Source: Lacisediminihabitans profunda
Lineage (GTDB): Bacteria; Actinomycetota; Actinomycetes; Actinomycetales; Microbacteriaceae
Length of the DNA stretch: 64,000 nt
NCBI RefSeq assembly: GCF_008040105.1
Contig: NZ_VRMG01000008.1
Location: forward strand, 310,001 to 374,000
Direction of reading: 5' to 3'
In this document: positions 1 through 64,000 of the stretch, piece by piece
Layout of the letters: the number at the start of each line of letters is the position of its first letter
Position numbering within the stretch: position 1 is the stretch's first letter
The notes under the pieces: model-generated
The model's database searches: none
The model's input: only the letters and a program-made list of their open reading frames with translations
Told to the model about the DNA's origin: nothing
Position numbers and translations under genes: made by a program

Positions 1-1
1 C

Positions 2-514
2 CTCACCATCGGGGCCATCCTGCAGCAACCGGAGAGCACCGGGGTCATCGACCTGGCCTCGAGCGATCCGCTCGCCAAGCCACTCATCGATCCGCGCTAC
101 CTCGCGGATGCCGCGGGCCGGGACCGCGAGACGCTGATGGCCGGGCTCGCCATCTGCGAGCGCCTGCTTCAGCAGCCGGCGCTGCGTGCGGTGAGCGGCC
201 CGCACTTCCTGATGCCGGAGGGCGCGGATGCCATGACCCCGGCGGCGAGGGACGCGATCGCGATCGAACGCCACGCCCACACCCTGTACCACCCCGTCGG
301 CACCGCGAGGATGGGCTCGGATGCCGGCTCGGTCGTGGACGAGCAGTTGCGGGTGCGCGGCGTCGACGGCCTCCGAGTGGCGGACGCGTCCGTCATGCCG
401 ATGATCATCCGCGGCCATACCAACGCCCCGTCGATCGTGATCGGCGAGCGAGCTGCCGATCTGCTCGCGGAGGCCTGGGCCGCCAGCACCGCGGGCGCCA
501 CGGCACGCGCCTAG
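2..514 (+). CDS. GMC family FAD-dependent oxidoreductase, C-terminal part (5' end outside window)
   Basis: The reading frame is open from the first bases to a TAG at 512-514, so only the C-terminal ~170 residues are present. They match the GMC_oxred_C domain of choline dehydrogenase-like flavoenzymes: LIDPRYL early, then the catalytic His region YHPVGTARMG, then RVADASVMP and the FAD-contacting tail GHTNAPSIVIGERAA. The family oxidises alcohols using FAD. An SDR gene follows 31 bp downstream, so the two may form an oxidation pair. Substrate cannot be read from the fragment. It is a remote candidate for the 4-pyridoxate dehydrogenase missing from the B6 cluster 22 kb away, since that enzyme is also a GMC protein, but nothing local supports this. 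Confidence 0.88.
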   Translation, partial: LTIGAILQQPESTGVIDLASSDPLAKPLIDPRYLADAAGRDRETLMAGLAICERLLQQPALRAVSGPHFLMPEGADAMTPAARDAIAIERHAHTLYHPVGTARMGSDAGSVVDEQLRVRGVDGLRVADASVMPMIIRGHTNAPSIVIGERAADLLAEAWAASTAGATARA

Positions 515-545
515 CGGCCGCGGCGATGGCGGGAAGGGAGCGCCG

Positions 546-1400
546 GTGAAGACGATCCTCGTCACGGGTGCCAATCGGGGCATCGGGCGGCTCGCCGCGG
601 CCGAGTTGCTGAGGCGCGGTGATCGGGTCATCCTCACCGCCCGCAACCCGGACCGCGCCGCAGCGTTGCGCTCGGAGCTCTCGGCTGAGATCGCCTCGGG
701 TCGCGCGCAGGTGCGTCCACTCGACCTCGCATCCTTCGCGAGTGTGCGCGGGCTCTCCGCGGAGCTCATCGCCGACGGGGAGAGGCTCGACGCGATCGTG
801 CACAACGCCGGCACCCTCTCTCCCCCACCGGTTCGCACGATCACCGAGGACGGCATCGAACAGACCCTGCAGATCCACGCGGTGGCGCCGTGGCTGTTGA
901 GCACGCTCCTGCTGCCCGCGCTCGCCCGACCGTCCCGGCTCGTCTTCCTCGGGTCGAGCCTGCACCTGCCGAACAGCCGCGGTGTTCCCGTTCGCTTCAG
1001 CTTCGACGACCCGTTCCTGGTCGAGGGCTACCACCCGGAACGCGCCTACAAGAACGCCAAGCTGGCCCAGCTCTGGGTGGTGCGCGAGTGGGAACGCCGG
1101 CACGGAGCCGAGGGAGTGCACGCCGACGACCTCTGCCCCGGCTTCGTGCCGATCACTGCCTCCGCCAACACTCGAGGATTCATGAGGGTGCTGCTGCGCC
1201 GGGTGATGCCGATAATGCCGTTCGCGACCTCACCGCAGGCGGCCGCGCGGCTCGAGGCAGACTGGGCGGAACGCGATCCCACCATTCCCGGCGGGGCATA
1301 CTTCGATGGCGGCACTCCGACGCAGCCGAGCGAAGACGCCCGGGATGACGACACGGCGCGATCGTTCTGGGCGCTGCTCGAGGCGTGGGCCCCCGTCTAG
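546..1400 (+). CDS. SDR family NAD(P)-dependent oxidoreductase (retinol dehydrogenase-like)
   Basis: This 284-residue short-chain dehydrogenase has the cofactor motif TGANRGIG at residues 7-14, a DLAS acidic/adenine segment near 60 and HNAG near 95. The catalytic tyrosine and lysine appear as YKNAK near residue 168. The length and the YKNAK-type active site resemble the retinol dehydrogenase/WW-oxidoreductase-like SDRs that act on carbonyl or hydroxyl groups with NADP(H). The start is a GTG preceded by GGGAAGGAG. It lies 31 bp after the GMC gene on the same strand, so co-transcription is likely. No substrate can be assigned. Confidence 0.85.
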   Translation: MKTILVTGANRGIGRLAAAELLRRGDRVILTARNPDRAAALRSELSAEIASGRAQVRPLDLASFASVRGLSAELIADGERLDAIVHNAGTLSPPPVRTITEDGIEQTLQIHAVAPWLLSTLLLPALARPSRLVFLGSSLHLPNSRGVPVRFSFDDPFLVEGYHPERAYKNAKLAQLWVVREWERRHGAEGVHADDLCPGFVPITASANTRGFMRVLLRRVMPIMPFATSPQAAARLEADWAERDPTIPGGAYFDGGTPTQPSEDARDDDTARSFWALLEAWAPV

Positions 1401-1542
1401 GTCGTGGACCCCGACCCCGTCGCGGCCGCCTCGGCTGCCCTCCGCCGCATGCCGGTCGCCGCGACGATGTTCGCCGGAGGCTGGACCTTCTCGGCCCTCT
1501 GGTTGTGCCGCCCAGCTGTGCCGCTCGCGTCGGTCGGGCCGA

Positions 1543-1805
1543 GTTCTGCAGGACGGGCCCCGGAGGCGTGGGAGCCCACCCCGCAGACTCTGGTTATGCA
1601 GGACAGCTTGTGCAGGACACGGCAGGGGTGTGGCAACCCGAACGGTCCTGGTCTGCAGGACGTTTCCGTCGATTCTGCACCTTTCGTCCTCGCCATCCGC
1701 CCGAGGCGTCCTGCACAACCCGTCGAGCCGTCCTGCACAACCCGTCCTGCACAACTGGAGTCTGCGGGGCGGGCACCCGTGGACGCCGGCACCGTCCTGC
1801 ACAAC
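1543..1805. repeat. Large imperfect inverted repeat made of eight copies of a 12-mer (GTTGTGCAGGAC)
   Basis: The 464 bp gap between two convergent genes carries four forward copies of G(T/C)T(G/C/A)TGCAGGAC-like 12-mers at 1543, 1593, 1607 and 1650. Four reverse-complement copies, GTCCTGCACAAC, lie at 1708, 1730, 1744 and 1794. In each arm the first three copies have identical spacing (50 bp, then 14 bp). The 38 bp between copies one and two also match across arms, sharing CCCCGCAGACTC. This is a single long degenerate palindrome that could fold into a cruciform or a multi-hairpin RNA. Overlapping open frames on both strands look non-coding. It could be a mini mobile element, a boundary or bidirectional terminator structure, or a protein-binding array. 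Nothing else is seen in 1401-1864. Confidence 0.8.
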
Positions 1806-1864
1806 GCCATCCCGGGCAAGGCGGACCGCCGCGCCGGCCCCGATCCCCCGCGAGGCGGCGCCGC

Positions 1865-2731
1865 TCAGGACAGGATGTCCTTGCTGCTGAACCGGCCGTA
1901 GGCGAGGGCCGCGAAGACGAGCACGTAGGCGGCCTGCAGGATGGCGTTGTTGCCGAAGGAGTCCCACGAGATCGGCTGGCGCAGAAGGTCGCCGAAGCCC
2001 AGCCAGTAGTGGCTGAAGAGCCACGGATGCAGCCAGTCCAGTTGCGGCAGCGAGTCGAGTACCTGCGACACGACGGCGAGCACGATGGTGGAGGCCATCG
2101 CCCCGACCGGCACGTCGGTGAGGGTGGAGATGAAGAGCCCGATCGCGGAGAGCCCGATCAGCGAGACCGAGATGTAGGCCGCGACCAGCAGTGAGCGGAG
2201 CAGGGATTCGCCGACACTGATGGTGTCGCCGGACAGCAGGGTCACCGGGCCGACCGGGAAGAGGGCGATTCCGATGGCCGCGCCGGCCACGGCGACGGCG
2301 AGCGTGGCGGCGACGCAGAACACCACCGCCGCGGCGAACTTCACGAGCAGAAGCCGGACGCGTCCGGCGGGCGCCACGAGCAGGTAGCGCAGGGTACCGG
2401 CGCTCGCCTCGCCCGCGATCGTGTCGCCGGCGACGACGCCGACGGTGAGTGGCAGGAAGAGCGGCACGCAGACGATGAGCCCGACGGCCCCCACGAACAG
2501 TCCGTTCTGGGTGATCTGGTCGAGGAAGGCCGGCCCGCGGCCGGGCGGCGGTGTGGCCGAGGAGAGGCGCACGGCGAGCGCGATGAGGATCGGCACCGCC
2601 GCGAGGGCCAGCAGCATCGCCCAGGTGCGACGCCGACGAAACAGCACAGAGAGTTCGGAGGCGAGCAGCGCCCAGCCGACCGCGGGCCGGCTGCGCAGGA
2701 GTTGGCTACTGGGCAATGTCGAACCCCTCAC
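1865..2731 (-). CDS. ABC-2 type transporter permease
   Basis: The 288-residue protein has about six predicted membrane segments: residues ~38-58, 80-105, 130-155, 175-200, 210-232 and 262-280. This is the pattern of ABC-2 family exporter permeases (ABC2_membrane). The reading frame starts at a GTG that overlaps the end of the upstream ATPase gene by 26 bp, implying translational coupling; a TTG five codons in is an alternative start. With the ATPase and the LolA/RseB-like secreted protein it forms a three-gene operon. The likely role is export, or extraction of a lipid, peptide or drug from the membrane; the substrate is unknown. Confidence 0.85.
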   Translation of the reverse strand: MRGSTLPSSQLLRSRPAVGWALLASELSVLFRRRRTWAMLLALAAVPILIALAVRLSSATPPPGRGPAFLDQITQNGLFVGAVGLIVCVPLFLPLTVGVVAGDTIAGEASAGTLRYLLVAPAGRVRLLLVKFAAAVVFCVAATLAVAVAGAAIGIALFPVGPVTLLSGDTISVGESLLRSLLVAAYISVSLIGLSAIGLFISTLTDVPVGAMASTIVLAVVSQVLDSLPQLDWLHPWLFSHYWLGFGDLLRQPISWDSFGNNAILQAAYVLVFAALAYGRFSSKDILS

Positions 2732-3683
2732 CGGTGAGTGCCACGAAGCGGTCTTCGAGGCTCGCCCGCTCGATCGAGAATCCGCGGACCCGCACGCCGT
2801 CCGACACGAGGGCCGCGACGATCGAATCGGGATCGGTCAGCTCGTCGTTCAGCGGCGCGGTGACCGTCGCCGCGGCGGCCGTCCCGTCGGAATCGTCCAC
2901 GCTGGCCGGCGACAGCCCGAGGCGCTCGAACACTCGCGCTGCAGCATCCGGGTCCGGTGTGAGCACGCGCACCTGCGGCTGGCCCACGCGTCGAAGCTCG
3001 TCGAGCGTGCCCTGGGCCACCAGGTTGCCCACGCTCATCACCGCCGCGTGGGTGCAGATCTGCTCGATCTCGGCGAGCAGATGGCTCGAGACGAAGACGG
3101 TGGTGCCCTCGGCGGCGAGAGAACGCACGAGGCTGCGAACCTCGCGTGTGCCCTGCGGGTCGAGCCCGTTCGTCGGTTCGTCGAGCACGAGGAGCTCGCG
3201 CGGGGTGAGCAGGGCGTTCGCGATTCCCAGCCGCTGCTTCATGCCGAGGGAGTACGCGTGAACCTTCTTGCGCGCGGCGTGGCCGAGCCCCACCCGTTCG
3301 AGTGCGCTGTCGACCCTGGCGCGCCGGGTGGCAGAGGGCGCGTAGCGGTCGGCGGTGTCCAGCCGGTTCAGGTTGGCCGCGCCCGAGAGGTACGGATAGA
3401 AGCCCGGTCCCTCCACCAGTGCGCCGACCCGCGGCAGCACGTCGCGCAGGTCACCAGACATATCGTGGCCGAGCAGGCGCACGGTGCCGCTCGTGGGCAC
3501 GGCGAGGCCCAGCAGCATCCGGATGGTCGTGGTCTTGCCGGACCCGTTGGGGCCGAGGAAGCCGAACACCGCGCCGCGAGGCACTGTCAAGTCGATGCCG
3601 TTCACCGCCGCATAGCTTCCGAAACGCTTGGTCAGCCCGTGCGTTTCGATCGCCGGTTCGCCGGAGGCGGCATCGCCCGTCAC
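2706..3683 (-). CDS. ABC transporter ATP-binding protein (exporter type)
   Basis: The 325-residue ATPase has Walker A GPNGSGKTT near residue 45, signature YSLGMKQR near 143, Walker B LLVLDEPTNGLD near 163, and the switch His in SSHLL near 200. A ~100-residue C-terminal extension follows, typical of the CcmA/NatA/DrrA group that pairs with ABC-2 permeases. Its GTG start overlaps the TGA of the upstream LolA-like gene (GTGA, 4 bp), and its 3' end overlaps the permease gene by 26 bp. These overlaps show tight coupling of the three products. The C-terminal domain is the kind that contacts the permease partner. Confidence 0.93.
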   Translation of the reverse strand: MTGDAASGEPAIETHGLTKRFGSYAAVNGIDLTVPRGAVFGFLGPNGSGKTTTIRMLLGLAVPTSGTVRLLGHDMSGDLRDVLPRVGALVEGPGFYPYLSGAANLNRLDTADRYAPSATRRARVDSALERVGLGHAARKKVHAYSLGMKQRLGIANALLTPRELLVLDEPTNGLDPQGTREVRSLVRSLAAEGTTVFVSSHLLAEIEQICTHAAVMSVGNLVAQGTLDELRRVGQPQVRVLTPDPDAAARVFERLGLSPASVDDSDGTAAAATVTAPLNDELTDPDSIVAALVSDGVRVRGFSIERASLEDRFVALTGEGFDIAQ

Positions 3684-4744
3684 GGGGCCGAGGCCACGGC
3701 CTGGAGACGCTCGACCGGAACGGAGCCGGCGAACACGCGCCCGTCGTTCGTGACGAGCACGTTGACCAGGGCGGTGTGGAAGAGGTGCCCGCCGGCCACC
3801 GTGGTGGTGAGCTTGCCGAACAGGGGCGAACTGGTGAGCTTCGCGGTCTCGGCGCCGGCCGGCATCGAGAGCACCGCATCCCAGCCGCTGCCGATCATGC
3901 TGGGCTTGACCGCATCCGTCTCCGGCCTGAGCGGCTTCATCGCGCCCTGGTGGCTCGGCATCGCCTGTTCCTTCACCTTCGCGCCGACGGGCGGCGTGAA
4001 GGAGAACACGTCGGCGGATGGCGCCGCTAGGGTGAGGGACGAGAACGCGACGCTGAACGCCGGGTCCTTCTGCCCGCGCGCGGCGAGCTGGACGCTCAGC
4101 GGGAGTCCGGTCTCGGAGTCGACTGCGATGGACACGGAGCCGACGAGGGTTCCGGTCGCGCGCGGCGTGAGCACGAGATCGTATGCCGTGCGGCCGGCGA
4201 CACGGGTGTCGTTGCCCACGCTGACCGTGGTCGTCGAGTCCACCGCGGCGAGCAGCTTCGTGGCCAGTTCGCCGGGCGTCTTCACCTCACCGGTCGTGGC
4301 TCCCGGTCGCTTGTTGGTCCGCGCCGGAAGCGTGGAGTGGATCGCGGTGTTGTCGCGGGAGCTGTACAGCCAGACGTCGCTGCCGTTGCGGATCACGTCA
4401 CGCTCCGCGAGCTTGTCCATCACCTGCGCCCGAGCCTTGGTCGGCCCATCGAGATAGACCCGCGCGGTGTATGAACTCGACAGGAGGCCGAGGGCGGATG
4501 ACGCGGCCGAGTCCGATCCGGTTCCGGTCGTCGGCAGCTGCGGCAGTCCGAGATTGGAGGTCTGCTCGATCGTGCCGGAGAGCGAGCCGACGTGGCTCCG
4601 GGCGACGAGCGCGAGCACCTGTTGCGGCGTCTTCGTCGGGAGATCGACGGCGGCGCTCGCGGTGAGAGGAACGGCGATCGCCGCGGAGGCGATCACGGCG
4701 ACGACGACGCCGGCGGGAACCCATCTCTTCCAGGCCCGATTCAT
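3680..4744 (-). CDS. LolA/RseB-like secreted protein (outer membrane lipoprotein carrier fold family)
   Basis: The 354-residue protein begins with an export signal: basic MNRAWKRW, then a hydrophobic stretch to about residue 30 ending ASA. The body has the repeated beta-strand pattern of the LolA/LppX/RseB fold, a concave half-barrel that binds lipid or acyl chains (motifs SGTIEQ, DGPTKARAQV, GSDVWLYSS, YDLVLTPR, GLPLSVQL). The ATG at 4744 is preferred over the GTG at 4753 because GAAAGGG sits eight bases upstream of it. The gene is first in an operon with an ABC ATPase and permease, so it may deliver or chaperone their substrate outside the membrane, or modulate the exporter. The specific ligand is unknown. 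Confidence 0.78.
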   Translation of the reverse strand: MNRAWKRWVPAGVVVAVIASAAIAVPLTASAAVDLPTKTPQQVLALVARSHVGSLSGTIEQTSNLGLPQLPTTGTGSDSAASSALGLLSSSYTARVYLDGPTKARAQVMDKLAERDVIRNGSDVWLYSSRDNTAIHSTLPARTNKRPGATTGEVKTPGELATKLLAAVDSTTTVSVGNDTRVAGRTAYDLVLTPRATGTLVGSVSIAVDSETGLPLSVQLAARGQKDPAFSVAFSSLTLAAPSADVFSFTPPVGAKVKEQAMPSHQGAMKPLRPETDAVKPSMIGSGWDAVLSMPAGAETAKLTSSPLFGKLTTTVAGGHLFHTALVNVLVTNDGRVFAGSVPVERLQAVASAP

Positions 4745-4854
4745 GACAGACACCCTTTCGGCGCGGCACGACGGCCACGCGTAGTGCCGAAATTACACCC
4801 GGTTGCTCACAATTTGCTGGGCAGAAGGGCCCGCTATCCACGGCATCCCAGCCA

Positions 4855-5667
4855 CTAGATCCGGCTGCTCACCGAGTCGCCCGACAGGCGCTGCGCAAGC
4901 CAGACCGGGACGATCGCCACGATGGTGAGCACCGCCGCGACCACGTTCACGACGGGCGCCTGGTTGGGTCGGAACAGGTTGCCGAAGATCCACAGCGGAA
5001 GGGTCTGCACCTGGGGCCCGGCCGTGAAAGTCGTGACCACGATTTCGTCGAAGCTCAGGGCGAAGGCGAGCAGAGCCCCGGCGATGAGCGCCCCGCGAAC
5101 CCCGGGGATGGTCACCCGCCAGAAGGTCTGCCAGCCGGTGGCGCCGAGGTCGGCCGAGGCCTCCTCGAGGGCGGTCCCCATCCGGCGGAGCCGCGCCTGC
5201 ACGTTGTTGAACACGATCACGATACAGAAGGTGGCGTGCCCGATGATCACCGTGGCGATGCCGAGGCCGACCCCGAACGGGCCGAGCACCGAGGTGAAGG
5301 TGGCATTGAGGGCGATGCCGGTAACGATGCCGGGAAGGGTGATCGGCAGCACCACGAGGAAGCTGATCGTCGAACGCCCGAAGAAGCGGTAGCGCTGCAC
5401 CGCGAACGCCGCCATCGTGCCAAGGATGAGGGCGATTCCCGTGGCGAACAGGCCGGCGAACACCGATGTGCCGAGGGCGGCGAGCGCTCCGGAGCTGCCC
5501 GCAGCCTTCTGCCACCACTCGAGGGTGAGGCCGGAGGGCGGAAACCCGAACGTGCGAGACGAGTTGAACGAGTTCAGCACGATGAGCAGGAGCGGCAGGT
5601 AGAGGATCGCCAGCCCGATCACCATGAAGACGACGAGGCTGCGGCGAAGGCCGGCGGGGAGTCTCAT
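4855..5667 (-). CDS. potC: Polyamine-type ABC transporter permease (PotC-like)
   Basis: The 270-residue inner-membrane permease has six predicted transmembrane helices. The family coupling loop appears as EEASADLGATGWQTFWRVTIP near residue 170 (EAA motif). The N-terminal stretch YLPLLLIVLNSFNSS is typical of PotC-type subunits of spermidine/putrescine importers. Its ATG overlaps the TGA of the other permease gene by one base, the usual PotB-PotC coupling. It is the last gene of an operon that reads potA-potD-potB-potC. Polyamine specificity is inferred from family resemblance; related importers carry other small cations or iron, so the ligand needs a binding assay. Confidence 0.88.
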   Translation of the reverse strand: MRLPAGLRRSLVVFMVIGLAILYLPLLLIVLNSFNSSRTFGFPPSGLTLEWWQKAAGSSGALAALGTSVFAGLFATGIALILGTMAAFAVQRYRFFGRSTISFLVVLPITLPGIVTGIALNATFTSVLGPFGVGLGIATVIIGHATFCIVIVFNNVQARLRRMGTALEEASADLGATGWQTFWRVTIPGVRGALIAGALLAFALSFDEIVVTTFTAGPQVQTLPLWIFGNLFRPNQAPVVNVVAAVLTIVAIVPVWLAQRLSGDSVSSRI

Positions 5668-6548
5668 CAGACGTTCTCCAGCGCGCCGGTGCGCCTCATG
5701 GCCAGCAGGTAGAGCACGATGGCGGCGAGCGGGATGAGGGAGAGCGCCGCCGCCAGGGGCTGGTCGTTGGCCGTGACGAGCTGGCCGTAGATCACGTTGG
5801 CGATCATCTGGGTCTTGCCGCCGACGATCCCGACCGCGATGTAGTCACCGAGCGTGAGCGAGAAGGTGAAGATCGAACCTGCCGCGATCGCGGGGAAGAC
5901 GAGCGGCAGCGCCACCGATCGGAGGGTGCGCCAGGCCCCGGCGCCGAGATCGAAGCTCGCCTCGAACAGCGAGTCTGACACCCGGTCGAACCCGGCGAAC
6001 ACCGGGATGATCATGTACGGCAGCCAGAGGTAGGCGAGGGTGATCACGGTCGCGGGGAGGCCGTACCCCGGCGAGTTTCCGCCGCTCACCCAGTCGATGG
6101 GTCCATTGGGGGCGAGCAGAACCCGCCACGCGTAGGCCTTCACGAGATAGCTCGCCCAGAGCGGCGTCGTGACGGCAACCACGAGGATGATGCGCACCCG
6201 AGGCGAGGCGACCTTCGCCATGTAGAGCGCGAGGGGCAGCGCGATCACGGCGTCGATCACGGTGACGCCGACCGCGATGAGCAGTGTGCGCAGGGCGACC
6301 GTGCCGTAGAGCGGATTGGTGAAGAGCTCGGCGAAGTTCGCGAGCGAGTACGACTGCACGACCTTGCCGGTGAACCCGTCCACGCTCCAGAACGCCGAGA
6401 GCAGCATGACCGCGATCGAGCCGAGGTACATGACGACCAGCCAGAGCATCGGCGCGCCCAACAGGAGCACCAGTCTGGTCTTCGGCCTGGTGGCGAAGAA
6501 CGCCGTGAGGGCGCCGCGCCGGTCGCGAGGGGCGACCGGCCGCGCCAC
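5667..6548 (-). CDS. potB: Polyamine-type ABC transporter permease (PotB-like)
   Basis: About 293 residues with six predicted membrane helices. The coupling loop reads EASFDLGAGAWRTLRSVALP near residue 210, as in PotB-like subunits. A larger N-terminal extracytoplasmic region follows the first helix, the usual difference between PotB and PotC. A GTG at 6572 would overlap the binding-protein gene by 22 bp but lacks a ribosome site. The GTG at 6548 has AAGGG six bases upstream and is chosen here. It sits between the substrate-binding protein and the PotC-like permease and forms the membrane channel with the latter. Confidence 0.87.
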   Translation of the reverse strand: MARPVAPRDRRGALTAFFATRPKTRLVLLLGAPMLWLVVMYLGSIAVMLLSAFWSVDGFTGKVVQSYSLANFAELFTNPLYGTVALRTLLIAVGVTVIDAVIALPLALYMAKVASPRVRIILVVAVTTPLWASYLVKAYAWRVLLAPNGPIDWVSGGNSPGYGLPATVITLAYLWLPYMIIPVFAGFDRVSDSLFEASFDLGAGAWRTLRSVALPLVFPAIAAGSIFTFSLTLGDYIAVGIVGGKTQMIANVIYGQLVTANDQPLAAALSLIPLAAIVLYLLAMRRTGALENV

Positions 6549-6550
6549 CG

Positions 6551-7753
6551 CTAGCCCTTGATCTTCTGCCACGCGTCAACCCACTGGGCGTAGGTCGTGC
6601 AGTCGCTCTTGCCGCTGCCGTCCACGCACTGCTTCTGCGGGGTGGTCCAGTAGTGGATCTTCGACGCGTAGGCCGAGTCGAGCGCGTGGAAGGTGGTGCA
6701 GAACGCGGGGTCCGAGGTCTGCTTGCAGGCGAGGGTCTGCGCGGGCGCCTCGCCGAACCACTCGGCGACCTGGGCATTGGCCTTCGCGCTCGTGATGTAG
6801 TCCATCCACTTATACATGCAGTTGGGGTGCTTGGCCTTGGCCGACACCATCCACGTGTCCGACCAGCCGGTGGCGCCCTCCTTGGGCACGACCGTGTCCA
6901 CCTTGACCTTCGCGTCGGAGTTGACCAGGTTGGCGATCACCTGCCACGTCGTGCCGACCACCGAGGTGCCGGACTCGAAGGCCTGCACCTCCTTGGTGTA
7001 GTCGGCCCAGTACTCGCCGACGTTGCCGGCCTGCTCCGTCAGCACTTTAACGGCGGCGTCGAGCTGCTTCTGGGTGAGGGAGTACGGGTCCTTGATGCCG
7101 AGGGACGGGTCCTTCGTCATCAGGTACAGCGCGGCATCCGCGATGTAGATCGGGGAGTCGTAGGCGGTGACCTTGCCCTTGTAGGCGCTGGACTTGTCGA
7201 AGACGACCGACCAGGAGTCGGGGGCCGGGGTCACGACGCTCGGGTTGTACATCAGGAGATTGGCCCCCCAGCCGTGCGGGATGCCGTACATCTGCTTGTT
7301 CACCGAGTTCCACGACTTGTCCTTCAGGAACGGTGAGATCGTCGCGTAGTTGGGCACGAGCTTCGTGTTCACCGGGGCGACATCGCCCGCGTAGACGAGC
7401 CGGAGCGTGGCGTCGCCGGAGGCGGACACTCCGTCGTACTGTCCGGTGCGCATGAGCTGAACCATGGCATCCGAGGTGTCGCCGATGGTCGTGTTGACCT
7501 TGCAGCCGCTCTGCTGCTCGAACGGGTGCACCCAGTCCACAGTCGGGTCGTTCGACCCGTCTTCGGCATACCCCGCCCAGGCGACGAGATTGAGCTGTCC
7601 CTCGCCGGCGCCAAGTTTTTGCAGCATGGCGACCTTGGGCGGCGGCGCACCCTGCGAACTCGTGCTCGGCGTAGACGTCGAACAACCGGTGAACAGCATG
7701 GCGGTCGTCAGCGCTACGGCGCCTGCACTCAGCGCCAGAAATCTTCTCTTCAT
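6551..7753 (-). CDS. potD: Polyamine-type ABC transporter substrate-binding lipoprotein (PotD/F-like)
   Basis: The 400-residue protein starts MKRRFLALSA with a hydrophobic segment and a lipobox LFTGC (Cys24), so it is an extracellular lipid-anchored binding protein. The mature part has the fold of extracellular solute-binding family 8/1 proteins: NLVAWAGYAEDG at the start of the first lobe and YGIPHGWGANLLMYNP near 160. The acidic and aromatic residues typical of polyamine pockets are scattered through it. It lies 40 bp downstream of the ATPase gene and directly upstream of the permeases. It would capture the ligand and deliver it to PotB/PotC. The exact ligand is not provable from sequence. 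Confidence 0.88.
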   Translation of the reverse strand: MKRRFLALSAGAVALTTAMLFTGCSTSTPSTSSQGAPPPKVAMLQKLGAGEGQLNLVAWAGYAEDGSNDPTVDWVHPFEQQSGCKVNTTIGDTSDAMVQLMRTGQYDGVSASGDATLRLVYAGDVAPVNTKLVPNYATISPFLKDKSWNSVNKQMYGIPHGWGANLLMYNPSVVTPAPDSWSVVFDKSSAYKGKVTAYDSPIYIADAALYLMTKDPSLGIKDPYSLTQKQLDAAVKVLTEQAGNVGEYWADYTKEVQAFESGTSVVGTTWQVIANLVNSDAKVKVDTVVPKEGATGWSDTWMVSAKAKHPNCMYKWMDYITSAKANAQVAEWFGEAPAQTLACKQTSDPAFCTTFHALDSAYASKIHYWTTPQKQCVDGSGKSDCTTYAQWVDAWQKIKG

Positions 7754-7793
7754 GGGGCACCTCTCTCGGGTCGTGCTGTGGTGGGTCGGGGAT

Positions 7794-8891
7794 TCAGACG
7801 GTGATGCTCCGCATGGCGCTCTCGTGCCAGGTCAGTCCGATCGGGTCGCCGCGACGTACGACCCCGCCGTCCGGGCTGTGCGCGTTGAGGACCGTCGCGG
7901 TGAGGATGAGCCCCTCCGGGCCGGCGACGACGATGCGGGTGGTGGACCCCGCGTAGACGACGTCCTGAACGACTCCCGCGACGGTGAGCGAGCCGGGGGC
8001 CGTGGCCGAGCCGCTCGGGGCGACGGCGATCTTCTCCGGGCGCACGGCGAAGGCGCCGTCTCGGCCGACGATCGCGCGGGCCGCCGCCCCGCTGATCACG
8101 TTCGACGAGCCGACGAACCCGGCGACGAACTGGGTGGCCGGGTTCTCGTAGACCTCTTCGGCCCGACCGACCTGTTCGATGCGGCCGTTGTTGAACACGG
8201 CGAGGCGGTCGCAGAGGGTGAGGGCCTCATCCTGGTCGTGGGTAACGAAGAGGAATGTGATTCCCACCTCGCGCTGGATCGCCTTGAGTTCGAGCTGCAT
8301 CTGCTCGCGGAGCTTGAGGTCGAGCGCGCCGAGCGGCTCATCGAGCAGCAGCACCCGGGGCCGGTTGACCAGGGCCCTGGCGAGGGCGACCCGCTGGCGC
8401 TGGCCACCGGACAGTTGCGTCGGCTTGCGCCTTCCGTGCTCGCCGAGCCGCACCATGTCGAGGGCCTCCCCCACGCGGCGGGCCCGCTCCGCCCTGGGCA
8501 CCCGGTGCACGAGCAGCCCGTACTCCACGTTCTGGGCGACGGTCATGTGCGGAAAGAGCGCGTAGTCCTGGAAGACCGTGTTCACGTCTCGACGGAACGG
8601 CGGGAGCGTCGTAGCATCGACGCCGCCCAGGAAGACGGACCCGGAGGTCGGCTGCTCGAAGCCGGCGATCATCCGCAAGACCGTCGTCTTGCCCGAGCCG
8701 GATGGGCCGAGCATGGCGAAGAACTCGCCATCCGCGATGTCGAGGTCGATGCCGTCGACCGCCGTGACCGCGCCGAAGGTCTTGCGAAGCGCACGCAGCG
8801 ACACCTGCGGAACAGCGGCGGAATTCGTCGCCCGATCCGCGTGCTCGAACTCGTCGACGGTCGCCTTGGCTATCCGCGAATCACTCACCAC
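7794..8891 (-). CDS. potA: Polyamine-type ABC transporter ATP-binding protein (PotA-like)
   Basis: The 365-residue ATPase has Walker A GPSGSGKTT near residue 61, a Q-loop, signature LSGGQRQRVALARAL near 164 and Walker B VLLLDEPLGALD near 184. A C-terminal TOBE domain of about 120 residues follows, which defines the CUT1/PotA/FbpC importer group. Two consecutive GTG codons at 8891 and 8888 follow AAGAGG; the second has the better spacing. It is the first gene of the importer operon, and its promoter region is shared divergently with an exporter operon at 9067. Confidence 0.92.
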   Translation of the reverse strand: MVSDSRIAKATVDEFEHADRATNSAAVPQVSLRALRKTFGAVTAVDGIDLDIADGEFFAMLGPSGSGKTTVLRMIAGFEQPTSGSVFLGGVDATTLPPFRRDVNTVFQDYALFPHMTVAQNVEYGLLVHRVPRAERARRVGEALDMVRLGEHGRRKPTQLSGGQRQRVALARALVNRPRVLLLDEPLGALDLKLREQMQLELKAIQREVGITFLFVTHDQDEALTLCDRLAVFNNGRIEQVGRAEEVYENPATQFVAGFVGSSNVISGAAARAIVGRDGAFAVRPEKIAVAPSGSATAPGSLTVAGVVQDVVYAGSTTRIVVAGPEGLILTATVLNAHSPDGGVVRRGDPIGLTWHESAMRSITV

Positions 8892-9066
8892 TGCCTCTTA
8901 GTGCTTGCCCCACGGGAAACGCTTTGAGTCATGGAATCACACGAGACGAGAACAAGTCAATCGATCGAGGGCCACGCGCCCGCGGTGGCGGCACGGGACG
9001 CCAGTGGTGGCGAGAGTCGGGTCCAAAGCCCCTGCCCGTCTCCCGCCGGCTGACTACCCTCAGGCC

Positions 9067-9978
9067 ATGGACGAGGACTTGCCGGTGCGCCTGTCCGGCC
9101 TGCGAAAGCGGTTCGGTACGAGCGTGGCTCTCGAGGGCGTGAGTCTGACCATCGAGCCGGGCGAGGTGTTCGGCTACCTGGGTCCGAACGGCGCGGGAAA
9201 GACCACAACCATCCGGATCCTGCTGGGGATGCTTCGACCGAGTTCCGGCACGGCGCGCGTGTTCGGGCTCGACAGCTGGCGGGAATCGGTCGCGGTGCAC
9301 CGCCTGGTCGGGTACGTTCCGGGAGAGTCCGCGCTCTACCGCCGTCTCACGGGCCGGCAGCACATCGACTATTTCGCCCATCTGCGGCACCGCGAGGACG
9401 ACGCCAGGGGTGCCGTCCTCGCGGCGGACCTCGATCTTGACCTCGACCGCCCCGCCGGCGCACTCTCCCGGGGCAATCGGCAGAAGCTCAGCATCGTTCT
9501 CGCACTCATGTCGGAGCCCCGTCTGCTCATCCTCGACGAGCCGACGAGCGGCCTCGATCCGCTCGTGCAGCAGGCGTTCCACGCCATGCTGCGGAGCCAC
9601 ACCGAACGAGGTGGATCCGTGCTCTTCTCCTCGCACGTGCTCGGGGAGGTCCAGCGTGTGGCTGACAGGATCGGAGTGATCCGACTCGGGCAACTGATCG
9701 CCGTGGAGAGACTCGATGAACTGCGCGCGAAGTCGCTGCACCGGGTGCGCGCGAGCTTCGTCGACCCGGTGCCAGTCGACCGGTTTTCCGCGTTGCCAGG
9801 CCTTCAGGGTCTCGTGGTGACGGACCGCACCCTGCAGTGCAGCGCCCCCCAGTGGGCGCTCGACGGGCTACTGAAGCGGGTGGCCGAACACTCGGTGGAG
9901 GACTTCGAGTGCGCGGAGGCCGACCTCGACGAGTCCTTCATGAGCTACTACGCGCGGGAGGCGACCGATGCTTCGTAG
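9067..9978 (+). CDS. ABC transporter ATP-binding protein (drug/NatA exporter type)
   Basis: The 303-residue ATPase contains Walker A GPNGAGKTTT near residue 39, signature LSRGNRQKL near 134 and Walker B LLILDEPTSGLD near 154. The SSHVL switch histidine is near 190. The C-terminal extension is that of exporter ATPases such as DrrA/BcrA. The ATG at 9067 is chosen because homology to the family begins immediately after it. It overlaps the following permease gene by 11 bp. Export of an antibiotic, ion or lipid is plausible, but nothing here identifies the cargo. Confidence 0.92.
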   Translation: MDEDLPVRLSGLRKRFGTSVALEGVSLTIEPGEVFGYLGPNGAGKTTTIRILLGMLRPSSGTARVFGLDSWRESVAVHRLVGYVPGESALYRRLTGRQHIDYFAHLRHREDDARGAVLAADLDLDLDRPAGALSRGNRQKLSIVLALMSEPRLLILDEPTSGLDPLVQQAFHAMLRSHTERGGSVLFSSHVLGEVQRVADRIGVIRLGQLIAVERLDELRAKSLHRVRASFVDPVPVDRFSALPGLQGLVVTDRTLQCSAPQWALDGLLKRVAEHSVEDFECAEADLDESFMSYYAREATDAS

Positions 9979-10768
9979 CGTCTTCGCCAAGACTCTTCGC
10001 GACCAGCGCCGCAGCCTCGCCTGGTGGTCGGTGTCCCTCGTGCTCATCGTGGGGATGTACGTCGCGATCTGGCCGAGCGTGCGAGACCAGCCGTCGGTGG
10101 GTGATTTCCTGGACCAGATGCCGGAGGCCATCCGCTCGCTCTTCGCGTCGTCGGGGGCGGACATGTCGACTCCCGTCGGCTACCTCCAAGTGGAGTTGAT
10201 GTCGTTCCTCGGACCGGCGGTGGTGTTGCTCTACGCGATCGGCGCCGCCGTTGCCGCCATCGGCGGCGAAGAAGAACACCACACGATGGACCTTTTGCTC
10301 GCCAATCCGATTCGCCGAAGCCGTGTCGTGCTCGACAAGTTCGCCGCCATGGCGGTCGGCACCTTCCTTCTCGCGGCGGTCACCGGCACCGCGCTCGTGG
10401 CCGAAGGTCAAATCACCGGCATGGACCTGCCCGTGGGCAATGTTGCCGCCGCCATGCTGCATCTGGCCATGCTCGGAGTGGTGTTCGGGAGCCTGGCCCT
10501 CGCGCTATCGGGCTGGACGGGGTGGGCGGGGCTCAGCCGGGGAATCCCGGCCGCTCTCGCTGTGGTCGCCTACGCCGTGAACGCCCTTGCCCCACTCGTC
10601 GACTGGCTCGAACCTCTGCAGAAACTGTCGCCGTTCTACCAGTACATCGGCGGTGATCCTCTGCGCGAGGGGGTTGATCTGCCGAGTGTTCTCGTCTCGG
10701 TCACGACCACCGCCGTGCTCGTCGCGCTCGCGGTGGTCGGCTTTCGTCGCCGGGATATCGCCGCCTGA
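9968..10768 (+). CDS. ABC-2 type transporter permease
   Basis: The 266-residue protein has six predicted transmembrane helices, the first within residues ~18-37. A long periplasmic-side loop follows (residues ~40-75), with a conserved SLFASSGADMSTPVGYL stretch typical of ABC-2 permease family subunits. Its start lies inside the ATPase gene (11 bp overlap), so the two proteins are made in a coupled way. It forms the membrane part of the exporter. No further genes of the operon are evident, because the downstream lipoprotein begins 113 bp later with its own ribosome site. Confidence 0.88.
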   Translation: MLRSVFAKTLRDQRRSLAWWSVSLVLIVGMYVAIWPSVRDQPSVGDFLDQMPEAIRSLFASSGADMSTPVGYLQVELMSFLGPAVVLLYAIGAAVAAIGGEEEHHTMDLLLANPIRRSRVVLDKFAAMAVGTFLLAAVTGTALVAEGQITGMDLPVGNVAAAMLHLAMLGVVFGSLALALSGWTGWAGLSRGIPAALAVVAYAVNALAPLVDWLEPLQKLSPFYQYIGGDPLREGVDLPSVLVSVTTTAVLVALAVVGFRRRDIAA

Positions 10769-10881
10769 CGCGTCGACCGCTGAACCGGGAGGGCGTGAGT
10801 CTCGTCGTATCGGTAGCGGCCAACTTCCGCCGATGCGATTGCGTTCTTGCGTGACGCACCCCATTCCAGAAGGGACTCATC

Positions 10882-11388
10882 GTGAAGACAACAACCACTT
10901 CCAGCCTCCTCGGCGCGGCGCTGGTGGCGCTGGCCCTGGCCGGGTGCGCATCGTCCGGAACGTCATCCGGCGCCTACGGATCCGCACAGTCGTCCTCGTC
11001 ACCGGCGCCGGCCACGGCAAGCGCCGATATCGCCGTCGGCACGACCACCCTCGGCAAGGTCATCGTGGACGGCACGGGCCTGACGGCCTACGTCTTCGAC
11101 AAGGACACTCCCAACTCCGGGTCGAGCGCCTGCACCGGACAGTGCGCCTCGCTGTGGCCCGCGATCACCTCGAAGTCGGCCACGCCGCAGGTCAGCGGCA
11201 TCACCGGAAAGATCGGGACCATCACCGGCGTCGAGGGGGGCAAGCAGGTCACCGTGAACGGGCGACCGATCTACACCTTCGCTCAGGACAAGGCCCCCGG
11301 CGACATCAACGGACAGGGCGTGGGCGGCATTTGGTACGTCGTGTCTCCGAGCGGTGACGAGATCAAGTCTGCCAAGTCGGGGTATTGA
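10882..11388 (+). CDS. Lipoprotein with 'secreted repeat' (COG4315/Lipoprotein_15-like) domains
   Basis: The 168-residue protein has a signal sequence and lipobox ALAGC (Cys22), followed by a Ser/Ala/Thr-rich linker to ~residue 50. Two repeats of the family with pattern LTAYVFDKDTPNSGSSACTGQC and RPIYTFAQDKAPGDINGQG follow. The first repeat holds the Cys pair that usually forms a disulfide (CTGQC). Such proteins sit on the outer face of the membrane in actinobacteria and many other bacteria; their function is not established, though heme or metal binding has been suggested for relatives. The start is a GTG after AGAAGGG. A hairpin follows the stop. Confidence 0.85.
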   Translation: MKTTTTSSLLGAALVALALAGCASSGTSSGAYGSAQSSSSPAPATASADIAVGTTTLGKVIVDGTGLTAYVFDKDTPNSGSSACTGQCASLWPAITSKSATPQVSGITGKIGTITGVEGGKQVTVNGRPIYTFAQDKAPGDINGQGVGGIWYVVSPSGDEIKSAKSGY

Positions 11389-11402
11389 TCGGCCCGTTCG
11401 CA

Positions 11403-11421
11403 GCCCGGCGCGAAGCCGGGC
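11403..11421 (+). terminator. GC-rich stem-loop after the lipoprotein gene
   Basis: GCCCGGC, loop GCGAA, GCCGGGC gives a perfect 7 bp stem 15 bp after the lipoprotein stop. There is no clear U-tract, which is common for actinobacterial terminators. It also separates this gene from the ohrR promoter. Confidence 0.6.
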
Positions 11422-11453
11422 AGAGCCGCGAAAATGGCGCCGGCGTAGTTACA

Positions 11454-11478
11454 TTGTGCACATTTTAGTTGTGTACAA
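11454..11478 (+). promoter_or_regulatory. Probable OhrR operator upstream of the MarR-family gene
   Basis: Two related elements, TTGTGCACA and TTGTGTACAA, lie 20-45 bp upstream of the ohrR start in an AT-richer patch. TTGT/ACAA half-sites are the usual pattern for OhrR/MarR-type repressors, so autoregulation is likely. This is inferred from the motif only. Confidence 0.55.
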
Positions 11479-11496
11479 CGTGTTAGTGTCGTACTC

Positions 11497-11943
11497 ATGA
11501 CCGCGACCCAGGACAGCATCCTCGCCCTCGACGGGCAGGTCTGTTTCGCGCTCTACAACGCCTCCCACGCCCTCACCGCGCGCTATCGGGAGTTGCTCGA
11601 CCCCCTCGGTGTCACCTACCCGCAATACCTCGCGCTCCTTGTGCTCTGGGAGAGCGGCCCGATGTCGGTATCCGGGCTCGGGGATCGGCTGCACCTCGAC
11701 TCCGGCACCCTCTCCCCCTTGCTTCGACGGCTCGAGAAGGCCGGACTGATTGCCCGGAATCGCCTCCCGCATGACGAGCGGAGCGTTGAGGTCTCGCTGA
11801 CCGACGCGGGCAATGCACTCCGCCACCTGGCGGCTCGAATCCCCGAGCAGGTCTGTGCTGCGACGGGACTGCGGCTCGACGAACTGAAGGCCCTCGTGAC
11901 ACAGGTGACCGCTGTCGCCGATCACGTGCGCGCCTCCCACTGA
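11497..11943 (+). CDS. ohrR: OhrR-type MarR family organic peroxide sensor
   Basis: The 148-residue winged-helix regulator has the N-terminal pattern LDGQVCFALYNAS, where Cys16 matches the peroxide-reactive cysteine of OhrR. It continues with YPQYLALLVLWE, the DNA-recognition helix LDSGTLSPLLRRLE, and the wing residues DERSVEVSLT. In this family oxidation of that Cys by organic hydroperoxides releases DNA and induces detoxification genes. A peroxidase of the OsmC family lies 52 bp downstream, the expected target. The upstream operator-like repeats fit autoregulation. Confidence 0.92.
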   Translation: MTATQDSILALDGQVCFALYNASHALTARYRELLDPLGVTYPQYLALLVLWESGPMSVSGLGDRLHLDSGTLSPLLRRLEKAGLIARNRLPHDERSVEVSLTDAGNALRHLAARIPEQVCAATGLRLDELKALVTQVTAVADHVRASH

Positions 11944-11995
11944 CTCACCCTTCCCACCACGGCCGCACTGCCGGCCCGACAGAAAGAAGCACACC

Positions 11996-12436
11996 ATGCC
12001 CACTCGCACCGCACGCACCGCCTGGAACGGCAGCTTCGAGACCGGTGGGGGTCAGGTCGAACTCTCCAGCTCGAAGCTCGGCACCTATGACGTGTCGTTC
12101 CCGAAGCGCGCCGCCGAGTCCGCCAACGGCTTCACCAGCCCCGAAGAGCTTCTCGCCGCCGCCCACTCGGCGTGCTATGCCATGCAGTTCTCCGCCGTTC
12201 TCGGCGCGGCCGGCGGCACCGTGGAGGCCCTCGACGTGAAGGCCGACGTGAGTCTGGGAGCGGACCCGGCCGGTGGCTTCCACCTCTCCGGCATCCACCT
12301 GACCGTTCGCGGAGAGGTGACCGGCATCGATAGCGCGACCTTCCTCGCCGCCGCGGCCGAGGCCAAGGCCACCTGCCCCGTGAGCAAGGCGCTCACCGGA
12401 GTCGAGATCACCCTGGATGCGCAGCTGGAAAGCTAG
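11996..12436 (+). CDS. osmC: OsmC-type organic hydroperoxide reductase
   Basis: The 146-residue thiol peroxidase has the two catalytic cysteines of the family, Cys60 in AAHSACYAM and Cys127 in ATCPVSKAL. The order of motifs (TSPEELLAAAHSACYAM, DVKADVSL, CPVSKAL, ITLDAQL) resembles E. coli OsmC more than Ohr. The enzyme reduces organic hydroperoxides in the cytoplasm with electrons usually supplied by a lipoyl system. It follows ohrR on the same strand, so it is most likely the regulated effector. A strong terminator closes the unit. Confidence 0.9.
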   Translation: MPTRTARTAWNGSFETGGGQVELSSSKLGTYDVSFPKRAAESANGFTSPEELLAAAHSACYAMQFSAVLGAAGGTVEALDVKADVSLGADPAGGFHLSGIHLTVRGEVTGIDSATFLAAAAEAKATCPVSKALTGVEITLDAQLES

Positions 12437-12442
12437 CTCGAC

Positions 12443-12477
12443 CGGCCCGGGCGCTCGTTCCTCGGGGGCCCGGGCCG
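12443..12477 (+). terminator. Strong hairpin terminator after osmC
   Basis: CGGCCCGGGC pairs perfectly with GCCCGGGCCG (10 bp) around a 15-base loop, starting seven bases after the osmC stop. No U-tract. Confidence 0.75.
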
Positions 12478-12619
12478 CCACCGGACGACGCCGATTCAGT
12501 ACACGGTGCGGCCGCGGGAACGGAACTGGTCGCGGACGCGATCCTGACGGCGCCGCATCCGTCTGCTGGCCGACGAGGAGTTCGTCGTCACGGTCGATTC
12601 AGCCGGGCGCCCTCCGGCG

Positions 12620-13558
12620 CTAACGCACCCGAAGAACTGTCTTTCCCGGCCCGTGCAGCCGGGCGCCCTCCGCGTACGCCGCGCGCCCCTCCGAGAGGGG
12701 ATAGACCCTCGCCACCGTCGGCCGAAGCTCGCCCGAATCGACGAGCGATGCGATCGTGGCCAGTTCGGGCTCGTTGGCTTCGACGATGAAGAAGTAGGTC
12801 CGCAGGTCACGACCCCCCGTGAGGGCGTCATCCACGGGCTGGCTGAAGGTGACGAAGCGGCCGCCCGGGCGCACCAACCGGATGGCCCGTTCTCGAGCCG
12901 GTCCCCCGACGGCGTCGATCAGCACGTCGGCCGGATCGAGCAGATTGTTCTCGTTCGCGTTCAGGTAGTCGAGCACGACGTCGGCCCCGAGGCCGAGCAC
13001 GAAGTCGAGGTCGGTGCCCCGCGCCGTCGCACTCACCGTGGCCCCGAAGTGTCTCGCGAGCTGCACGGCGAACGCCCCAACGCCGCCGGCCCCTCCCAGA
13101 ACCACGACGTGTTCGCCGGGCCGCAGCTCGGCATGGTCGGCGAGGGCCTGCCAGGCGGTCAGCGCCGCAAGGGGAATCGTGGCGCTCTCGACGTGACTCA
13201 CCGAGAGCGGACGGAGCGCGAGATCGGCCACCGGCACGGCGGCATACTCGGCCGCGGCGCCGTTTCGGTTGAAGCCGATGCGGCCGTACACCTCATCACC
13301 GATCGCGAAGCGGTCCACCCCGTCGCCGAGGCCGACGACCACCCCAGACACCTCGTGCGAGGGGATGATCGGCGTCCGGTCGCGGCCGTCCTCCGAGCGC
13401 CACGTCTCATCCCAGTCAAGCTCGGTGAAGGTGATGGCGGCCGCGTGAACCTCAACGAGCACCTCCCCCGCCGCGGCGACGGGCACCGGGGCCGTCTCGT
13501 AGACCAGTGTCTCGGGACCCCCGCGGCTGTGCGCTCGCAACGCCATCATCGTGTTCAC
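12620..13558 (-). CDS. Zinc-independent MDR family NADP-dependent reductase (quinone oxidoreductase-like)
   Basis: The 312-residue medium-chain reductase has a GroES-like N-terminal half with PIIPSHEVSGVV near residue 65. The nucleotide-binding half carries VVLGGAGGVGAFAVQLA (AxxGxxG type) near residues 148-160. The zinc-binding cysteines of alcohol dehydrogenases are absent, so it belongs to the NADPH:quinone reductase/enoyl reductase branch. It begins with GTG after GAGGAG. It is single and convergent with osmC; likely roles are quinone or enal detoxification. Confidence 0.85.
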   Translation of the reverse strand: MNTMMALRAHSRGGPETLVYETAPVPVAAAGEVLVEVHAAAITFTELDWDETWRSEDGRDRTPIIPSHEVSGVVVGLGDGVDRFAIGDEVYGRIGFNRNGAAAEYAAVPVADLALRPLSVSHVESATIPLAALTAWQALADHAELRPGEHVVVLGGAGGVGAFAVQLARHFGATVSATARGTDLDFVLGLGADVVLDYLNANENNLLDPADVLIDAVGGPARERAIRLVRPGGRFVTFSQPVDDALTGGRDLRTYFFIVEANEPELATIASLVDSGELRPTVARVYPLSEGRAAYAEGARLHGPGKTVLRVR

Positions 13559-13783
13559 TTGAGCTCCTCATCACGCCGCCGGCTGTCGACGGTGACGGAG
13601 TGTCCACGATCAGCGGTCACCGGTTCCGTGACGCCCGATCAAATACGGTACCGCGTCAGAGCGGTCTTTGTGAACTCCTCGGGAACGACCCTTCACCTGG
13701 TTCGCGCCGATGGTGAGGTGGCATCGCCCAGGCGCTGCCGCGCGGAGCTCGCCCCCCCCTCTCGAACGGTACGGTGAAGCCCA

Positions 13784-14434
13784 TCAGCCTCTGATCGCAC
13801 CGATTCCGACATGGGTCGAGAGAAACGCTCTCACGTCGTCGATCTCGGCCGCATCGATGCCATGCCGCAGACCCGCGTACACTCGCTCGACGAGGGTGGA
13901 GTGGTGCGGCAGGAAGGCACTGGTTCGGGCGATCGCGGGTTCTCCGATGACCCGATCCTCGGCACCGCGCCCCCAGAACACGGGCGGGAGACTCACGGCG
14001 AGGGTGGCATCTCCGGGCTGAGCTGCCCCCTGGACGAATCCGCCGAGCACGACCGGTGCCAGTACTCGCCCGGGTCTCGTTCGCAGAAGCTGGCTGGCCA
14101 TCAGGCCACCCTGCGAGAACCCGATCGGCACCACCCTGGTGGCGGCATCCAGGTTCGCGTCGACCCATGCCCAGATCACCTCGGTCGCCTCGGCCACCAT
14201 CTGGGGCTCGGGGGTTCCGGGCGTCGTGATCGAGAACCAGGCGGCGCCGCCGTTGCCGAGTTCGACGGGCGCGCGAAGGGATGCCCACGGCAAGCCCAGC
14301 CCAAGCGCGGGAACGAGGCCGGTGAGGTCATGTTCGTTGGAGCCGAAACCGTGCAGAAGGACAACGACAGCTGGTTCGGCGATGGTGTCGACCGCCCATC
14401 CGGGAGAACGCACATCGCGCAGCAGGGTGTTCAT
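13784..14434 (-). CDS. Alpha/beta hydrolase, phospholipase/carboxylesterase family
   Basis: The 216-residue protein matches small carboxylesterases/acyl-protein thioesterase-like hydrolases (Abhydrolase_2). It has an oxyanion segment VVLLHGFGSNEHDL near residue 26, nucleophile elbow GFSQGG near 105, an acid in GAEDRVI, and the catalytic His in HHSTLVERVYAGLRHG. The ATG at 14434 is chosen because the family begins there and GAGGAG lies upstream; a longer frame to 14494 has no support. It would cleave short-chain esters or lysophospholipids. It is isolated and probably monocistronic. Confidence 0.85.
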   Translation of the reverse strand: MNTLLRDVRSPGWAVDTIAEPAVVVLLHGFGSNEHDLTGLVPALGLGLPWASLRAPVELGNGGAAWFSITTPGTPEPQMVAEATEVIWAWVDANLDAATRVVPIGFSQGGLMASQLLRTRPGRVLAPVVLGGFVQGAAQPGDATLAVSLPPVFWGRGAEDRVIGEPAIARTSAFLPHHSTLVERVYAGLRHGIDAAEIDDVRAFLSTHVGIGAIRG

Positions 14435-14548
14435 CGGACTATCGGCTCCTCGGTGAAGATATCGGGCAACACGGAATAGGCGGAAACCGGGCACGACGGC
14501 GGGCGGGCACCACAGGGGGCCCGCCCTCGCCGCGTCAAGAGACTCGGG

Positions 14549-15121
14549 TCAGCTGATGAGCCCGAAGCCGCCCGTCCAGCTGATCTTCTCGCCGGCGGCG
14601 AGGGCGAGCTGCAGGAAGCCGAGCGCCTCGAGCTCGTGGGCGCGCTTGAGTGAACCCGCGTCTACGGCGCGGACGCCTCCGGCCGTCACGAGCCCGGCGA
14701 GTGTCTGCTTGGCAGTCTCGTCGTCGCCGGCGATGAGCACGGTCGTGTCGACGGAGCCGACCTTCTTCGAGCTGAGGGTGGCGGCGAAGTTCGTGTTGAA
14801 CGCCTTGAGCACCTTCGATGAAGGCAGCACCTTCGCGAGTTCGGCGGCAGCGGAGCTGCCGACCGGCACGACAAGGGAGTCGAAGGTCGAGAAGTCGACG
14901 GGGTTGGTGATGTCGACGACGATCTTGCCGGCGAGTTGCTCGGCGTAGGTAGTGGCGATGACGTTGAGAGCCGGATACGGGACGGCAAGCACGACGATGT
15001 CGCCCGTGATGGTGCCCTGGCCCTCTGACCCGATGTGCTCGACCGAGGCACCGCCGGCGGCCAGAACGCTCGCAATGGCTGTACCCATGTTGCCGGTACC
15101 GAAGATGGTGACGTTCGTCAT
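14549..15121 (-). CDS. NADP(H)-dependent F420 reductase-type dinucleotide-binding protein
   Basis: This 190-residue protein is a bare Rossmann-fold reductase with VTIFGTGNMGTAIASVL at the N-terminus (GxGxxG variant). It also has VVLAVPYPAL, DITNPVD near residue 90, and KAFNTNFA near 120. These are hallmarks of the F420-dependent NADP oxidoreductase/NADP_oxidored_dom family. Many bacterial members do not use F420 and remain unassigned. The ATG at 15121 follows AAGGGAG. An 8 bp imperfect palindrome lies 54 bp upstream, indicating control by a dimeric regulator. Confidence 0.8.
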   Translation of the reverse strand: MTNVTIFGTGNMGTAIASVLAAGGASVEHIGSEGQGTITGDIVVLAVPYPALNVIATTYAEQLAGKIVVDITNPVDFSTFDSLVVPVGSSAAAELAKVLPSSKVLKAFNTNFAATLSSKKVGSVDTTVLIAGDDETAKQTLAGLVTAGGVRAVDAGSLKRAHELEALGFLQLALAAGEKISWTGGFGLIS

Positions 15122-15174
15122 GTAACTGCTCCCTTGTTGTGAGACCCGCGGGTCTTTAGTTGTCGGTTCAACTA

Positions 15175-15196
15175 ATGTAACCCAAATTGGTTGCAT
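15175..15196 (-). promoter_or_regulatory. Palindromic operator candidate upstream of the F420/NADP reductase gene
   Basis: ATGTAACC, spacer CAAATT, GGTTGCAT forms an 8 bp inverted repeat with one mismatch, in an AT-rich promoter-like patch. MarR, HxlR or TetR proteins use sites of this shape; the regulator is not obvious nearby. Confidence 0.5.
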
Positions 15197-15441
15197 CTAC
15201 AAGTATTGTGACAGTCTTCGTCACGACCGAGACTCGATGGCAGACCCTCGAGCGCACGGGCCGAGTGCACCCGGCCCGCCCTCCGCCGCACGAGCGAATT
15301 CTCCGCGAGCCCTCAGGCCGCCTCCCGCGCCTGTCGTGATCTCGCACTTCGAGGGGCGCCTGCCTCGCCTCGCGTGCCCCGGGTCAGAGGATGCCGAACG
15401 TCATGCTCGGCTGATCTCGTCCGGCCTCCTCAACGAGAAAA
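15197..15441. other. Intergenic stretch without recognisable gene
   Basis: The gap between the IclR gene's terminator and the reductase promoter has only short open frames of arginine/proline-rich composition. These are typical of high-GC shadow frames. No RNA gene or repeat was seen. Confidence 0.6.
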
Positions 15442-15459
15442 CCCCCGGGAACCCGGGGG
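15442..15459 (-). terminator. Rho-independent terminator for the minus-strand IclR/PPAT/transporter operon
   Basis: CCCCCGGG and CCCGGGGG form an 8 bp perfect stem. Read on the minus strand it is followed by TTTTC, giving a canonical terminator about 100 bp after the IclR stop codon. Confidence 0.8.
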
Positions 15460-15559
15460 CCTTGCCGACTAGAAGCCGGGGTATCTGGACTGCGTCAGGA
15501 CGGCTCTCACCCCAGGGAACCGGATCCAGCCCGAGGCTCCCGCGGGCTCCCTTTTAGGT

Positions 15560-16315
15560 TCAGTGGACGTCGGCGAGCACGGCCTCGAGTTCTTGCGCAG
15601 TGGCGCGCACGGAGGCACCGATGCTCGCTCGCGCGTCTTCGCCGACGCGGTATGCCGGCGCCACGACAGAGACGGCCCCGATGAGCTGCCCACGCGCGTA
15701 GACCGGCGCGGCACAGGCCCACACGCCCTCGTCGACTTCACCCTCACTTACGGCGAAACGTGAGCCGCGCAGCGCCGTGAGCTCGTCGTCGAGTCGTTCG
15801 CGAGCAGCGGGCTCCAACGCCGGCTCGAGTCGGTCGAGGTACTGCGCACGGCGGGTCTTGGAGAATCCGGCGAGCAGCACCTTCGCAGCCGCTCCGGCGT
15901 GGAGCGGCATGACGTGGCCCGGCTGAAAGGAGATGTTGATGGCGTGGTCAGACTCCGAGATCGCGAGACATACCGCAGCATCGTTGAGCTGACGAAGATA
16001 GAGCGCCGTCTCGTTCGTCGACGCCGAGAGACGGTCGAGCACGGGCTGCGCCTCGACGCGATAGTCGAGCGTACGTTCGGCGGCCTGGGCCAGTTGCAGG
16101 ATCTCCGGCGAGAGCACGTAGGAGCCCTTGCCACGCTCTTCGATGAGGTACATCTCACGCAGAAGGGAGAGATAGCGGTAGGCGCTAGGCAATGAAATGC
16201 CGTGCACCTCGATGATCTCGTCTACGGTCAACTCTGGCTTGCTCTGGCTGAATTGGAGGAGGATCTCAAGCACGCGGCGCGCACTGTCCACTCCCTTAGT
16301 TCGCTGTGATGCCAT
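15560..16315 (-). CDS. IclR family transcriptional regulator (candidate regulator of B6 catabolism)
   Basis: The 251-residue regulator has an N-terminal winged helix (DSARRVLEILLQFSQ, recognition region SLPSAYRYLSLL). The C-terminal IclR effector domain has GHVMPLHAGAAAKVLLA and VWACAAPVYARGQLIGAVSVV. The ATG at 16315 is preferred because GGAGGTG lies six bases upstream and overlaps the longer GTG alternative. It is the last gene after a BMP-type ABC importer and a pyridoxamine-pyruvate aminotransferase, so it probably senses a B6 compound or degradation intermediate. Candidate sites with TTCTCA-type motifs occur at 22532 and 23215. The ligand is unknown. Confidence 0.88.
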   Translation of the reverse strand: MASQRTKGVDSARRVLEILLQFSQSKPELTVDEIIEVHGISLPSAYRYLSLLREMYLIEERGKGSYVLSPEILQLAQAAERTLDYRVEAQPVLDRLSASTNETALYLRQLNDAAVCLAISESDHAINISFQPGHVMPLHAGAAAKVLLAGFSKTRRAQYLDRLEPALEPAARERLDDELTALRGSRFAVSEGEVDEGVWACAAPVYARGQLIGAVSVVAPAYRVGEDARASIGASVRATAQELEAVLADVH

Positions 16316-16375
16316 CGTCGGCACCTCCCTGAGTCTTGGTCATCGTCATAGCCCGAAGGAACACGTCGTTGCCCT

Positions 16376-17533
16376 TCACTGTTGATTGCTGAGCACAGCG
16401 AGAGCCGCCTCGACGCCGTCGCCGACGTTCACGGGCTGCCCGAGATCGACCAGGCTCCGCCCGAGCGCGGCAATGCCGACCACGGGATGAAGTCCGCTGG
16501 CGGTAGGACCCATGTGAGCAATCCTAATGAGGTTTCCGGCACCTTGGCCGCTGGAAAGCATCACGCCGTAGTGTTCGCGAACATGCGTGCGAACCTCAAT
16601 GTGGTCGACGGCATCGGGCAGTCGCACGCTCGTCACGCACGACGCGGCGATATCGTCGCTTGCCGGCCAGAGTTCGAGGCCCATTCCACGCACTCCCGCG
16701 CGCGCCACGTCCGCCGACGCGAAGTGGCGGGCGATGGAGGCGTCCACGCCCTCCTCCAGGACCTGATCGAGGCAGGCCTCAAGGCCGTGCATGTCGGAGA
16801 CCGACGGCGTGTACGGAAAAACACCTCCCTCGAGCCATTTCGTCTTCCAGTCGATAAGAGACAGGTAGGAGGATCGCGGCGCGCGTTCGTTGGCGAGCAT
16901 CGACTGCCAGGCTCCCGCGCTCACGGTCACCAGCGCGACGCCGGGAGGGCCACCGAGGCACTTCTGGGCGCCCGCGACGCAGACGTCCAAGCCCCATTCG
17001 TCGGTGAGAAACTCCATTCCCCCCACGCCAGAGACGGTGTCGACGAGGGTGAGCACACCACGTGCGCGGCAGATCGGGCCGATGCGCGAGACATCGGTCA
17101 CGGTGCCCGATGGGGTCTCGGATGCCACGAGCGTGACGAGCTCGATCTCAGGATGAGCGTCGAGGTACTCCTCCACAGCCGCTGGATCGACGGCCTCGTT
17201 GTAGGCCACCTCGATCTCGTGCAGCACGGCGCCGAAGTCGGTGAGCCAGTAGCCCATTCCCTTCCCGAACACACCCTGCACGAGGTTGAGCACGTGCATG
17301 CCTGGGCTCACGAGCGAACGTGCAGCACCCTCGAGACCCACGATGGCCTCGCCCTGCATGAGCACAATGTCGTTGGTCGTGCGGAACAGCTCGGCCACCT
17401 TGCGCTCGGTGCGCCGAAACGCCTCGAGAAAGTCCGGGTCGTAGTGATAGGTGATCGGCATACCGAGGGCCGCGAGCGTGCGCGGAGTCGCGACGGTCGG
17501 GCCCGCGGAGAGGGTGAAATCCAACTGAACCAT
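16376..17533 (-). CDS. ppat: Pyridoxamine-pyruvate aminotransferase (class V, fold type I)
   Basis: The 385-residue class V aminotransferase resembles Mesorhizobium loti PPAT across its length. Shared blocks are TLSAGPTVATP, YDPDF, GEAIVGLEGAA, GVFGKGMGYW, EIEVAYNEAVDP, ETPSGTV, QKCLGGPPG (Lys191 takes the role of the PLP lysine), FPYTPSVSDMHGL and LIRIAHMGPTA. PPAT transfers the amino group of pyridoxamine to pyruvate, giving pyridoxal and alanine, and binds pyridoxal as substrate instead of PLP. The Glu in GEA (residue 62) corresponds to the substrate-contacting Glu of the known enzyme. It lies 33 bp downstream of a BMP-type permease gene. An ordinary serine-glyoxylate or alanine-glyoxylate aminotransferase is the alternative, but the B6 neighbours argue against it. 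Confidence 0.85.
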   Translation of the reverse strand: MVQLDFTLSAGPTVATPRTLAALGMPITYHYDPDFLEAFRRTERKVAELFRTTNDIVLMQGEAIVGLEGAARSLVSPGMHVLNLVQGVFGKGMGYWLTDFGAVLHEIEVAYNEAVDPAAVEEYLDAHPEIELVTLVASETPSGTVTDVSRIGPICRARGVLTLVDTVSGVGGMEFLTDEWGLDVCVAGAQKCLGGPPGVALVTVSAGAWQSMLANERAPRSSYLSLIDWKTKWLEGGVFPYTPSVSDMHGLEACLDQVLEEGVDASIARHFASADVARAGVRGMGLELWPASDDIAASCVTSVRLPDAVDHIEVRTHVREHYGVMLSSGQGAGNLIRIAHMGPTASGLHPVVGIAALGRSLVDLGQPVNVGDGVEAALAVLSNQQ

Positions 17534-17566
17534 GGTGGTCCTTTCTGTGAGGGAACGAGGTGACGG

Positions 17567-18499
17567 TCAGCGAGCGCCGCGCGTATATGGCGCGCCGAGC
17601 ACGGGAGAGTTGTTCACGTCGCGGCCGAAGATCAGCAGCACGATCATGACGACTATGTACGGCAGCATGGTGATGAGGTCGGTCGGCACGTCGAGGCTCG
17701 TCAACTGCAGCACGGTGCCGACCGCGATCGTGAGGCCGTAGAGCAGCGAGACGATGACGACCCGCAGGATCTTGCCGCGGGACAGCATGGTCACGACGAT
17801 TGCGATATAGCCCAGCCCGTTCGTCATGAACGGCGTGAACGCGTTCGTCGCGAGCACCGAGAGATAGGCACCGCCGAGGCCGGAGAGCATGCCGCCGAGC
17901 AACACCGCCTGGGAACGCGTGCGCATGACGCTGCCTCCCGCCGCGTCGAGCGACGACGGCTTCTGGCCGGCGGCACGGATGCTCAGCCCCCAGTTGGTAC
18001 GCACGAGGAACCACGCGATGATCACCGCGAGCAGCAGCGACACCCAGAACATCGCGGGCTGGCTGAAGAGCGAGTGGCCCACCACCGGGATGTCGGAGAG
18101 CCCCGGGACCTTCCAGTTGTCGGTCGGGATGCGGGGCGACGTCTTCGAATAGATCTGGTCATAGAGCACCGTGGTGATTCCGCCGCCGGCAGCGGTGATC
18201 GCGATGCCGAGCACAATCTGGTTCAACCCGAGCCAGACGTTGAGAACCAGCAGCACGAGCGAGGTGATCGCGCCCGCAAGAAGTCCGCCCAGCATCCCGA
18301 GCCACGTTGAGTGCGTGGTGAGGGCGACGACGTAGCCGAAATAGGCGCCCATGAGCATCATGCCCTCGATGCCGAGGTTGAGCACCCCGGACTGCTCGCC
18401 GACGGTCTCGCCGATTGACGCGAGCATGAGCGGCACCGTGCCCGCCAGGCAGGCGATGATGAAGGCCGCGATGAAAGTCGGGGTCAGCAGATCGGTCAC
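17567..18499 (-). CDS. BMP-family ABC transporter permease 2 (NupQ/YufQ-like)
   Basis: The 310-residue permease has eight to ten predicted helices of the BPD_transp_2 family. It carries VLNLGIEGMMLMGAYFGY near residue 50 and the late MLPYIVVMIVLLIFG. The true start is the GTG at 18499 overlapping the TGA of the first permease (GTGA). A longer open frame reading back to 19366 is an artefact, since it runs through the other permease gene out of frame. Homologues pair with a second permease and a double ATPase in nucleoside importers. Here the next gene is the pyridoxamine aminotransferase, so the cargo is probably a B6 vitamer. Confidence 0.88.
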   Translation of the reverse strand: MTDLLTPTFIAAFIIACLAGTVPLMLASIGETVGEQSGVLNLGIEGMMLMGAYFGYVVALTTHSTWLGMLGGLLAGAITSLVLLVLNVWLGLNQIVLGIAITAAGGGITTVLYDQIYSKTSPRIPTDNWKVPGLSDIPVVGHSLFSQPAMFWVSLLLAVIIAWFLVRTNWGLSIRAAGQKPSSLDAAGGSVMRTRSQAVLLGGMLSGLGGAYLSVLATNAFTPFMTNGLGYIAIVVTMLSRGKILRVVIVSLLYGLTIAVGTVLQLTSLDVPTDLITMLPYIVVMIVLLIFGRDVNNSPVLGAPYTRGAR

Positions 18500-19692
18500 T
18501 TGCGCATCCTTCCGGTGAGGGCGTTGAGGGGCTTTCTCATCGCATCCTTCAGCTCGTCTGGGAGGTAGCTCTGCCCGAGATCGCGCTTGGTGCCGACGTA
18601 CTCGGTGACGGTCATGAACACGAGGATCAGCGCGACGACGATCTGCAGGAAGTCGACGGAGACTCCCGACTCCTGGGCGGCGATCGTGCCACCGGTCGCG
18701 AAGACCGAGTAGAAGGCGATGAACGGGATCGCCCCCACCGGGCTGAGCCTGGCGAGGAACACGAAGGGCATGATCGCATTGCCGTACGACGGATTCCAGT
18801 TGGTGCGCATGTAGCCCCACTGACCGAAGATGTCCATCGATGCGGCCAAGCCGATCAACCCGCCGCTGATGAGAAAGAGCACGATTGTCATCGTGCGCGA
18901 ATTGATGCCAACATGGCGCGCCGCCTTCGCGCTCGACCCGAACACATCGAGCCGAAGGCCGAACGACGTGCGACTGAGCACGAACTGGAAGATCACGGCG
19001 ACGAGCAGCGCAACGATGAGGCCGATCGGCACCTGCGTGCCCGGGATGTAGGGCAGCATGTCGCCGGGATCGATTGCCCGGCTCTGCGGGGTGCGCACAG
19101 CGGGGTTCTGGAAGACGTACTCGATCAGGATGTTGGTGAGGCCCACGCCGATCGTCGACATGACAATCGTGGTGATGATCTCGTTCGTTCCGAAGAAGGC
19201 CTTGAGCCAGGCCGGGATGATGGTCCATGCCGCCGCGACCGCGATCGCGGCGAGCGTGAGCACCAGGTAGGCGATGCCGGGCGACGTGGCCGCGATGAGC
19301 TGCGGAGCGAGGCCGGCGACGACGACACCGCCGAGCAGAAACTGCCCGTCGTAGCCGAGGTTCCACAGCTGGCCGCGGAACACCACGATGAGGCCGATCG
19401 CCACCAGCAGAAGCGGCGTCATCATGACGAGACTGTTCTCCCAGTTCTGGCCGACGAGCCCGTTCTCGATGATCGCGCCGTAGAACTGGAGCGGGTTCTT
19501 GCCCAGGGCGAGAAGGATGAGCGCCGCCACGATGAGCGCGAGCACGATCGGCACGATTGAGCGCACGACGATATCGATGGCGCGCCGCCCCGACGACGAG
19601 CGACTGGTGACCAGTTCTGCCTCGTCCTCGAGCGGGGTGATCTCCGTCGTAATGCCGTCGGGGCTCTCGGTCGAGGTGTCAGTCGTTGTCAT
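18496..19692 (-). CDS. BMP-family ABC transporter permease 1 (NupP/YufP-like)
   Basis: The 398-residue permease has a polar N-terminal ~35 residues followed by around ten predicted helices of the BPD_transp_2 family. Typical motifs are GLIVVFRGQLWNLGYDGQF, FFGTNEIITTIVMSTIGVGL, and RAARHVGINSRTM-type cytoplasmic contact sequence. Its ATG lies within the ATPase gene (14 bp overlap) and its TGA overlaps the second permease start. It forms the heterodimeric membrane channel of the importer that precedes the PPAT gene. Confidence 0.9.
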   Translation of the reverse strand: MTTTDTSTESPDGITTEITPLEDEAELVTSRSSSGRRAIDIVVRSIVPIVLALIVAALILLALGKNPLQFYGAIIENGLVGQNWENSLVMMTPLLLVAIGLIVVFRGQLWNLGYDGQFLLGGVVVAGLAPQLIAATSPGIAYLVLTLAAIAVAAAWTIIPAWLKAFFGTNEIITTIVMSTIGVGLTNILIEYVFQNPAVRTPQSRAIDPGDMLPYIPGTQVPIGLIVALLVAVIFQFVLSRTSFGLRLDVFGSSAKAARHVGINSRTMTIVLFLISGGLIGLAASMDIFGQWGYMRTNWNPSYGNAIMPFVFLARLSPVGAIPFIAFYSVFATGGTIAAQESGVSVDFLQIVVALILVFMTVTEYVGTKRDLGQSYLPDELKDAMRKPLNALTGRMRK

Positions 19693-21298
19693 GCGCCCTG
19701 CCTCCGATCATGTAATGGCCGACGCGCTCCGCGACGTCCGGCCCTCCGTCGTTCTGGACCGTGCCGACGATGCTGCCCCTCGAGATCACACCGATGCGGT
19801 CGGAGAGCTCGATCAGTTCATCGAGTTCGGTGGAGATCAGCACGACGCATCCGCCGTCTGCGGCGAATGCCCGCAGCAGGTCGTGCACGAGCCGCACCGA
19901 CTTGAGGTCGAGCCCGTAGGTTGGCTTGTTCACCACCACGACGCGTGCTCCGTGCCCCAGTTCGCGAGCCAGCAGCACCTTCTGGATGTTGCCCCCAGAC
20001 AGTGTGCCCACCCGCGTACTCGGCGACGGAGTTCGAATCGTGTACTGCGTGATGAGCCGCTTCGCCTCGTCGTTCACCGCCGTCTTGTTGATCTGGCCGA
20101 AGCGCCAGAACGGCGCCATGCCGATGCGCTTGAGCAGGAGGTTGATGGCCACGCTGAGGTTGCCGACGGTTCCCTCGTGCAGGCGGTCGTCCGTGACATA
20201 GCGCACGCCCTTCTCCTGGCGGGAACGCACCCCGAGCCGCGTGATGTCTGCTCCCTCGAGTGAGATGGTGCCGCTGGCGATCGCGCGCTGGCCGGAGAGC
20301 ACCTCGGCGAGACCCGCCTGGCCGTGGCCGTCGATTCCCGCGATACCGAAGATCTCGCCCTCGTGAATGGAGAAGGAGATGTCGGTGACCGAGACATCCA
20401 TCGACTTGCCGACACTGGTGACGCCGGCTACCTGCAGACGCACCGGTCTGCCCGTGACGTCGACCCGCGAGGCCTCGGGGGCGGCCTCGGTGGCGCCCGC
20501 GAGTTCGGCCGCAGACTCGATGCTGCCGGCCGCCGCGAGGTCATCGCCGAACATCGCGCGAAGAATCTCTGCCTGCGCCTCGGCTTCGGTGAGGCTCTTC
20601 ATGCGCTCGGGAGTGAGCTCGCCCACCTTGCGCCCTCCGCGGAGCACCGTCACGCAATCGCCCATCGTGTAGGCCTCGCGCAGTTTGTGCGTGATGAAGA
20701 CGATGCCGAGGCCCTCTGCCTTGAGGCGGCTCATGCTCTCGCCCAGGCTCTCGATGGCCGACGGCGTGAGCATCGAGGTGGGTTCGTCGAGAATCAGGAG
20801 CCGCGAGCCCGTCCACATCGCCTTGGCGATCTCGACCTGCTGTTGCTGCCCGAGGGCAAGGTCGCTGGCGAGGATGTTCGGGTCGATCGAGGCGCCGAGC
20901 AGGCCCGAGAGTTCTTCGAGCCGCGAGGCCGCCCGCTTCTCTTTGAGCATCAGGCCGCCCTCGCCGAGCATCAGATTCTCGAGCACCGTGAGAGACGGCA
21001 CGAGCGTGGAGTGCTGGTGCACAACGCCGATGCCGAACTTCATCGCCGCCTTGGGCGAGCCGATCGTGACGGGCACGCCGTCGATCGCGATCGACCCGGA
21101 GTCGGGAAACTGCATGCCCGCCAGGATGCTGATGAGCGTCGACTTGCCCGCCCCGTTCTCGCCGAGGAGGCAGTGCACCTGGCCGTTGAGGATGTCGAGC
21201 GAGATGTCGTCGTTGGCGATCACGCCCGGAAATGCCTTGGTGATGCCGCTGAGAGAGATGACTCCGGCCGCTGGGGCGAGCGTGGGGGATGCTGACAT
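19679..21298 (-). CDS. BMP-family ABC transporter double ATP-binding protein
   Basis: The 539-residue protein is two fused ATPase domains, as in ribose and nucleoside importers. Domain 1 has Walker A GENGAGKSTL near residue 43 and the intact Walker B LLILDEPTSMLTP. Domain 2 (from ~270) has the degenerate GIDGHGQ in place of Walker A, signature LSGGNIQKVLLAREL, and NKPTYGLD where DEPT is expected. A degenerate second site is normal for this group. It follows the substrate-binding gene after a 90 bp gap holding a hairpin and overlaps the first permease. It powers uptake of the same ligand. Confidence 0.92.
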   Translation of the reverse strand: MSASPTLAPAAGVISLSGITKAFPGVIANDDISLDILNGQVHCLLGENGAGKSTLISILAGMQFPDSGSIAIDGVPVTIGSPKAAMKFGIGVVHQHSTLVPSLTVLENLMLGEGGLMLKEKRAASRLEELSGLLGASIDPNILASDLALGQQQQVEIAKAMWTGSRLLILDEPTSMLTPSAIESLGESMSRLKAEGLGIVFITHKLREAYTMGDCVTVLRGGRKVGELTPERMKSLTEAEAQAEILRAMFGDDLAAAGSIESAAELAGATEAAPEASRVDVTGRPVRLQVAGVTSVGKSMDVSVTDISFSIHEGEIFGIAGIDGHGQAGLAEVLSGQRAIASGTISLEGADITRLGVRSRQEKGVRYVTDDRLHEGTVGNLSVAINLLLKRIGMAPFWRFGQINKTAVNDEAKRLITQYTIRTPSPSTRVGTLSGGNIQKVLLARELGHGARVVVVNKPTYGLDLKSVRLVHDLLRAFAADGGCVVLISTELDELIELSDRIGVISRGSIVGTVQNDGGPDVAERVGHYMIGGRAHDND

Positions 21299-21343
21299 CG
21301 CGGTTGGGGGCCCTTCGAGGTGTTGATGGAGCAGAGGGGAGGT

Positions 21344-21369
21344 CGGGCGGCTCGAGATTGGGCCGCCCG
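21344..21369 (-). terminator. Stem-loop between the BMP binding-protein and ATPase genes
   Basis: CGGGCGGC pairs with GCCGCCCG (8 bp) around a ten-base loop, just downstream of the binding-protein stop. Such hairpins often stabilise or partially terminate the binding-protein mRNA, raising its level relative to the membrane subunits. Confidence 0.6.
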
Positions 21370-21388
21370 GCCCCCCGTTTACTACGTG

Positions 21389-22480
21389 CTATCCGTTGAG
21401 CAAGGCGGTCAGGTCTGCCTTGGTCGACGTGTCGGGAACGGTGATGCTGCCATCCTCGATGCCCTTCTGTGCCTTCGTCGTGGCTGCCGTGATGTCAGAG
21501 GTCATGTCTGCGGTCTTCTGCAGCTTGATTCCCCCGTTCTTCAGGTCGAGGTTGTAGGGAGCCGTGGCGAACTTGCCTGCCTTGATGTCATTGATCGCCT
21601 GGCTGTATGCGCCGTCGAAGACCCAGAGCACCGAGGTGAGGACCTCGTTGGGGTTGGTCACGAGGTCGGAGACGTCACCGATGTCGGCAATGTACTTGAC
21701 CTTGTTGCCAGCCTGGTTGGCTTCATCGACTGCTGCGACATAGCCGACGGTCGCCCCGTCTCCCATGCCGAAGATGACGTCGTCGCCCGCCGCGATGAGC
21801 TGCTGCACGACCTTCTTACCGCCCGCCGAATCGTCGTAGGCGGCTGCGCCGATGTATGCGACATCAACGTGGATCGACGGGTTGACGCTCTTGGCGCCGG
21901 CGATGAAGCCGCCCGACATCGTGAACCAGTTCACGTCGTCGGCCGAGATCGCGATGCCCAGTTTGTTGGTCTTCGTCGTCATGGCGGCGGCGATGCCTGC
22001 CAGGTAGCCACCCTGCTGGGCGCTGAAAGTGATGACGCCGATCTTGTCTTTGACCTGGGCCGTCGGCACGTCGGTGATGAGGAATGGCACGCCGGTCTTG
22101 GCGTTGGCAGACGCCGCCGCCTGGCCGAATCCGCTGGCGTGGGCGATCACGAAGCCCACGCCCGACTTCTGCGCGGCCTGGGTGAGGATCGTCTGGGTGT
22201 TGTCGTAGCCGACGTTGGTGTCGCTCGTGAGCGTGAGCGAGGTCGCCTTGGCTGCGGCCTTTGCTCCGGCGAGACCCATCTGGTTCCAACCGTGGTCGGA
22301 CTCAGTGGCGGGAGTGACGATCGTGACAGTGGTGAAGTCGCTCTTCGCAGAGGTGTTGGCCGGGGCAGTGCCTCGGCCAGCGCATCCGGTGAGCAGGGCC
22401 GCGACCGCGACCACGGCAATCAGGGGTACTGCCCTTGTGGCCGCAAGCGACCGGCGGGCGAAAGAGGTGGGGCTGTGCAT
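21389..22480 (-). CDS. BMP family (PnrA-like) substrate-binding lipoprotein, probable B6 vitamer receptor
   Basis: The 363-residue lipoprotein has a signal with lipobox LLTGC (Cys33) and the BMP/PnrA fold: TIVTPATESDHGWNQMGLAGAKAAA after the anchor, VIAHASGFGQAAA, GYLAGIAAAMTTKTNKLGIA, GGFIAGAKSVNP and VIFGMGDGATVGYV. The ATG at 22480 has AGAGGAA ten bases upstream; a longer frame to 22528 lacks support. Known members bind purine nucleosides. The operon here continues with two permeases, an ATPase and the pyridoxamine aminotransferase, and the divergent side leads to 4-pyridoxolactonase. I therefore infer pyridoxine or pyridoxamine as ligand; this is not proven. Confidence 0.88.
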   Translation of the reverse strand: MHSPTSFARRSLAATRAVPLIAVVAVAALLTGCAGRGTAPANTSAKSDFTTVTIVTPATESDHGWNQMGLAGAKAAAKATSLTLTSDTNVGYDNTQTILTQAAQKSGVGFVIAHASGFGQAAASANAKTGVPFLITDVPTAQVKDKIGVITFSAQQGGYLAGIAAAMTTKTNKLGIAISADDVNWFTMSGGFIAGAKSVNPSIHVDVAYIGAAAYDDSAGGKKVVQQLIAAGDDVIFGMGDGATVGYVAAVDEANQAGNKVKYIADIGDVSDLVTNPNEVLTSVLWVFDGAYSQAINDIKAGKFATAPYNLDLKNGGIKLQKTADMTSDITAATTKAQKGIEDGSITVPDTSTKADLTALLNG

Positions 22481-22531
22481 GAGAAATGCGTTCCTCTCGA
22501 TAGGTGATCTGGTCTGGCGGGGTGCCAACGT

Positions 22532-22570
22532 TTCTCACATTGTGCGGGTGGTAGCTGACACTATGAGAAG
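22532..22570. promoter_or_regulatory. Divergent promoter region with TTCTCA-type repeats (candidate IclR operator)
   Basis: TTCTCACATTGTG at 22532-22544 and an inverted CACTATGAGAAG at 22559-22570 lie between the divergent transporter and lipoprotein genes. A similar TTCTCATACTGTG lies before the lactonase gene at 23215. The shared element suggests a common regulator, with the island's IclR protein the first candidate. Confidence 0.4.
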
Positions 22571-22628
22571 AACGACCCGATGGTCAACGGGTGAGAACGT
22601 GTTTTTACAGAGTCGAAACGTAACCTTA

Positions 22629-23144
22629 ATGACCACACCGCTTAATGAATGGATGAATCCGGTGACCCGAGCAGTGCCCCTAGTCGTGACCTGCCTTGCT
22701 GCCGCGCTTGTTCTCACAGGCTGCAGTGCCGCCCAGACGGCCGGTGTGTCGTCTCCCCCTTCGACGTCGACGAGCGGCCCATCGCCCGTGCCGACCAACG
22801 TGGTTGCGGTGCCACAGGATGCCGCGGCCTTCAGCCAACTCGGGGAGGCGGCGCCGCTCGCGCTGAAGCTCGAGGGCGGCACTGTGAGCTCGACCGCCTG
22901 CTGGACCCCTTCGGAACACCTGTTCAACGACCCATCGGTGGCCCCGCCAGGAACCTGGAAGGTGCTGTGCCGTGTGTTCTACGACCTCAAGGGCAAGGCG
23001 CGATATCAAGATGCCACCTGCATCGGCGACTTCGACAAGACCCCCATGCTCGACCACTGCTACGTCTGGGAGATCTACTCCGACGAGGCACACTTCGAAG
23101 ACGGCAACCGCCTGGCTACGCCGGCCCCGACACCCGTTCCGTGA
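22629..23144 (+). CDS. Small secreted lipoprotein of unknown function
   Basis: About 171 residues with a signal sequence and lipobox LVLTGC (Cys32), a Ser/Pro/Thr linker to ~70, and then a compact domain with three cysteine-bearing segments (TACWTP, WKVLCRVFY, DATCIGD) and DHCYVWEIY. I do not recognise a family. The start is uncertain: the ATG at 22629 has no clear Shine-Dalgarno and a second in-frame ATG lies at 22653. It sits alone between the divergent B6 transporter and the 4-pyridoxolactonase gene on the lactonase strand. The conserved cysteines suggest two disulfides outside the cell. A surface role in B6 uptake is possible but speculative. Confidence 0.65.
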   Translation: MTTPLNEWMNPVTRAVPLVVTCLAAALVLTGCSAAQTAGVSSPPSTSTSGPSPVPTNVVAVPQDAAAFSQLGEAAPLALKLEGGTVSSTACWTPSEHLFNDPSVAPPGTWKVLCRVFYDLKGKARYQDATCIGDFDKTPMLDHCYVWEIYSDEAHFEDGNRLATPAPTPVP

Positions 23145-23214
23145 GCGGTCACGTTTCAGTCGTGTAAAAACCTGCTGGGACACACCATCACAACCCTTGA
23201 CCAGCACGCACTGC

Positions 23215-23227
23215 TTCTCATACTGTG
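23215..23227 (+). promoter_or_regulatory. Candidate operator upstream of the lactonase operon
   Basis: TTCTCATACTGTG lies 48 bp before the start codon and matches the 22532 site at 10 of 13 positions. The position between promoter and ribosome site would suit repression. Confidence 0.35.
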
Positions 23228-23274
23228 ATGAACAATTAACGCACTGTAAAAAATCTGGCCTTTCGGAGGAACCC

Positions 23275-24033
23275 ATGACCGATTCAAAGGTGTACCTGCT
23301 CGACGGCGGCACCCTCGTCATCGACGCGTCTGATGTGCACTGGCACATCGATGCAGGAACACCGGTACGGTTCCCGGTCTACTCCGTACTGATCGAGCAT
23401 CCAGACGCCCTGATCCTCTATGACACCGGGTACGACCTCGACCACGTCAACGCCGTGCTGCCCTTCGAACTGCCGCTGCAGACACCCGAGCAGACCATCC
23501 CCGCGCAACTCGCCCTCTGCGGCTACAAGCCCGAAGACGTCGACATCGTGATCAACTCGCACTTTCACTTCGACCACGTGGGTGGCAACAAGTACCTGAC
23601 CAACGCAACCACGCTCGTGCACAAGGAGGAGCTGCGTCACGCCAAGGTGCCCGAGCCCTTCGAGCGCCTCGGCTACTCCGATGTCTCGTTTGACTACCCC
23701 GGGGTCACCTACAGACCGATCTCGGGTGACTACGAGATCGTGCCGGGCGTGTGGCTGTTCGAGACGCCCGGGCACACGATAGGCCACTACTCGCTGCTCG
23801 TCGAGTTGCAGAACGAACGCAGCATGCTCTTCTGCGGTGATGCCGCCTACACGCGCACGACGCTGGAGAAGGAGTGGATCGCGGGATTTCACCTCGACCC
23901 CACGAAGTCGGTCGAGGCGATTCGACGCCTCAACTACCTCGCCCGCACCCGCGACGCGGACGTCTACCCTTCGCACGAGCTCGAGTCATACGAGCAGTGG
24001 AAGGTCGCGCCGCAGTTCTACGGCGGCAGCTGA
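23275..24033 (+). CDS. 4-pyridoxolactonase (metallo-beta-lactamase fold)
   Basis: The 252-residue MBL-fold hydrolase carries the zinc motif HFHFDH at residues 96-101 and matches the M. loti 4-pyridoxolactonase in order and wording. Shared blocks are KVYLLDGG at the N-terminus, VRFPVYSVLIEH, DTGYDLDHV, NSHFHFDHVGGNKY, PFERLGYSDVSF, TPGHTIGHYSLLVE and the terminal QFYGG. It opens the 4-pyridoxolactone ring made by pyridoxal 4-dehydrogenase, giving 4-pyridoxate in the cytoplasm. The ATG follows CGGAGGAA. It is the first of three genes (lactonase, pyridoxal dehydrogenase, pyridoxine oxidase) spaced 45 bp and 3 bp, certainly one operon. AHL lactonases share the fold but not these flanking motifs. 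Confidence 0.9.
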   Translation: MTDSKVYLLDGGTLVIDASDVHWHIDAGTPVRFPVYSVLIEHPDALILYDTGYDLDHVNAVLPFELPLQTPEQTIPAQLALCGYKPEDVDIVINSHFHFDHVGGNKYLTNATTLVHKEELRHAKVPEPFERLGYSDVSFDYPGVTYRPISGDYEIVPGVWLFETPGHTIGHYSLLVELQNERSMLFCGDAAYTRTTLEKEWIAGFHLDPTKSVEAIRRLNYLARTRDADVYPSHELESYEQWKVAPQFYGGS

Positions 24034-24078
24034 CCCCACCACCCAATCAACCCCGAAAACACGAGAAAGCAGTAGAAC

Positions 24079-24807
24079 ATGACTGAGCAGCGCGTCGCCG
24101 TCGTCACCGGAGCGGCACAGGGCATCGGTGCCGCCATCGCCAGGGAACTCGCCGCAGACGGCCACCGAGTCGTGGTCGCCGACATCAACCTCGACGGCGC
24201 GACCGCGGTCGCCACGGAGATCGGCGGAGTCGCGAAGAAGCTCGACGTGAGCGACCCCGAGCAGGTGGCAGCATTCACCAAGGCGGTCGTCGACGAGCTC
24301 GGCCGAATCGACATCCTCGTGAACAACGCGGCGCTGGTTCCCTTCGTGCCGTGGGATCAGCTCGACTTCACCGAGTGGCGCCGAGTCATGGCGGTGAACC
24401 TCGACGGCATGTTCCTCATGACCAAGGCGACCACGCCCGTCATGGCGGCGGCCGGCTACGGGCGCATCGTCAACATCGCCTCGAACACCTTCGTGGCGGG
24501 CACCCCGAACTTCGCGCACTATGTCGCCACGAAGGGCGCGTCGATCGGCTTCGTCCGTTCGCTCGCCGGCGAGGTCGGCAAGGACGGCATCACGATCAAC
24601 GCCGTCGCCCCGGGCCTGACCGAGACAGAGGGGGTGCTCGGAAGCGCCCACAACGAAGGCTTCGCCTACGTGCTGCCCGCCCAGGCCTTCGACCGCAAGG
24701 GCCTGCCAGCAGACATCGCTCCCGCCGTCGCGTTCCTCGCCTCCGAGAAGGCCGGCTGGATCACCGGCCAGACTCTCGTGGTCGACGGCGGCCACACGCG
24801 CAATTGA
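24079..24807 (+). CDS. pldh: Pyridoxal 4-dehydrogenase (SDR family)
   Basis: The 242-residue SDR has the cofactor motif TGAAQGIG at 10-17, acidic DIN near 37 for NAD preference, NNAALVPFVPWD near 85, ASNTF with the catalytic Ser, and YVATK with the Tyr and Lys. The sequence following (GEVGKDGITINAVAPGLTETEGV, PAQAF, GWITGQTLVVDGG) and the NNAxxVPFVxWD block match pyridoxal 4-dehydrogenase of M. loti. That enzyme oxidises the cyclic hemiacetal of pyridoxal to 4-pyridoxolactone with NAD+. Its position between the lactonase and the pyridoxine oxidase fits exactly. A generic 3-oxoacyl-ACP reductase would be the automatic annotation. Confidence 0.88.
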   Translation: MTEQRVAVVTGAAQGIGAAIARELAADGHRVVVADINLDGATAVATEIGGVAKKLDVSDPEQVAAFTKAVVDELGRIDILVNNAALVPFVPWDQLDFTEWRRVMAVNLDGMFLMTKATTPVMAAAGYGRIVNIASNTFVAGTPNFAHYVATKGASIGFVRSLAGEVGKDGITINAVAPGLTETEGVLGSAHNEGFAYVLPAQAFDRKGLPADIAPAVAFLASEKAGWITGQTLVVDGGHTRN

Positions 24808-24810
24808 CCC

Positions 24811-26358
24811 ATGGCTGGCTGCGACGTATTAATCATCGGAGCAGGATCCGCCGGGAGCGTGCTCGCCAACCGGTTGACTGCCGACACGTCGCGTAGCGTG
24901 GTCGTGCTCGAAGCCGGCGGTCGGGTCACCGATCCCGACATGCGTGCGCCTGGGCGCTGGCCGTTCAACTACGGCAAGCCCTGGGACTGGGCCTTCGAGA
25001 CCGCACCACAGCCGGGCCTTGCCGGGCGGTCGCTCGAATGGCCGCGCGGCAAGGGCCTCGGCGGGTCGAGCCTCATGCACGCCATGGCACACATGCGCGG
25101 CTGTCGCGCCGACTTCGACCGCTGGGTCGACTTGACGGGAGACAGCAGATGGTCGTGGGAGTCGCTGCTTCCCTTTTTCATACGCTCTGAGTCGTTTTCC
25201 GGAGGGCCCAGCGCCGTTCACGGAGCAGACGGACCGCTGCCGGTGCTGCTGCCCGGTCCCGACCTGAGCAGCCCGCTTGTGCAGAGCTACCTCGACGCCT
25301 GGGCTTCACTCGGTGTGCCCCTCATCCCGGACCATAACGGCGGCGAGATGCTCGGCGCGACGCCGAACTCGCTCACGATCCGCAACGGCGAGCGCGTCAC
25401 GGTCTCCGACGTCTACCTCGACCCGGTGCTCCACCGTCCCAACCTGACGCTCATCGAGGGTGCCACGGTGGATCGGCTGATCCTCGATGGCGACCGCATC
25501 GCCGGGGTCGAGTATGAGGTCGGTGGTTCGTTGGAACTCATCGAGGCGGATGTCGTGATCCTGTCGGCGGGATCCCTCGCCGACCCCCTGCTGCTCATGC
25601 GTTCGGGCATCGGGGACCCGGCAGTGCTCGCCCCTGCCGGAGTCAAGACGCTCATCGAGTCGACCGGGGTCGGGCGCAACCTGCAGGACCACCTGCTCGG
25701 AGCAGGCAACGTCTATTCCTCGTCGCACCCGGTCGCCCCGTCTCGTCTGCAGCTCTCGGAGTCGATGACGTATCTGTCGCTCTCGGGGCTCGGCACCACG
25801 AGCGGAGCTCCGGATGTCGTGGTCGGCTGCGTCGTCGGCCCCAGCGCATCCGAGGTGCATCAGCCGCGGCTGGCGGAGGTCGCCCCCGGCGGTGCGTACA
25901 CGCTCTTGTTCGGCGTGACCAACCCGACCAGCCGCGGGTCCCTGCGCATCAGCGGCGCCTCCGCAGACGACGCCCCCATCATCGACCCGAACTACCTCGA
26001 CACGGAGCACGACCGCGTGATGTTCCGCGCGGCACTCGAGCACGCCCGGCTCGTCGGGGCATCGGAAGGCATGGCAGGGTGGCGTCGCGAGGAACTGCTG
26101 CCCGGCGCATCCGTGTCATCGCGGCGTGACGTGGACGCGTTCATCCAGCGGGCCGCCATCACGCACCACCACCCGGTCGGCACCCTGAGCATGGGGGCCA
26201 CCGCCGACACCCCTGTCACCCCCGACCTGCGGTTGCGCGGAATCAGCAACTGCTATGTGGTGGATGCGTCGGTCATCCCCTCGATCACCGCCGGGCCGGT
26301 TCACGCGTCGGTGCTGGCGATCGCGGAGTCGTTTGCGGATTGGTTCGTTGCCAGCTGA
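24811..26358 (+). CDS. pnox: Pyridoxine 4-oxidase (GMC family flavoprotein)
   Basis: The 515-residue GMC oxidase has the FAD motif GAGSAG at 10-15, GLGGSSLMHAMAHMRG near 85 and the signature region SAGSLADPLLLMRSGIGD near 255. The active-site His occurs in THHHPVGT. The second catalytic position is a proline in TAGPVHAS, as reported for pyridoxine 4-oxidase, where most GMC enzymes have His or Asn. Other shared blocks are NGGEMLGATPNSLTIRNGERVT, NLQDHLLGAGN and SRLQLSESM. The enzyme oxidises pyridoxine to pyridoxal with O2. It begins 3 bp after the pyridoxal dehydrogenase stop. The related 4-pyridoxate dehydrogenase is the alternative, but the blocks listed favour the oxidase. Confidence 0.87.
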   Translation: MAGCDVLIIGAGSAGSVLANRLTADTSRSVVVLEAGGRVTDPDMRAPGRWPFNYGKPWDWAFETAPQPGLAGRSLEWPRGKGLGGSSLMHAMAHMRGCRADFDRWVDLTGDSRWSWESLLPFFIRSESFSGGPSAVHGADGPLPVLLPGPDLSSPLVQSYLDAWASLGVPLIPDHNGGEMLGATPNSLTIRNGERVTVSDVYLDPVLHRPNLTLIEGATVDRLILDGDRIAGVEYEVGGSLELIEADVVILSAGSLADPLLLMRSGIGDPAVLAPAGVKTLIESTGVGRNLQDHLLGAGNVYSSSHPVAPSRLQLSESMTYLSLSGLGTTSGAPDVVVGCVVGPSASEVHQPRLAEVAPGGAYTLLFGVTNPTSRGSLRISGASADDAPIIDPNYLDTEHDRVMFRAALEHARLVGASEGMAGWRREELLPGASVSSRRDVDAFIQRAAITHHHPVGTLSMGATADTPVTPDLRLRGISNCYVVDASVIPSITAGPVHASVLAIAESFADWFVAS

Positions 26359-26406
26359 CTCGGCGTGAGCATCCATCGTGGCGGCTGAGGCACATGGCCG
26401 GGTGAT

Positions 26407-27120
26407 TCAGTCCCCGAAGAACAGCCGCTGCGCCGTGCCGCCCATGACCTCGACCAGGTCGGCTGGATCGAGTCCGGCGAGCTGCACCTTGAGTTGCTCC
26501 ACCTTGGGCTGGTGGAATGGGCCGTCCGACCCGTACATCACCCGGTCGTTGCCGATGCGGCGCACTGCCTCAAGGATCTTCGAGCTCATCGGCATACCCG
26601 AGGTCTCGAGCCAGACATTCGGATGCCGCGAGGCGACCGCGATCGCCCCGTCGATGTAGACGATGTTGCCGTGACCCATGTGACCGAGAATGATCCTGGC
26701 CTCCTCATATCGGGTGACCAGTTCCTCGATGCTCCAGGGCAGGGTGAAGATCGGGTGCCCGCAATGGATCAGCGCGGGCAGTCCGTGCTCGATCAACACC
26801 TCGATCACCGGCCAGACGAATGGCTCGTCCGGGTGATAGCCGTCGAGCAGCGGGTGCATCTTCACGCCCCGGAACTTGGGATCGGCCAGGTAATCCCGCA
26901 ACTCGGACACGCAATCCGGGTTCTTGGGATTCGCCCAGTAGAGCCCGAAGGCGTTGTCGACCTCATGCACCGTCTCGCGCACCAAAGCATTGTCGGGGTT
27001 GAAGATCATGCCCGTCGCGATGCCGTTGTCGGCGAGGTAACCGGCAAGGCCGTTCTTGTCCAAACGCACATCGAAAAGCGGGAACTCCCCCACGTGCATG
27101 TGGGCGTCGGTGATCTCCAC
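26407..27120 (-). CDS. Amidohydrolase superfamily protein (COG2159-like), role in B6 cluster unknown
   Basis: The 237-residue TIM-barrel protein starts with the metal motif DAHMHVGE (HxH) at 5-12 and has a KMHPLLDGY segment near 95, an LIHCGHP histidine near 120, LGHMGHG near 145 and YGSDGPFH near 200 with the metal-binding Asp. It is short for the family (usual members 280-330) yet has all the expected ligands, so it looks complete. The superfamily includes hydrolases and also non-oxidative decarboxylases such as ACMSD. It is the last gene of the MHPC oxygenase operon, 2 bp after the PEBP-like gene. A role in B6 catabolism (hydrolysis or decarboxylation of an intermediate) is inferred only from position. 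Confidence 0.8.
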   Translation of the reverse strand: MEITDAHMHVGEFPLFDVRLDKNGLAGYLADNGIATGMIFNPDNALVRETVHEVDNAFGLYWANPKNPDCVSELRDYLADPKFRGVKMHPLLDGYHPDEPFVWPVIEVLIEHGLPALIHCGHPIFTLPWSIEELVTRYEEARIILGHMGHGNIVYIDGAIAVASRHPNVWLETSGMPMSSKILEAVRRIGNDRVMYGSDGPFHQPKVEQLKVQLAGLDPADLVEVMGGTAQRLFFGD

Positions 27121-27122
27121 GA

Positions 27123-27578
27123 TCAGCGCTGAAAGGTGCCGACGAAACGCGCCTGCTCGATGATCGCGTCGCTGTAGTCCGCGAGGAACTCCTCACGCGT
27201 CGGCACGCCCGTGACTGCCCGGTTGAGGGCGTAGACCCAGAAGTAGTAGTGATGCACCCCGTGACCGAAGGGCGGCTGCGGGCCATACCAGGAGGCCTGG
27301 CCCGCACCGTTCGGCCCGACCTTGACCCCAGCGGCGGCGAGGTCGAGAGACGTCGCATCGGCGGGTATTCCGTAGACCGTCCAATGAGTGAAGCCGTCGG
27401 GCAACGGGGCGTCCGGGTCGTGGCAGATGATGGCGAGTTCGACCGTGCCCTCGGGCGCTCCCGAGAACTCCAGGCGGGGAGTCGTGTTGCCGCCATCCGC
27501 CGAGAACTGGGCGGGGATGGGGGCAAGAGGCTGAATGTCAGGACTCGAGATCGTGAGTTTGTCGACGAAGAGCGCCAC
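27123..27578 (-). CDS. YbhB/YbcL family Raf kinase inhibitor-like (PEBP) protein
   Basis: The ~151-residue protein has the phosphatidylethanolamine-binding-protein fold signatures: TPRLEFSGAPEGTVELAIICHDPDAP (anion-binding DPDAP), FTHWTVYGIP, and GHGVHHYYFWVYALN. The preferred start is the GTG at 27578 with AAAGG six bases upstream; a TTG at 27602 is less likely. PEBP proteins bind small anions or phospholipid head groups, and bacterial ones have no firmly known task. Being embedded between the AAMS hydrolase and the amidohydrolase in the B6 operon is unusual and suggests it handles a carboxylated intermediate. That is inference. Confidence 0.85.
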   Translation of the reverse strand: MALFVDKLTISSPDIQPLAPIPAQFSADGGNTTPRLEFSGAPEGTVELAIICHDPDAPLPDGFTHWTVYGIPADATSLDLAAAGVKVGPNGAGQASWYGPQPPFGHGVHHYYFWVYALNRAVTGVPTREEFLADYSDAIIEQARFVGTFQR

Positions 27579-27613
27579 GGTGGGCCTTTCTGTAGGGGGC
27601 AACGGAGGGAAAA

Positions 27614-28453
27614 TCAGGAGAGCGAGAGCAGGCGCCGCAGTTCAGCAGCGACCAGCATGGGGTTCTCTTCGGGAACGTAGTGATCGGCCGTCGGGTCGAC
27701 GACGAACCGGTCCTGCGGTCGTGCCGCGAGGGCCGCCTGCCACGCCGCATCGCTGACGATGCCGCTGTTGGCGCCGCGCACCTGGATCATGGGCACACTG
27801 ACCGCGGCGAACTCCACGGACCACGGGGTGCGAAAGCCCTCGATCAGCTGGTCCATGGCCGACGGATCGGCGAGCGGACGCCAGAGCCCGTCGTCGTGCT
27901 GGCGATAGCCCCACAATGCCCGCCGCGCGACTGCGTCTGTCGGCAGCAGCGGATAACGCTCCTGCAGATAGGCCTCGACGTCATCCACCGAGGCGAAGGC
28001 GCGATTGCCCGCGGCGACGCGCGCGTGCAGAGTGTCGAGAACGTCGCCCTCGACCCAGGGGGTGTATTCGACCGCGAGCACACCCGCGGTGCGCTCCGGA
28101 TGCAGCGCCCCCGCCAGCCAGGCGTTGCGAGCACCGAGTGAATGGCCACCCACGATGGCGGTGTCGATGTCGAGCGCGTCGAGAACCGTCAGGACGTCGC
28201 CTGCGAAATCGGCCCCGGTGTATCCCGTGGCCGGTTTATCGCTTCGGCCGTGCCCGCGCTGATCGAGGGCGATCACGGTGGCTGACGATTCGAGCGCCGA
28301 CGAGATCGGTTCCCACACGGCATGGCTCGCGGAGGTGCCGTGCAGCAACACGACCGCGGGGCCGGTGCCGCGCACCCGAAAGGCGATATCGACATCCGCC
28401 CCGTGGGTGCGCTGCAGGCCGGCGGCGAGGCTCTCGACCGAGGAGGTGAGCAT
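27614..28453 (-). CDS. 2-(Acetamidomethylene)succinate hydrolase (alpha/beta hydrolase)
   Basis: The 279-residue alpha/beta hydrolase matches M. loti AAMS hydrolase in several blocks: DQRGHGRSDKPATGY, the elbow GGHSLGARNAW (Ser105), VEYTPWVEGDVLDTLHARV, EAYLQERYPLLP, GLWRPLADPSAM, and TADHYVPEE with the catalytic His. The enzyme takes the ring-opened product of MHPC oxygenase and releases succinic semialdehyde, acetate, ammonia and CO2, the last committed step of B6 breakdown. Its ATG overlaps the stop of the FHMPC dehydrogenase gene by one base, showing translational coupling. Confidence comes from both the blocks and the operon; no search was run. Confidence 0.9.
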   Translation of the reverse strand: MLTSSVESLAAGLQRTHGADVDIAFRVRGTGPAVVLLHGTSASHAVWEPISSALESSATVIALDQRGHGRSDKPATGYTGADFAGDVLTVLDALDIDTAIVGGHSLGARNAWLAGALHPERTAGVLAVEYTPWVEGDVLDTLHARVAAGNRAFASVDDVEAYLQERYPLLPTDAVARRALWGYRQHDDGLWRPLADPSAMDQLIEGFRTPWSVEFAAVSVPMIQVRGANSGIVSDAAWQAALAARPQDRFVVDPTADHYVPEENPMLVAAELRRLLSLS

Positions 28454-29388
28454 CAGACCGGGGTGATGCTCGACAGGGTCTTGCGCGCGGCGACGAGCCC
28501 GGCCGTGATGTCTTTGAGCTTCGCCGCGACGTCGCCCTCGCCGTATTCGTACATGCCACCGCCGGTCTTGAAGCCGAGCTTGCCCGCGGCGATCATGTCG
28601 GTCACGACCTGCGGGGTCTCGGTGTCGGAGTTCAGTTCCTTATTGAGGTAGCTCGAGACCGCCGCATAGATGTCCATGCCTGCCATGTCGAGCAGTCGCG
28701 TTGGGCCGATCACCGAGAGCTTGTAACCGATGCCCCACTTGACCGCAGTGTCGAGACCCTCGGGCGTGACGATGCCCTCTTCGAGCAGAGCCACGCACTC
28801 ACGCAGGATTGCATACAACACTCGGTTCTCGACGAAGCCCGCGATCTCCTTCTCGATCACCGGGTGGTAGCCGAAGGCCTTGACGATCTCGACCAGCTGG
28901 TCAGTGACCGCAGCGTCGGTCGCCTTTCCGGGAATCACCTCGATCATCGGGATGAGGTGCGGCGGGTTGGACCAGTGCATGCCCACGAAACGGCCGGGCA
29001 CGGTCATCGATTCGGCCATCGCCGTGATCGGGATTCCTGAGGTGTTGGTCGCGATGATCACATCCTTGCCCACCAGCGATTCGATCTGCCCGAGCACCGT
29101 CTTCTTCAGCTCGATCTTCTCCGGCACGGCCTCGATCACGAAGAGCGACCCGCTGAGTGCCGCGGCGATGTCGGTGGTGAAGCTCACCGATCCGCCCTCC
29201 ACCGTGTCGCTGCCGAGCTGCTCGAGCACGCCAGAGGCGAAGGCGAACGTATTCTCGGCCTTGGCGAGAGCCTCGGCGCTGATGTCGTAGACGCGCACCT
29301 CGGCGCCGGCACGCACGAGGGTCGCGGCGATGCCGGGGCCCATCGTGCCGGAGCCGACGACGGTCGCAATGGCGGGGAGTGAACTCAT
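28453..29388 (-). CDS. 5-Formyl-3-hydroxy-2-methylpyridine 4-carboxylate (FHMPC) dehydrogenase
   Basis: The 311-residue protein looks like a 3-hydroxyacyl-CoA dehydrogenase: GSGTMGPGIAATL Rossmann motif, NTSGIPIT, GMHWSNPPHLIPMIEVI, GFVENRVLYAILRE and GWGIGYK-like segments. These blocks, above all SGIPIT, GMHWSNPPH and VKWGIGYKLSVIGPTRLLDMAG, are those of the FHMPC dehydrogenase of M. loti rather than of CoA-ester enzymes. That enzyme oxidises the 5-formyl group to give 3-hydroxy-2-methylpyridine-4,5-dicarboxylate with NAD+. The ATG at 29388 is chosen since the family begins there; a start at 29406 would add six residues. It overlaps the hydrolase gene by one base. Confidence 0.88.
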   Translation of the reverse strand: MSSLPAIATVVGSGTMGPGIAATLVRAGAEVRVYDISAEALAKAENTFAFASGVLEQLGSDTVEGGSVSFTTDIAAALSGSLFVIEAVPEKIELKKTVLGQIESLVGKDVIIATNTSGIPITAMAESMTVPGRFVGMHWSNPPHLIPMIEVIPGKATDAAVTDQLVEIVKAFGYHPVIEKEIAGFVENRVLYAILRECVALLEEGIVTPEGLDTAVKWGIGYKLSVIGPTRLLDMAGMDIYAAVSSYLNKELNSDTETPQVVTDMIAAGKLGFKTGGGMYEYGEGDVAAKLKDITAGLVAARKTLSSITPV

Positions 29389-29444
29389 GAGCGGTCTCGC
29401 TTTCATCTGGGAACTGGTGGTGGCGTTGCGGTTAGGGGGATCGG

Positions 29445-30206
29445 TCAGACCTGGGCGATACCGATGCCCTGCAGGGCCTCGACGCGATCGAGCTTGCGGT
29501 TGAAGTACATCCAGTAATTGCGCTGGGCCTTCGGCGGGTAGATGCGCCGACGCTTCTCAACGCTCTCCTCGTGGTCCGGGCGGTCGAATTTCGCTCCGGA
29601 CGAGAGCAGGTCCAGCTGGAACTTGCACGCCCACTCCAGAAAGATCCCGGCGAGCATCATCTCTGCCACGTCATCCCCCACGAAGGCGACTCCGTGATTC
29701 TTGAGCAGGATCGCCTCCGCATCGCCCAGCTGCTTAGCGACCGCGACCCCGAGTTCGACGGAGGTGACGATCTGGCTGGTCTCGCTGAAGCGCGGCACGC
29801 CATGCTCCGCAAACCACACGCCGTGGTTGTTGAACGGACCGAGGTCCTCATCGGTCGCACCGAGCACCGTCGCGTAGTGCGAGTGCGAGTGGCCGACGAA
29901 GTTCACATCGGGGCGGGCCCGCATGATCTCGGCGTGCAATGGCCACTCCAGATGACGGAGCCCGGTGCCCGCGAGCACGTTGCCGTCGAAATCGATGAGG
30001 ATGAAGTCGTCGCCGACGACCTCGGAGAGCGCGAGGTTGCCGCGTTTCAACCACAGCCCGCGGCCGAACGGATCGCGAAAAGAGATGTGGCCCATCGACA
30101 TGTCGCCATGGCCCTCCAGCTCGAGGATGCGGTGCGCGCGCGCGGCGTCTTCGAGAGAGTTGGCGATGGATTCGTCCTGGTGAAACGTGCCGGAGGTGTA
30201 TCCCAC
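29445..30206 (-). CDS. 3-Hydroxy-2-methylpyridine-4,5-dicarboxylate 4-decarboxylase (class II aldolase/adducin fold)
   Basis: The 253-residue protein belongs to the class II aldolase/adducin family: GDMSMGHISFRDP near 33, the metal pair in VGHSHSHYATVLGA near 105 (HxH), and ILLKNHGVAFVGD with the third His near 165. M. loti uses a protein of this fold, mlr6791, for HMPDC decarboxylation, and the surrounding genes encode the enzymes that act just before and just after it. It begins with GTG after GAAAGG. The reaction removes the 4-carboxyl to give 2-methyl-3-hydroxypyridine-5-carboxylate. A sugar-phosphate aldolase is the generic alternative and cannot be excluded by motif alone. Confidence 0.8.
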   Translation of the reverse strand: MGYTSGTFHQDESIANSLEDAARAHRILELEGHGDMSMGHISFRDPFGRGLWLKRGNLALSEVVGDDFILIDFDGNVLAGTGLRHLEWPLHAEIMRARPDVNFVGHSHSHYATVLGATDEDLGPFNNHGVWFAEHGVPRFSETSQIVTSVELGVAVAKQLGDAEAILLKNHGVAFVGDDVAEMMLAGIFLEWACKFQLDLLSSGAKFDRPDHEESVEKRRRIYPPKAQRNYWMYFNRKLDRVEALQGIGIAQV

Positions 30207-30233
30207 GGTTTGCCTTTCGTGAAGAGGGGTGAA

Positions 30234-30827
30234 TTACTTCGAGAGCTGGGCGATCGCCTCGTCGCGAGTGAGCCCACCCACGCGCTGGTGGATGCGGCCG
30301 CGTGTCGACGCGGCAACGCAGATGAGCAGCTCGTTCGGTCTCGGCGCGTCCGGAACGGTCAGCGTCACGGCGTCGTAGTGGGAGCGGACATACAACTCGT
30401 CTTTGTATGCCAGCGGCACGTCGAGCGACGAGCCGGTCGACGCGGTCTTGGTCGCCGACGAGATCCACGCCTCTCCGCCGCCGACAGCCGCACGAAATGC
30501 GTCGCCGAAGACGGTCGTGATGCACGCGACGACGTGGTCCTGATCGCCGTTGACTCCGGCGATGCCGCCCTTGCCATAGCCCTCGACCGGCCGACCGCCC
30601 AAGAGCGCGAGCACACGGGCTCCGAGGGCGGTGCCGAGGCTCGCGCTCGGCTCGGTCAGGGGCGACAGGTCTTCGACCCAACGTCCGGCGAAGGGGTTGG
30701 CGATGACCACGCCGGCCACCGCCTTGAACAGGGGCTGCTGCTGCACGGGGCCGCCCTCATGGCTGATCTCCTGCACGAAGCCGAACCACTCGCGCACCTG
30801 GTAATAGGAATCGATCTCGGGGAACAT
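30234..30827 (-). CDS. Amino acid synthesis family (DUF1185-like) protein
   Basis: The 197-residue protein matches the AA_synth/DUF1185 family: ALFKAVAGVVIANPFAGRW-like start (KAVAGVVIANPFAG), LGARVLALLG, GGIAGVNGDQDHVVAC and a C-terminal LLICVAASTRGRIHQRVGG. The family has a compact alpha/beta fold and appears in catabolic clusters for N-heterocycles and amides; a reaction has not been assigned as far as I know. The ATG at 30827 is supported by an AG-rich leader. It lies between MHPC oxygenase and the HMPDC decarboxylase in the B6 operon, so it may assist ring cleavage or process an intermediate. Confidence 0.82.
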   Translation of the reverse strand: MFPEIDSYYQVREWFGFVQEISHEGGPVQQQPLFKAVAGVVIANPFAGRWVEDLSPLTEPSASLGTALGARVLALLGGRPVEGYGKGGIAGVNGDQDHVVACITTVFGDAFRAAVGGGEAWISSATKTASTGSSLDVPLAYKDELYVRSHYDAVTLTVPDAPRPNELLICVAASTRGRIHQRVGGLTRDEAIAQLSK

Positions 30828-30846
30828 TCTCTTCTCGTCTCTCTTC

Positions 30847-31992
30847 TCAGACCACTGCGTCGTGGCGGTGACTGTTGGTCGGGTCGTACAGTGTGGTCTC
30901 ATTCACGTCGCCGGTGAACTGGTTGCCGTAAGCCATCCCGCGGGTGTTGGCGTACTCCTGCGAACGATCCTGGCAGCGGTCGGTTATCGGCCGCTCGACG
31001 CGCTCCCACTCGACCAACGCAGCCGGGATGCCGGCGATGTCAGACTCAGACGCGGCCTGGGCGACCGTGTACGCATTCATGATCGCGCATCCCCCGCCCT
31101 GCGCGAGCGCCGGGCACATCGCGTGCGCGGAATCCCCCACCAGAGCGACCCGCCCCTTCGTCCACTGCTCGAGGCGTGTGGTCTGGTAACCGTAGTACTT
31201 GCCCTCGACCTTCGCGGCCTCGTCGAGCACGGGTGCGAGCTGGGGATGGATCGACTTCCAGAGTTCGAGGTCGATCGGCACCGCCGACCCATCCGGGTCG
31301 TCGGAGGGCGCCATGAGCGCGATGTAGAGCTCGTTCTCGTTAGCCGGCGTGTATAGCACGCGCAGCACCCTGGGCTCGAGGTTCCAGAAGTCGATCATGT
31401 TGTCCCAGTCGGTATCGGGCTCGATCGCCTGCAACTCGGCCTTCTTGCGCGGAACGAGAAAGCGCGAGATTCCATCGCGGCTGGTCTGGCGGTCGAACTC
31501 GATGCCCAGGGAATCGCGCACCGGCGAGCCGACGCCGTCGGCCCCGATGATGAGATCCGCCTCGAATTCGGTTCCGTCTTCGAGCCACAGCGTGCCCTGC
31601 TCGGTTGCGCCGGCGACAGTCGATCCGGTGAGGATCTCCACACCCTCACGCCGCGCGGCGTTGGCGAGCACCGAGTGCAGGAACGGGCGAGTCATCGTGC
31701 GCCACCAGATGTCAGGCATGGCTTCGTCAGAGACGATGCTGTTCTGCATGCGCGTCTCGTAAAAGGGAGGGGTCATCGATCCCTCGTTGATTTCGTCGAT
31801 CAGGCCGAAGGCGTCGAGCACCCGAAGGCTGTTCTGCCAAAGCACGATTCCGGCGCCCTGCTCACGCAGCACTTCGGCGCGTTCGTGAACGCGAACCGTC
31901 CATCCCTGACGCGCGAGCGCGATCGATGCGGTGAGTCCGGCGAAGCCGGCTCCTGAGACCTCTGCGTGCCGACGGTGGGGAGTGGAACTCAT
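30847..31992 (-). CDS. 2-Methyl-3-hydroxypyridine-5-carboxylate (MHPC) oxygenase
   Basis: The 381-residue FAD monooxygenase has GAGFAGL at 14-20 for FAD, GADGVGSPVRDSLG near 168 for the DG motif, and VALVGDSAHAMCPALAQGGG near 295. Blocks shared with M. loti MHPCO are EQGAGIVLWQNSLRVLD, TPPFYETRM, RTMTRPFLHSVL, DNMIDFWNLEPRVLRVLYTP and ALMAPSDDPDGSAVPIDLELW. MHPCO hydroxylates the ring and cleaves it with O2 and NADH to give 2-(acetamidomethylene)succinate. It is first in the seven-gene minus operon. Its ATG has CGAGGA upstream and lies 42 bp from a TNGTNNNACNA palindrome. Confidence 0.9.
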   Translation of the reverse strand: MSSTPHRRHAEVSGAGFAGLTASIALARQGWTVRVHERAEVLREQGAGIVLWQNSLRVLDAFGLIDEINEGSMTPPFYETRMQNSIVSDEAMPDIWWRTMTRPFLHSVLANAARREGVEILTGSTVAGATEQGTLWLEDGTEFEADLIIGADGVGSPVRDSLGIEFDRQTSRDGISRFLVPRKKAELQAIEPDTDWDNMIDFWNLEPRVLRVLYTPANENELYIALMAPSDDPDGSAVPIDLELWKSIHPQLAPVLDEAAKVEGKYYGYQTTRLEQWTKGRVALVGDSAHAMCPALAQGGGCAIMNAYTVAQAASESDIAGIPAALVEWERVERPITDRCQDRSQEYANTRGMAYGNQFTGDVNETTLYDPTNSHRHDAVV

Positions 31993-32034
31993 ATGGGATC
32001 CTCGGGCTTCTTATCACTATGTGCAATCGCTTTA

Positions 32035-32045
32035 TCGTAAGACGA
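32035..32045. promoter_or_regulatory. FCD/GntR-type palindrome before the MHPC oxygenase operon
   Basis: TCGTAAGACGA fits TNGTNNNACNA, the site pattern of the FadR branch of GntR regulators. The nearest such regulator is at 36939. Confidence 0.45.
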
Positions 32046-32336
32046 AAGAAACGCTATCTGATGAGACCCCCTGTTCGTCAAGAGGGACGCCCGGGTCGAA
32101 ACAATGAGTTAACACAGGGGACTCTTTCCGGGCGGTCTCCCCGGCGATCGACCGAGTCGTTTTCGCGGCCCGCGATCACTCCGCCGTGGCGGTCGGGTCC
32201 CAGTGCCCGATGCGTCCTGCGCCTTCGCACCAGACCGAGCACGGGGCGCGCCGCGGGGGCGAATCACTCGCAGACGGCACGCTGGTGCTCCCGGAGCGGC
32301 ATGTCCCGCGCGAAGCATTTTGGACAAACCGATAGA

Positions 32337-32353
32337 GGCCCTGTTTCAGGGCC
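32337..32353 (-). terminator. Stem-loop downstream of the aminotransferase gene
   Basis: GGCCCTG, TTT, CAGGGCC forms a 7 bp perfect stem about 100 bp after the minus-strand aminotransferase stop. No long U-run. Confidence 0.5.
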
Positions 32354-32450
32354 ATCATCCTCGACCAGGTGGTGCCTGACCGCTGACCGATGGGGAATTC
32401 GAGTCTTGCGACGTCGAGTCGAGAGTCCCGGTCAGAGCCCCGCGGTGGCT

Positions 32451-33653
32451 CTATCGAAACAGTCGCTGGAGCCGCGAGAGCCCTTCGAGAAGTTCCGCCT
32501 CACCCAACGCGTAGCTGAAGCGAAGATAGCCGCTGGGGCCGAACGCTTCGCCGGGCACGGCAGCCACCTCTGCCTGTTCCAGGATCAGGTCCGCGAGCTC
32601 CAGCGATGTGCCGGGTGTCACCCCGCCCCATTCCCGGTTCAGTAATCCGGTGACGTCCGGATAGACGTAGAAGGCCCCGGCGGGCTCCGGGCAGACGATC
32701 CCCTCGATCGCATTGAGTCCGTCGACCATCAGACGCCGGCGTCGATCGAACGCCTGCCGCATCCGCTCCACGGTCTCCTGGGGTCCATCCAGCGCCGCAA
32801 TGGCCGCGCGTTGCGAGATGTTCGAGACGTTCGATGAGAGGTGAGACTGGAGGTTCGCGGCCGCCTTGACGACGTCGAGAGGACCGATGAGCCATCCGAC
32901 TCGCCACCCCGTCATCGCGTAGGTCTTTGCCACCCCATTCACGAGGATCGTGCGGTCGGCCAACTCAGGGACCGCCTCGACGATGGAAACCGCCTCCACG
33001 CCGTCATAGCTGAGATTCTGGTAGATCTCGTCCGAGATCACCCACAGGCCGTTGTCGAACGCCCACCGCCCGATCGCGGCGGTCTGCTCACGCGAGAAGA
33101 CGGCGCCCGTGGGGTTCGACGGCGACACGAACAACAGCACCTTCGTCTTCGGCGTCCGGGCGGCTTCGAGCTGGTCGACCGTCACGAGGTAGCCCTGGTC
33201 CGCTCCCGCGAAGACCTCGACGACAACCCCTCCAGCCAGACTGATGGCCTCCGGATAGGTCGTCCAGAACGGTGCGGGGACCAGCACTTCGTCGCCGGGA
33301 TCGAGCAGGGTGGCGAACGCCTCGTAGACGGCCTGCTTCCCGCCGTTCGTCACAATCACCTGGGAGGGCGAAATTTCCAGCCCGCTGTCTCGGCGGGTCT
33401 TTCTGGCAATGGCTTCGCGAAGCTCCGGGAGCCCCGCCGCGGGGGTGTAGCGGTGATTCCTGGGATCCCGGGCCGCGACCACCGCCGCCTCGACCACATA
33501 GTCCGGGGTCGGGAAATCCGGCTCACCCGCCGCGAAACTGATCACCGGACGCCCCGACGCCTTGAGCGACTTAGCCTTCGAGTCGACCTTCAGAGTCGCC
33601 GACTCGGAGATCGAAGAGATGCGCCGGGAAAGTCGAGAAGAATCGTGATTCAC
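32451..33653 (-). CDS. Class I aminotransferase (aspartate aminotransferase type)
   Basis: The 400-residue fold-type I aminotransferase has [12 protein letters not shown] near 40, [13 protein letters not shown] near 101, [11 protein letters not shown] near 177, ISDEIYQ near 206, and [17 protein letters not shown] with the PLP lysine at 243. C-terminal arginine region [11 protein letters not shown] follows. This is the subgroup Ib aspartate/prephenate-type aminotransferase. It catalyses PLP-dependent amino transfer between aspartate (or another amino acid) and 2-oxoglutarate in the cytoplasm. It has its own promoter and no partner. Sitting beside a B6-degradation island may be coincidental. 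Confidence 0.87.
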
Positions 33654-33749
33654 GGCGCAAGCCTATTCGTCGGGGTGGAATTCGGCCGACACGGGACGGC
33701 CACCGTGCGGTGACGGTGCCAAGTGGTGCGGCACTCGAACTATGGTTTA

Positions 33750-33760
33750 TTGTATGACGA
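33750..33760 (+). promoter_or_regulatory. FCD/GntR-type operator before the tandem CMD gene
   Basis: TTGTATGACGA fits TNGTNNNACNA and differs at one base from TCGTATGACGA in the promoter of the FCD regulator at 37680-37690 (read on the minus strand). That shared site makes this gene a likely target of that regulator. Confidence 0.6.
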
Positions 33761-33808
33761 TCGTATGAAATTTTCGGCAAACCCGTAGTTGTTCACGAAG
33801 GAGATCAG

Positions 33809-34582
33809 ATGACCGTCACCGAGTCACTTTCTGCCCGTCAAGAGGAGATCAAGGCCGAGTTCATAGCCGCCCGGGGATCCTGGGGGGACCCATGGCAGAC
33901 CGTGCTCAAGATTGATCCAGAATTCGTTGCCGCCTATCTCCACCTGTACATGGTCCCCTGGAAGAAGAACTACCTTTCGCCCAAGTTCAAAGAGCTCTGC
34001 TACCTCTCAGTGAGCGCCGCCGCAACGCACCTCTACGTGCCCGGGATCCATGCCCACATCACGGCGGCGCTCGACCTGGGTGCTACCCCACACGAGATCA
34101 TCGAGGTACTCGAGCTCGCCTCGACCCTCGGCATCCACACCATGAACATCGGGGTCCCGCTGCTCGTCGAGGTGCTTGAGGAACTCGGGCGCACCGGGCC
34201 GTCGCCGCTCAAGGAATACCAGGAGCGCCTGAAGGCCGAGTTCACCGAGGTGCGCGGGTATTGGCACGATTTCTGGAACGAGATGCTCGAGCTCGATCCG
34301 GAGATGTTCGGTGCCTACACCGAGTTCTCCTCGGTTCCGTGGAAGACCGGCACCCTCTCCCCGGCCGAGAAGGAGCTCATTTACATCTCGTATGACATCG
34401 CCGCAACTCATCTCTACGTGCCCGGCACCAAGTTGCACATCCGCAACGCGCTCAACCATGGCGCGACCGTCGAGCAGATCCTCGAGGTCATGGAGATCTC
34501 GAGCGTGCTCGGCATCCACGCCGTGACGACGGCTGTACCGATTCTCGCCAAGGAGCTCGCCGAGCGAGACATTCAGCTGTGA
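33809..34582 (+). CDS. Tandem carboxymuconolactone decarboxylase-like (CMD) family protein
   Basis: The 257-residue protein contains two CMD-fold repeats. Repeat 1 has ELCYLSVSAAATHLYVPGIHAHI near residues 67-90 and TPHEIIEVLELASTLGIH. Repeat 2 has ELIYISYDIAATHLYVPGTKLHI near 190-213 and TVEQILEVMEISSVLGIH. The CxxC of AhpD-type members is absent, since each repeat has ATHLYVPG there, so this is not a thiol peroxidase. A paralogue of equal length is at 36085. The gene is preceded by AAGGAGATC and by the palindromic operator at 33750. CMD-fold proteins catalyse decarboxylation or act on lactones; the substrate here is unknown. Confidence 0.85.
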   Translation: MTVTESLSARQEEIKAEFIAARGSWGDPWQTVLKIDPEFVAAYLHLYMVPWKKNYLSPKFKELCYLSVSAAATHLYVPGIHAHITAALDLGATPHEIIEVLELASTLGIHTMNIGVPLLVEVLEELGRTGPSPLKEYQERLKAEFTEVRGYWHDFWNEMLELDPEMFGAYTEFSSVPWKTGTLSPAEKELIYISYDIAATHLYVPGTKLHIRNALNHGATVEQILEVMEISSVLGIHAVTTAVPILAKELAERDIQL

Positions 34583-34586
34583 CCGA

Positions 34587-34616
34587 CGGGCCGGCGGGGT
34601 CTCCCCCGCCGGCCCG
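34587..34616. terminator. Bidirectional terminator between convergent CMD and aldehyde dehydrogenase genes
   Basis: CGGGCCGGCGGGG, loop TCTC, CCCCGCCGGCCCG: a perfect 13 bp stem filling the gap between the two convergent genes. Confidence 0.8.
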
Positions 34617-34621
34617 CGGGC

Positions 34622-36088
34622 TCACCCCACGTTGAGCGAGAGGTACTTCGTCTCCACGTACTCGTCGATCCCGACGTGCCCGCCCTCACGGCCGTAGCCG
34701 CTCGACTTGATGCCGCCGAACGGCGCTGCCGGGTTCGAGAGCACACCGCGGTTCACTCCGATCATGCCTGCCTCGAGCCGCTCGGACATGCGCACGGCGC
34801 GATCGAGATCGCGCGTGAAAAGGTACGCGGCCAGTCCGTACTCGGAATCGTTCGCCCAGCCGAGCACCTCCTCCTCGCTGGAGAAGGCGACGATCGGAGC
34901 AACCGGCCCGAATATCTCCTCGGCGACGAGACGGGAGGTGGCGCTCACCCCGGTGATCACCCTCGCCGGCGAGAAATACCCTGTCGCATTCGGCAGCGGT
35001 GTTTCATAGAGGACGATGGCGCCCTCGGCCACCGCCGCGGCGACGAGACCCTCGACCTTGTCCACCGCGGCTTGGTCGATGAGCGGCCCGAGCGTCACGT
35101 CGGCCTGCGTGCCACGCCCCACCACGAGCGTCTCGAAGCGGGCGGCGAACTTCGAGGAGAATTCGTCGAGGATGCTCTCGTGCACGTAGAAACGGTTCGC
35201 GGCGGTACATGCCTCCCCGTTGTTGCGGAGCTTGGCGAGCATCGCCTGGTCGACCGCGTGGTCGACGTCGGCATCTTCGAAGACCACGAAGGGCGCATTG
35301 CCTCCGAGTTCGAGTGAGAGGCGAATGGGTCCCTTTGCCGCTTGTCCAGCGAGCGACTGCCCCACCTCCGTCGAGCCGGTGAAGGACAGCTTGCGCAGCC
35401 TCGGGTCGTCGATCAGTGCGCTCACGACCGCCGATGCCTTCGATGTCGTCACCGTGCCCAGCACACCGTCGGGCAGGCCCGCCTCGGTCAGGATTGCCGC
35501 AATCGCGTGCATGGACAGCGGGGTCTGCTTGGCGGGCTTGACGATGACCGTGCAGCCCGCCGCGACGGCCGGGCCGATCTTGCGGGCACCCATGGCGAGC
35601 GGGAAATTCCACGGCGTGACCAGCAGGCACGGGCCGACCGGTTGCTTCAACGTGACGATCCGTGACTTGCCGTCGGGCGCCGTGGACCACGAGCCGTCGA
35701 GCCGCACTGCCTCCTCGGCGAACCAGCGGAAGAAATCGGCCGCGTAGGCCACCTCCGACCGGGACTCGGCGATCGGTTTGCCCATCTCGAGTGTCATGAG
35801 CAGCGCGAGATCCTCGTTGCGCTCCGTCATGATCTCGTAGGTGCGGCGGAGGATCTCGCCGCGCACCCGTGGCGCTGTCGCGGCCCAGGACGGCTGGGCT
35901 GCGACGGCCGCGTCCATGGCGGCGAGGGCGTCCTCGACGCTCGCGTCGGCGACCTGCACGAGCACCTCGCCGGTGCTGGGGTCTTCGACGCCGAGGGTGT
36001 TGCCCGTCGACGAGTCGACCCACCGGCCGCCGCGAAGCAGCCCCTTCGGCACGCTCGCGAGCACGGCCGCTTCGGTCTCGGCGCTCAC
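34622..36088 (-). CDS. NAD(P)-dependent succinate-semialdehyde dehydrogenase-like aldehyde dehydrogenase
   Basis: The 488-residue aldehyde dehydrogenase has VTPWNFPLAMGARKIGPA near 158, FTGSTEVG near 236, the catalytic Glu260 in LELGGNAPFVVF and the nucleophile Cys294 in NNGEACTAANRF. Blocks such as LEMGKPIAESRSEVAYAADFFRWFAEEA are typical of GabD-type enzymes. These oxidise succinic semialdehyde to succinate, which would consume the product of B6 degradation encoded just upstream, though the gene is in the CMD operon. Its GTG start overlaps the stop of the paralogous CMD gene (GTGA); a longer frame to 36334 is spurious. Other semialdehydes are possible substrates. Confidence 0.85.
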   Translation of the reverse strand: MSAETEAAVLASVPKGLLRGGRWVDSSTGNTLGVEDPSTGEVLVQVADASVEDALAAMDAAVAAQPSWAATAPRVRGEILRRTYEIMTERNEDLALLMTLEMGKPIAESRSEVAYAADFFRWFAEEAVRLDGSWSTAPDGKSRIVTLKQPVGPCLLVTPWNFPLAMGARKIGPAVAAGCTVIVKPAKQTPLSMHAIAAILTEAGLPDGVLGTVTTSKASAVVSALIDDPRLRKLSFTGSTEVGQSLAGQAAKGPIRLSLELGGNAPFVVFEDADVDHAVDQAMLAKLRNNGEACTAANRFYVHESILDEFSSKFAARFETLVVGRGTQADVTLGPLIDQAAVDKVEGLVAAAVAEGAIVLYETPLPNATGYFSPARVITGVSATSRLVAEEIFGPVAPIVAFSSEEEVLGWANDSEYGLAAYLFTRDLDRAVRMSERLEAGMIGVNRGVLSNPAAPFGGIKSSGYGREGGHVGIDEYVETKYLSLNVG

Positions 36089-36855
36089 GCGTGCGCGCCG
36101 GGAGTCGTGGCCGCGAGCTCTTGGAGCAGGATCGGCGCGGCCATGGTGACCGAGTGGATTCCGATGACGCTCGCGATCTCCATGACCTCGAGGATCTGTT
36201 GCGGTGTTGCGCCGTAGCCGAGGGCGTTCTCGATGTGCAGCTTGAGTCCTACCTTGTAGAGGTGGGTCGCCGAGGTGTCGAAGGCGATGTAGATGAGCTC
36301 CTTCACCATCGGGCTGAGGTGACCGTGCTTCCACGGCACCGACGAGAACTCGGTGTAGGCCTCGAAAAGTCGCGGGTCGACCTCGAGCATCTCGTCCCAG
36401 GTCGGGTTCCAGTAGCCGCGGTTCGCTGTGAAGTCGGCCTTCACCTTCTCCTGGTACTCGTCGAGCTCGGCCGGACCGACGCGGTCACCGCGTTCGATGA
36501 GCACCTCGAGCAGAACGGGCACTCCGACATTCATCGCGTGGATGCCCAGAGTCGAGGTGCACTCGAGCACCTCCATGATCTCTTCCCTGGTGGCGCCGGC
36601 AGCAAGAGCCGCCTTGATGTGCTGGCGGATACCCGGGGAGTAGAGGTGCGTTGCGGCCGAATCGACCGCAATATAGATGAATTCCTTGACCTTGTCGTCG
36701 AGGTGGTTCTGACGCCACGGCACGGCCGAAAAATTGAGGTAGGCGAGGAGATAGTCGGGGTCGAGCACAAGGATGCTCTCCCACGCGTCACCCCACACTC
36801 CGCGTACCCGGATGAACTCGTCCTTGATTTCTTTCTGGTGGGCACTGAGTGCCAT
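36085..36855 (-). CDS. Tandem CMD-family protein, paralogue of the 33809 gene
   Basis: The 256-residue protein parallels the tandem CMD protein at 33809: first repeat EFIYIAVDSAATHLYSPGIRQHI, then STLGIHAMNVGVP. The second repeat is ELIYIAFDTSATHLYKVGLKLHI and IASVIGIHSV. The CxxC redox pair is again missing. It begins the two-gene unit with the semialdehyde dehydrogenase (4 bp overlap) and lies 83 bp downstream of the FCD regulator, with a hairpin between. Possibly the two paralogues form a hetero-oligomer; whether the enzymes are active together or alternatives is unknown. Confidence 0.85.
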   Translation of the reverse strand: MALSAHQKEIKDEFIRVRGVWGDAWESILVLDPDYLLAYLNFSAVPWRQNHLDDKVKEFIYIAVDSAATHLYSPGIRQHIKAALAAGATREEIMEVLECTSTLGIHAMNVGVPVLLEVLIERGDRVGPAELDEYQEKVKADFTANRGYWNPTWDEMLEVDPRLFEAYTEFSSVPWKHGHLSPMVKELIYIAFDTSATHLYKVGLKLHIENALGYGATPQQILEVMEIASVIGIHSVTMAAPILLQELAATTPGAHA

Positions 36856-36914
36856 CGTCTTTCTCCTTAGTTCTCATGGTGCAGGAACACGCAGGGGGAA
36901 AGACCGCTAGACGA

Positions 36915-36930
36915 CTGCGGGACACCGCAG
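36915..36930 (-). terminator. Hairpin between the FCD regulator and the CMD/aldehyde dehydrogenase pair
   Basis: CTGCGG, loop GACA, CCGCAG lies 9 bases after the regulator's stop codon; it may attenuate read-through into the CMD gene. Confidence 0.5.
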
Positions 36931-36938
36931 TACCGCAA

Positions 36939-37649
36939 CTACCTGGTCGCTTCGGCCTCACGGAGAGTGTGGAGGGCTGTGATCGAGGCCTTCCGCACGT
37001 GCGCTGCGGTGAGCTGAGATGCCAGTCCACCATTGCGATCCTTGATTGCCTCCACCACGGCACGAAGCTCCGTCACAACCTCGTGGGAGCGGCCGGCTTC
37101 TGACAGCGATGTCGCCCTCAGCACCTGCACCCGCGCCTGGATACCCTCGAGCAGCTGCTGGAGAGCCGCGCTCTTCGCACCCGCGATCAGCACGGCGTAG
37201 AACCGGTCCTTCGCAGCGAGGGTCTCCCGGATGTCGTCAGTGCGATTTGTGACGGCCTCGAGATTGTCAATGGTGGCGATCAACTTCTCCACCTCGTCGT
37301 CGGTCGCTCGGCCCACGAAATGCTCCACGACGAGCGACTCGAGCGCAGCGCGCACCTCATAAAGGTCAATCGCCTCTTCGAGCGACGGTGCACTCACCAT
37401 TGCTCCGCGCTGCGGAACGACGGTGACGAGACCCTCAGATGCCAGTTCCCGAATTGCCTCGCGGATCGTCGTCCTCGAGACTCCGAGCTGTTCGATCAGT
37501 TCGCGCTCGACCAGACGTTGGCCCGGTTTGAGCTGGAACTCCATGATCGCCTGTCGTAGCGCAGCGATGACCTGCTCGCGCAGGGGAGCCGCGACGCGGC
37601 CCATCGGTTCCGCGGTCCAGGACTCAGCGAGGGAATTGGTGGTGGCCAT
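36939..37649 (-). CDS. GntR family regulator with FCD effector domain
   Basis: The 236-residue regulator has the GntR winged helix (LREQVIAALRQAIMEFQLKPGQRLVERELIEQLGVSRTTIREAIREL). The FCD effector domain follows, with metal-binding candidates Asp in AAKDRFY, His in GRSHEVV and His in TAAHVRKA. FCD regulators bind organic acids and release DNA. The gene has a TATAGT -10 element seven bases from its ATG, so a leaderless mRNA is likely. A palindrome TCGTCATACGA overlaps the upstream promoter. Very similar sites precede the gene at 33809 and the divergent pair at 42893/43012, suggesting it controls the whole second catabolic cluster. Confidence 0.88.
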   Translation of the reverse strand: MATTNSLAESWTAEPMGRVAAPLREQVIAALRQAIMEFQLKPGQRLVERELIEQLGVSRTTIREAIRELASEGLVTVVPQRGAMVSAPSLEEAIDLYEVRAALESLVVEHFVGRATDDEVEKLIATIDNLEAVTNRTDDIRETLAAKDRFYAVLIAGAKSAALQQLLEGIQARVQVLRATSLSEAGRSHEVVTELRAVVEAIKDRNGGLASQLTAAHVRKASITALHTLREAEATR

Positions 37650-37656
37650 GTCAGAT

Positions 37657-37690
37657 ACTATACGTAGCCGGAATGTACGTCGTCATACGA
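37657..37690 (-). promoter_or_regulatory. Leaderless promoter and operator of the FCD regulator gene
   Basis: ACTATA at 37657-37662 (TATAGT on the minus strand) ends seven bases before the ATG, the usual spacing for a leaderless transcript. The palindrome at 37680-37690 lies about where the -35 element would be. Confidence 0.55.
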
Positions 37691-37768
37691 TCTCTCCATT
37701 TATTTGTGCTTTTTTGTCAATTTCCAGTCATTCTTGTCCCTCCACGTCACGTTCTCCGCGTGAGTCGC

Positions 37769-38653
37769 TCAGGTCTTCTCCGCCAACCACCGTGCGATTT
37801 CGGTGTGGTCCGCCGTCGCGGGCAGGTCCGCTGCGGCACGCTCCCATACCGCGACGGCATCAGCGCCCAGTTCGCCCGGAGCGCCTGCCTGCTCGGCCAG
37901 TTGCACGGCGATCTTCATGTCCTTGAGCATCAGCCGGAGTCCGAACCCCGAGTTATAGGTCTCTGGCAGAATGAAGTTCGGCCATTTGTTCTCGGTGGAG
38001 CCGCTTCGCCCACTCGATCCGTTGAAGATTGACAGCATGACCTCGGGGTCGAGGCCGAATTTCCGACCGGCGACAATCGCCTCACTGGTGACCAGGAGGT
38101 GAGTGGCCGAGAGGAGGTTATTGAGGGCCTTCACCGCGTGGCCGGAGCCGATCGAGCCAGCGCGCACGGGCTTGCCGAGCGCCTCGAACACCGGCCAGGC
38201 GCGAGCCACGTCCTCGTCAGACCCGCCGACCATAATCGTGAGCTTGCCGGTCTCGGCGCCCTTCACCCCTCCCGAGACGGGAGCATCGATCATCGGCACT
38301 CCGACCCGCGCGAGAGAATCGGCGAGTTCGCGCGTTTTCATTGGCTCCGACGAGCTCATGTCGATGATGAGCGTGCCGGGCGCAAGCGCCGCGATGAGCC
38401 CGGGGTCGCCCACAACGCTCGCGACGATCTGCGAGTTGGGGAGCATGAGAATGACGGCGTCCGCTCCTCGAGCGGCGGCCCCGAGAACCTCCGCCTCCGT
38501 CGCCCCGGCGGCCACCGCCGCCGCGCGCGCCTGCTCGACCACGTCGTATGCCTGCACCGCGAATCCCGCGTCGACGAGGCGTCGGGTCATCGGGCCGCCC
38601 ATGTGGCCGAGCCCGATGAAGCCGATCGTGGTAATGGCTCCGCTCTCAGTCAT
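37769..38653 (-). CDS. 3-Hydroxyisobutyrate dehydrogenase family NAD(P)-dependent oxidoreductase
   Basis: The 294-residue enzyme has the Rossmann motif IGFIGLGHMGGPMTRRLV near 12, the HIBADH signature near 130 (IDAPVSGGVKGAETG, with the glycine-rich substrate loop), and GSGHAVKALNNLL with the catalytic Lys near 178. The family oxidises or reduces beta-hydroxy acids and semialdehydes such as tartronate semialdehyde. It overlaps the CMD gene upstream by 8 bp (ATG at 38653) and is the final gene of the long overlapping minus operon. A second family member lies two genes away, so two different or successive beta-hydroxyacid steps are likely. Confidence 0.87.
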   Translation of the reverse strand: MTESGAITTIGFIGLGHMGGPMTRRLVDAGFAVQAYDVVEQARAAAVAAGATEAEVLGAAARGADAVILMLPNSQIVASVVGDPGLIAALAPGTLIIDMSSSEPMKTRELADSLARVGVPMIDAPVSGGVKGAETGKLTIMVGGSDEDVARAWPVFEALGKPVRAGSIGSGHAVKALNNLLSATHLLVTSEAIVAGRKFGLDPEVMLSIFNGSSGRSGSTENKWPNFILPETYNSGFGLRLMLKDMKIAVQLAEQAGAPGELGADAVAVWERAAADLPATADHTEIARWLAEKT

Positions 38654-39044
38654 TCTTCGCAGTCTCCTTGAGGATCTTGTCGGCGACCCGGAACGACTCG
38701 AGTGCCGCGGGCACGCCGACATAGATCGCGGTCTGCAGGAGCACTTCCTGGATCTCTGCCTCCGTTGCGCCGTTCGTGAGGGCACCGCGCACATGGACAC
38801 CGAGCTCGTGGGAACGGTTGAGTGCGGTCAGCATTGCCAGGTTGAGGAGGCTGCGGGTCTTGCGCGGAAGGCCGTCGCTGCTCCACACGACACCCCAGCA
38901 GTATTCGGTCACGAGTTCCTGTATGGGCCGCGAGAACTCGCTTACCGCACCGAGTGATTTGTCGACGTGCGCCGCGCCAAGCACTTCCCGACGGACACGG
39001 AGCCCGTCTTCGTAGCTCTCGCTGTGGGTCTTGTCATTTGTCAT
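38646..39044 (-). CDS. 4-Carboxymuconolactone decarboxylase family protein (PcaC-like)
   Basis: This 132-residue single-domain CMD protein has the pattern of PcaC-type decarboxylases: DGLRVRREVLGAAHVDKS at the start, TEYCWGVVWSSDGLPRKTRSLLNLAMLTALNRSHELGVHVRGALTNGATEAEIQEVLLQTAIYVGVPAALE in sequence order. The length equals that of PcaC (~125-135). PcaC acts in the protocatechuate pathway, but no other pca gene is nearby, so a different gamma-lactone or beta-keto acid is likely. It is translated after the cupin with a 2 bp gap, RBS GAGGA, and overlaps the next dehydrogenase. Confidence 0.83.
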   Translation of the reverse strand: MTNDKTHSESYEDGLRVRREVLGAAHVDKSLGAVSEFSRPIQELVTEYCWGVVWSSDGLPRKTRSLLNLAMLTALNRSHELGVHVRGALTNGATEAEIQEVLLQTAIYVGVPAALESFRVADKILKETAKND

Positions 39045-39046
39045 TG

Positions 39047-39445
39047 CTAGTCCTCGTTGCTCGGTGTTGTTGTGTAGTCCGAGTCCGACACGGCGTCGGC
39101 CCACTGTGTGACGCCGAGCGAGATCGCCGTGTGCGTCATGAAGGAATCCGGTGCAGCCCCGTGCCAGTGTGTCTCCCCCGGTGGCACCCAGACGGTGTCG
39201 CCCGCACGGATCACCCTCACCGGCTCACCTTCGCTCTGGATGAGTCCCCGTCCGGCGAGCACCTGCAGGATCTGCCCCTGCTCGTGGTGGTGCCAGAAGG
39301 TGCGAGCCCCCGGTGTGAAATTGACCGTGTTGATGGTGACGCCGTCGGTCGCCGCCATGGTGAGGTACGGATACGCGGTCCCCGTGAACTGGGAACCCTT
39401 CTTGCCTGCGGTCCCCGCCTGCTTTTCCGAAGTGATGATGATCAT
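39047..39445 (-). CDS. Cupin domain protein (GtHNL-like metal cupin)
   Basis: The 132-residue cupin has the metal-binding pair in WHHHEQGQILQVLAGRG near 51 and GETHWHGAAPDSFMTH near 91, giving three or four His ligands. The start motif GTAYPYLTM and the HWHGAAP block recall the manganese cupin hydroxynitrile lyase group and its many relatives that sit next to CMD genes. Function may be isomerase, lyase or dioxygenase; not decidable. It overlaps the upstream dehydrogenase gene by 4 bp and the CMD gene follows at 2 bp, implying they work together. Confidence 0.83.
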   Translation of the reverse strand: MIIITSEKQAGTAGKKGSQFTGTAYPYLTMAATDGVTINTVNFTPGARTFWHHHEQGQILQVLAGRGLIQSEGEPVRVIRAGDTVWVPPGETHWHGAAPDSFMTHTAISLGVTQWADAVSDSDYTTTPSNED

Positions 39446-40347
39446 GCTTCGACCTCTCCGTCGTAGAGGCGGATCCCGCCCGAGATGTCGCCGATCGCGT
39501 CGACGACGGTGTTGCTGATCTCATCGGCGTAGCCGAGCGCGCGGGCCAGACCGAAACTCGCCATCGGCCCCGCCGAGTTCAGACTCGCGACACCGAGCTG
39601 CGCGAGCAGGTCGGCGTAGAGCGTGACGTCCTTCATCATGAGCGTGTTGGTGAGGCCACCCTTGAGGTAGTCACCGGTGATGATCTTCGGGAAGCGGTTG
39701 ATCGTGGCGAAGTTGACGCCAGAGCTCTTGTTGAAGACCTCGAGCACAGTGGCAAGGTCGAGCCCCGCCTTCTTCGCCGCGACCATGACCTCGGCGGTCG
39801 CCGAGAGGGCGACCGCGTTAAGGAAGTTGTTGAGCAGCTTCGTCGTGTGACCCGCGCCCGTCGCCCCGACGTAAAAGACGTTGGTGGTGAAGTAACCGAG
39901 CACGTCGCGCACCGAATTCAGGGCAGCCTCGCTGCCGCCGACCATAAGGGTCAATGTGCCCTTGTCTGCCGCCGCGGCACCGCCGGAGATTCCCGCGTCG
40001 ATGAACTGCACGCCCTTCTCGGCGAACAGCGCGCTGATGCGACGGGTCGACTCCGGGGCCGAGGTGCTGAGGTCTACGACAACCTGGCCCGGCTTCGTGT
40101 GTGCGAGCAGTCCGTCGTCGCCGAGGACGACCGCCTCGACGACCCTGCTGTCGGGAAGCGACAGGAGGACGACATCCGACCCTTCCATAACGGCCGCAGC
40201 CGACGCTGCGGGGGTCGCCCCGACGGTGGCGATGTTCTCGGTCTTCGCGTCGAAGCCGAGCACCTCCTTGCCGGCGCGGAGGATGCAGGCGGTCATGCGG
40301 CCGCCCATGTTGCCGAGTCCGATGAATCCGATTCGTGTGTCGGTCAT
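39442..40347 (-). CDS. 3-Hydroxyisobutyrate dehydrogenase family oxidoreductase (second copy)
   Basis: The 301-residue protein has IGFIGLGNMGGRMTACIL near 6, the signature IDAGISGGAAAADKG near 122, and GAGHTTKLLNNFLN with the catalytic Lys near 173. The start is the ATG at 40347, overlapping the upstream SDR stop by 4 bp. It resembles the gene at 37769 at family level, but they differ in the substrate loop, so they are not recent duplicates. Likely reactions are beta-hydroxyacid to semialdehyde interconversion with NAD(P). Confidence 0.87.
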   Translation of the reverse strand: MTDTRIGFIGLGNMGGRMTACILRAGKEVLGFDAKTENIATVGATPAASAAAVMEGSDVVLLSLPDSRVVEAVVLGDDGLLAHTKPGQVVVDLSTSAPESTRRISALFAEKGVQFIDAGISGGAAAADKGTLTLMVGGSEAALNSVRDVLGYFTTNVFYVGATGAGHTTKLLNNFLNAVALSATAEVMVAAKKAGLDLATVLEVFNKSSGVNFATINRFPKIITGDYLKGGLTNTLMMKDVTLYADLLAQLGVASLNSAGPMASFGLARALGYADEISNTVVDAIGDISGGIRLYDGEVEA

Positions 40348-41198
40348 TTCTCCGTGTTCCAGTTCTTTCCGTACAGTGCCTCGTCGATCCCGGTTGGATC
40401 CCACGCGCCGGCCCCGCCCGCCGGGCGCACCGTGTTGACGATCGTCGCGCCACCGTCGGCGGAGACGATCTGACCCGTGACATACGCCGAGTCGTCGCTG
40501 AGAAGGAAGGCGGCGACACCAGCGATCTCGTCCGCTGTGCCCGCGCGGCGCAGGGGTGTTGTCGACGCCCGTTTCTCCATGTCGTTCTTGCCACCGGTAG
40601 CGGTGGCCGCAGACGCGAACAGCTCCGTCGGCACGATGCCGGGCGCGACGCCGTTGACCCGGATGCCGAGTGGTCCGCCGTAGACAGCCGCTCCGTGCAC
40701 GAGCCCTACTACGGCGTGCTTCGAGGTCTGGTATGGCAAGAGGTCAGCACTACCGGTGAGGCTCGCGATGGACGCCGTCACCACGATCGTGCCCGAGCCG
40801 CCCTGGGTCCTGAACTGGCGGAAGGCCGCCCGCAAGCCGAGGAACTGTCCGCGCACGTTAACGTTCATCACCCGGTCGAAGTCGGCGACGCTGATGTCGG
40901 GCAGGGCGTCGAAGGTGCCGAAGATTCCCGCATTGAGGTGGTAGAGATCCACCCGCCCGAACCGTGCGACGGCCGCGGCCATGTAGGCGTCGACCTGGTC
41001 TTCTTCGGAGATGTCGGCCTTCACCGCGATCGACGCCGTCGGCAGCGATGCGGCAACGGCCGAAGCCTTCTCGCCATCAATGTCGACGACGACCACCTGG
41101 GCCCCCTCGGAGGCGAGGCGCTCGGCGGATGCGCGACCGAGGCCGCCGCCGGCGCCGGTCACGATCGCGATCTTGCCCGCGAACCGGTCGGAGATCAC
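40344..41198 (-). CDS. SDR family oxidoreductase
   Basis: The 284-residue SDR has the cofactor motif TGAGGGLG near 14, acidic DID near 38 for NAD preference, LNAGIFG near 90, the catalytic Ser in VTASIASL and YQTSK with Tyr and Lys near 155. The C-terminal [16 protein letters not shown] is typical of 3-oxoacyl-ACP reductase-like SDRs. It overlaps the MBL-fold gene upstream by 4 bp. In the pathway it probably oxidises the hydroxy acid released by the lactonase-like enzymes. The C-terminal extension after the usual end (residues ~260-284) is unusual. Confidence 0.87.
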
Positions 41199-42004
41199 GA
41201 GAGTTTCCCGATGGTCGCAATGAGACCCGCGAACTCGCCGATCACTGGGGCGAATCGACCGAGAGTGTCCGCATCGTGGCCGGAGACCACATGCTGCACC
41301 TCGCCCGACCGCTCCATCTCGTGAATCGTGTCGAAGGCCGCATACATGTCGATCAGGTTCGCGACATAGGTGAACGGCCGGTCGGCCTCGTACTCCTCAT
41401 AGAAGTGGATGGCGTCGCTCGCGAGCAACACCACCCCCTCGCTCGTCGACACCTTCACCACGCATTGCCCCGGGGTGTGGCCGCCTACCTGGACTATCTC
41501 GATTCCCGGCGCAACGGTGTGACCTCCGGAGATGAGCGTGAGGCGACCCTCGTCGTGCGCGCGACGGATGCCCTCAAGGTCCTCTTCCTCTATGGAATGG
41601 TGGAACTGCGTGCGCGCGGCGAACTTGCCAGTCCAGAAGTCGTACTCGTCCCGGGCGAGGAAGATTTCCGAGTTCGGAAAGTGATCGAGGTTGCCGGTGT
41701 GGTCGTAGTGGGCGTGGCTGATGATCACCTGGGGCGACGAAGCGGGGTCGATGCCGAGTGCGGAATAGGTCTCCGGCAGGTCGAGCAGGAAGGTTCGCTT
41801 GCGCGACTCGCCGCCGGCGCGCGAGAAGCCCGTGTCGACGATGACAGTGCGCATGTCGTTGCGGACCACCCAGGCGAAGTAGTCCATCTCAATCTCGGCG
41901 TCGGCTTCGCCATAGAGCGGGTAGTTGAGGAACACATCACTCTTCACGGTCGACCGCGTGCCGTGCCTGATGATGCTGACGACGTACTTCTCGCTGGTCT
42001 CCAT
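41195..42004 (-). CDS. Metallo-beta-lactamase fold hydrolase, lactonase-like (copy 1)
   Basis: The 269-residue MBL-fold protein has the zinc motif HAHYDHTG near residue 96, an Asp/His pair in [10 protein letters not shown] near 170 and [16 protein letters not shown] near 195. The latter resembles the AHL lactonase (AiiA/AttM) family, where a Tyr follows Asp-His. The C-terminal [14 protein letters not shown] supplies another His. It overlaps the SDR downstream by 4 bp and is 2 bp from its paralogue at 42007. In a catabolic operon with an importer it most likely opens a nutritional lactone. Confidence 0.85.
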
Positions 42005-42006
42005 GA

Positions 42007-42816
42007 TCAGGCGAGCACCGTCGCGATGGCTCCTGCCGCCCCTTCCGCAGCGGGAAAACGGTCGCGAACACGGGCATCGTGGCCGGGGATGACGGTTGCG
42101 CCTGTCCTCTTCGCGAGCTCGTTGATGAAGCTGAGTCCGTGCTTCATCTCATCGAGGTCGGTGTAGGCGAAGAACGGCCACTCGTGCTCGACCTGCTCGT
42201 AGAAGTGAGCTGCATCGACGGTCATGATCAGGCCACCTCCCGCGGTCTCAACGCGGGTGAGCAGCTCGCCGGGGCAATGGCCGCCGACAGGGTAGACGGT
42301 TATGCCCGGGAACACCTCGGTCTCCTGGGAAATCAGTCGCAACCGGCCGTCCTTCTGCGCCGCGACGACCGGTGCGAGGTCATCCGGCGTCGAGAACTCC
42401 CCATCAAGTTGACCGGCGTCGAGCTTGCCGATCCAATAGTCCCACTCGCGCTGCCCCGAGATGACTGCGGCGTTGGCGAACAGCCCGAGGTAACCGATGT
42501 GGTCGTAGTGGAAGTGACTCGTGATGACGGCATCAACGTCGAGCGGGTCGATGCCCAAAATCTCGAGGCACTTCGGTGTCGGAGTGACGCTGATCTCGCC
42601 CAGCCAGTCGAACTTGGCAATGTCGTAGCCCGTATCGAGAAGGATGATCTTCCCACCGCTGCGGATGACCCAGAAGTTGTAGTCCATGTCGAGGTCGCCA
42701 TCGGGCTGGCCGTACTGGGCGTAGTCGTGAAAGACGTCGCTCTTTCGCACCACCCGCTCCCCATATTTCACCGAGAGGACCGAGGTGAGGGTCTTGCTGT
42801 CGTTCTGGTTGGCCAT
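42007..42816 (-). CDS. Metallo-beta-lactamase fold hydrolase, lactonase-like (copy 2)
   Basis: This 269-residue paralogue of the next gene has the zinc motif HFHYDHIG near 97, PVGGHCPGELL near 171 and TVDAAHFYEQVEHEWPFF near 197, plus GHDARVRDRF at the end. Equal length and the same motif order point to a local duplication followed by divergence. It is the first gene of the seven-gene minus operon. Its promoter has TATAGT and TTGCGC with an FCD-type palindrome between them (42884-42913). Two lactonases suggest two related substrates or a heterodimer. Confidence 0.85.
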   Translation of the reverse strand: MANQNDSKTLTSVLSVKYGERVVRKSDVFHDYAQYGQPDGDLDMDYNFWVIRSGGKIILLDTGYDIAKFDWLGEISVTPTPKCLEILGIDPLDVDAVITSHFHYDHIGYLGLFANAAVISGQREWDYWIGKLDAGQLDGEFSTPDDLAPVVAAQKDGRLRLISQETEVFPGITVYPVGGHCPGELLTRVETAGGGLIMTVDAAHFYEQVEHEWPFFAYTDLDEMKHGLSFINELAKRTGATVIPGHDARVRDRFPAAEGAAGAIATVLA

Positions 42817-42883
42817 GGCAACTCCTTCGTTTCCATACTCGAGCAGGCGTCACTTCGGCTCGAAAATCCGATGCGATTGACTG

Positions 42884-42913
42884 ACTATATGATTGTCCTA
42901 CAATAGTGCGCAA
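42884..42913 (-). promoter_or_regulatory. Promoter with embedded palindromic operator for the lactonase operon
   Basis: Read on the minus strand: -35 TTGCGC, 18 bp spacer, -10 TATAGT. The spacer contains TTGTAGGACAA (42893-42903), a TNGTNNNACNA palindrome extended to ATTGT/ACAAT. Repressor binding here would block RNA polymerase. Confidence 0.65.
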
Positions 42914-42972
42914 GTCCCCCGTGAGAATTCGGGCAGTTTCACGCGTCCGCCAACATTGTCCTTCACATTGGC

Positions 42973-43023
42973 TTGACATTGGAGTCGTCGACCCCCATAC
43001 AATAAACGTGATTGTCCGACAAT
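42973..43023 (+). promoter_or_regulatory. Promoter and operator for the HAAT importer operon
   Basis: TTGACA at 42973 and TACAAT at 42998 (19 bp spacing, slightly long) are followed at 43011-43023 by ATTGTCCGACAAT. This palindrome is nearly identical to the one in the divergent promoter, placing it over the transcription start. Confidence 0.65.
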
Positions 43024-43098
43024 CATACCGTAATAACTTCAATGCCGAAGAGTCTGGCGACGGGCAAACGGTCAACAGCAGAAAATGGTGAATTTGCA

Positions 43099-44271
43099 AT
43101 GAAGCGAATATTTTTGGCAGCGAGCATCGTGGCGGTGTCCGCGCTTGCGCTGACCGCCTGTGCGTCCGGCGGCTCCGGCTCCACCTCCGCCGGCACGATA
43201 CTCATCGGCGGCATCGCCGGTACGACAGGCGCCTACGGCTCGACCGGTCAGGCCGTCGTCAACGGCACCCAGATGGCCATCGACGAGATCAACGCCAAGG
43301 GTGGCGTGATCGGCAAGAAGCTAAAGTTCGAGGCACACGACGACGGCGCATCCGCGACCACCTCCTCGCAGCTCTTCAACAAGCTGGTCAGCGAGGGCGC
43401 CATCGCCATCGTCGGGTCGCCGGACACGGGGCCGACCACGGCGTCGCTCTCGAGCCAAAAGAAGATCCCCGTCATCGGCGCCGTGGACGATGGAGGCCTG
43501 ACCGTGTATCCCGACGGCCCCGACAAGCCGCCGTTCCCGTACGCGTTCAGCACGAGCCTCAATACCTTCGCGTGGGGTGGCGCCGTGGCGGACTATGCGC
43601 TGAAGAACTGCAAGGGCCTCGCGGTGCTGCATGATCCGAGCAGCTACGGGCTCGGTGGACTGGCCGGTATCAAGCTGGTCTTCGATGCCAAGGGCAAGAA
43701 ACTGGCGCTTGAAGATGCGATCACCGAGAACTGGTCGACGGGAGCAACGGTCGGGCTGAAGTCGGAGATCGACAAGATCACGGCCTCCGGTGCCGACTGC
43801 GTCGATGTATGGCTTACGCCTCAGGACCAGGCCTCGTTCGTGCAGGAGGCCAAAAGCCTCGGTGCGAATTTCACCTTCCTCGGCAACGACGAGACATCGG
43901 CGGACTCGACATTCTCCGACCTTGCCAAGGACCAGGCGGACGGCATGATCTCGGCGCTCCTCAGCACCGAGGTGCACCCCACCGACGCGCTCAAGACTTT
44001 CCAGACGAAATACAAGGCCAAGTTCAACAAGGACTCGACGCCGTTCGCGGAGTTGAGCTACGACGCGATCTACATGCTTAAGCAGGCGATCGAAAAGGGC
44101 AAGTCGACCAACGCGCAGAGCCTGCAGAACCAGCTCAACAGCATCACCGACTATGACGGTTTGACCGGGAAGCTGACGTTCACCGAACAGCAGCACACCA
44201 CGATCAACAAGGACCAGCTGACGCTAGTGAAGTTCAGCACCACGTCAAAATCGTGGGAACCGCTCGGCTAG
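43099..44271 (+). CDS. Branched-chain-amino-acid-type (HAAT) substrate-binding lipoprotein
   Basis: The 390-residue lipoprotein has a signal with lipobox ALTAC (Cys21) and the Peripla_BP_6 fold: ILIGGIAGTTGAYGSTGQAVVNGTQMAIDEINAKGGV at the start of the first lobe, then IAIVGSPDTGPTTA, PYAFSTSLNTFAWG and FLGNDETSADSTF. The ATG at 43099 begins the signal sequence. HAAT binding proteins also carry aromatic acids, amides and urea, so the ligand is probably an organic acid of the catabolic cluster, not necessarily an amino acid. A long hairpin follows the stop. Confidence 0.9.
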   Translation: MKRIFLAASIVAVSALALTACASGGSGSTSAGTILIGGIAGTTGAYGSTGQAVVNGTQMAIDEINAKGGVIGKKLKFEAHDDGASATTSSQLFNKLVSEGAIAIVGSPDTGPTTASLSSQKKIPVIGAVDDGGLTVYPDGPDKPPFPYAFSTSLNTFAWGGAVADYALKNCKGLAVLHDPSSYGLGGLAGIKLVFDAKGKKLALEDAITENWSTGATVGLKSEIDKITASGADCVDVWLTPQDQASFVQEAKSLGANFTFLGNDETSADSTFSDLAKDQADGMISALLSTEVHPTDALKTFQTKYKAKFNKDSTPFAELSYDAIYMLKQAIEKGKSTNAQSLQNQLNSITDYDGLTGKLTFTEQQHTTINKDQLTLVKFSTTSKSWEPLG

Positions 44272-44285
44272 AAGTTGCCCGAGAG

Positions 44286-44321
44286 CCGCGCTCGGCCAGA
44301 GGCTGCTCTGGCCGAGCGCGG
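44286..44321 (+). terminator. Perfect 16 bp stem-loop between binding protein and permease genes
   Basis: CCGCGCTCGGCCAGAG, loop GCTG, CTCTGGCCGAGCGCGG. The position after the binding-protein gene suggests partial termination or 3'-end protection that raises its expression above the permeases. Confidence 0.75.
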
Positions 44322-44368
44322 TGTCCCGCCGCGTTGTGCGGCATCGCGCTCCAAGAAGAAGGAAAGAA

Positions 44369-45286
44369 ATGCTCCAGGTACTCCTGAGCGGCTTGTCGAT
44401 CGGTGCCGTTTACGGGCTCGTTGCTATGGCGTTCGCCGTCGTTTTCTACGTCACACGGGTGATCAACTTCGCCACCGGCCAACTTCTCATGGTGGCGATC
44501 ATGCTGACTGCCGGTCTCAGCAAGGCCGGTTTGCCCGACTGGCTGTCGATCTCGGTGGGGCTCACGGCCTCGACCGCGGCGGGTGTGGTCATCTATTTCG
44601 TGGCCGTGCGTCCCGTCCTGCGCTTTGACCGGTTCAGCTTTGCCTGGCTCGTCAGCACCCTCGGGGTCGCAATTGTGCTCCAGTCCGCGGCGGCGATCAT
44701 CTACGGCCCGACGTCGCAGGGATTCCCCAAACTCCTCAACCGTGACAACCTCGTGATAGGCGGCGCCTCCATTACCCTCCAGGAACTGCTCGCCATAATC
44801 GTCGCCGTGGTCGCCGTGGTCGGATTCGAGATCTTCCGTCGTCGCACCCTCTTCGGCAAGGTCGGAATGGCCATCTCCTCCGATCCCGAGATGGCGTCGG
44901 CCATCGGCGCAAGGGTCACGGCCTATGCAGTCGCCGCCTTCGCGATCGGCGGCCTGCTCGCCGGTGCCGCTGGTGTGCTGATCGGCCCTATCACCTACGC
45001 CAACCCGTATCTCGGTGACACCTACGGCATCACCGGGTTCGTCGCTCTCATGATCGGAGGGATCGAGCGGCCAGCCGCCGCAATGGGCGGCGGCCTCGTG
45101 CTCGGCGTGCTCTCAGTGGGCGCCAACACGTTCATTGGGTCGCAGGCATCCGACTGGTTCCCGTTCGTCGTCGTAGTGGTCGTTCTCCTGCTCGCGCCCC
45201 ATGGTCTCTTCGCGTCGGGCGATGCCCTCAAGAGACTGGCCTCCGGCATAGGACGCCGCACTGCGACGCTGAAGGGAGCGAACTGA
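44369..45286 (+). CDS. livH: HAAT permease, LivH-like
   Basis: The 305-residue protein has eight or so predicted membrane helices. Typical LivH motifs are LLSGLSIGAVYGLVAMAFAVVF at the N-terminus (family IGxxYGLxAxG), TRVINFATGQLLM, and GAAGVLIGPITYANPYLG near 215. The start is the ATG at 44369 after AGAAGGAAAG; the longer frame from 44321 lies in the hairpin. Its stop overlaps the LivM-LivG fusion start by one base. Confidence 0.9.
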   Translation: MLQVLLSGLSIGAVYGLVAMAFAVVFYVTRVINFATGQLLMVAIMLTAGLSKAGLPDWLSISVGLTASTAAGVVIYFVAVRPVLRFDRFSFAWLVSTLGVAIVLQSAAAIIYGPTSQGFPKLLNRDNLVIGGASITLQELLAIIVAVVAVVGFEIFRRRTLFGKVGMAISSDPEMASAIGARVTAYAVAAFAIGGLLAGAAGVLIGPITYANPYLGDTYGITGFVALMIGGIERPAAAMGGGLVLGVLSVGANTFIGSQASDWFPFVVVVVVLLLAPHGLFASGDALKRLASGIGRRTATLKGAN

Positions 45287-47142
45287 TGAGCACATTCCTC
45301 GCACGACAAAGTCCCCGTTCGCGCCGAGTGACCATCGGAATGGTCGTCCTCCTCGTCGCCTACCTCGCGTCGACCTTCGGCGTCGCCAATGGCTCTTACG
45401 GCACTCAGTCCCTGGTGCTCGTGGCCGCGATCTTCGCTATCCTCGCCCTCAGCCTCGACCTCGTCGCCGGCGTGACGGGCCTCTACTCTCTCGGCCACGC
45501 CGGGCTCTTCGCGCTTGGCGCCTATTCGACCACGCTGCTCAACTCCAAGTTCGGTTGGAACCTCTTCCTGTTGTTGCCGCTCTCGATCGCCGGGGTCGGG
45601 ATCGTCGGGCTCGTCCTCGGCTTCCTGTCGCTCCGCGTCAGCGGCCTCTACTTCGCGATCACGACCTTCATCTTCACGCTGGTCGTCGTCGTGCTGCTCA
45701 GCGACTTCAGCTTCACCGGTGGACTTCAAGGCATCGCGGGGCCCGTGTTCCCGGATTTCCCGCCGGGACTCGCGTTCCTCGGTTCCTCGGTGGCCTGGTG
45801 CGTCGGTCTCTCCCTGCTCGTCACCATCGTCATCATCTGGAGCATCCGCAGCTCCCCGCTCTACCCGGTGCTGCTCGCCATTCGCGACGCCGAACCGTTT
45901 GCTGCCGCCGCGGGGGTCCGCACCTCCGTGATGAAGGTGGGTATCTTCGGGCTCTCCGCGTCGCTGGCGGGCCTCGCCGGCTGGGCGTTCTCGTTCCTCG
46001 GCTTCATCTCACCTGGCCAATTCAGCTGGACAGTGTCGGTGAACATCCTCGTGATGGTCATTCTCGGTGGGATAAACACGCGCCTCGGTCCAATCATCGG
46101 CGCAGCGTTCGTCAGCGCATTCCCGGTAGTCGTGTCCATCGATCCCTTCCTCCAAGAAGTGATATTCGGACTCATCTTCGTGGTCGTGATCGTGTTCTTC
46201 CCGCAAGGTTTCATGGGCCTCGTCGGCAGTCTGGCACGACGGATCCGCGCGCGATTTCGTCCGACTGCGGTGGTTGTCGAAGCCGTCGAGGATGACGCAT
46301 CAACCCCCATCGCCTACGCCCACCTCGCTCCCCAGGAAGCCGTCAGCACAACACGCGCCTTGCCTGCCGTCGACGAGGTGGCTTTGGCCGCAAAGAACAT
46401 CGTCTTCGGCTACAACCGAGGCGTGCTCGCCCTCAACAACGTTGACATGGTGGTCAAGCGCGGAAACATCCACGGCCTGATTGGCCCCAACGGGTCGGGC
46501 AAGAGCACGCTCGTCAACCTCATGTCAGGGCGGATGTCACCGAACTCGGGAACTATCACCGCTGACGGTGTGCGGATCGAGAGGCTGCGCGCACCCGCAC
46601 GAGCTAGGCGCGGCGTCATGCGCACCTTCCAATCTGCTGTGCTCGTCCGCGAACTGACCGCCCAGGAGAACGTGGGAATCGGACTCTACAGTCGCTTCCC
46701 CGGGATTGCGGCTCGATCGCCCATCTGGCCCCTGCTGATGGGAGCCCGCCGGGATTCGCGCGCGATCGCGCAGAAGTCGATCGCGGCACTCACCTCGGTC
46801 GGGCTCTCCTCGGGGTGGGCGACCACTCGTGTGGCCGACGTGCCGCACGGAGTCGAGCAGCTCACACAACTTGCCGCGGCCTGCATCGCTGAGCCGTCGA
46901 TCCTCATCCTGGATGAGCCGCTCGCCGGCCTCTCGTCGGGCGAGGTCGAGCAGGTGTCGGAAATCCTGCGCGGCCTTAAACGAGCAGGAGTCACGGTTAT
47001 CGTCGTGGAGCATCAGACACGGTTCATCTTCGAGATGTGCGATGAGGTCACGGTTCTCGCCGCAGGCGAACTGGTCACGACCGGAACGGCCGCCGACGTG
47101 CGGGCGAATGAACGAGTACGAGAGGTGTACCTAGGACAGTGA
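45286..47142 (+). CDS. HAAT permease-ATPase fusion (LivM-LivG)
   Basis: The 618-residue protein joins two subunits usually made separately. Residues 1-~325 form the LivM-type permease (ALSLDLVAGVTGLYSLGHAGLFALGAY near 50, ISPGQFSWTVSVNILVMVILGG near 245). A linker of ~50 residues follows. The LivG ATPase starts near 365 with Walker A GPNGSGKSTL near 403, HGVEQLTQLAAACIAEP in place of a standard signature, Walker B LILDEPLAGL and switch VVEHQTRF. The signature VEQLTQL differs from LSGGQ, which is unusual. The gene overlaps livH by one base and livF by four. Confidence 0.9.
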   Translation: MSTFLARQSPRSRRVTIGMVVLLVAYLASTFGVANGSYGTQSLVLVAAIFAILALSLDLVAGVTGLYSLGHAGLFALGAYSTTLLNSKFGWNLFLLLPLSIAGVGIVGLVLGFLSLRVSGLYFAITTFIFTLVVVVLLSDFSFTGGLQGIAGPVFPDFPPGLAFLGSSVAWCVGLSLLVTIVIIWSIRSSPLYPVLLAIRDAEPFAAAAGVRTSVMKVGIFGLSASLAGLAGWAFSFLGFISPGQFSWTVSVNILVMVILGGINTRLGPIIGAAFVSAFPVVVSIDPFLQEVIFGLIFVVVIVFFPQGFMGLVGSLARRIRARFRPTAVVVEAVEDDASTPIAYAHLAPQEAVSTTRALPAVDEVALAAKNIVFGYNRGVLALNNVDMVVKRGNIHGLIGPNGSGKSTLVNLMSGRMSPNSGTITADGVRIERLRAPARARRGVMRTFQSAVLVRELTAQENVGIGLYSRFPGIAARSPIWPLLMGARRDSRAIAQKSIAALTSVGLSSGWATTRVADVPHGVEQLTQLAAACIAEPSILILDEPLAGLSSGEVEQVSEILRGLKRAGVTVIVVEHQTRFIFEMCDEVTVLAAGELVTTGTAADVRANERVREVYLGQ

Positions 47143-47864
47143 GCGACACCGTGCAAGCACTAGATATCGCCGGCCTGAGCGCCGGCTACGGACGCTACGA
47201 CGTCATCCACGACATCAGCCTCCGCGTGGAACGCGGCGAGGCGGTCGCGCTGCTTGGCCCCAACGGCGCGGGGAAGACCACTGTCCTCCGCGCCATCATG
47301 GGCATGATCAAGCAGCGCCGCGGGCAGATCTCGGTGCTCGGAACCGACGTCTCGAGAATGCCGGTACACCTCATCGCGCGCGGCCACGTCGCTCTCGTGC
47401 CCGAGGGTCGCCGACTCTTCCTCGACCAGTCAGTCGAAGACAACCTGCGTCTGGGCGGCCTTCACCTCCGTCGCGACCACGAGCGCACCGAGCGGCTGCT
47501 CGAGTCGGTGTTCGAGCTCTTTCCCGTCGTCGAACGCTACCGTTCGCGACCGGCCACGGCACTCAGCGGCGGCGAACAACAGATGGTCGCGATCGGCAGG
47601 ATGATGATGAGCGACCCCGACCTCATGCTTCTCGACGAGCCGTCACTCGGTCTCGCTCCCCTCGCAATCGAAGATATGGCGCAGGCCCTCATCACGCTAC
47701 GTGAACGCGGTCGCTCCATCCTTCTCGTCGAACAACGCGTCGACCTTGCACTCCAGGTCTGCGACCGCATCTATGTGCTCAGCGGCGGCAGGATTGTCGA
47801 GGAAGGCAATTCAGAGAACGTGAACGCCGACGGGCGCGCCCTGATCGACGCTTATTTGGGCTAG
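47139..47864 (+). CDS. livF: HAAT ATP-binding protein, LivF-like
   Basis: The 241-residue ATPase has Walker A GPNGAGKTT near 41, signature LSGGEQQMVAIGRMMM near 141 and Walker B LMLLDEPSLGLAP. The VPEGRRLFLDQSVEDNLRLG block near 85 is typical of LivF. Its GTG start overlaps the fusion gene's TGA by 4 bp. It completes the importer. No further transporter gene follows; the next 400 bp look like a decayed gene. Confidence 0.92.
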   Translation: MSDTVQALDIAGLSAGYGRYDVIHDISLRVERGEAVALLGPNGAGKTTVLRAIMGMIKQRRGQISVLGTDVSRMPVHLIARGHVALVPEGRRLFLDQSVEDNLRLGGLHLRRDHERTERLLESVFELFPVVERYRSRPATALSGGEQQMVAIGRMMMSDPDLMLLDEPSLGLAPLAIEDMAQALITLRERGRSILLVEQRVDLALQVCDRIYVLSGGRIVEEGNSENVNADGRALIDAYLG

Positions 47865-48269
47865 CCATGCACCGCAGTTCCAGAAACGGGACAATCTACT
47901 CTGCCGGGCTTCCGCGCAGAGCTTGCGCGACGGAATGTCGCTGAATCGGTTCTCCGACCGGGACCGGCGTGGATCGACGCACACTTCGGCTCGTCCTGGA
48001 TTGTGGCACCGTGAATGAGGATGTCCGGCGAGGCTCCAGTGCACGCGGCCGGCGAGGATGCGTGAGACTGTCGGCTGATTTCGGAAGTTCTCGGTGGGAA
48101 CGGCATTCAACTCGACTACGAAGTGGCGCACTATGTCACGGCTGCCGAAGCCGTCTGACCTTCGACGGCACATTCGATATGAACACTCTCTTCGTCGGAG
48201 GTGCCATCACTGGGATCCAAGCGTTCCTGTTACCCCGGACACGGCGTCTTTCCGCCACCGGCGGAGCGT
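47865..48269 (+). pseudogene. Possible decayed LysR-type regulator 3' end; otherwise non-coding
   Basis: One plus-strand frame between about 47960 and 48165, although broken by stops, reads AWIDAHFGSSWIVAP, then GIQLDYEVAHYVTAAEAV before another stop. A shifted frame continues VTPDTASFRHR. The wording resembles the effector domain of LysR regulators (EVAHYVTAAxAV and late PDTxxFRHRG). The stops and frame change indicate a relic. This rests on a weak resemblance; nothing else coding is seen. Confidence 0.25.
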
Positions 48270-49058
48270 TCAGATGAGTCTGTTTCGCTGGGTTTTCTCC
48301 CCACGAAGAGCCTGGGTTATTGCATGAGCATGCTCTAGTAGCAACCTGCCGAGCTCAGCGCGCCGCTCGGTTGCGAATCGGAATTCGACGCCGGTGATGC
48401 TCAGCGCCCAGGCCGGCAGGCCGCGACCGTCGAAGATCGCCGCGCCCATTCCCCAGCTGCCCTCCAGGACTAGTCCGGGGTTCAACGCCCAGCCGGTGCG
48501 CCGAGTGAGCGCTAGGCGTTCACGAACGACGGTGGATGAATGCGCCGCACCGCGCTCGACCTCCAGGTGACGCCGGTCGAGGTATTCGGTGATCTCGTTC
48601 TCGGGCAGGTAGGCGAGGATCGCTATCCCGGCTGAGGCCACTCCGAGAGGAAAACGCACACCCTCAAAGAGCACGAAGGAGCGAAGTGGAAAGCTCCCGT
48701 CTTCTCGAAGCAGGCAGACAGTCTCGTCGCCGCGGCGCGCCGACAGGAATGCGCTCTCGCCGGTCTCTCGCGCGAGGGCCTGGACCCTGGGCGCGGCGAC
48801 CGTCGTGATGTCGTAGCGCGCGGCCGCGACAGACCCCATTAGGTACAACTCCGGGCCGAGAACCCAGGTACCAAGAAGTTCGTCCCTGTCCACAAATCCC
48901 TCGGCGGCAAGTGAGACGAGCAAACGGTGGACAGTGGGTCTCGTCAGGACCGCCTGGCGGGCCAGCGCGGCCGTCGTGATACCTCGCGGTGCGGACTCAC
49001 TGACCAGGCGAAGCACGAGAGCTACTCGCGAAACCACCTGGGCTCCCTGGACGGCCAT
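48270..49058 (-). CDS. IclR family transcriptional regulator
   Basis: The 262-residue regulator has an N-terminal winged helix (SRVALVLRLVSESAPRGITTAALARQAVLTRPTVHRLLVSL) and the IclR effector domain (FLSARRGDETVCLLRED, FPLGVASAGIAILAYLP, GMGAAIFDGRGLPAWALSITG). It is divergent from the thiolase gene with 145 bp between, so control of that gene is likely. TGTGGACAT and TGTGGACGT occur in the shared region at 49091 and 49177, possible half-sites. No ligand can be assigned. Confidence 0.88.
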   Translation of the reverse strand: MAVQGAQVVSRVALVLRLVSESAPRGITTAALARQAVLTRPTVHRLLVSLAAEGFVDRDELLGTWVLGPELYLMGSVAAARYDITTVAAPRVQALARETGESAFLSARRGDETVCLLREDGSFPLRSFVLFEGVRFPLGVASAGIAILAYLPENEITEYLDRRHLEVERGAAHSSTVVRERLALTRRTGWALNPGLVLEGSWGMGAAIFDGRGLPAWALSITGVEFRFATERRAELGRLLLEHAHAITQALRGEKTQRNRLI

Positions 49059-49203
49059 CTAGGCCGCACTGAAGTAAGGAGGCTCCATCATGTGGACATT
49101 CTACGGCGACCACATCACATCGCGGTCTACATTTCGCATGAGGTCAATGCTGCGCTGTACTAGAGAGCGCCCATTCTGTGGACGTCGACACGAAGGAGAG
49201 CGA

Positions 49204-50433
49204 ATGACAACCCTTTCTGAGCCCGCTGCCGAGGCGGTGGCCAGCACCGCGCGCGACGATACTACGAGCGTCGTCATTGCGTCTTTTGCGCGAACCCCTT
49301 TTGCGAGATACGCCGGCGTCTTCAGCACCGTCCCCGCCACGGTGCTCGGCGCTCACGCGACGGCCGCGGCCCTCGACCGTGCTGGCGTGACCGGCGATGA
49401 GGTCGACCGCGTTGTGGTCGGCCAGGTGATCCAAGCCGGGGCAGGACAGAACCCGGCACGTCAGACATCGGTGGGAGGAGGCATCCCGTTCACCGTTCCG
49501 GCCATCACCGTCAATGCTGTGTGCCTCTCGGGCATGGAAGCAATCTCGGCCGGTGTTCGCCTCATCGAAAGCGGAGAAGCGGACATCGTCGTCGCTGTCG
49601 GCCAGGAGTCGATGTCCCTCGCGCCGCACGCCACCACCGGCGCACGGTCCGGCACGAAATACGGCGCAATCGAATTGCTCGACACGCTCGAGGTCGACGG
49701 CCTCTCCGACGCGTTCGAACACCGGTCGATGGGCGCTTCGACCGAATCGCAGAACGCACCGCTCGGAATCAATCGCGAAGACCAGGACGCCTGGGCCGCA
49801 CGATCCCATCGGACCCTCGCCGAATCGCAGGAATTCCTCGCCGGCGAAATCGTGCCGTTCACGGTCCAAGGCCGCAAGCCCGTCACACTCTCCGTCGACG
49901 ACGGCCTCCGGGTCGAGACTACGGTCGAGACCCTGGCGAAGCTGCGACCGGCGTTCGGCAGTGACGGCACCATCACCGCCGGCACCGCCTCCCAGTTGAC
50001 CGATGGCGCGGCCGCCGTCGTGCTGATGCGCGAGTCCCTCGCTGTCAAACGCGGCATCACGGCTCTCGCGCGCATCGTGTCCACCGCTTTCGTCGCCGGC
50101 CCCGACGTATACCTGCACGCCCAACCGTCGAACGCGATCGCCGCCGCCCTCGCGAAGTCCTCATTCGAGACCGCCGATCTTGCCGCGGTCGAGATCAACG
50201 AGGCCTTCGCTGCGGTCGCCATTCACTCGGTACGGCAACTCGGCGTCGACGAGTCGATCGTTAACTCCCATGGCGGCGCGATCGCCCTCGGGCACCCGAT
50301 CGGGGCATCCGGAACCCGCATCGTCGGACATCTCGCCCGTCGAGTCCAACGGCTCGGGAAAGGCTCGATCGGCGCGGCCGGCATCTGCGGCGGCGGCGGA
50401 CAGGGGTCGGCAATCATAATCGAAGCGCTCTAG
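49204..50433 (+). CDS. Acetyl-CoA C-acyltransferase (thiolase)
   Basis: The 409-residue thiolase has the nucleophile Cys107 in NAVCLSGMEAI. NEAFA near 339 supplies the hydrogen-bonding Asn, GHPIGASGTR the catalytic His near 368, and ICGGGGQG the second Cys near 398. It condenses or cleaves beta-ketoacyl-CoA with CoA. The ATG has AAGGAGA upstream; a longer frame from 49090 has no ribosome site. The adjacent IclR regulator and nearby dehydrogenases suggest that the second cluster funnels into acetyl-CoA. The N-terminal ~20 residues before VVIASFARTPF are longer than in most thiolases. Confidence 0.92.
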   Translation: MTTLSEPAAEAVASTARDDTTSVVIASFARTPFARYAGVFSTVPATVLGAHATAAALDRAGVTGDEVDRVVVGQVIQAGAGQNPARQTSVGGGIPFTVPAITVNAVCLSGMEAISAGVRLIESGEADIVVAVGQESMSLAPHATTGARSGTKYGAIELLDTLEVDGLSDAFEHRSMGASTESQNAPLGINREDQDAWAARSHRTLAESQEFLAGEIVPFTVQGRKPVTLSVDDGLRVETTVETLAKLRPAFGSDGTITAGTASQLTDGAAAVVLMRESLAVKRGITALARIVSTAFVAGPDVYLHAQPSNAIAAALAKSSFETADLAAVEINEAFAAVAIHSVRQLGVDESIVNSHGGAIALGHPIGASGTRIVGHLARRVQRLGKGSIGAAGICGGGGQGSAIIIEAL

Positions 50434-50677
50434 TCGGAGGAGCCCTAGGCGTCCCAGCTGTTCCGGTCACGGGCCAGTGGTCGCACGGTCGGCCGAATCG
50501 TAGGCGCGCGCGGCGCGCTCCCAACCCTCGCGACCCAGGCGCATGCGCAGCTCACGGCGCCGCCCTCGGCGTCGCGGCCACGGTGACCGTCGCCATTGCC
50601 AACGGCTGGCCGAGGGCAGCGGGGCTATCCCCCGCGCTACGGGCCGCCCGGACCCCACCAACCGCCGCGACCGGGTG

Positions 50678-50815
50678 ATGTCAGAGCTGACCGAAACGGC
50701 AGTGCCGATGCGGCCGGTCCACATCATCGCCCCGGAAGAGACGATCGACCGGCTCGCTCTGCTCCGCGAACGCCGGGACGACCTCGTGAAGAAGGCTCCG
50801 CCCCGGCCGACCTGA
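50678..50815 (+). CDS. Short ORF, 45 residues, function unknown
   Basis: MSELTETAVPMRPVHIIAPEETIDR begins a 45-residue frame with charged composition ending in a Pro-rich tail; its stop lies inside the terminator loop. No ribosome site is clear, though its ATG overlaps the TGA of a preceding frame, as in coupled genes. No family recognised. It may be a truncated gene relic. Confidence 0.25.
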   Translation: MSELTETAVPMRPVHIIAPEETIDRLALLRERRDDLVKKAPPRPT

Positions 50816-50831
50816 CCGAGGCGGAGCCTTC
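50791..50831. terminator. Perfect 12 bp stem-loop terminator
   Basis: GAAGGCTCCGCC pairs with GGCGGAGCCTTC around a 17-base loop, followed by TTCTTCC. It can act on either strand and would stop transcription from the thiolase side and from the minus-strand binding-protein gene. Confidence 0.8.
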
Positions 50832-50873
50832 TTCCTGGTATCGCTCGAGCCATCGGCACGAGCAGTTCTTTAC

Positions 50874-51983
50874 CTAGCCGGCGAGCCAGGCGTTGAGCTT
50901 CTGCGTAGCCAGAGTGAAGTTCTTCGTGTACCAGGCGACGTCCTGCAGCACCGTCGTCCCCGGGTTCACGGTCTTGTTGTAGACCTGCAGTTTCTTCGCG
51001 TTGGCCGACAGCACGGGCTTTGTCGCGAGGTTGACCGGCGCGACACCGAGCGTCTCCGAGATTCCCGTGACGGCGGCCGGGTTCGCGACGGCGCTGGCAA
51101 GGAACGCTTCGGCCGCCTTCGCCTTCGGGTCGCCCTTCGGCACCGCGAACGCGTTGATGGATGCGACGGTCTTGTCCCACACGATGGTGATCTTCGTGCC
51201 GCTGTCGAGCAGCGGTACGTCGCGGGAGTCGGCGAGCATGAACATGTCCACCTGGCCGGATGCGACATCCTGTTGCAGCACGCCGACGTTGGGCGCGAAG
51301 ATGGTGTCGTTCCGGATGCTGTCGAGCTTCTTGAGCGATCGGTCGATATCGAGCGGGTAGAGCTTGTCGGGCTTCACCCCGTCGGCCAGCAGCGGGTATT
51401 CGAGGATGCCGTTCTGAAGGTTGGTGAGCATGCCCCGTTTGCCGGGGAACTTCTTGGTGTTGAAGAAGTCGGCGAGCGTCTTGGGGGCCTTGCTCGGGTC
51501 GGGGAAGGCATCCGTGCGGTAGGCGAACGGGCTGGCGTTGATGAAGTTGCCGATGTAGCACTTGCCCACGGTCTGCGGTACGAGGTTCTTCTGGTCGACG
51601 CTGGAAAGATCGAGCGGCTCGAAGATGGTGCCGCAGCCTTGCTGTGCTGCGGCGGGCGACGTCGCAACGATGTCCTGCTGGATCGATCCGGCCTGCACCT
51701 GCGCCTGCACCTGCGCGACGTCGGGCGGCGAGGTGTTGACGAAAGTCACGTTGGGGTGCTGCGCCATGTACGGCTGCTGGTAGTACTTGATCATCGCGTC
51801 TTGGCCCACGCCGCCGTACCCGACGAAGGTGAGGCTCACGGGCGCGGTGTCCTCTGCCGATCCGCTGGAGCTGGCGGATGGGCTCGCCGTTCCTCCGCCG
51901 GCGGAGCACCCTGCGAGGAGTAATGCTGCCGCGGTGATACTGACGCCTGCAAGAGCAATTCTGGATCGTGACACCGATGTCAT
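50874..51983 (-). CDS. Orphan ABC transporter substrate-binding lipoprotein (polyamine/iron-type)
   Basis: The 369-residue lipoprotein has lipobox LLLAGC (Cys26) and a family-8/6 solute-binding fold: SLTFVGYGGVGQDAMIKYYQQPYM after the linker, LVPQTVGKCYIGNFINASPFAYRTDAF near 130, LADFFNTKKFPGKRGM near 170 and a C-terminal NAWLAG. Proteins of this shape bind spermidine-like or other small ligands. No permease or ATPase gene is adjacent, so it may share membrane subunits elsewhere, for example those at 4855-8891, or belong to a lost system. A palindromic IclR-type site lies 150 bp upstream. Confidence 0.83.
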   Translation of the reverse strand: MTSVSRSRIALAGVSITAAALLLAGCSAGGGTASPSASSSGSAEDTAPVSLTFVGYGGVGQDAMIKYYQQPYMAQHPNVTFVNTSPPDVAQVQAQVQAGSIQQDIVATSPAAAQQGCGTIFEPLDLSSVDQKNLVPQTVGKCYIGNFINASPFAYRTDAFPDPSKAPKTLADFFNTKKFPGKRGMLTNLQNGILEYPLLADGVKPDKLYPLDIDRSLKKLDSIRNDTIFAPNVGVLQQDVASGQVDMFMLADSRDVPLLDSGTKITIVWDKTVASINAFAVPKGDPKAKAAEAFLASAVANPAAVTGISETLGVAPVNLATKPVLSANAKKLQVYNKTVNPGTTVLQDVAWYTKNFTLATQKLNAWLAG

Positions 51984-52134
51984 CCTTCCGTCTGAATACC
52001 CGACTTCACCGTCGGGCAGGTGTTCGTAATGCGTCTGTGCAATACATTATGTGAACATTAGCCAGACTCGGCCCCGGTTTACAAGGGTGCAGTCGTCATT
52101 TGTTATCAATTTGTGTTCGAATTACCGCAGGGCC

Positions 52135-52151
52135 TGTTCACAATACGAACA
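52135..52151. promoter_or_regulatory. Palindromic operator upstream of the orphan binding-protein gene
   Basis: TGTTC, spacer ACAATAC, GAACA: a 5 bp inverted repeat. The sequence CACAATACGAACAGAT is nearly repeated (15 of 16) at 53028-53043 before the SDR gene. The IclR gene between them is the obvious regulator. Confidence 0.6.
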
Positions 52152-52165
52152 GATGCGGAGAGGCG

Positions 52166-52942
52166 TCAGGCGCCGATCATGCTGCTGAGGTGCTCGGCAG
52201 CGGCGCGCAATGTCTCCACGCGCTCCTCCGAGCCCTGACCGGGCGCGAGCACCGCCGTCGTTCCGAGAATGCCCATGGCGGCCTGCACATCGCGGCCGCC
52301 GAACACCGGTGCGGCCACCGATGCCAGTCCGATGCGGCCGAGATCGGCCCAGGCGATGCCGTTGCGGCGCACCTTGGCCAATTCCTCCTGCTCGGCCCGC
52401 GCCTCTGAGGGCGAGAGATTCGCGTGCAGCCGAGCGGCGACATCCGGATTGACCTGGTAGGCGAGCAGAGCGCGGGATTGCGCTGCCTTGAGTTCGAGAA
52501 CGGTGCCGACATGCACGGTCAGCACGATCGTGCCCTCGTTCGCCTCCTCGACCAGAGTGACGATCGCACCCGACCGGCCGAGAAAACTCAGCACCGTCGT
52601 CAGGCCAGTGCTGTCGGCCACCTGGCGCATGATGGTCGGGGCGAGGGTCAGGATCTCCTGGCGCTCCGAGACCAGTGCGGAGACCTGGTCGAACAATGGA
52701 CCGGGTCCGAAGCTCGCGTTGAGGAATCCGGTCGCCTGCAGCGACTGCAGGTAGCGGTATGCGGTCGTGCGGTTGAGCCCCAGACGCTCTGCGACGAACG
52801 CCGGGCGAAGCACTCGCGTCTCCTGGTTGAGCAGGGAGAGGATGTTGGCGGCCCGCTCGATCGACTGGATTGTGCCGTGCTCGTTGTCCGACAGGGAGAC
52901 GGCGGCATCTTCCACACCCTGCTGGATCGAATCGCTATTCAT
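52166..52942 (-). CDS. IclR family transcriptional regulator
   Basis: The 258-residue regulator has the winged helix (IQSIERAANILSLLNQETRVLRPAFVAERLGLNRTTAYRYLQSL) and the IclR effector domain (AAQSRALLAYQV, ASVAAPVFGGRDVQAAMGILGTTAVL). The ATG at 52942 is the reasonable start; longer frames are unsupported. It is divergent from the SDR gene at 53065 with a TATAAT -10 and GAACA-type repeats in the shared region. The same repeat is found on the other flank at 52135. It probably represses the four-carbon acid sugar genes and the orphan binding protein, released by a sugar acid. Confidence 0.88.
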   Translation of the reverse strand: MNSDSIQQGVEDAAVSLSDNEHGTIQSIERAANILSLLNQETRVLRPAFVAERLGLNRTTAYRYLQSLQATGFLNASFGPGPLFDQVSALVSERQEILTLAPTIMRQVADSTGLTTVLSFLGRSGAIVTLVEEANEGTIVLTVHVGTVLELKAAQSRALLAYQVNPDVAARLHANLSPSEARAEQEELAKVRRNGIAWADLGRIGLASVAAPVFGGRDVQAAMGILGTTAVLAPGQGSEERVETLRAAAEHLSSMIGA

Positions 52943-53009
52943 GCTATGAACAGTAACGCCCCGGTGCCCGACGCGTCGCCGGGACTCGGCCAACGGGCCG
53001 GTCGGGGCA

Positions 53010-53043
53010 TATAATGAACATCAGATACACAATCCGAACAGAT
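53010..53043 (+). promoter_or_regulatory. Promoter and IclR operator of the SDR/OtnI operon
   Basis: TATAAT at 53010-53015 is a perfect -10; downstream CACAATCCGAACAGAT (53028-53043) matches the site at 52135. A repressor here would cover the transcription start. Confidence 0.65.
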
Positions 53044-53064
53044 CGAGAAGCTGAGGACAGAACT

Positions 53065-53841
53065 ATGGCCAATGAGGCAACGACGCCCGGCGCTCCGCTC
53101 GCAGGCAAAGTAGTGCTCGTCGTCGGCGCGAGCGCAGGCATCGGTGCCGATGCCGCACGCGTGTTCGCCCGAGACGGAGCATCCGTCATGCTTGCCGCAC
53201 GGACCGAAGGGCCGCTCGCCGCCATCGCGGACGAACTCACCGCCGCAGGGCATGACGTGGGGTACGTGCTCGGCGACGTCAGCGCCGCCGCCGACGTTGC
53301 CCGCATCGTGGACGCCGTCGTCGAACGGTTCGGGCGACTCGACGGAGCCTTCAACAATGCGGGCCTCACGCAGTCCGGCCGACTCGACGAGGTCAGCGAA
53401 GCCGACTTCGACCGCATCATGGCCGTGAATGTGAAAGGCGTCTGGCTCTGCCTACGGGAAGAGCTGCGGGTGATGCGCCCCCAGGGCTCCGGGTCGATCG
53501 TCAACGTCAGCAGCATCGGCGGAATCCGAGGCAGCTCGGGACTCGGTGCGTACCAGGCGACGAAGCACGCGGTGATCGGCCTCACCAGAACGGCGGCACA
53601 CGACAACGGGCCGCTCGGCATCCGCGTGAACGTCATCGCCCCGGGGCCGACCGAGACGCCCATGCTCGACGAGACTCGCCTGGCGATCCCTGGCGGTGTG
53701 GAAGCGCGCATCGCTGCGACGCCGCTACGCAAGGTCGGAACGGGCAGGGAGGTCGGCGACGCTGCAGCCTGGCTGCTGAGCGACCGGGCGAGCCACATCA
53801 GCGGCGTCGTGCTGCCGGTGGACGGCGGGTACAGCGCGTAG
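53065..53841 (+). CDS. SDR family oxidoreductase
   Basis: The 258-residue SDR has GASAGIGADAA (cofactor) near 18, FNNAGLTQSGRLDE near 95, Ser in VNVSSIGGI and YQATK with Tyr and Lys near 160. The ending SHISGVVLPVDGGYSA is usual for 3-oxoacyl-ACP-reductase-like SDRs. The start ATG at 53065 has GAGGACAG upstream. It is followed after 9 bp by the hydroxypyruvate isomerase-like gene. In this context it most likely oxidises a hydroxy acid or sugar acid feeding the 3-oxo-tetronate steps. Confidence 0.87.
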   Translation: MANEATTPGAPLAGKVVLVVGASAGIGADAARVFARDGASVMLAARTEGPLAAIADELTAAGHDVGYVLGDVSAAADVARIVDAVVERFGRLDGAFNNAGLTQSGRLDEVSEADFDRIMAVNVKGVWLCLREELRVMRPQGSGSIVNVSSIGGIRGSSGLGAYQATKHAVIGLTRTAAHDNGPLGIRVNVIAPGPTETPMLDETRLAIPGGVEARIAATPLRKVGTGREVGDAAAWLLSDRASHISGVVLPVDGGYSA

Positions 53842-53850
53842 CCTCGAGAC

Positions 53851-54693
53851 GTGACAGCCGATCCCGAGGTGCTCGAACTCGTCGCCAACGTCTCCCTGCT
53901 GTTTGCCGAACGGCCGTTGCTCGATCGATTCACCGCCGCAGCCGAGGCTGGCTTCGCCGCGACCGAATTGTGGTGGCCGTTCGACGGCCCCACCCCGAGC
54001 GAGCGCGAGGTGACGGCGCTGTTATCAGCGGTCATGGGCTCCGGCATCCCGCTCGCCGGCATGAACCTGTGGGCCGGCAACATGCCGGGCGGCGAGCGCG
54101 GAGTGCTCTCGCAGCCGGTGCACACCCCCGCGTTCCGGGCCAGCCTGGGCGTGTCGGCGCGCGTCGCGGAGACGACGGGGTGTCGGGTCTTCAACGCTCT
54201 CTATGGGCAGCGCCTCCCCACCGAGACGCCGGAGGATCAGGACAGCACGGCCCTCGATAATCTTGCGTATGCCACATCGATGCTCGGCACGAACGGCGGA
54301 ACAGTGCTGCTCGAACCGCTGAGCGTCGGGCTCAACGGCGCCTACCCGCTCCAGACCGTCGCCGACATCCTCCCGATCGTGCGTCGCGTGCGAGAGCTGA
54401 CAGGAGGGGACCACATCGCCCTCCTCTTCGACACCTTCCATCTCGCGAACAACGGCGAGGATCTTGTCACCGCGATCGACGCCGCCGCGGACCTCATCGG
54501 GCACGTGCAGTTCGCCGACTCCCCCGGTCGCGGCGAGCCCGGCACCGGCCACATCGACTTTCCGGTCGTGCTCGAAGGGCTGTGGGGCGTCGGCTATCGC
54601 GGCGCGATCGCCTGCGAGTACGTGCCGACCGTGCCCACGCTCGACACCCTCGGCTGGGTCGCCGGGATGCCGCACCTGCGCGGAATCGCCTAG
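53851..54693 (+). CDS. otnI: Hydroxypyruvate isomerase family protein (OtnI-like)
   Basis: The 280-residue TIM-barrel sugar isomerase (AP endonuclease 2 superfamily) has ELVANVSLLFAERPLLDRF at the start, GFAATELWWPF, LWAGNMPGGERGVL, VLLEPLS with the metal Glu near 147, LFDTFHLANNGEDL with Asp and His near 190, and HVQFADSPGRGEPGTGHIDF. This last block is the signature of the hydroxypyruvate isomerase/2-oxo-tetronate isomerase group. With the DenD-, LtnD- and OtnK-like genes on the opposite strand it fits isomerisation of 2-oxo-tetronate to 3-oxo-tetronate. The GTG start and a 9 bp gap to the SDR show one operon. Confidence 0.85.
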   Translation: MTADPEVLELVANVSLLFAERPLLDRFTAAAEAGFAATELWWPFDGPTPSEREVTALLSAVMGSGIPLAGMNLWAGNMPGGERGVLSQPVHTPAFRASLGVSARVAETTGCRVFNALYGQRLPTETPEDQDSTALDNLAYATSMLGTNGGTVLLEPLSVGLNGAYPLQTVADILPIVRRVRELTGGDHIALLFDTFHLANNGEDLVTAIDAAADLIGHVQFADSPGRGEPGTGHIDFPVVLEGLWGVGYRGAIACEYVPTVPTLDTLGWVAGMPHLRGIA

Positions 54694-55661
54694 GCGCCGT
54701 CGCGGTAGGCGAGCACAATGTCGTCGAAGGACCGTTCCGCCTTGAGACCGAGGGCGAGCGCCCGCGGGGTCGCGAAGGTTGCCGGCCAGCTCGTGACGAT
54801 GGCCGCGATGGACGGCACATCAGTCCAGTCCACCAGCGCCGCGACGTGGTCACCCGCCACGCGAGCGAGGGCGGCGACCATCTCGCGCGGCGATGTCGTG
54901 AGGGCAGGAAGGTTCATCGCGGTGCGGCTGCCCCATGCTTCGTCCGTCGCCGCCGCGGCGAGCTGGATGCCGTCGAGCGTTCGACGCGGCGAAGACAGGG
55001 CGACCGGCGTGTCTGGTGGCACCGGGCATGCGGCTCGGATGCCCGCGAGCGGCTCGCGGATGATGCCGGAGAGGAAGCTCGAGGCGGCCGCGTTCGGCGC
55101 GCCGGGCCGCACCGCGACGGTCATGAGCCGCACGCTGCGGCCGCGAACAAATCCCTTGCGGGTGTAGTCGGCGACGAGCTGCTCGCCGATGAATTTCTGG
55201 ATGCCGTAACTGCTCTGCGGGCGCGGCAGAGTGTCGTCGTCGACGGCGCCGATCGGCCCGATGGCCGGGTCGCTGCCGAAGACGGCGAGGGAACTGGAGA
55301 ACACGAGCACTGGGCAGACCGGGCGCGAACGACACAGCTCGAGGAGCGCTCGGGTCGCGTCGACGTTGGTGGACATTCCGAGGTCGAAGTCCGCCTCGGC
55401 AGCCGAACTCACCACGCCCGCGAGGTGGAAGATCAGTTCGGCGTCCGCGAGTGCTGGCAGCGTCGAGATGAGATCGCCGGTCGCCACCCGCACCCTTGGG
55501 TCGGCGGCCACATCCGCAGGGGGCCTGACGAGGTCGGCAATGATCAGTTCGTCGAGCGGCCCGTACTGCTCACCAGCCACCGTGAGGTGCGCCGCGGCGA
55601 GCAGCCGTCTGGCGAGTGCCGCTCCGAGGAAGCCGGCTCCCCCGGTGATCGCGACCTTCAT
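54690..55661 (-). CDS. denD: D-erythronate dehydrogenase-like protein (DenD, extended SDR)
   Basis: The 323-residue extended SDR has GGAGFLGAALARRLL near 7, FHLAGVVSSAAEADFDLGMSTNVDATRALL near 79, SSSLAVFG near 125 and SYGIQKFIGEQ with Tyr and Lys near 148. The block VRLMTVAVRPGAPNAAASSFLSGIIREPLAG is that of DenD, the NAD-dependent D-erythronate dehydrogenase of the four-carbon acid sugar pathway. It is not an ordinary UDP-glucose epimerase, as automatic annotation may state. It converges on the OtnI-like gene, both stops being read from one CTAG. It is the last gene of the long minus operon. Confidence 0.85.
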   Translation of the reverse strand: MKVAITGGAGFLGAALARRLLAAAHLTVAGEQYGPLDELIIADLVRPPADVAADPRVRVATGDLISTLPALADAELIFHLAGVVSSAAEADFDLGMSTNVDATRALLELCRSRPVCPVLVFSSSLAVFGSDPAIGPIGAVDDDTLPRPQSSYGIQKFIGEQLVADYTRKGFVRGRSVRLMTVAVRPGAPNAAASSFLSGIIREPLAGIRAACPVPPDTPVALSSPRRTLDGIQLAAAATDEAWGSRTAMNLPALTTSPREMVAALARVAGDHVAALVDWTDVPSIAAIVTSWPATFATPRALALGLKAERSFDDIVLAYRDGA

Positions 55662-56605
55662 CGGCTGACCTCCGTGATCCGCTCAAGTACCGGTGCGACG
55701 GTAGCGCGCAATGGCTGCAGATGCGCATCGAACTCGGTCGCGCGACGGGGATCCTGCACCTTGACCCCGAGCACTTCCAGTCGGGAGGCGACGGATGCGG
55801 TGAGCGCCGCCGCGATCGCCGACACCGTGAGCAATGATGACGGGTCGACGGTGGCGACCGGGTTGTGCGCATCCGCCCAAGCTGCGCCGAGTGGGCCGCC
55901 GGTCGCCGATGCGCCCGAGACCATGAACCCGGCCAGCGTGCCCGCCGATTCCAGAGCGGCGAGCTGGGCGACCGGCGAGTCCGGCGACCTGCCGTCGATC
56001 GCCGACCGACCCCAGTTGATCACCTGGCCGATGGTCGCATCCGTTCGGGGGCGCGCGGCGAGCACCGCCGCGATCTCGGCCTCGAGCGGCAGGAAGCCCT
56101 TCTCGACGGGGCGCGCCGCTGTCCAGGCATCGCAGTGTTCAAGGAGCAGCGCGATGCCGTGCGCGTCGGCGGCGAGTTCGGTGAGCGACAACGCCAAGCG
56201 ACCGGGATCGCCGCCGCCGCGCGGTGCCGAGGCGAGGTGGATGGCCCGCACGGTGCGTCGATCCGTCACCTCGTCGAGTCGGCGCGCCTGCTCGAGCGCT
56301 GCCCTCACGTCTGCCAGCGCCGCCGCGCGACCGCCGTCATCGGTTGAGGCGAGCCCGTAGGCCGCATCGGCGCGAATTCCGGCCATCGTCGGCGGCAGCA
56401 TGGTGATGACCACGTGCCAGTCCGTCGGCAGCAGAGACCCAAGGCGCACCACGCCGTCGCGATGGAGCCCGCCGCGATAGGGGATCTCCAGGCCGTGCGC
56501 CCCGTCGATGGCGGCCAGCGCGGCGTACCACTTGTTCTCGTGCACGGTGAGCACGTCTGCGGCCGGCTCGAGCGCATAGGCGCCGAGGGTGATGCCGTCG
56601 ATCAC
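55658..56605 (-). CDS. DUF4862-like TIM-barrel protein
   Basis: The 315-residue protein starts GITLGAYAL, has LEIPYRGGLHRD near 40, ITMLPPTMAGI near 70, HLASAPRGGG near 125 and LLEHCDAW near 155, and then INWGRSAIDGRSPDSP near 195. This looks like the DUF4862 family, related to xylose isomerase-like barrels. HLASAP and LLEHCDAW contain residues that could bind metal. Function is unknown. It overlaps DenD and LtnD-like genes by 4 bp on each side, so it should act in the same sugar acid pathway, perhaps as an isomerase or epimerase. Confidence 0.7.
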   Translation of the reverse strand: MIDGITLGAYALEPAADVLTVHENKWYAALAAIDGAHGLEIPYRGGLHRDGVVRLGSLLPTDWHVVITMLPPTMAGIRADAAYGLASTDDGGRAAALADVRAALEQARRLDEVTDRRTVRAIHLASAPRGGGDPGRLALSLTELAADAHGIALLLEHCDAWTAARPVEKGFLPLEAEIAAVLAARPRTDATIGQVINWGRSAIDGRSPDSPVAQLAALESAGTLAGFMVSGASATGGPLGAAWADAHNPVATVDPSSLLTVSAIAAALTASVASRLEVLGVKVQDPRRATEFDAHLQPLRATVAPVLERITEVSR

Positions 56606-57510
56606 GGTTGCTCCCTCTGCCCGCCCTCGGCGAGCATTCTGACGATCGTCGAATCGTCGCTGGTGCCGAGGCCGGCGCGCTCGGCGATCACGTAGAGCTG
56701 ACCGGCAGCCGCCGCGACGGGTGCCGGAATGTGCGCGTCCGCGGCGAGCCGGGCGACGAGTGCCATATCTTTGACGAAAATATCGACGCGGGAGCGAACC
56801 TCGGGGTCGCCGTCGAGCGCCTGCACCATTCGGGGGCCGCGATCGCTCAGCATGAAAGAGCTGGCCGCCCCGGCAGACAGCGTCTGCACGACCAGGGCCG
56901 GGTCGAGGCCGACGCCGACCGCGAGTGCGACGGCCTCGGCGGCGGCCGCTATGTGCACCCCCGCGAGCAGCTGGTTGATGACCTTCACGAGCTGTCCGTC
57001 GCCCACCCGCGGGCCGACGATCGTCAGGGTGGAGGCGAGGCGCTCCAGCACGCTGCGGGCCGCCACGACATCGTGCTCCGCGCCGCCGACCACGATGAGC
57101 AGCTCGCCGTTGCCGGCCCGCACGGGGCCACCGCTGATCGGCGCGTCCACTAGGCCGAGTCCGGCTGCGGCGAGCCGATCGCCGAGGGCGCGCGCTGCAT
57201 CCGCGCCGATCGTGCTGGTGAGGAGCACGACGGCACCCGCCGGGAGTGCGGATGCCGCCCCCGCCTCACCGAATAGCGCATTCTCCGCTTGCACGCCGTC
57301 GCGTACCGAAAGGATGAGCAGCTGCGCGCCGTCGCCGGCGCCGGCCGCTGACTCCACCGCGACCACCCCGCCGTCAGCGGCTAGCCGACGCCGCGCCGGC
57401 GCCGTGTCGTAGCCGCGCACCGTGACTCCGGGGGTGGCTGCCAGACGCAGTGCCATAGGCAATCCCATCGCGCCGAGTCCGACGATCCCGACCGTGCTGG
57501 TGCCATTCAT
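56602..57510 (-). CDS. ltnD: L-threonate dehydrogenase-like (LtnD; HIBADH superfamily)
   Basis: The 302-residue beta-hydroxyacid dehydrogenase has VGIVGLGAMGLPMALRL near 7, DAPISGGPVRAGNG near 125 and GDGQLVKVINQLLAGVH with the catalytic Lys near 176. LtnD oxidises L-threonate to 2-oxo-L-threonate with NAD+. It lies between the DUF4862 and OtnK-like genes with 4 bp overlaps. It differs from the HIBADH copies at 37769 and 39442. Tartronate semialdehyde reductase is the alternative; the OtnK neighbour favours a tetronate role. Confidence 0.85.
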   Translation of the reverse strand: MNGTSTVGIVGLGAMGLPMALRLAATPGVTVRGYDTAPARRRLAADGGVVAVESAAGAGDGAQLLILSVRDGVQAENALFGEAGAASALPAGAVVLLTSTIGADAARALGDRLAAAGLGLVDAPISGGPVRAGNGELLIVVGGAEHDVVAARSVLERLASTLTIVGPRVGDGQLVKVINQLLAGVHIAAAAEAVALAVGVGLDPALVVQTLSAGAASSFMLSDRGPRMVQALDGDPEVRSRVDIFVKDMALVARLAADAHIPAPVAAAAGQLYVIAERAGLGTSDDSTIVRMLAEGGQREQP

Positions 57511-58946
57511 GCTCTCTCCAGTCTGTTAACGACCTCGGCCAGCGACGAGTCGCCCCCGACGTTTCCGGCGAAGACGATGTAAGCGAGCCCCTCCGCCGTG
57601 CCGGATGTCGCCTGCCACAGCGAGACGATTCCGGGCAGCAGGGAGCCGCGAACCCACGCGCGGTGGATGTCCAGCGCGACGGTGGCGATATCCGATGAGG
57701 TGATGCCACCCTTTGCCACCACGAAGCGCGGGCGACGGTCGGCGACGATCCGGCGCACCGTGGTCGAGAGAGCGGCGCTCACCCGCCGGGAGATGTCGAG
57801 GCTGGCTTCGGCATCCGCCCCGGTGCGAAGGGTGCGCGAGGTGGTGATCACGACCAGTCGGTGGTCGAGGTGCACCAGCGCGTGTGCGACCACCTCGGCG
57901 ATGTGCGCCTCGGCGTCTCCCTCGACAATGCGAGCGACGTCGAGTTCCACCCGGGCGAGGTCGCGGTCGGCGGCGAGCCTTTCCACCTGCCGCGTGGTGA
58001 CACCAACATGGGAGCCGACGACGACGAGACCGTGAACAGGCGATGTCCCCACGATGGCGGAGAGCTCCTCGTCGGAGAGCGGCGGCTGAGTTCCTTGACC
58101 GAGGCGGGCACGCACGAAGGAGGGCCCGACGCGGTACAGAACTCTGCGGCCCGCACTCTCTGCAGCGAGCACGGCGAGCGTTGCGGCCCTGAGGTCGTCG
58201 TCGACGATCGCGTCGATCACGACTACCTGGCAGTTGTGAGCAGCCCGGAGCGCTTCGACGAGCGCTCCCGCGCGGAGCTCTGCCGACTCCGAACGGATGG
58301 CGTCGATCCCCACCGAGACGACCGATGCGGCCGGAATCCGGCCACCGCTCTTCTCCTCAACCCAATCGGCGAGGCGGGAGGACCGATAGCCGAACGTCGC
58401 GTCGCGCGCGAACTCGCCGTGCGCCACCGGCCGCAGTCCATCGTCACCGCGCACCCAGTGGATGCCGTCCACGGTGACCCGGCCGGCATCCAGATAGGCG
58501 GGCGCGAGCAGCACGGCATCGATGGGCTGGCCATGCTCGGCGGAGACCGCGGCGAGCACGTCGGTCTCCAGCGGGAAATGGCCTCGGAGCGTGGAATCGC
58601 CGCGACTGGCGAAGACCAGGTCGACGCCCAGATCAGCGGCGATGTCGAGGCAGCGGCTGGCGACCTCGCGATTGCGCGCTGCGGCGTCCGCTTCGGAGAG
58701 ACTGCGAGTGTTGGTCAACACGAAGAACCCCGGGCCGCCCTGAGCGAAAGCCCAGGCGATGTCGTCGGCCTCCCACCGGGTCAGCACCGGAACGCCGCGC
58801 ACGGTCTGGGTTCCGGTCGGATCGTCGTCGAGCACCACGACCCGGCGTGCCGTCGGCAGAGCTGCCCGCATCTCGGCGGCGCCGACCGCACGGATGCTTG
58901 GCAGCGCGGCGGCCCAGTCTCGCCCCCGGGCGACTACCTCGCTCAT
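57507..58946 (-). CDS. otnK: Four-carbon acid sugar kinase family protein (OtnK-like, DUF1537)
   Basis: The 479-residue kinase has the N-terminal substrate motif VLDDDPTGTQTVRGVPVL near 35, SRGDSTLRGHFPLE near 114 and a C-terminal nucleotide domain ending VVAKGGITSSDIATVAL near 412. This is the four-carbon acid sugar kinase (DUF1537) family, which phosphorylates 3-oxo-tetronates and similar sugar acids with ATP. In the classical pathway a class II aldolase (OtnC) follows to decarboxylate the phosphate to dihydroxyacetone phosphate. No OtnC gene is seen here, though an HpcH/HpaI aldolase gene lies three genes away. It overlaps its neighbours by 4 bp. Confidence 0.88.
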   Translation of the reverse strand: MSEVVARGRDWAAALPSIRAVGAAEMRAALPTARRVVVLDDDPTGTQTVRGVPVLTRWEADDIAWAFAQGGPGFFVLTNTRSLSEADAAARNREVASRCLDIAADLGVDLVFASRGDSTLRGHFPLETDVLAAVSAEHGQPIDAVLLAPAYLDAGRVTVDGIHWVRGDDGLRPVAHGEFARDATFGYRSSRLADWVEEKSGGRIPAASVVSVGIDAIRSESAELRAGALVEALRAAHNCQVVVIDAIVDDDLRAATLAVLAAESAGRRVLYRVGPSFVRARLGQGTQPPLSDEELSAIVGTSPVHGLVVVGSHVGVTTRQVERLAADRDLARVELDVARIVEGDAEAHIAEVVAHALVHLDHRLVVITTSRTLRTGADAEASLDISRRVSAALSTTVRRIVADRRPRFVVAKGGITSSDIATVALDIHRAWVRGSLLPGIVSLWQATSGTAEGLAYIVFAGNVGGDSSLAEVVNRLERA

Positions 58947-59911
58947 GAGACCGACAGGCCCGGCGCGGTACCGAGCTCGGCGCGCAGACGCGAGAGCCGA
59001 GCATAGGCGGAATCCCGGTGAGCGAGCAGCTCCTGCTGCTGCGCGGGGTCGATGGCGAGATATCCCCCGCCAGATTTGATACCGAGGTGGCCGGATTCGA
59101 CGAGTTCGGCGAGGGACCGGGGAGCGGCCAGCCGGTCGCCGTATTCCGCCTGCAGCGACTCATAGGAGGAGTTGTAGACGTCGAGGCCCGCCATGTCGGC
59201 GATCGCGAACGGACCGAACAGGGCCAGACGAAAGCCAAAGGCGTTCGAGACGACCAGGTCGACCTGCTCAGCGGTCGCCAGACCCTCCTCCACCATGAGC
59301 GCCGCCTCCTTGAACAGGGCGAATTGCAGGCGGTTGGCAACGAAGCCGGGTGAGTCCGACACCCGGGCGGGAACCTTTCCTGCCCGCCGGAGGAGGTGCT
59401 CGATGCGGTCCACGACCTCCGGGTCGGTGTGCTCCGGTGCGATGAGCTCGACGCCCGGGATGAACGGGGCCGGGTTCATCCAGTGCACGCCGAGAAAGCG
59501 CGCGGGCAGGGTGACCGACCGCGCGAGCTCGCTGATCGGGATGGCCGAAGTGTTCGACCCGATGATGGTGTCGGCTCGTGCTGCCGCGGAGATGCGGCGG
59601 AGCACGTCTGCCTTGATCGCGCGGACCTCTGGCACCGCCTCCGTGACGTAGTCGACGTCGGCCACGGCATCCTCGAGAGAGGCTGCGGGGCGCAGCCCGG
59701 CCCGGATGGTGTCCGTCGCGTCGGCGGGAAACAGTCCGGCGGCCTCGAAGGCCGCAGCCTGCTCGGTGAGTCGATCGTACGATCGAGCCGCCGTCTCGGC
59801 GTCCAGGTCGCCGAGCACGACCTGGCAGCCGGCGAGCGCCAGCACCTGCGCGATACCACCGCCCATGTAGCCCGACCCGATCACGGCCACGGTCTGCACT
59901 GTCGACACCAT
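58943..59911 (-). CDS. 3-Hydroxyacyl-CoA dehydrogenase family protein (hydroxyacid dehydrogenase)
   Basis: The 322-residue protein has VAVIGSGYMGGGIAQVLALAG near 9, SNTSAIPISELA near 128, GVHWMNPAPFIPGVELI near 148 and SPGFVANRLQFALFKEAALMVEEG near 195. These are the family marks of 3-hydroxyacyl-CoA dehydrogenases and their non-CoA relatives such as L-carnitine dehydrogenase and FHMPC dehydrogenase. It overlaps the kinase gene by 4 bp and is followed upstream by a hotdog thioesterase and a BKACE. That trio is reminiscent of carnitine degradation genes, so oxidation of a 3-hydroxy acid to a 3-keto acid is likely. Confidence 0.85.
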   Translation of the reverse strand: MVSTVQTVAVIGSGYMGGGIAQVLALAGCQVVLGDLDAETAARSYDRLTEQAAAFEAAGLFPADATDTIRAGLRPAASLEDAVADVDYVTEAVPEVRAIKADVLRRISAAARADTIIGSNTSAIPISELARSVTLPARFLGVHWMNPAPFIPGVELIAPEHTDPEVVDRIEHLLRRAGKVPARVSDSPGFVANRLQFALFKEAALMVEEGLATAEQVDLVVSNAFGFRLALFGPFAIADMAGLDVYNSSYESLQAEYGDRLAAPRSLAELVESGHLGIKSGGGYLAIDPAQQQELLAHRDSAYARLSRLRAELGTAPGLSVS

Positions 59912-59939
59912 TGTCAGTTGACTTCCTTCTCGGCGGGTC

Positions 59940-60413
59940 TCACCGATAGTCGTTGGGTGCTGCGAGGTACTCCTCGAGCACAGTTCGCTCGCGACCGGAG
60001 AATCGATGCGCGGTTCTCGTCTCCACCTCGCGCACGGCCTGGGTCGCCTCGGCGAGCAGGTAGACGGTGTCGTCGATCTCATCAGTGAGCCGGAAGCTCA
60101 GGTCGATGCTGCTCGACCCGATGCGAGAGATCCACACCGTGGCGAGGATCTCCTGCCGGTGATAGGGCAGTTCGTTCACGTATTCGATGCGCTGACCCGC
60201 GGTGATCGTGAAGCAACCCGGATCGAGGCGAGCAAGAATGGGCTGCTCCCCCGGCGTGTACGTATCCGGTCGCTCGGGCAACCCGAAGAGGCGGATGCGA
60301 GCCTCCTCGAGATAACGCACCCACGTCACGTTGTTGACATGACCATAGCCGTCAGTGTCCGCCCAGCGCAGTTGCAGGCGGACACCGACGGAGTTGTCAG
60401 GCGAAGCCGACAC
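59940..60413 (-). CDS. Hotdog-fold acyl-CoA thioesterase
   Basis: The 157-residue protein is a single hotdog domain of the 4-hydroxybenzoyl-CoA thioesterase type: LQLRWADTDGYGHVNNVTWVRYLEEARIRLF near 14-45, which includes the catalytic Asp19 in WADTD, then HRQEILATVWISRIGSSSIDL and a C-terminal helix. Such enzymes release acyl groups from CoA. In carnitine breakdown a thioesterase of this kind acts after BKACE. The gene overlaps the HpcH/HpaI aldolase by 17 bp. Substrate unknown. Confidence 0.87.
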   Translation of the reverse strand: MSASPDNSVGVRLQLRWADTDGYGHVNNVTWVRYLEEARIRLFGLPERPDTYTPGEQPILARLDPGCFTITAGQRIEYVNELPYHRQEILATVWISRIGSSSIDLSFRLTDEIDDTVYLLAEATQAVREVETRTAHRFSGRERTVLEEYLAAPNDYR

Positions 60414-61182
60414 TTCGCCCTGCTTTCACCGCAGCGGCTGCCGCCGTGGCGAAAAGAGTGGTGTCATTGCTCTGCACGAGGAACGTGTAGCCCTGGTCCA
60501 CCGCGCTCTGCACCGCCTCTCGCGTCACCCCGGCGGGGTTGCCCACGGGGAGGCCCGCTGCCTTCGCCGCCCGGATGACGCCCTGCGTCAGCTCGTTCAT
60601 CTCGGGGCCACCCTGGGGCTTACCCACACTGTTCGACATGTCGTTCGTGCCGATGAAGAGCGCGTCGACGCCCCGGACCGCCGCAATCGCCGCAGCATTC
60701 GCGGCGCCTTCGCCGCTCTCGATCTGCGGCATGAAGACGACCTCTTCTTGGCCGAAACGCAGGTATTCCGTTTGCGGCATAAGCCCCCAGTCGCCTGCGC
60801 GACTCGTGGAGCCGACCCCACGGAGCCCCCACGGTTCGAAGCGAACGGCGCGCACCCCCGCCTCGGCCTGTTCGACCGTGTCGACGTGCGGAAGCATGAT
60901 GCCCTCCGCTCCGGCGTCGAGGATACGCTGCACCCAGCCGCCCGCGAGCCCCGGCACCCTGACCACACTGGAGACGCCGAGCGCCCGGGCGACGCCGATG
61001 TGCCGCGAAGCGGTCTCGAGGTCCATCGGTGAGTGCTCGAGGTCGATGACGATGAAGTCGAAACCGGCGATGGCGATGAGCTCCACGGTCTCTTGGGAGG
61101 GCAGCTTCACGAAGGTGCCGAGAGCGGGACCCTCGGTGCGCGCCAGCGCCGCTCGAAGCAGACTTCTGCGGGGTTCGCTCAT
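60397..61182 (-). CDS. HpcH/HpaI family aldolase
   Basis: The 261-residue class II pyruvate-dependent aldolase has LGTFVKLPSQETVELIAIAGFDFIVIDLEHSPMDLE near 22-55, GIMLPHVDT near 97, MPQIESGEGAANA near 150 with the metal Glu, and LFIGTNDMSNSVG near 175 with the metal Asp. The family cleaves 2-keto-3-deoxy acids to pyruvate and an aldehyde; here it could replace OtnC or act on another C4-C7 acid. The ATG at 61182 overlaps the bicupin stop by 4 bp; a longer frame to 61614 is spurious. Confidence 0.9.
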   Translation of the reverse strand: MSEPRRSLLRAALARTEGPALGTFVKLPSQETVELIAIAGFDFIVIDLEHSPMDLETASRHIGVARALGVSSVVRVPGLAGGWVQRILDAGAEGIMLPHVDTVEQAEAGVRAVRFEPWGLRGVGSTSRAGDWGLMPQTEYLRFGQEEVVFMPQIESGEGAANAAAIAAVRGVDALFIGTNDMSNSVGKPQGGPEMNELTQGVIRAAKAAGLPVGNPAGVTREAVQSAVDQGYTFLVQSNDTTLFATAAAAAVKAGRSVGFA

Positions 61183-62099
61183 TTCGCGGGGTAGTCGTCG
61201 GCGTTGAGCACCCAGCCCTGCGCGGAGAAGTCTTCGCGCGGCGGCGAGAAGATGTCGAGCAGCTGCTGGTGCGGACCGACCCCCTGCGTGGTGTGGATGG
61301 TGGGCGGCGGGATGATCGTGATCGACGGCGTCTCCACCTGGTCGTGCTGGTCTTCCTGCCACTGCGTTGAGTCCGGTCCCCACGGGTAGCGGATGTGGTG
61401 CACGAAGTCGCCCTTGACCGCCATCGAGACCTGCTCGAAGTCGTCGTGGTAGTGCGGGGACAGTTTGAATTTGTCGCGCGGCGCCGGCTCTTCGGCGAGA
61501 AAGTTGATCATCATCGTGGTGGTACGGAAGATGCGACCGAACCGCCCGGGGGCGATCGGGGTGTCGGCCAGTTTGTAGACCCGCAGGCGGAATCCGCCGA
61601 CCGGGTCGGGCCACGGCACGAGCGGCGCGTGACGGGCGTCGGGAATCTCGTAGGCATCCTTGTTGAGCGACTTCTCGACGAGATCCTCCGAGAGCACGGA
61701 GAGGATGCGGATGATCGGACCGTCACCGAGCGCCTCGATCACGCTGTCCCCCGGCGGGATCACGACGAAGGCCTCTTCGTCGACCTCGACGGTCTCTCCC
61801 CCCGCGGTCACCCGGATCGGTGCGCTCTCCGAGTACATGAGCACGGTGTATTCGTCGACCTGGCCGGTGCGCGGGAAGGTGTCCCCCTTCTTGGCATCGG
61901 TCCAGCTGACGATCATGGTCGCCGTGCGGGTGATCCAGGTCTTGCTGCCAAGCTCGCCGGTCTCGGTGACCGGAAGCTTGTGGAACTCGAGCCACTGCGC
62001 CGGCTTCACCGGGGTGGAAGGGTCCACCGGAGCCGCGGTCGGTGCGGCGGCGGGGGTGGCGAGCTGCGATCGGATGTCGTCTTTTGCATACATTGTCAT
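61179..62099 (-). CDS. Bicupin-like protein of unknown function
   Basis: The 306-residue protein has two beta-barrel halves. The N-terminal half has GDTFPRTGQVDEYTVLMYSESAPI and VVIPPGDSVIEAL. The C-terminal half has SPHYHDDFEQVSMAVKGDFVHHIRYPWG near 225 and ITIIPPPTIHTTQGVG near 275, with the HYH-E and late His that would bind one metal, while the first half lacks His ligands. The N-terminal 30 residues are Ala/Pro-rich. It sits between the aldolase (4 bp overlap) and BKACE genes. I cannot assign a reaction; it may be an isomerase or dioxygenase. Confidence 0.72.
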   Translation of the reverse strand: MTMYAKDDIRSQLATPAAAPTAAPVDPSTPVKPAQWLEFHKLPVTETGELGSKTWITRTATMIVSWTDAKKGDTFPRTGQVDEYTVLMYSESAPIRVTAGGETVEVDEEAFVVIPPGDSVIEALGDGPIIRILSVLSEDLVEKSLNKDAYEIPDARHAPLVPWPDPVGGFRLRVYKLADTPIAPGRFGRIFRTTTMMINFLAEEPAPRDKFKLSPHYHDDFEQVSMAVKGDFVHHIRYPWGPDSTQWQEDQHDQVETPSITIIPPPTIHTTQGVGPHQQLLDIFSPPREDFSAQGWVLNADDYPAK

Positions 62100-62122
62100 A
62101 ACGGTGCGATTCCTTCGTTGTT

Positions 62123-63049
62123 CTACAGAGTGGTCGTCTCGCCCTTGAGAGCGAGCAGCTTTCGGGCGTCGGCGGGGGTGGCGATCGTGCGTCCCAGGTC
62201 TTCCACGACGGCGCGGATCTTCTCGACCTGTTGGGCATTACTCGTGGCGAGCTCCCCCTTGCCGATCCAGAGGCTGTCCTCGAGCCCCACGCGCACGTGG
62301 CCGCCGAGCCACGCGCTGTGCGTTCCGAACTGGAACTGGTTGCGCCCCGACGCGAAGGCCGAGAACTGGTAGTCGTCGCCGAACAACTTGTCAGCGATGG
62401 CGACCATGTGGGTCAGGTTTTCGTGGTCGGCACCGATGCCGCCGAGGATGCCGAAGACGCCCTGGATCATGAACGGCGGCTTGGCCAGCCCCTTGTCGAC
62501 GAAATGCGCAAGCGTGTAGAGATGCCCGATGTCGTAGATCTCGTACTCGAAACGCGTTCCGCTCGCCCCGAGATTCGTGAGGATGTACTCGATCTTGTCG
62601 AACGAGTTGATGAACGGGTTCTTGTACGTGTTGAGCACGTACTGCTTCTCCCAGTCGTGCTTCCAGGTGGTCACCTTGTCGGCGATGCCGGAGTAGACGA
62701 AGTTCATCGAGCCCATGTTGAGCGAGGCGAGTTCCGGGCTGAAGCGCTTCGCCCAGGCCAGTCGTTCGTCCATGGTCATCGACGAGGCACCGCCCGTGGT
62801 GATGTTGATGACCACGTCGACCTGGTCGAGGATCGCCGGGATGATCTGCTCGAAGACCTCGGCCTCGAATGCGGGTCGGCCGTCGGGGTGCCGGGCATGG
62901 AGGTGGATGATCGCGGAGCCCGCCTTGGCTGCGCCGACGGCGGCGGCGACAACCTGCGCTGGCGAGAGCGGGATGTGGTCGCTCTGCGACGGCACGTTGA
63001 CGGAGCCGGTGACGGCGGTGCTGATGATGACCTGCTGTGCTTTCAGCAT
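62123..63049 (-). CDS. Beta-keto acid cleavage enzyme (BKACE) family protein
   Basis: The 308-residue TIM-barrel protein has SAIIHLHARHPDGRPAFEAEVF near 45-65, where HLH are the zinc ligands, NITTGGASSMTMDERL near 80, and SLNMGSMNFVYSG near 110. This is BKACE (3-keto-5-aminohexanoate cleavage-like). The enzyme exchanges the keto acid with acetyl-CoA to form acetoacetate and a new acyl-CoA. With the hydroxyacid dehydrogenase and thioesterase two to four genes downstream it forms the set used for carnitine-like compounds. The substrate specificity loops cannot be read for certain. Overlaps the upstream gene by one base. Confidence 0.88.
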   Translation of the reverse strand: MLKAQQVIISTAVTGSVNVPSQSDHIPLSPAQVVAAAVGAAKAGSAIIHLHARHPDGRPAFEAEVFEQIIPAILDQVDVVINITTGGASSMTMDERLAWAKRFSPELASLNMGSMNFVYSGIADKVTTWKHDWEKQYVLNTYKNPFINSFDKIEYILTNLGASGTRFEYEIYDIGHLYTLAHFVDKGLAKPPFMIQGVFGILGGIGADHENLTHMVAIADKLFGDDYQFSAFASGRNQFQFGTHSAWLGGHVRVGLEDSLWIGKGELATSNAQQVEKIRAVVEDLGRTIATPADARKLLALKGETTTL

Positions 63050-63969
63050 CAGGGCTTCTCCTCCAGTCCGAGCAGGTATGCGGTGTTGTGGCAGATCATG
63101 GTGCGGATGTCCTTCTCTGGTACGCCGTGGTCGAGCAGCTGCCCGACGATGAGGATGTAGCCGTCGACCGGCAGCGGATTGGCCTTCTGCCCGAGGTCCG
63201 AGTTGATGACGGTGTGCTCTGGGCCGAACTTCTCGATGTACCCGATGAGTCGTTCAATCGGCCAGCGGGGTGCTTCCACCTGCGGGTGGTACATCGCGAT
63301 CTCGTGTTCGACGAAGGCTCCGAGGTCGATCGCTGCCTGGATCTCCTCGTCGGTGTCCTGCACGATGAAATCCGGGTGCTGCAGCATCATGCGCGTCACC
63401 CCGTTATCTCTGGCTGTCTGGAACAGCGCGAGCATGGATGGTCCGTCGAGGTGGCCGCTGGCGAGGAGTGCGCCGGCCTCGGCGACCTGCTGCGTCACTT
63501 TCACCGTGTCCGCCGAGACGGCGCCGGTGCCATCGAAGATGGAGACCTCGTGCTCGAGCAGGTCGAGCGCGGCGGCGGGGAATCCGTCATCGTGGTTGTG
63601 TGCCTTGAGGTGCTGTGCCGACGACACGGTCGGCGCCCAGACGGCGCGCCCGCCCATGCCGAGGCTCAGCGCCACGGCTGACGGGTTGATTCCGCCCTCT
63701 TCCGTGTTGAGCGCCACTCCGCCATAGACCGGCGTCGGCGACTCCGCCAACTGACTCTCCATGGCGAGCAGGTCCATCACCGTGTTGTGGTGGTGCGACT
63801 TCACGAGGATCGCCCGCATGTTGATGCGCGCGCCGTCCCAGGAGGCGTCGACGTGGTTGAGGCGCCGGGGGAAGGGGCTCGGGCCGGAATGGCAATGCAA
63901 GTCGACGACCCCGTCGAGCACCTTGAGTACGGCGGGGCTTGCTGTCAGCGCATCGTTCGCGACAAACAT
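63049..63969 (-). CDS. DUF6282-like metal-dependent hydrolase-fold protein
   Basis: The 306-residue protein has VDLHCHSGPSPFPRR near 22-37 (HxH metal motif), ILVKSHHHNTVMDL near 55, LLASGHLDGPSM near 168, LQHPDF near 198, and TVINSDLGQKANP near 250. These suggest an amidohydrolase-type barrel of the DUF6282 kind, with no known reaction. It is the first gene visible in the overlapping minus operon; its promoter would lie past the right edge, with AAGGAGG just upstream of the start. It overlaps BKACE by one base. Confidence 0.75.
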   Translation of the reverse strand: MFVANDALTASPAVLKVLDGVVDLHCHSGPSPFPRRLNHVDASWDGARINMRAILVKSHHHNTVMDLLAMESQLAESPTPVYGGVALNTEEGGINPSAVALSLGMGGRAVWAPTVSSAQHLKAHNHDDGFPAAALDLLEHEVSIFDGTGAVSADTVKVTQQVAEAGALLASGHLDGPSMLALFQTARDNGVTRMMLQHPDFIVQDTDEEIQAAIDLGAFVEHEIAMYHPQVEAPRWPIERLIGYIEKFGPEHTVINSDLGQKANPLPVDGYILIVGQLLDHGVPEKDIRTMICHNTAYLLGLEEKP

Positions 63970-64000
63970 GTGAACCTCCTTGTTCGGATTGTGACGTGCA

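Follow-up and report, generated by a model that had tools for sequence, protein, structure and literature searches.

A 4-pyridoxate-type vitamin B6 degradation island in the actinobacterium Lacisediminihabitans profunda with a probably different middle section

The breakdown of vitamin B6 has been called the best understood catabolism of any cofactor, and all of the genes involved in Mesorhizobium loti are described as identified (PMC3538738). With this vitamin B6 degradation pathway I of M. loti MAFF303099 and Pseudomonas MA-1, the locus analysed here shares pyridoxamine-pyruvate aminotransferase (PPAT), pyridoxine 4-oxidase, an SDR pyridoxal 4-dehydrogenase, 4-pyridoxolactonase, FHMPC 5-dehydrogenase, 2-methyl-3-hydroxypyridine-5-carboxylate oxygenase (MHPCO) and (E)-2-(acetamidomethylene)succinate (AAMS) hydrolase; moreover, the M. 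loti locus (L060) also carries PF06684 and PEBP genes beside MHPCO. Unlike in M. loti, a 4-pyridoxic acid dehydrogenase was found neither in the bacterium’s own genome nor in the 36 actinobacterial loci among the best 80 of 102 relatives, the decarboxylase belongs to another clade, four positions of the FHMPC dehydrogenase differ, and an additional lipoprotein gene and another gene order are present.

A different route, through 5-pyridoxate, likewise degrades B6 in Arthrobacter Cr-7, an actinobacterium, and in Pseudomonas IA, and ends in 2-(hydroxymethyl)-4-oxobutanoate (PMC3538738). A preliminary description of the present locus, made from the sequence alone, had assigned this route to Arthrobacter, in agreement with that source. 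Its further statement that the 4-pyridoxate pathway had been worked out in proteobacteria needs one qualification: pyridoxine 4-oxidase and pyridoxal 4-dehydrogenase of the actinobacterium Microbacterium luteolum had already been cloned and expressed (PMC2642769). These are actinobacterial entry enzymes, too, but the M. luteolum pyridoxal dehydrogenase is an aldo-keto reductase, going by the title of a paper cited there, whereas the one considered here is of the SDR type. PF06684 proteins also occur in the degradation of trigonelline (TgnF of Acinetobacter baylyi) and of 7-hydroxycoumarin (HcdD). For TgnF, a stimulating effect on the TgnE-dependent oxidation of succinic semialdehyde has been described, and attempts to detect an effect of HcdD failed (PMC7913881). 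The substrates of both pathways are other than B6, and the role of PF06684 in B6 loci is putative.

The window, a stretch of 64,000 nt of Lacisediminihabitans profunda DNA, contains a set of 17 genes for the uptake and degradation of vitamin B6, and its assignment as a 4-pyridoxate-type degradation island of an actinobacterium, a member of the Microbacteriaceae, is well supported; 4-pyridoxolactonase and FHMPC dehydrogenase speak for this route and not for the one through 5-pyridoxate. The gene set largely matches the Mesorhizobium pathway, but it lacks one known enzyme and has another that is related only at a distance, so that the middle of the pathway probably differs; the locus would represent an actinobacterial variant of a known pathway. 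The preliminary description had placed eight genes resembling M. loti enzymes here, arranged as three operons with an IclR gene in addition, and both position and layout were confirmed. For seven of the eight the top PDB match is a solved vitamin B6 enzyme (presumably an M. loti entry in each case), with the next family scoring lower, but the decarboxylase matches its presumed counterpart weakly (57 bits to 2z7b) and falls in a separate clade. The term “nearly complete” overlooks the missing 4-pyridoxic acid dehydrogenase; the transporter, the lipoprotein, the PF06684 and PEBP proteins and an amidohydrolase had not been mentioned. Automatic pipelines had been expected to yield generic names, yet NCBI models name the lactonase, the pyridoxal dehydrogenase and three transporter parts; the models for PPAT and FHMPC dehydrogenase do exist and are matched below their cut-offs.

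Recurrence was assessed in the best 80 of 102 relatives, i.e., 36 actinobacterial and 44 proteobacterial MHPCO loci, some of which are short contigs; gene counts per locus are query-based, and nine loci with short operons were additionally clustered by ORF. Within the family the island order is kept in genomes G069, G026 and G011 (the latter without PPAT), while in G047 the block is rearranged and lacks the GMC oxidase. The IclR-family regulator (15560..16324, minus strand; PcaR/BhcR-like by NCBIfam, below cut-off) is the last gene of the transporter/PPAT unit and holds its position in three family genomes, but has moved in G047. The amidohydrolase-2 family protein (26407..27120, minus strand; PF04909) is present in some islands only and was found at no less than 69% identity in 10 of the 36 actinobacterial loci.

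Uptake is assigned to a BMP-type ABC transporter, three of whose four subunits score above the cut-offs of the NCBI B6 transporter models NF047927-NF047930. All are encoded on the minus strand: permease 1 (17567..18499; NF047928, 333 bits against a cut-off of 465; start codon unsure, with a GTG candidate at 18499), permease 2 (18496..19692; NF047929), the ATP-binding protein (19679..21298; NF047930) and the substrate-binding protein (21389..22480; NF047927; candidate ATG start at 22480). In the same unit lies PPAT (16376..17533, minus strand), with 355 bits to its best PDB match 2z9u and 145 bits to the next other enzyme; 2z9u is listed as “Aspartate aminotransferase”, but we take it to be PPAT. 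The protein matches NF046070 with 417 bits, below the cut-off of 600, and the next family with 190. The lactonase unit on the plus strand encodes 4-pyridoxolactonase (23275..24033; NF047925 above cut-off; 3aj3 267 bits versus 128 for the next match, with the alignment beginning at start codon 23275), the SDR-type pyridoxal 4-dehydrogenase (24079..24807; NF047923 above cut-off; 3ndr 251 bits versus 207) and the GMC-type pyridoxine 4-oxidase (24811..26358; 3t37/4ha6 529 bits, next 263).

The first gene of the lactonase unit (22653..23144, plus strand) codes for a predicted lipoprotein of 163 amino acids, for which a Pfam search returned no match. It recurs in 20 of the 36 actinobacterial loci, all of them among the 21 with a lactonase, and in none of the 44 proteobacterial ones; in the relatives the gene is likewise placed between the lactonase and binding-protein genes, and its recurrence rules out a private insertion. 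Two copies of a short motif frame this gene, TTCTCATAGTGT (22558..22569, minus strand) and TTCTCATACTGT (23215..23226, plus strand), which overlap the -10 elements of promoter-like sites upstream of the transporter unit and of the lactonase, respectively. The motif sits between the lactonase and binding-protein genes in 8 of the 22 loci having both, and in locus L033 upstream of the lactonase.

Ring opening is represented by MHPCO (30847..31992, minus strand), with 417 bits to 3alj and 98 bits to the next family. Among the residues that we take to be substrate contacts, Tyr82, Arg181 and Tyr223 are invariant in six aligned rows (Y78, R177 and Y223 in the window), and Tyr54 is not conserved in the window protein; a tree of MHPCO used 11 of the 44 proteobacterial rows and left out L022, L025 and L043. 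For AAMS hydrolase (27614..28453, minus strand; 3kxp 198 bits, next 69), all 76 sequences from the best 80 of 102 loci keep the ten substrate-binding and catalytic side chains described in PMC3538738. The PF06684 (DUF1185) protein (30234..30827, minus strand, start at 30827; Pfam 202 bits, cut-off 27; solved relatives 2qtp and 3byq) and the PEBP/YbhB-like protein (27123..27602, minus strand; PF01161) are encoded in 78 and 75 of the best 80 MHPCO loci, respectively, the former in L049 at only 38%; the two are kept next to MHPCO in both phyla. They are thus as constant around MHPCO as AAMS hydrolase itself, which is found in 76.

The middle of the pathway looks different. The GMC gene that we take to encode 4-pyridoxic acid dehydrogenase in M. 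loti (L060:13163-14818), given the order mlr6791-mlr6793 and its position next to the decarboxylase and FHMPC dehydrogenase genes, is named choline-dehydrogenase-like by NCBIfam. A counterpart occurs in 41 of the 44 proteobacterial and in none of the 36 actinobacterial loci among the best 80 of 102, and no ortholog was found in 14 actinobacterial MHPCO genomes searched whole (L028 left out), where positive controls were recovered at 100% and 89%. The comparison of the two phyla shows that the actinobacteria examined have no gene of this kind for a step assumed to depend on a dedicated flavoenzyme. The island was also considered as a hiding place for the missing enzyme and rejected, since all of its enzyme-like genes were assigned to families and only one is a GMC; the lipoprotein, without a Pfam match and not found in the short operons, was discarded as a candidate as well.

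The FHMPC dehydrogenase homolog (28453..29406, minus strand) finds its best PDB match in 4om8 (287 bits, next 158) and its best family in NF042925 (384 bits, cut-off 500). Among the best 80 of 102 loci, all 34 actinobacterial rows have A/N/K or R/R at positions 93/121/223/237, and all proteobacterial rows that could be read have N/D/S/A. Since these positions separate two phyla, they may merely mark ancestry; among 18 other family members, A occurs at position 93 in 15, N at 121 in 13 and D at 121 in none, and a basic residue at 223 in nine. K229 and the motif WSNPPH are common to the enzymes of both phyla and occur in none of the 18 others aligned, which suggests a shared 4-carboxylate substrate. 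The 3-hydroxyacyl-CoA dehydrogenase family usually oxidises alcohols, and the title of a 2009 paper by Yokochi calls the M. loti enzyme “an NAD+-dependent dismutase”.

Of six proteins compared between the two phyla, the class II aldolase-type decarboxylase (29445..30206, minus strand; PF00596) diverges most, with a median identity of 31% versus 43-62% for the other five. In the PDB it matches 8iqa (“Aldolase”, 73.6 bits) better than 2z7b (“Mlr6791 protein”, 57.3 bits), presumably the HMPDC decarboxylase, with which it shares the Pfam family, and in the HMPDC decarboxylase comparison a paralog from its own genome was closer (41% versus 30%). A tree was built from the window’s sequence, 13 paralogs, part of 8iqa and a selection of actinobacterial (15 of 34) and proteobacterial (10 of 41) decarboxylases. 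In it the actinobacterial decarboxylases form a separate clade; the tree has long branches and does not settle the origin of the enzyme. Three histidines and a glutamate, which we assume to be of the metal-binding kind in this family, are invariant in 23 aligned rows; one sequence comparison was made without L053 and with L047 and L087 shortened (a stop inside the stretch, shown for L047; the other two were changed as a precaution).

Nine actinobacteria among the best 80 loci retain only a ten-gene operon, comprising the genes for an ATPase, a permease, an NMT1 binding protein, MHPCO, the PF06684 protein, decarboxylase, FHMPC dehydrogenase, AAMS hydrolase, the PEBP protein and an IclR regulator. 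Within the fetched flanks no further gene is common to all nine, and a genome-wide search, from which L034 was absent, found no lactonase ortholog in these genomes. The binding protein is 42-53% identical to that of the M. loti cluster, and the permease and ATPase of two short operons are 56-59% identical to their counterparts there. The transporter and enzyme set suggest that these operons feed on 4-pyridoxate, a B6 waste product excreted by animals, and the short operon would thus mark bacteria that use this waste product.

Taken together, we favour (probability roughly 0.6) B6 degradation via 4-pyridoxate with a two-enzyme middle, in which the actinobacterial FHMPC dehydrogenase homolog would also oxidise the 5-hydroxymethyl group, and therefore two enzymes would convert 4-pyridoxate to MHPC. 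B6 vitamers would be imported by the BMP-type transporter; pyridoxine would be converted to pyridoxal by the GMC oxidase and pyridoxamine by PPAT, and pyridoxal would pass through 4-pyridoxolactone (SDR) to 4-pyridoxate (lactonase). In a departure from M. loti, the FHMPC dehydrogenase homolog would then use two NAD+ to oxidise the 5-hydroxymethyl group via the aldehyde to the acid, and the divergent, perhaps independently recruited decarboxylase would remove the 4-carboxylate to yield MHPC. The presence of K229 and WSNPPH in both phyla tips the balance slightly towards this order, oxidation before decarboxylation. MHPCO would open the ring, and AAMS hydrolase would cleave what results. Succinic semialdehyde, the predicted end product, would then arise by collapse of aminomethylene or formyl succinate, a reaction that the PF06684 protein may accelerate, perhaps together with the PEBP protein. 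Import, entry steps, ring opening and hydrolysis are supported by homology; the middle with two enzymes and the roles of the helper proteins are inferred. A broader proposal, to which we give slightly less than even odds, combines a two-enzyme shortcut (a four-electron alcohol-to-acid oxidation replacing flavin dehydrogenase and aldehyde dehydrogenase, plus a separately recruited decarboxylase) with 4-pyridoxate scavenging by the ten-gene operon in some lineages, PF06684 and PEBP proteins as enzymes for reactive ring-opening products and the lipoprotein as a new part of B6 uptake.

Catabolic genes need not cluster, and the standard M. loti route could operate with its middle unchanged if an unlinked gene elsewhere in the genome supplied the 4-pyridoxic acid dehydrogenase, which might be an unrelated enzyme. 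The own genome does encode a GMC protein 43% identical to that of M. loti, the best match to this sole query, about 15 kb from the island’s left edge and outside the window except for its last 475 bases. However, this type also occurs in two genomes of the same genus without MHPCO, and among the five other MHPCO genomes drawn from the family G026 and G069 match the query at E<=1e-70 solely via the island oxidase, while G011, G012 and G047 do not match at this threshold; not being coupled to MHPCO in these genomes, the nearby gene was rejected as the missing enzyme. Furthermore, five of the 14 actinobacterial MHPCO genomes (L047, L048, L052, L053 and L031) have no match even at E<=1e-40, and the nine compact operons share no such gene, all of which renders an unlinked dehydrogenase unlikely. 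That the GMC oxidase named pyridoxine 4-oxidase also acts on 4-pyridoxate is very unlikely: the missing enzyme is itself a GMC protein and 18 of the 36 actinobacterial loci carry an oxidase of this kind, but the window’s GMC is closest to pyridoxine 4-oxidase, the nine short-operon loci as well as L045, L052 and L053 show no GMC within the locus, yet have FHMPC dehydrogenase and decarboxylase, and the five genomes just listed have no match to the M. loti GMC at E<=1e-40.

The preferred two-enzyme middle also has a variant with overlapping odds, where the decarboxylase acts first on 4-pyridoxate and the FHMPC dehydrogenase homolog then oxidises 5-hydroxymethyl-2-methylpyridin-3-ol via the aldehyde to MHPC. 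The divergence and separate clade of the decarboxylase, its invariant histidines and glutamate and the 3-hydroxy/4-carboxylate pattern that 4-pyridoxate shares with HMPDC would all suit this order. Yet the dehydrogenase retains residues common to the proteobacterial enzyme and has two basic residues (223 and 237) absent from it, whereas the reverse would be expected if its substrate had lost a carboxylate, and we consider this order possible but rather doubtful. Finally, the enzyme class names are generic by themselves, and MHPCO-like oxygenases of actinobacteria can serve other roles, as exemplified by the hydroxylase KnmB1 of karnamicin biosynthesis, 45% identical to M. loti MHPCO (PMC9838390). 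That the island degrades some other substituted pyridine is nevertheless highly improbable, as PPAT, pyridoxolactonase, pyridoxal dehydrogenase, MHPCO and AAMS hydrolase are all nearest to solved B6 enzymes and the transporter belongs to NCBI’s B6 family.

The window also contains a succinate-semialdehyde dehydrogenase-like gene (34622..36334, minus strand; TIGR01780 545 bits, cut-off 646), which was rejected as an island member, as it was not found in the stretches of four relatives, and which could serve as a drain for the end product of the pathway.

The vitamin B6 island lies within the window (G000:C150:310001-374000 of a source genome of 4.0 Mb in 171 contigs) on both strands. Reverse-strand genes from 31992 to 26407 encode 2-methyl-3-hydroxypyridine-5-carboxylate oxygenase (MHPCO), a PF06684 protein, a class II aldolase-type decarboxylase, an FHMPC 5-dehydrogenase homolog (FHMPC DH), (E)-2-(acetamidomethylene)succinate (AAMS) hydrolase, a PEBP/YbhB protein and an amidohydrolase. 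Between 22653 and 26358, the forward strand carries genes for a lipoprotein, 4-pyridoxolactonase, an SDR-type pyridoxal 4-dehydrogenase and a GMC oxidase. From 22480 down to 15560, coding returns to the reverse strand with a B6 ABC transporter (binding protein, ATPase, two permeases), followed by pyridoxamine-pyruvate aminotransferase (PPAT) and an IclR regulator. In a PDB comparison, the closest solved relative is a B6 enzyme for seven of the eight enzymes named in the preliminary description; the margin is narrowest for the SDR pyridoxal 4-dehydrogenase (251 versus 207 bits), which also scores above an NCBI equivalog cut-off. The proposal of a B6 degradation island, rightly flagged there, is borne out, and the count of eight M. 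loti enzymes was one too high. The island itself stands, but the wording “nearly complete” masked its most interesting feature, namely a missing dehydrogenase together with an altered partner.

By MHPCO, the nearest named relatives are Microbacteriaceae: a metagenome isolate (94%), Leifsonia (74%) and Schumannella (73%). Across four other genera of the family, the same block is carried by genomes G069, G026 and G011, and a rearranged one by G047. Leifsonia shinshuensis is one relative in which the island is complete. PPAT is absent from the stretch read in G011, the GMC oxidase is absent from the rearranged block, and among these four genomes the amidohydrolase was seen in G026 only. Counting the source genome, MHPCO is present in 6 of 150 family genomes; among 396 phylum genomes (four candidates scored per genome), the source genome alone has it. 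The island is accordingly rare and patchy. It was not found in the two other genomes of the same genus in the family draw.

A scan of the species genome collection yielded 102 MHPCO relatives, the best 80 of which were kept as loci: 36 classed as actinobacterial (L022-L057, L027 on sequence evidence) and 44 proteobacterial (L058-L101, including L060 of M. loti). Among these best 80 of 102, PF06684 is found in 78, AAMS hydrolase in 76 and PEBP in 75; L025, L043 and L050, all short contigs, account for 7 of the 11 misses. In L049, PF06684 is matched weakly (38%), at about 4 kb from MHPCO. The decarboxylase and FHMPC DH co-occur exactly, in the same 34 actinobacterial and the same 41 proteobacterial loci. 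The lipoprotein is encoded in 20 of the 36 actinobacterial loci, every one of them within the 21 carrying the lactonase, and in none of the 44 proteobacterial loci. For MHPCO loci without the decarboxylase and FHMPC DH (L087, L101, L071 and L049), the starting compound may be MHPC or a different pyridine. Extra PF06684 paralogs (about 37%) lie near MHPCO loci at L020:3104-3661 and L049:4915-6168.

The M. loti locus comprises two GMC genes. One encodes pyridoxine 4-oxidase, 53% identical to the window oxidase; the other, 35% identical to the window oxidase, sits between the decarboxylase and FHMPC DH genes. On the strength of this position and of the gene order, which we take to be that of mlr6791-mlr6793, the second GMC is taken to be 4-pyridoxic acid dehydrogenase; its NCBIfam label, choline-dehydrogenase-like, is no more specific. 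A match of at least 82% identity occurs in 41 of the 44 proteobacterial loci, and the remaining ones (L071, L087 and L101) also lack the decarboxylase and FHMPC DH. This second GMC is absent from all 36 actinobacterial loci. Any GMC encoded there is of the oxidase type, with 33-44% identity to it; that of L027 reaches 51%, in one short piece at the locus end.

In searches of 14 whole actinobacterial MHPCO genomes (FHMPC DH being present in 13), the best match to the second M. loti GMC reached 45%, and 5 of the 14 had no match at E<=1e-40. The controls returned 100% and 89%, with M. loti paralogs at up to 45% and a paralog of the other control at 50%. The top match in the source genome (43%) is C150:308895-310475, the end of which occupies window positions 1-475; a similar gene is present in G076 and G139, genomes of the same genus without MHPCO. 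At a threshold of 1e-70, the island oxidase is the sole match in the MHPCO genomes G026 and G069, and no match is found in G011, G012 and G047, which likewise carry MHPCO.

The median identity between window and proteobacterial proteins is 62% for PF06684, 57% for PEBP, 54% for MHPCO, 47% for FHMPC DH and 43% for AAMS hydrolase; for the decarboxylase it is 31%. A tree of 40 decarboxylase rows separates an actinobacterial clade (100/99) from a proteobacterial clade (100/100), the relation between which is left unsettled by its long branches. The window decarboxylase is 41% identical to a source-genome paralog with no assigned role, versus 30% to the M. loti decarboxylase. In FHMPC DH, all 34 actinobacterial rows have A at position 93, N at 121, K or R at 223 and R at 237. 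The proteobacterial residues are N at 93 and D at 121 (40 of 41 rows, the other being gapped there), with S at 223 and A at 237 (41 of 41). Of 18 other members of the FHMPC DH family from four genomes, 15 have A at position 93, 13 have N and none has D at position 121, and nine are basic at position 223. The differences in the decarboxylase and FHMPC DH track the absence of the dehydrogenase, yet this correlation spans a single split between phyla, and therefore mere ancestry could account for it.

In the simplest reading, the FHMPC DH homolog would perform both oxidations. Its M. loti counterpart is reportedly an NAD+-dependent dismutase, according to the title of a paper cited in PMC8322615; an aldehyde dismutase necessarily yields an alcohol and an acid, here, we infer, 4-pyridoxate and HMPDC. 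Decarboxylation could either precede or follow oxidation.

A short operon occurs in nine actinobacterial loci, from Microbacterium marinilacus, Pseudoclavibacter, Allonocardiopsis, Arthrobacter hankyongi, three Streptomyces (S. aculeolatus among them), Georgenia and Streptomonospora. Common to all nine are an ATPase, a permease, an NMT1-type binding protein (assigned by Pfam for L046 and L047), MHPCO, PF06684, the decarboxylase, FHMPC DH, AAMS hydrolase, PEBP and IclR; no additional gene is shared by all within about 10 kb on each side. A 4-pyridoxolactonase ortholog was found in none of the nine genomes, one of which has a 34% match, and the search for the GMC dehydrogenase covered eight of them. 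Identity to the M. loti cluster is 42-53% for the binding protein and 56-59% for the permease and ATPase (L046 and L047). Judging from gene content, we read the short operon as a putative 4-pyridoxate scavenging system, in which just two enzymes would lead from 4-pyridoxate to MHPC.

Trigonelline breakdown ends in an amidomethylene succinate closely similar to AAMS. TgnF, a PF06684 member, is said in PMC7913881 to aid succinic semialdehyde oxidation in that pathway. It is a reasonable guess that, once AAMS has been hydrolysed, the enamine or formyl succinate is acted on by the island PF06684 protein. The ten AAMS hydrolase side chains named in PMC3538738 are kept in 76 of 76 sequences. Among the matches listed in the open literature, none dealt with B6-degrading MHPCO gene clusters of actinobacteria, a weak negative, since most subscription papers lie outside the search. 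According to PMC9838390, the actinobacterial hydroxylase KnmB1 of karnamicin biosynthesis is 45% identical to MHPCO and is without the MHPCO catalytic residues.

The divergent region of the island contains two promoter-like sites with the common sequence TTCTCATA(C/G)TGT, in a scan that overall came close to shuffled expectation (3 versus 1.9). Allowing two mismatches, the window contains 6 matches to the motif versus 2.1 expected, and 1 of 100 shuffles reached 6. The pattern TT(C/T)TCATANTGT was matched ten times, in nine of 45 relatives' loci (855 kb in total, with some genomes present twice). Every match lies before the lactonase or at the binding-protein gene, and 8 of the 22 loci having both genes contain it.

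Elsewhere in the window, the reverse-strand gene at 58943-60082 encodes a second protein with FHMPC DH as its top NCBIfam model (232 bits, cut-off 500) and with HWMNPAP where FHMPC DH has HWSNPPH; it is perhaps another member of this dehydrogenase family, belonging to a separate operon. Another catabolic cluster (39047-47864) includes two metallo-beta-lactamase-fold hydrolases, an SDR, a hydroxyisobutyrate-type dehydrogenase, a cupin and a branched-chain-type ABC transporter.
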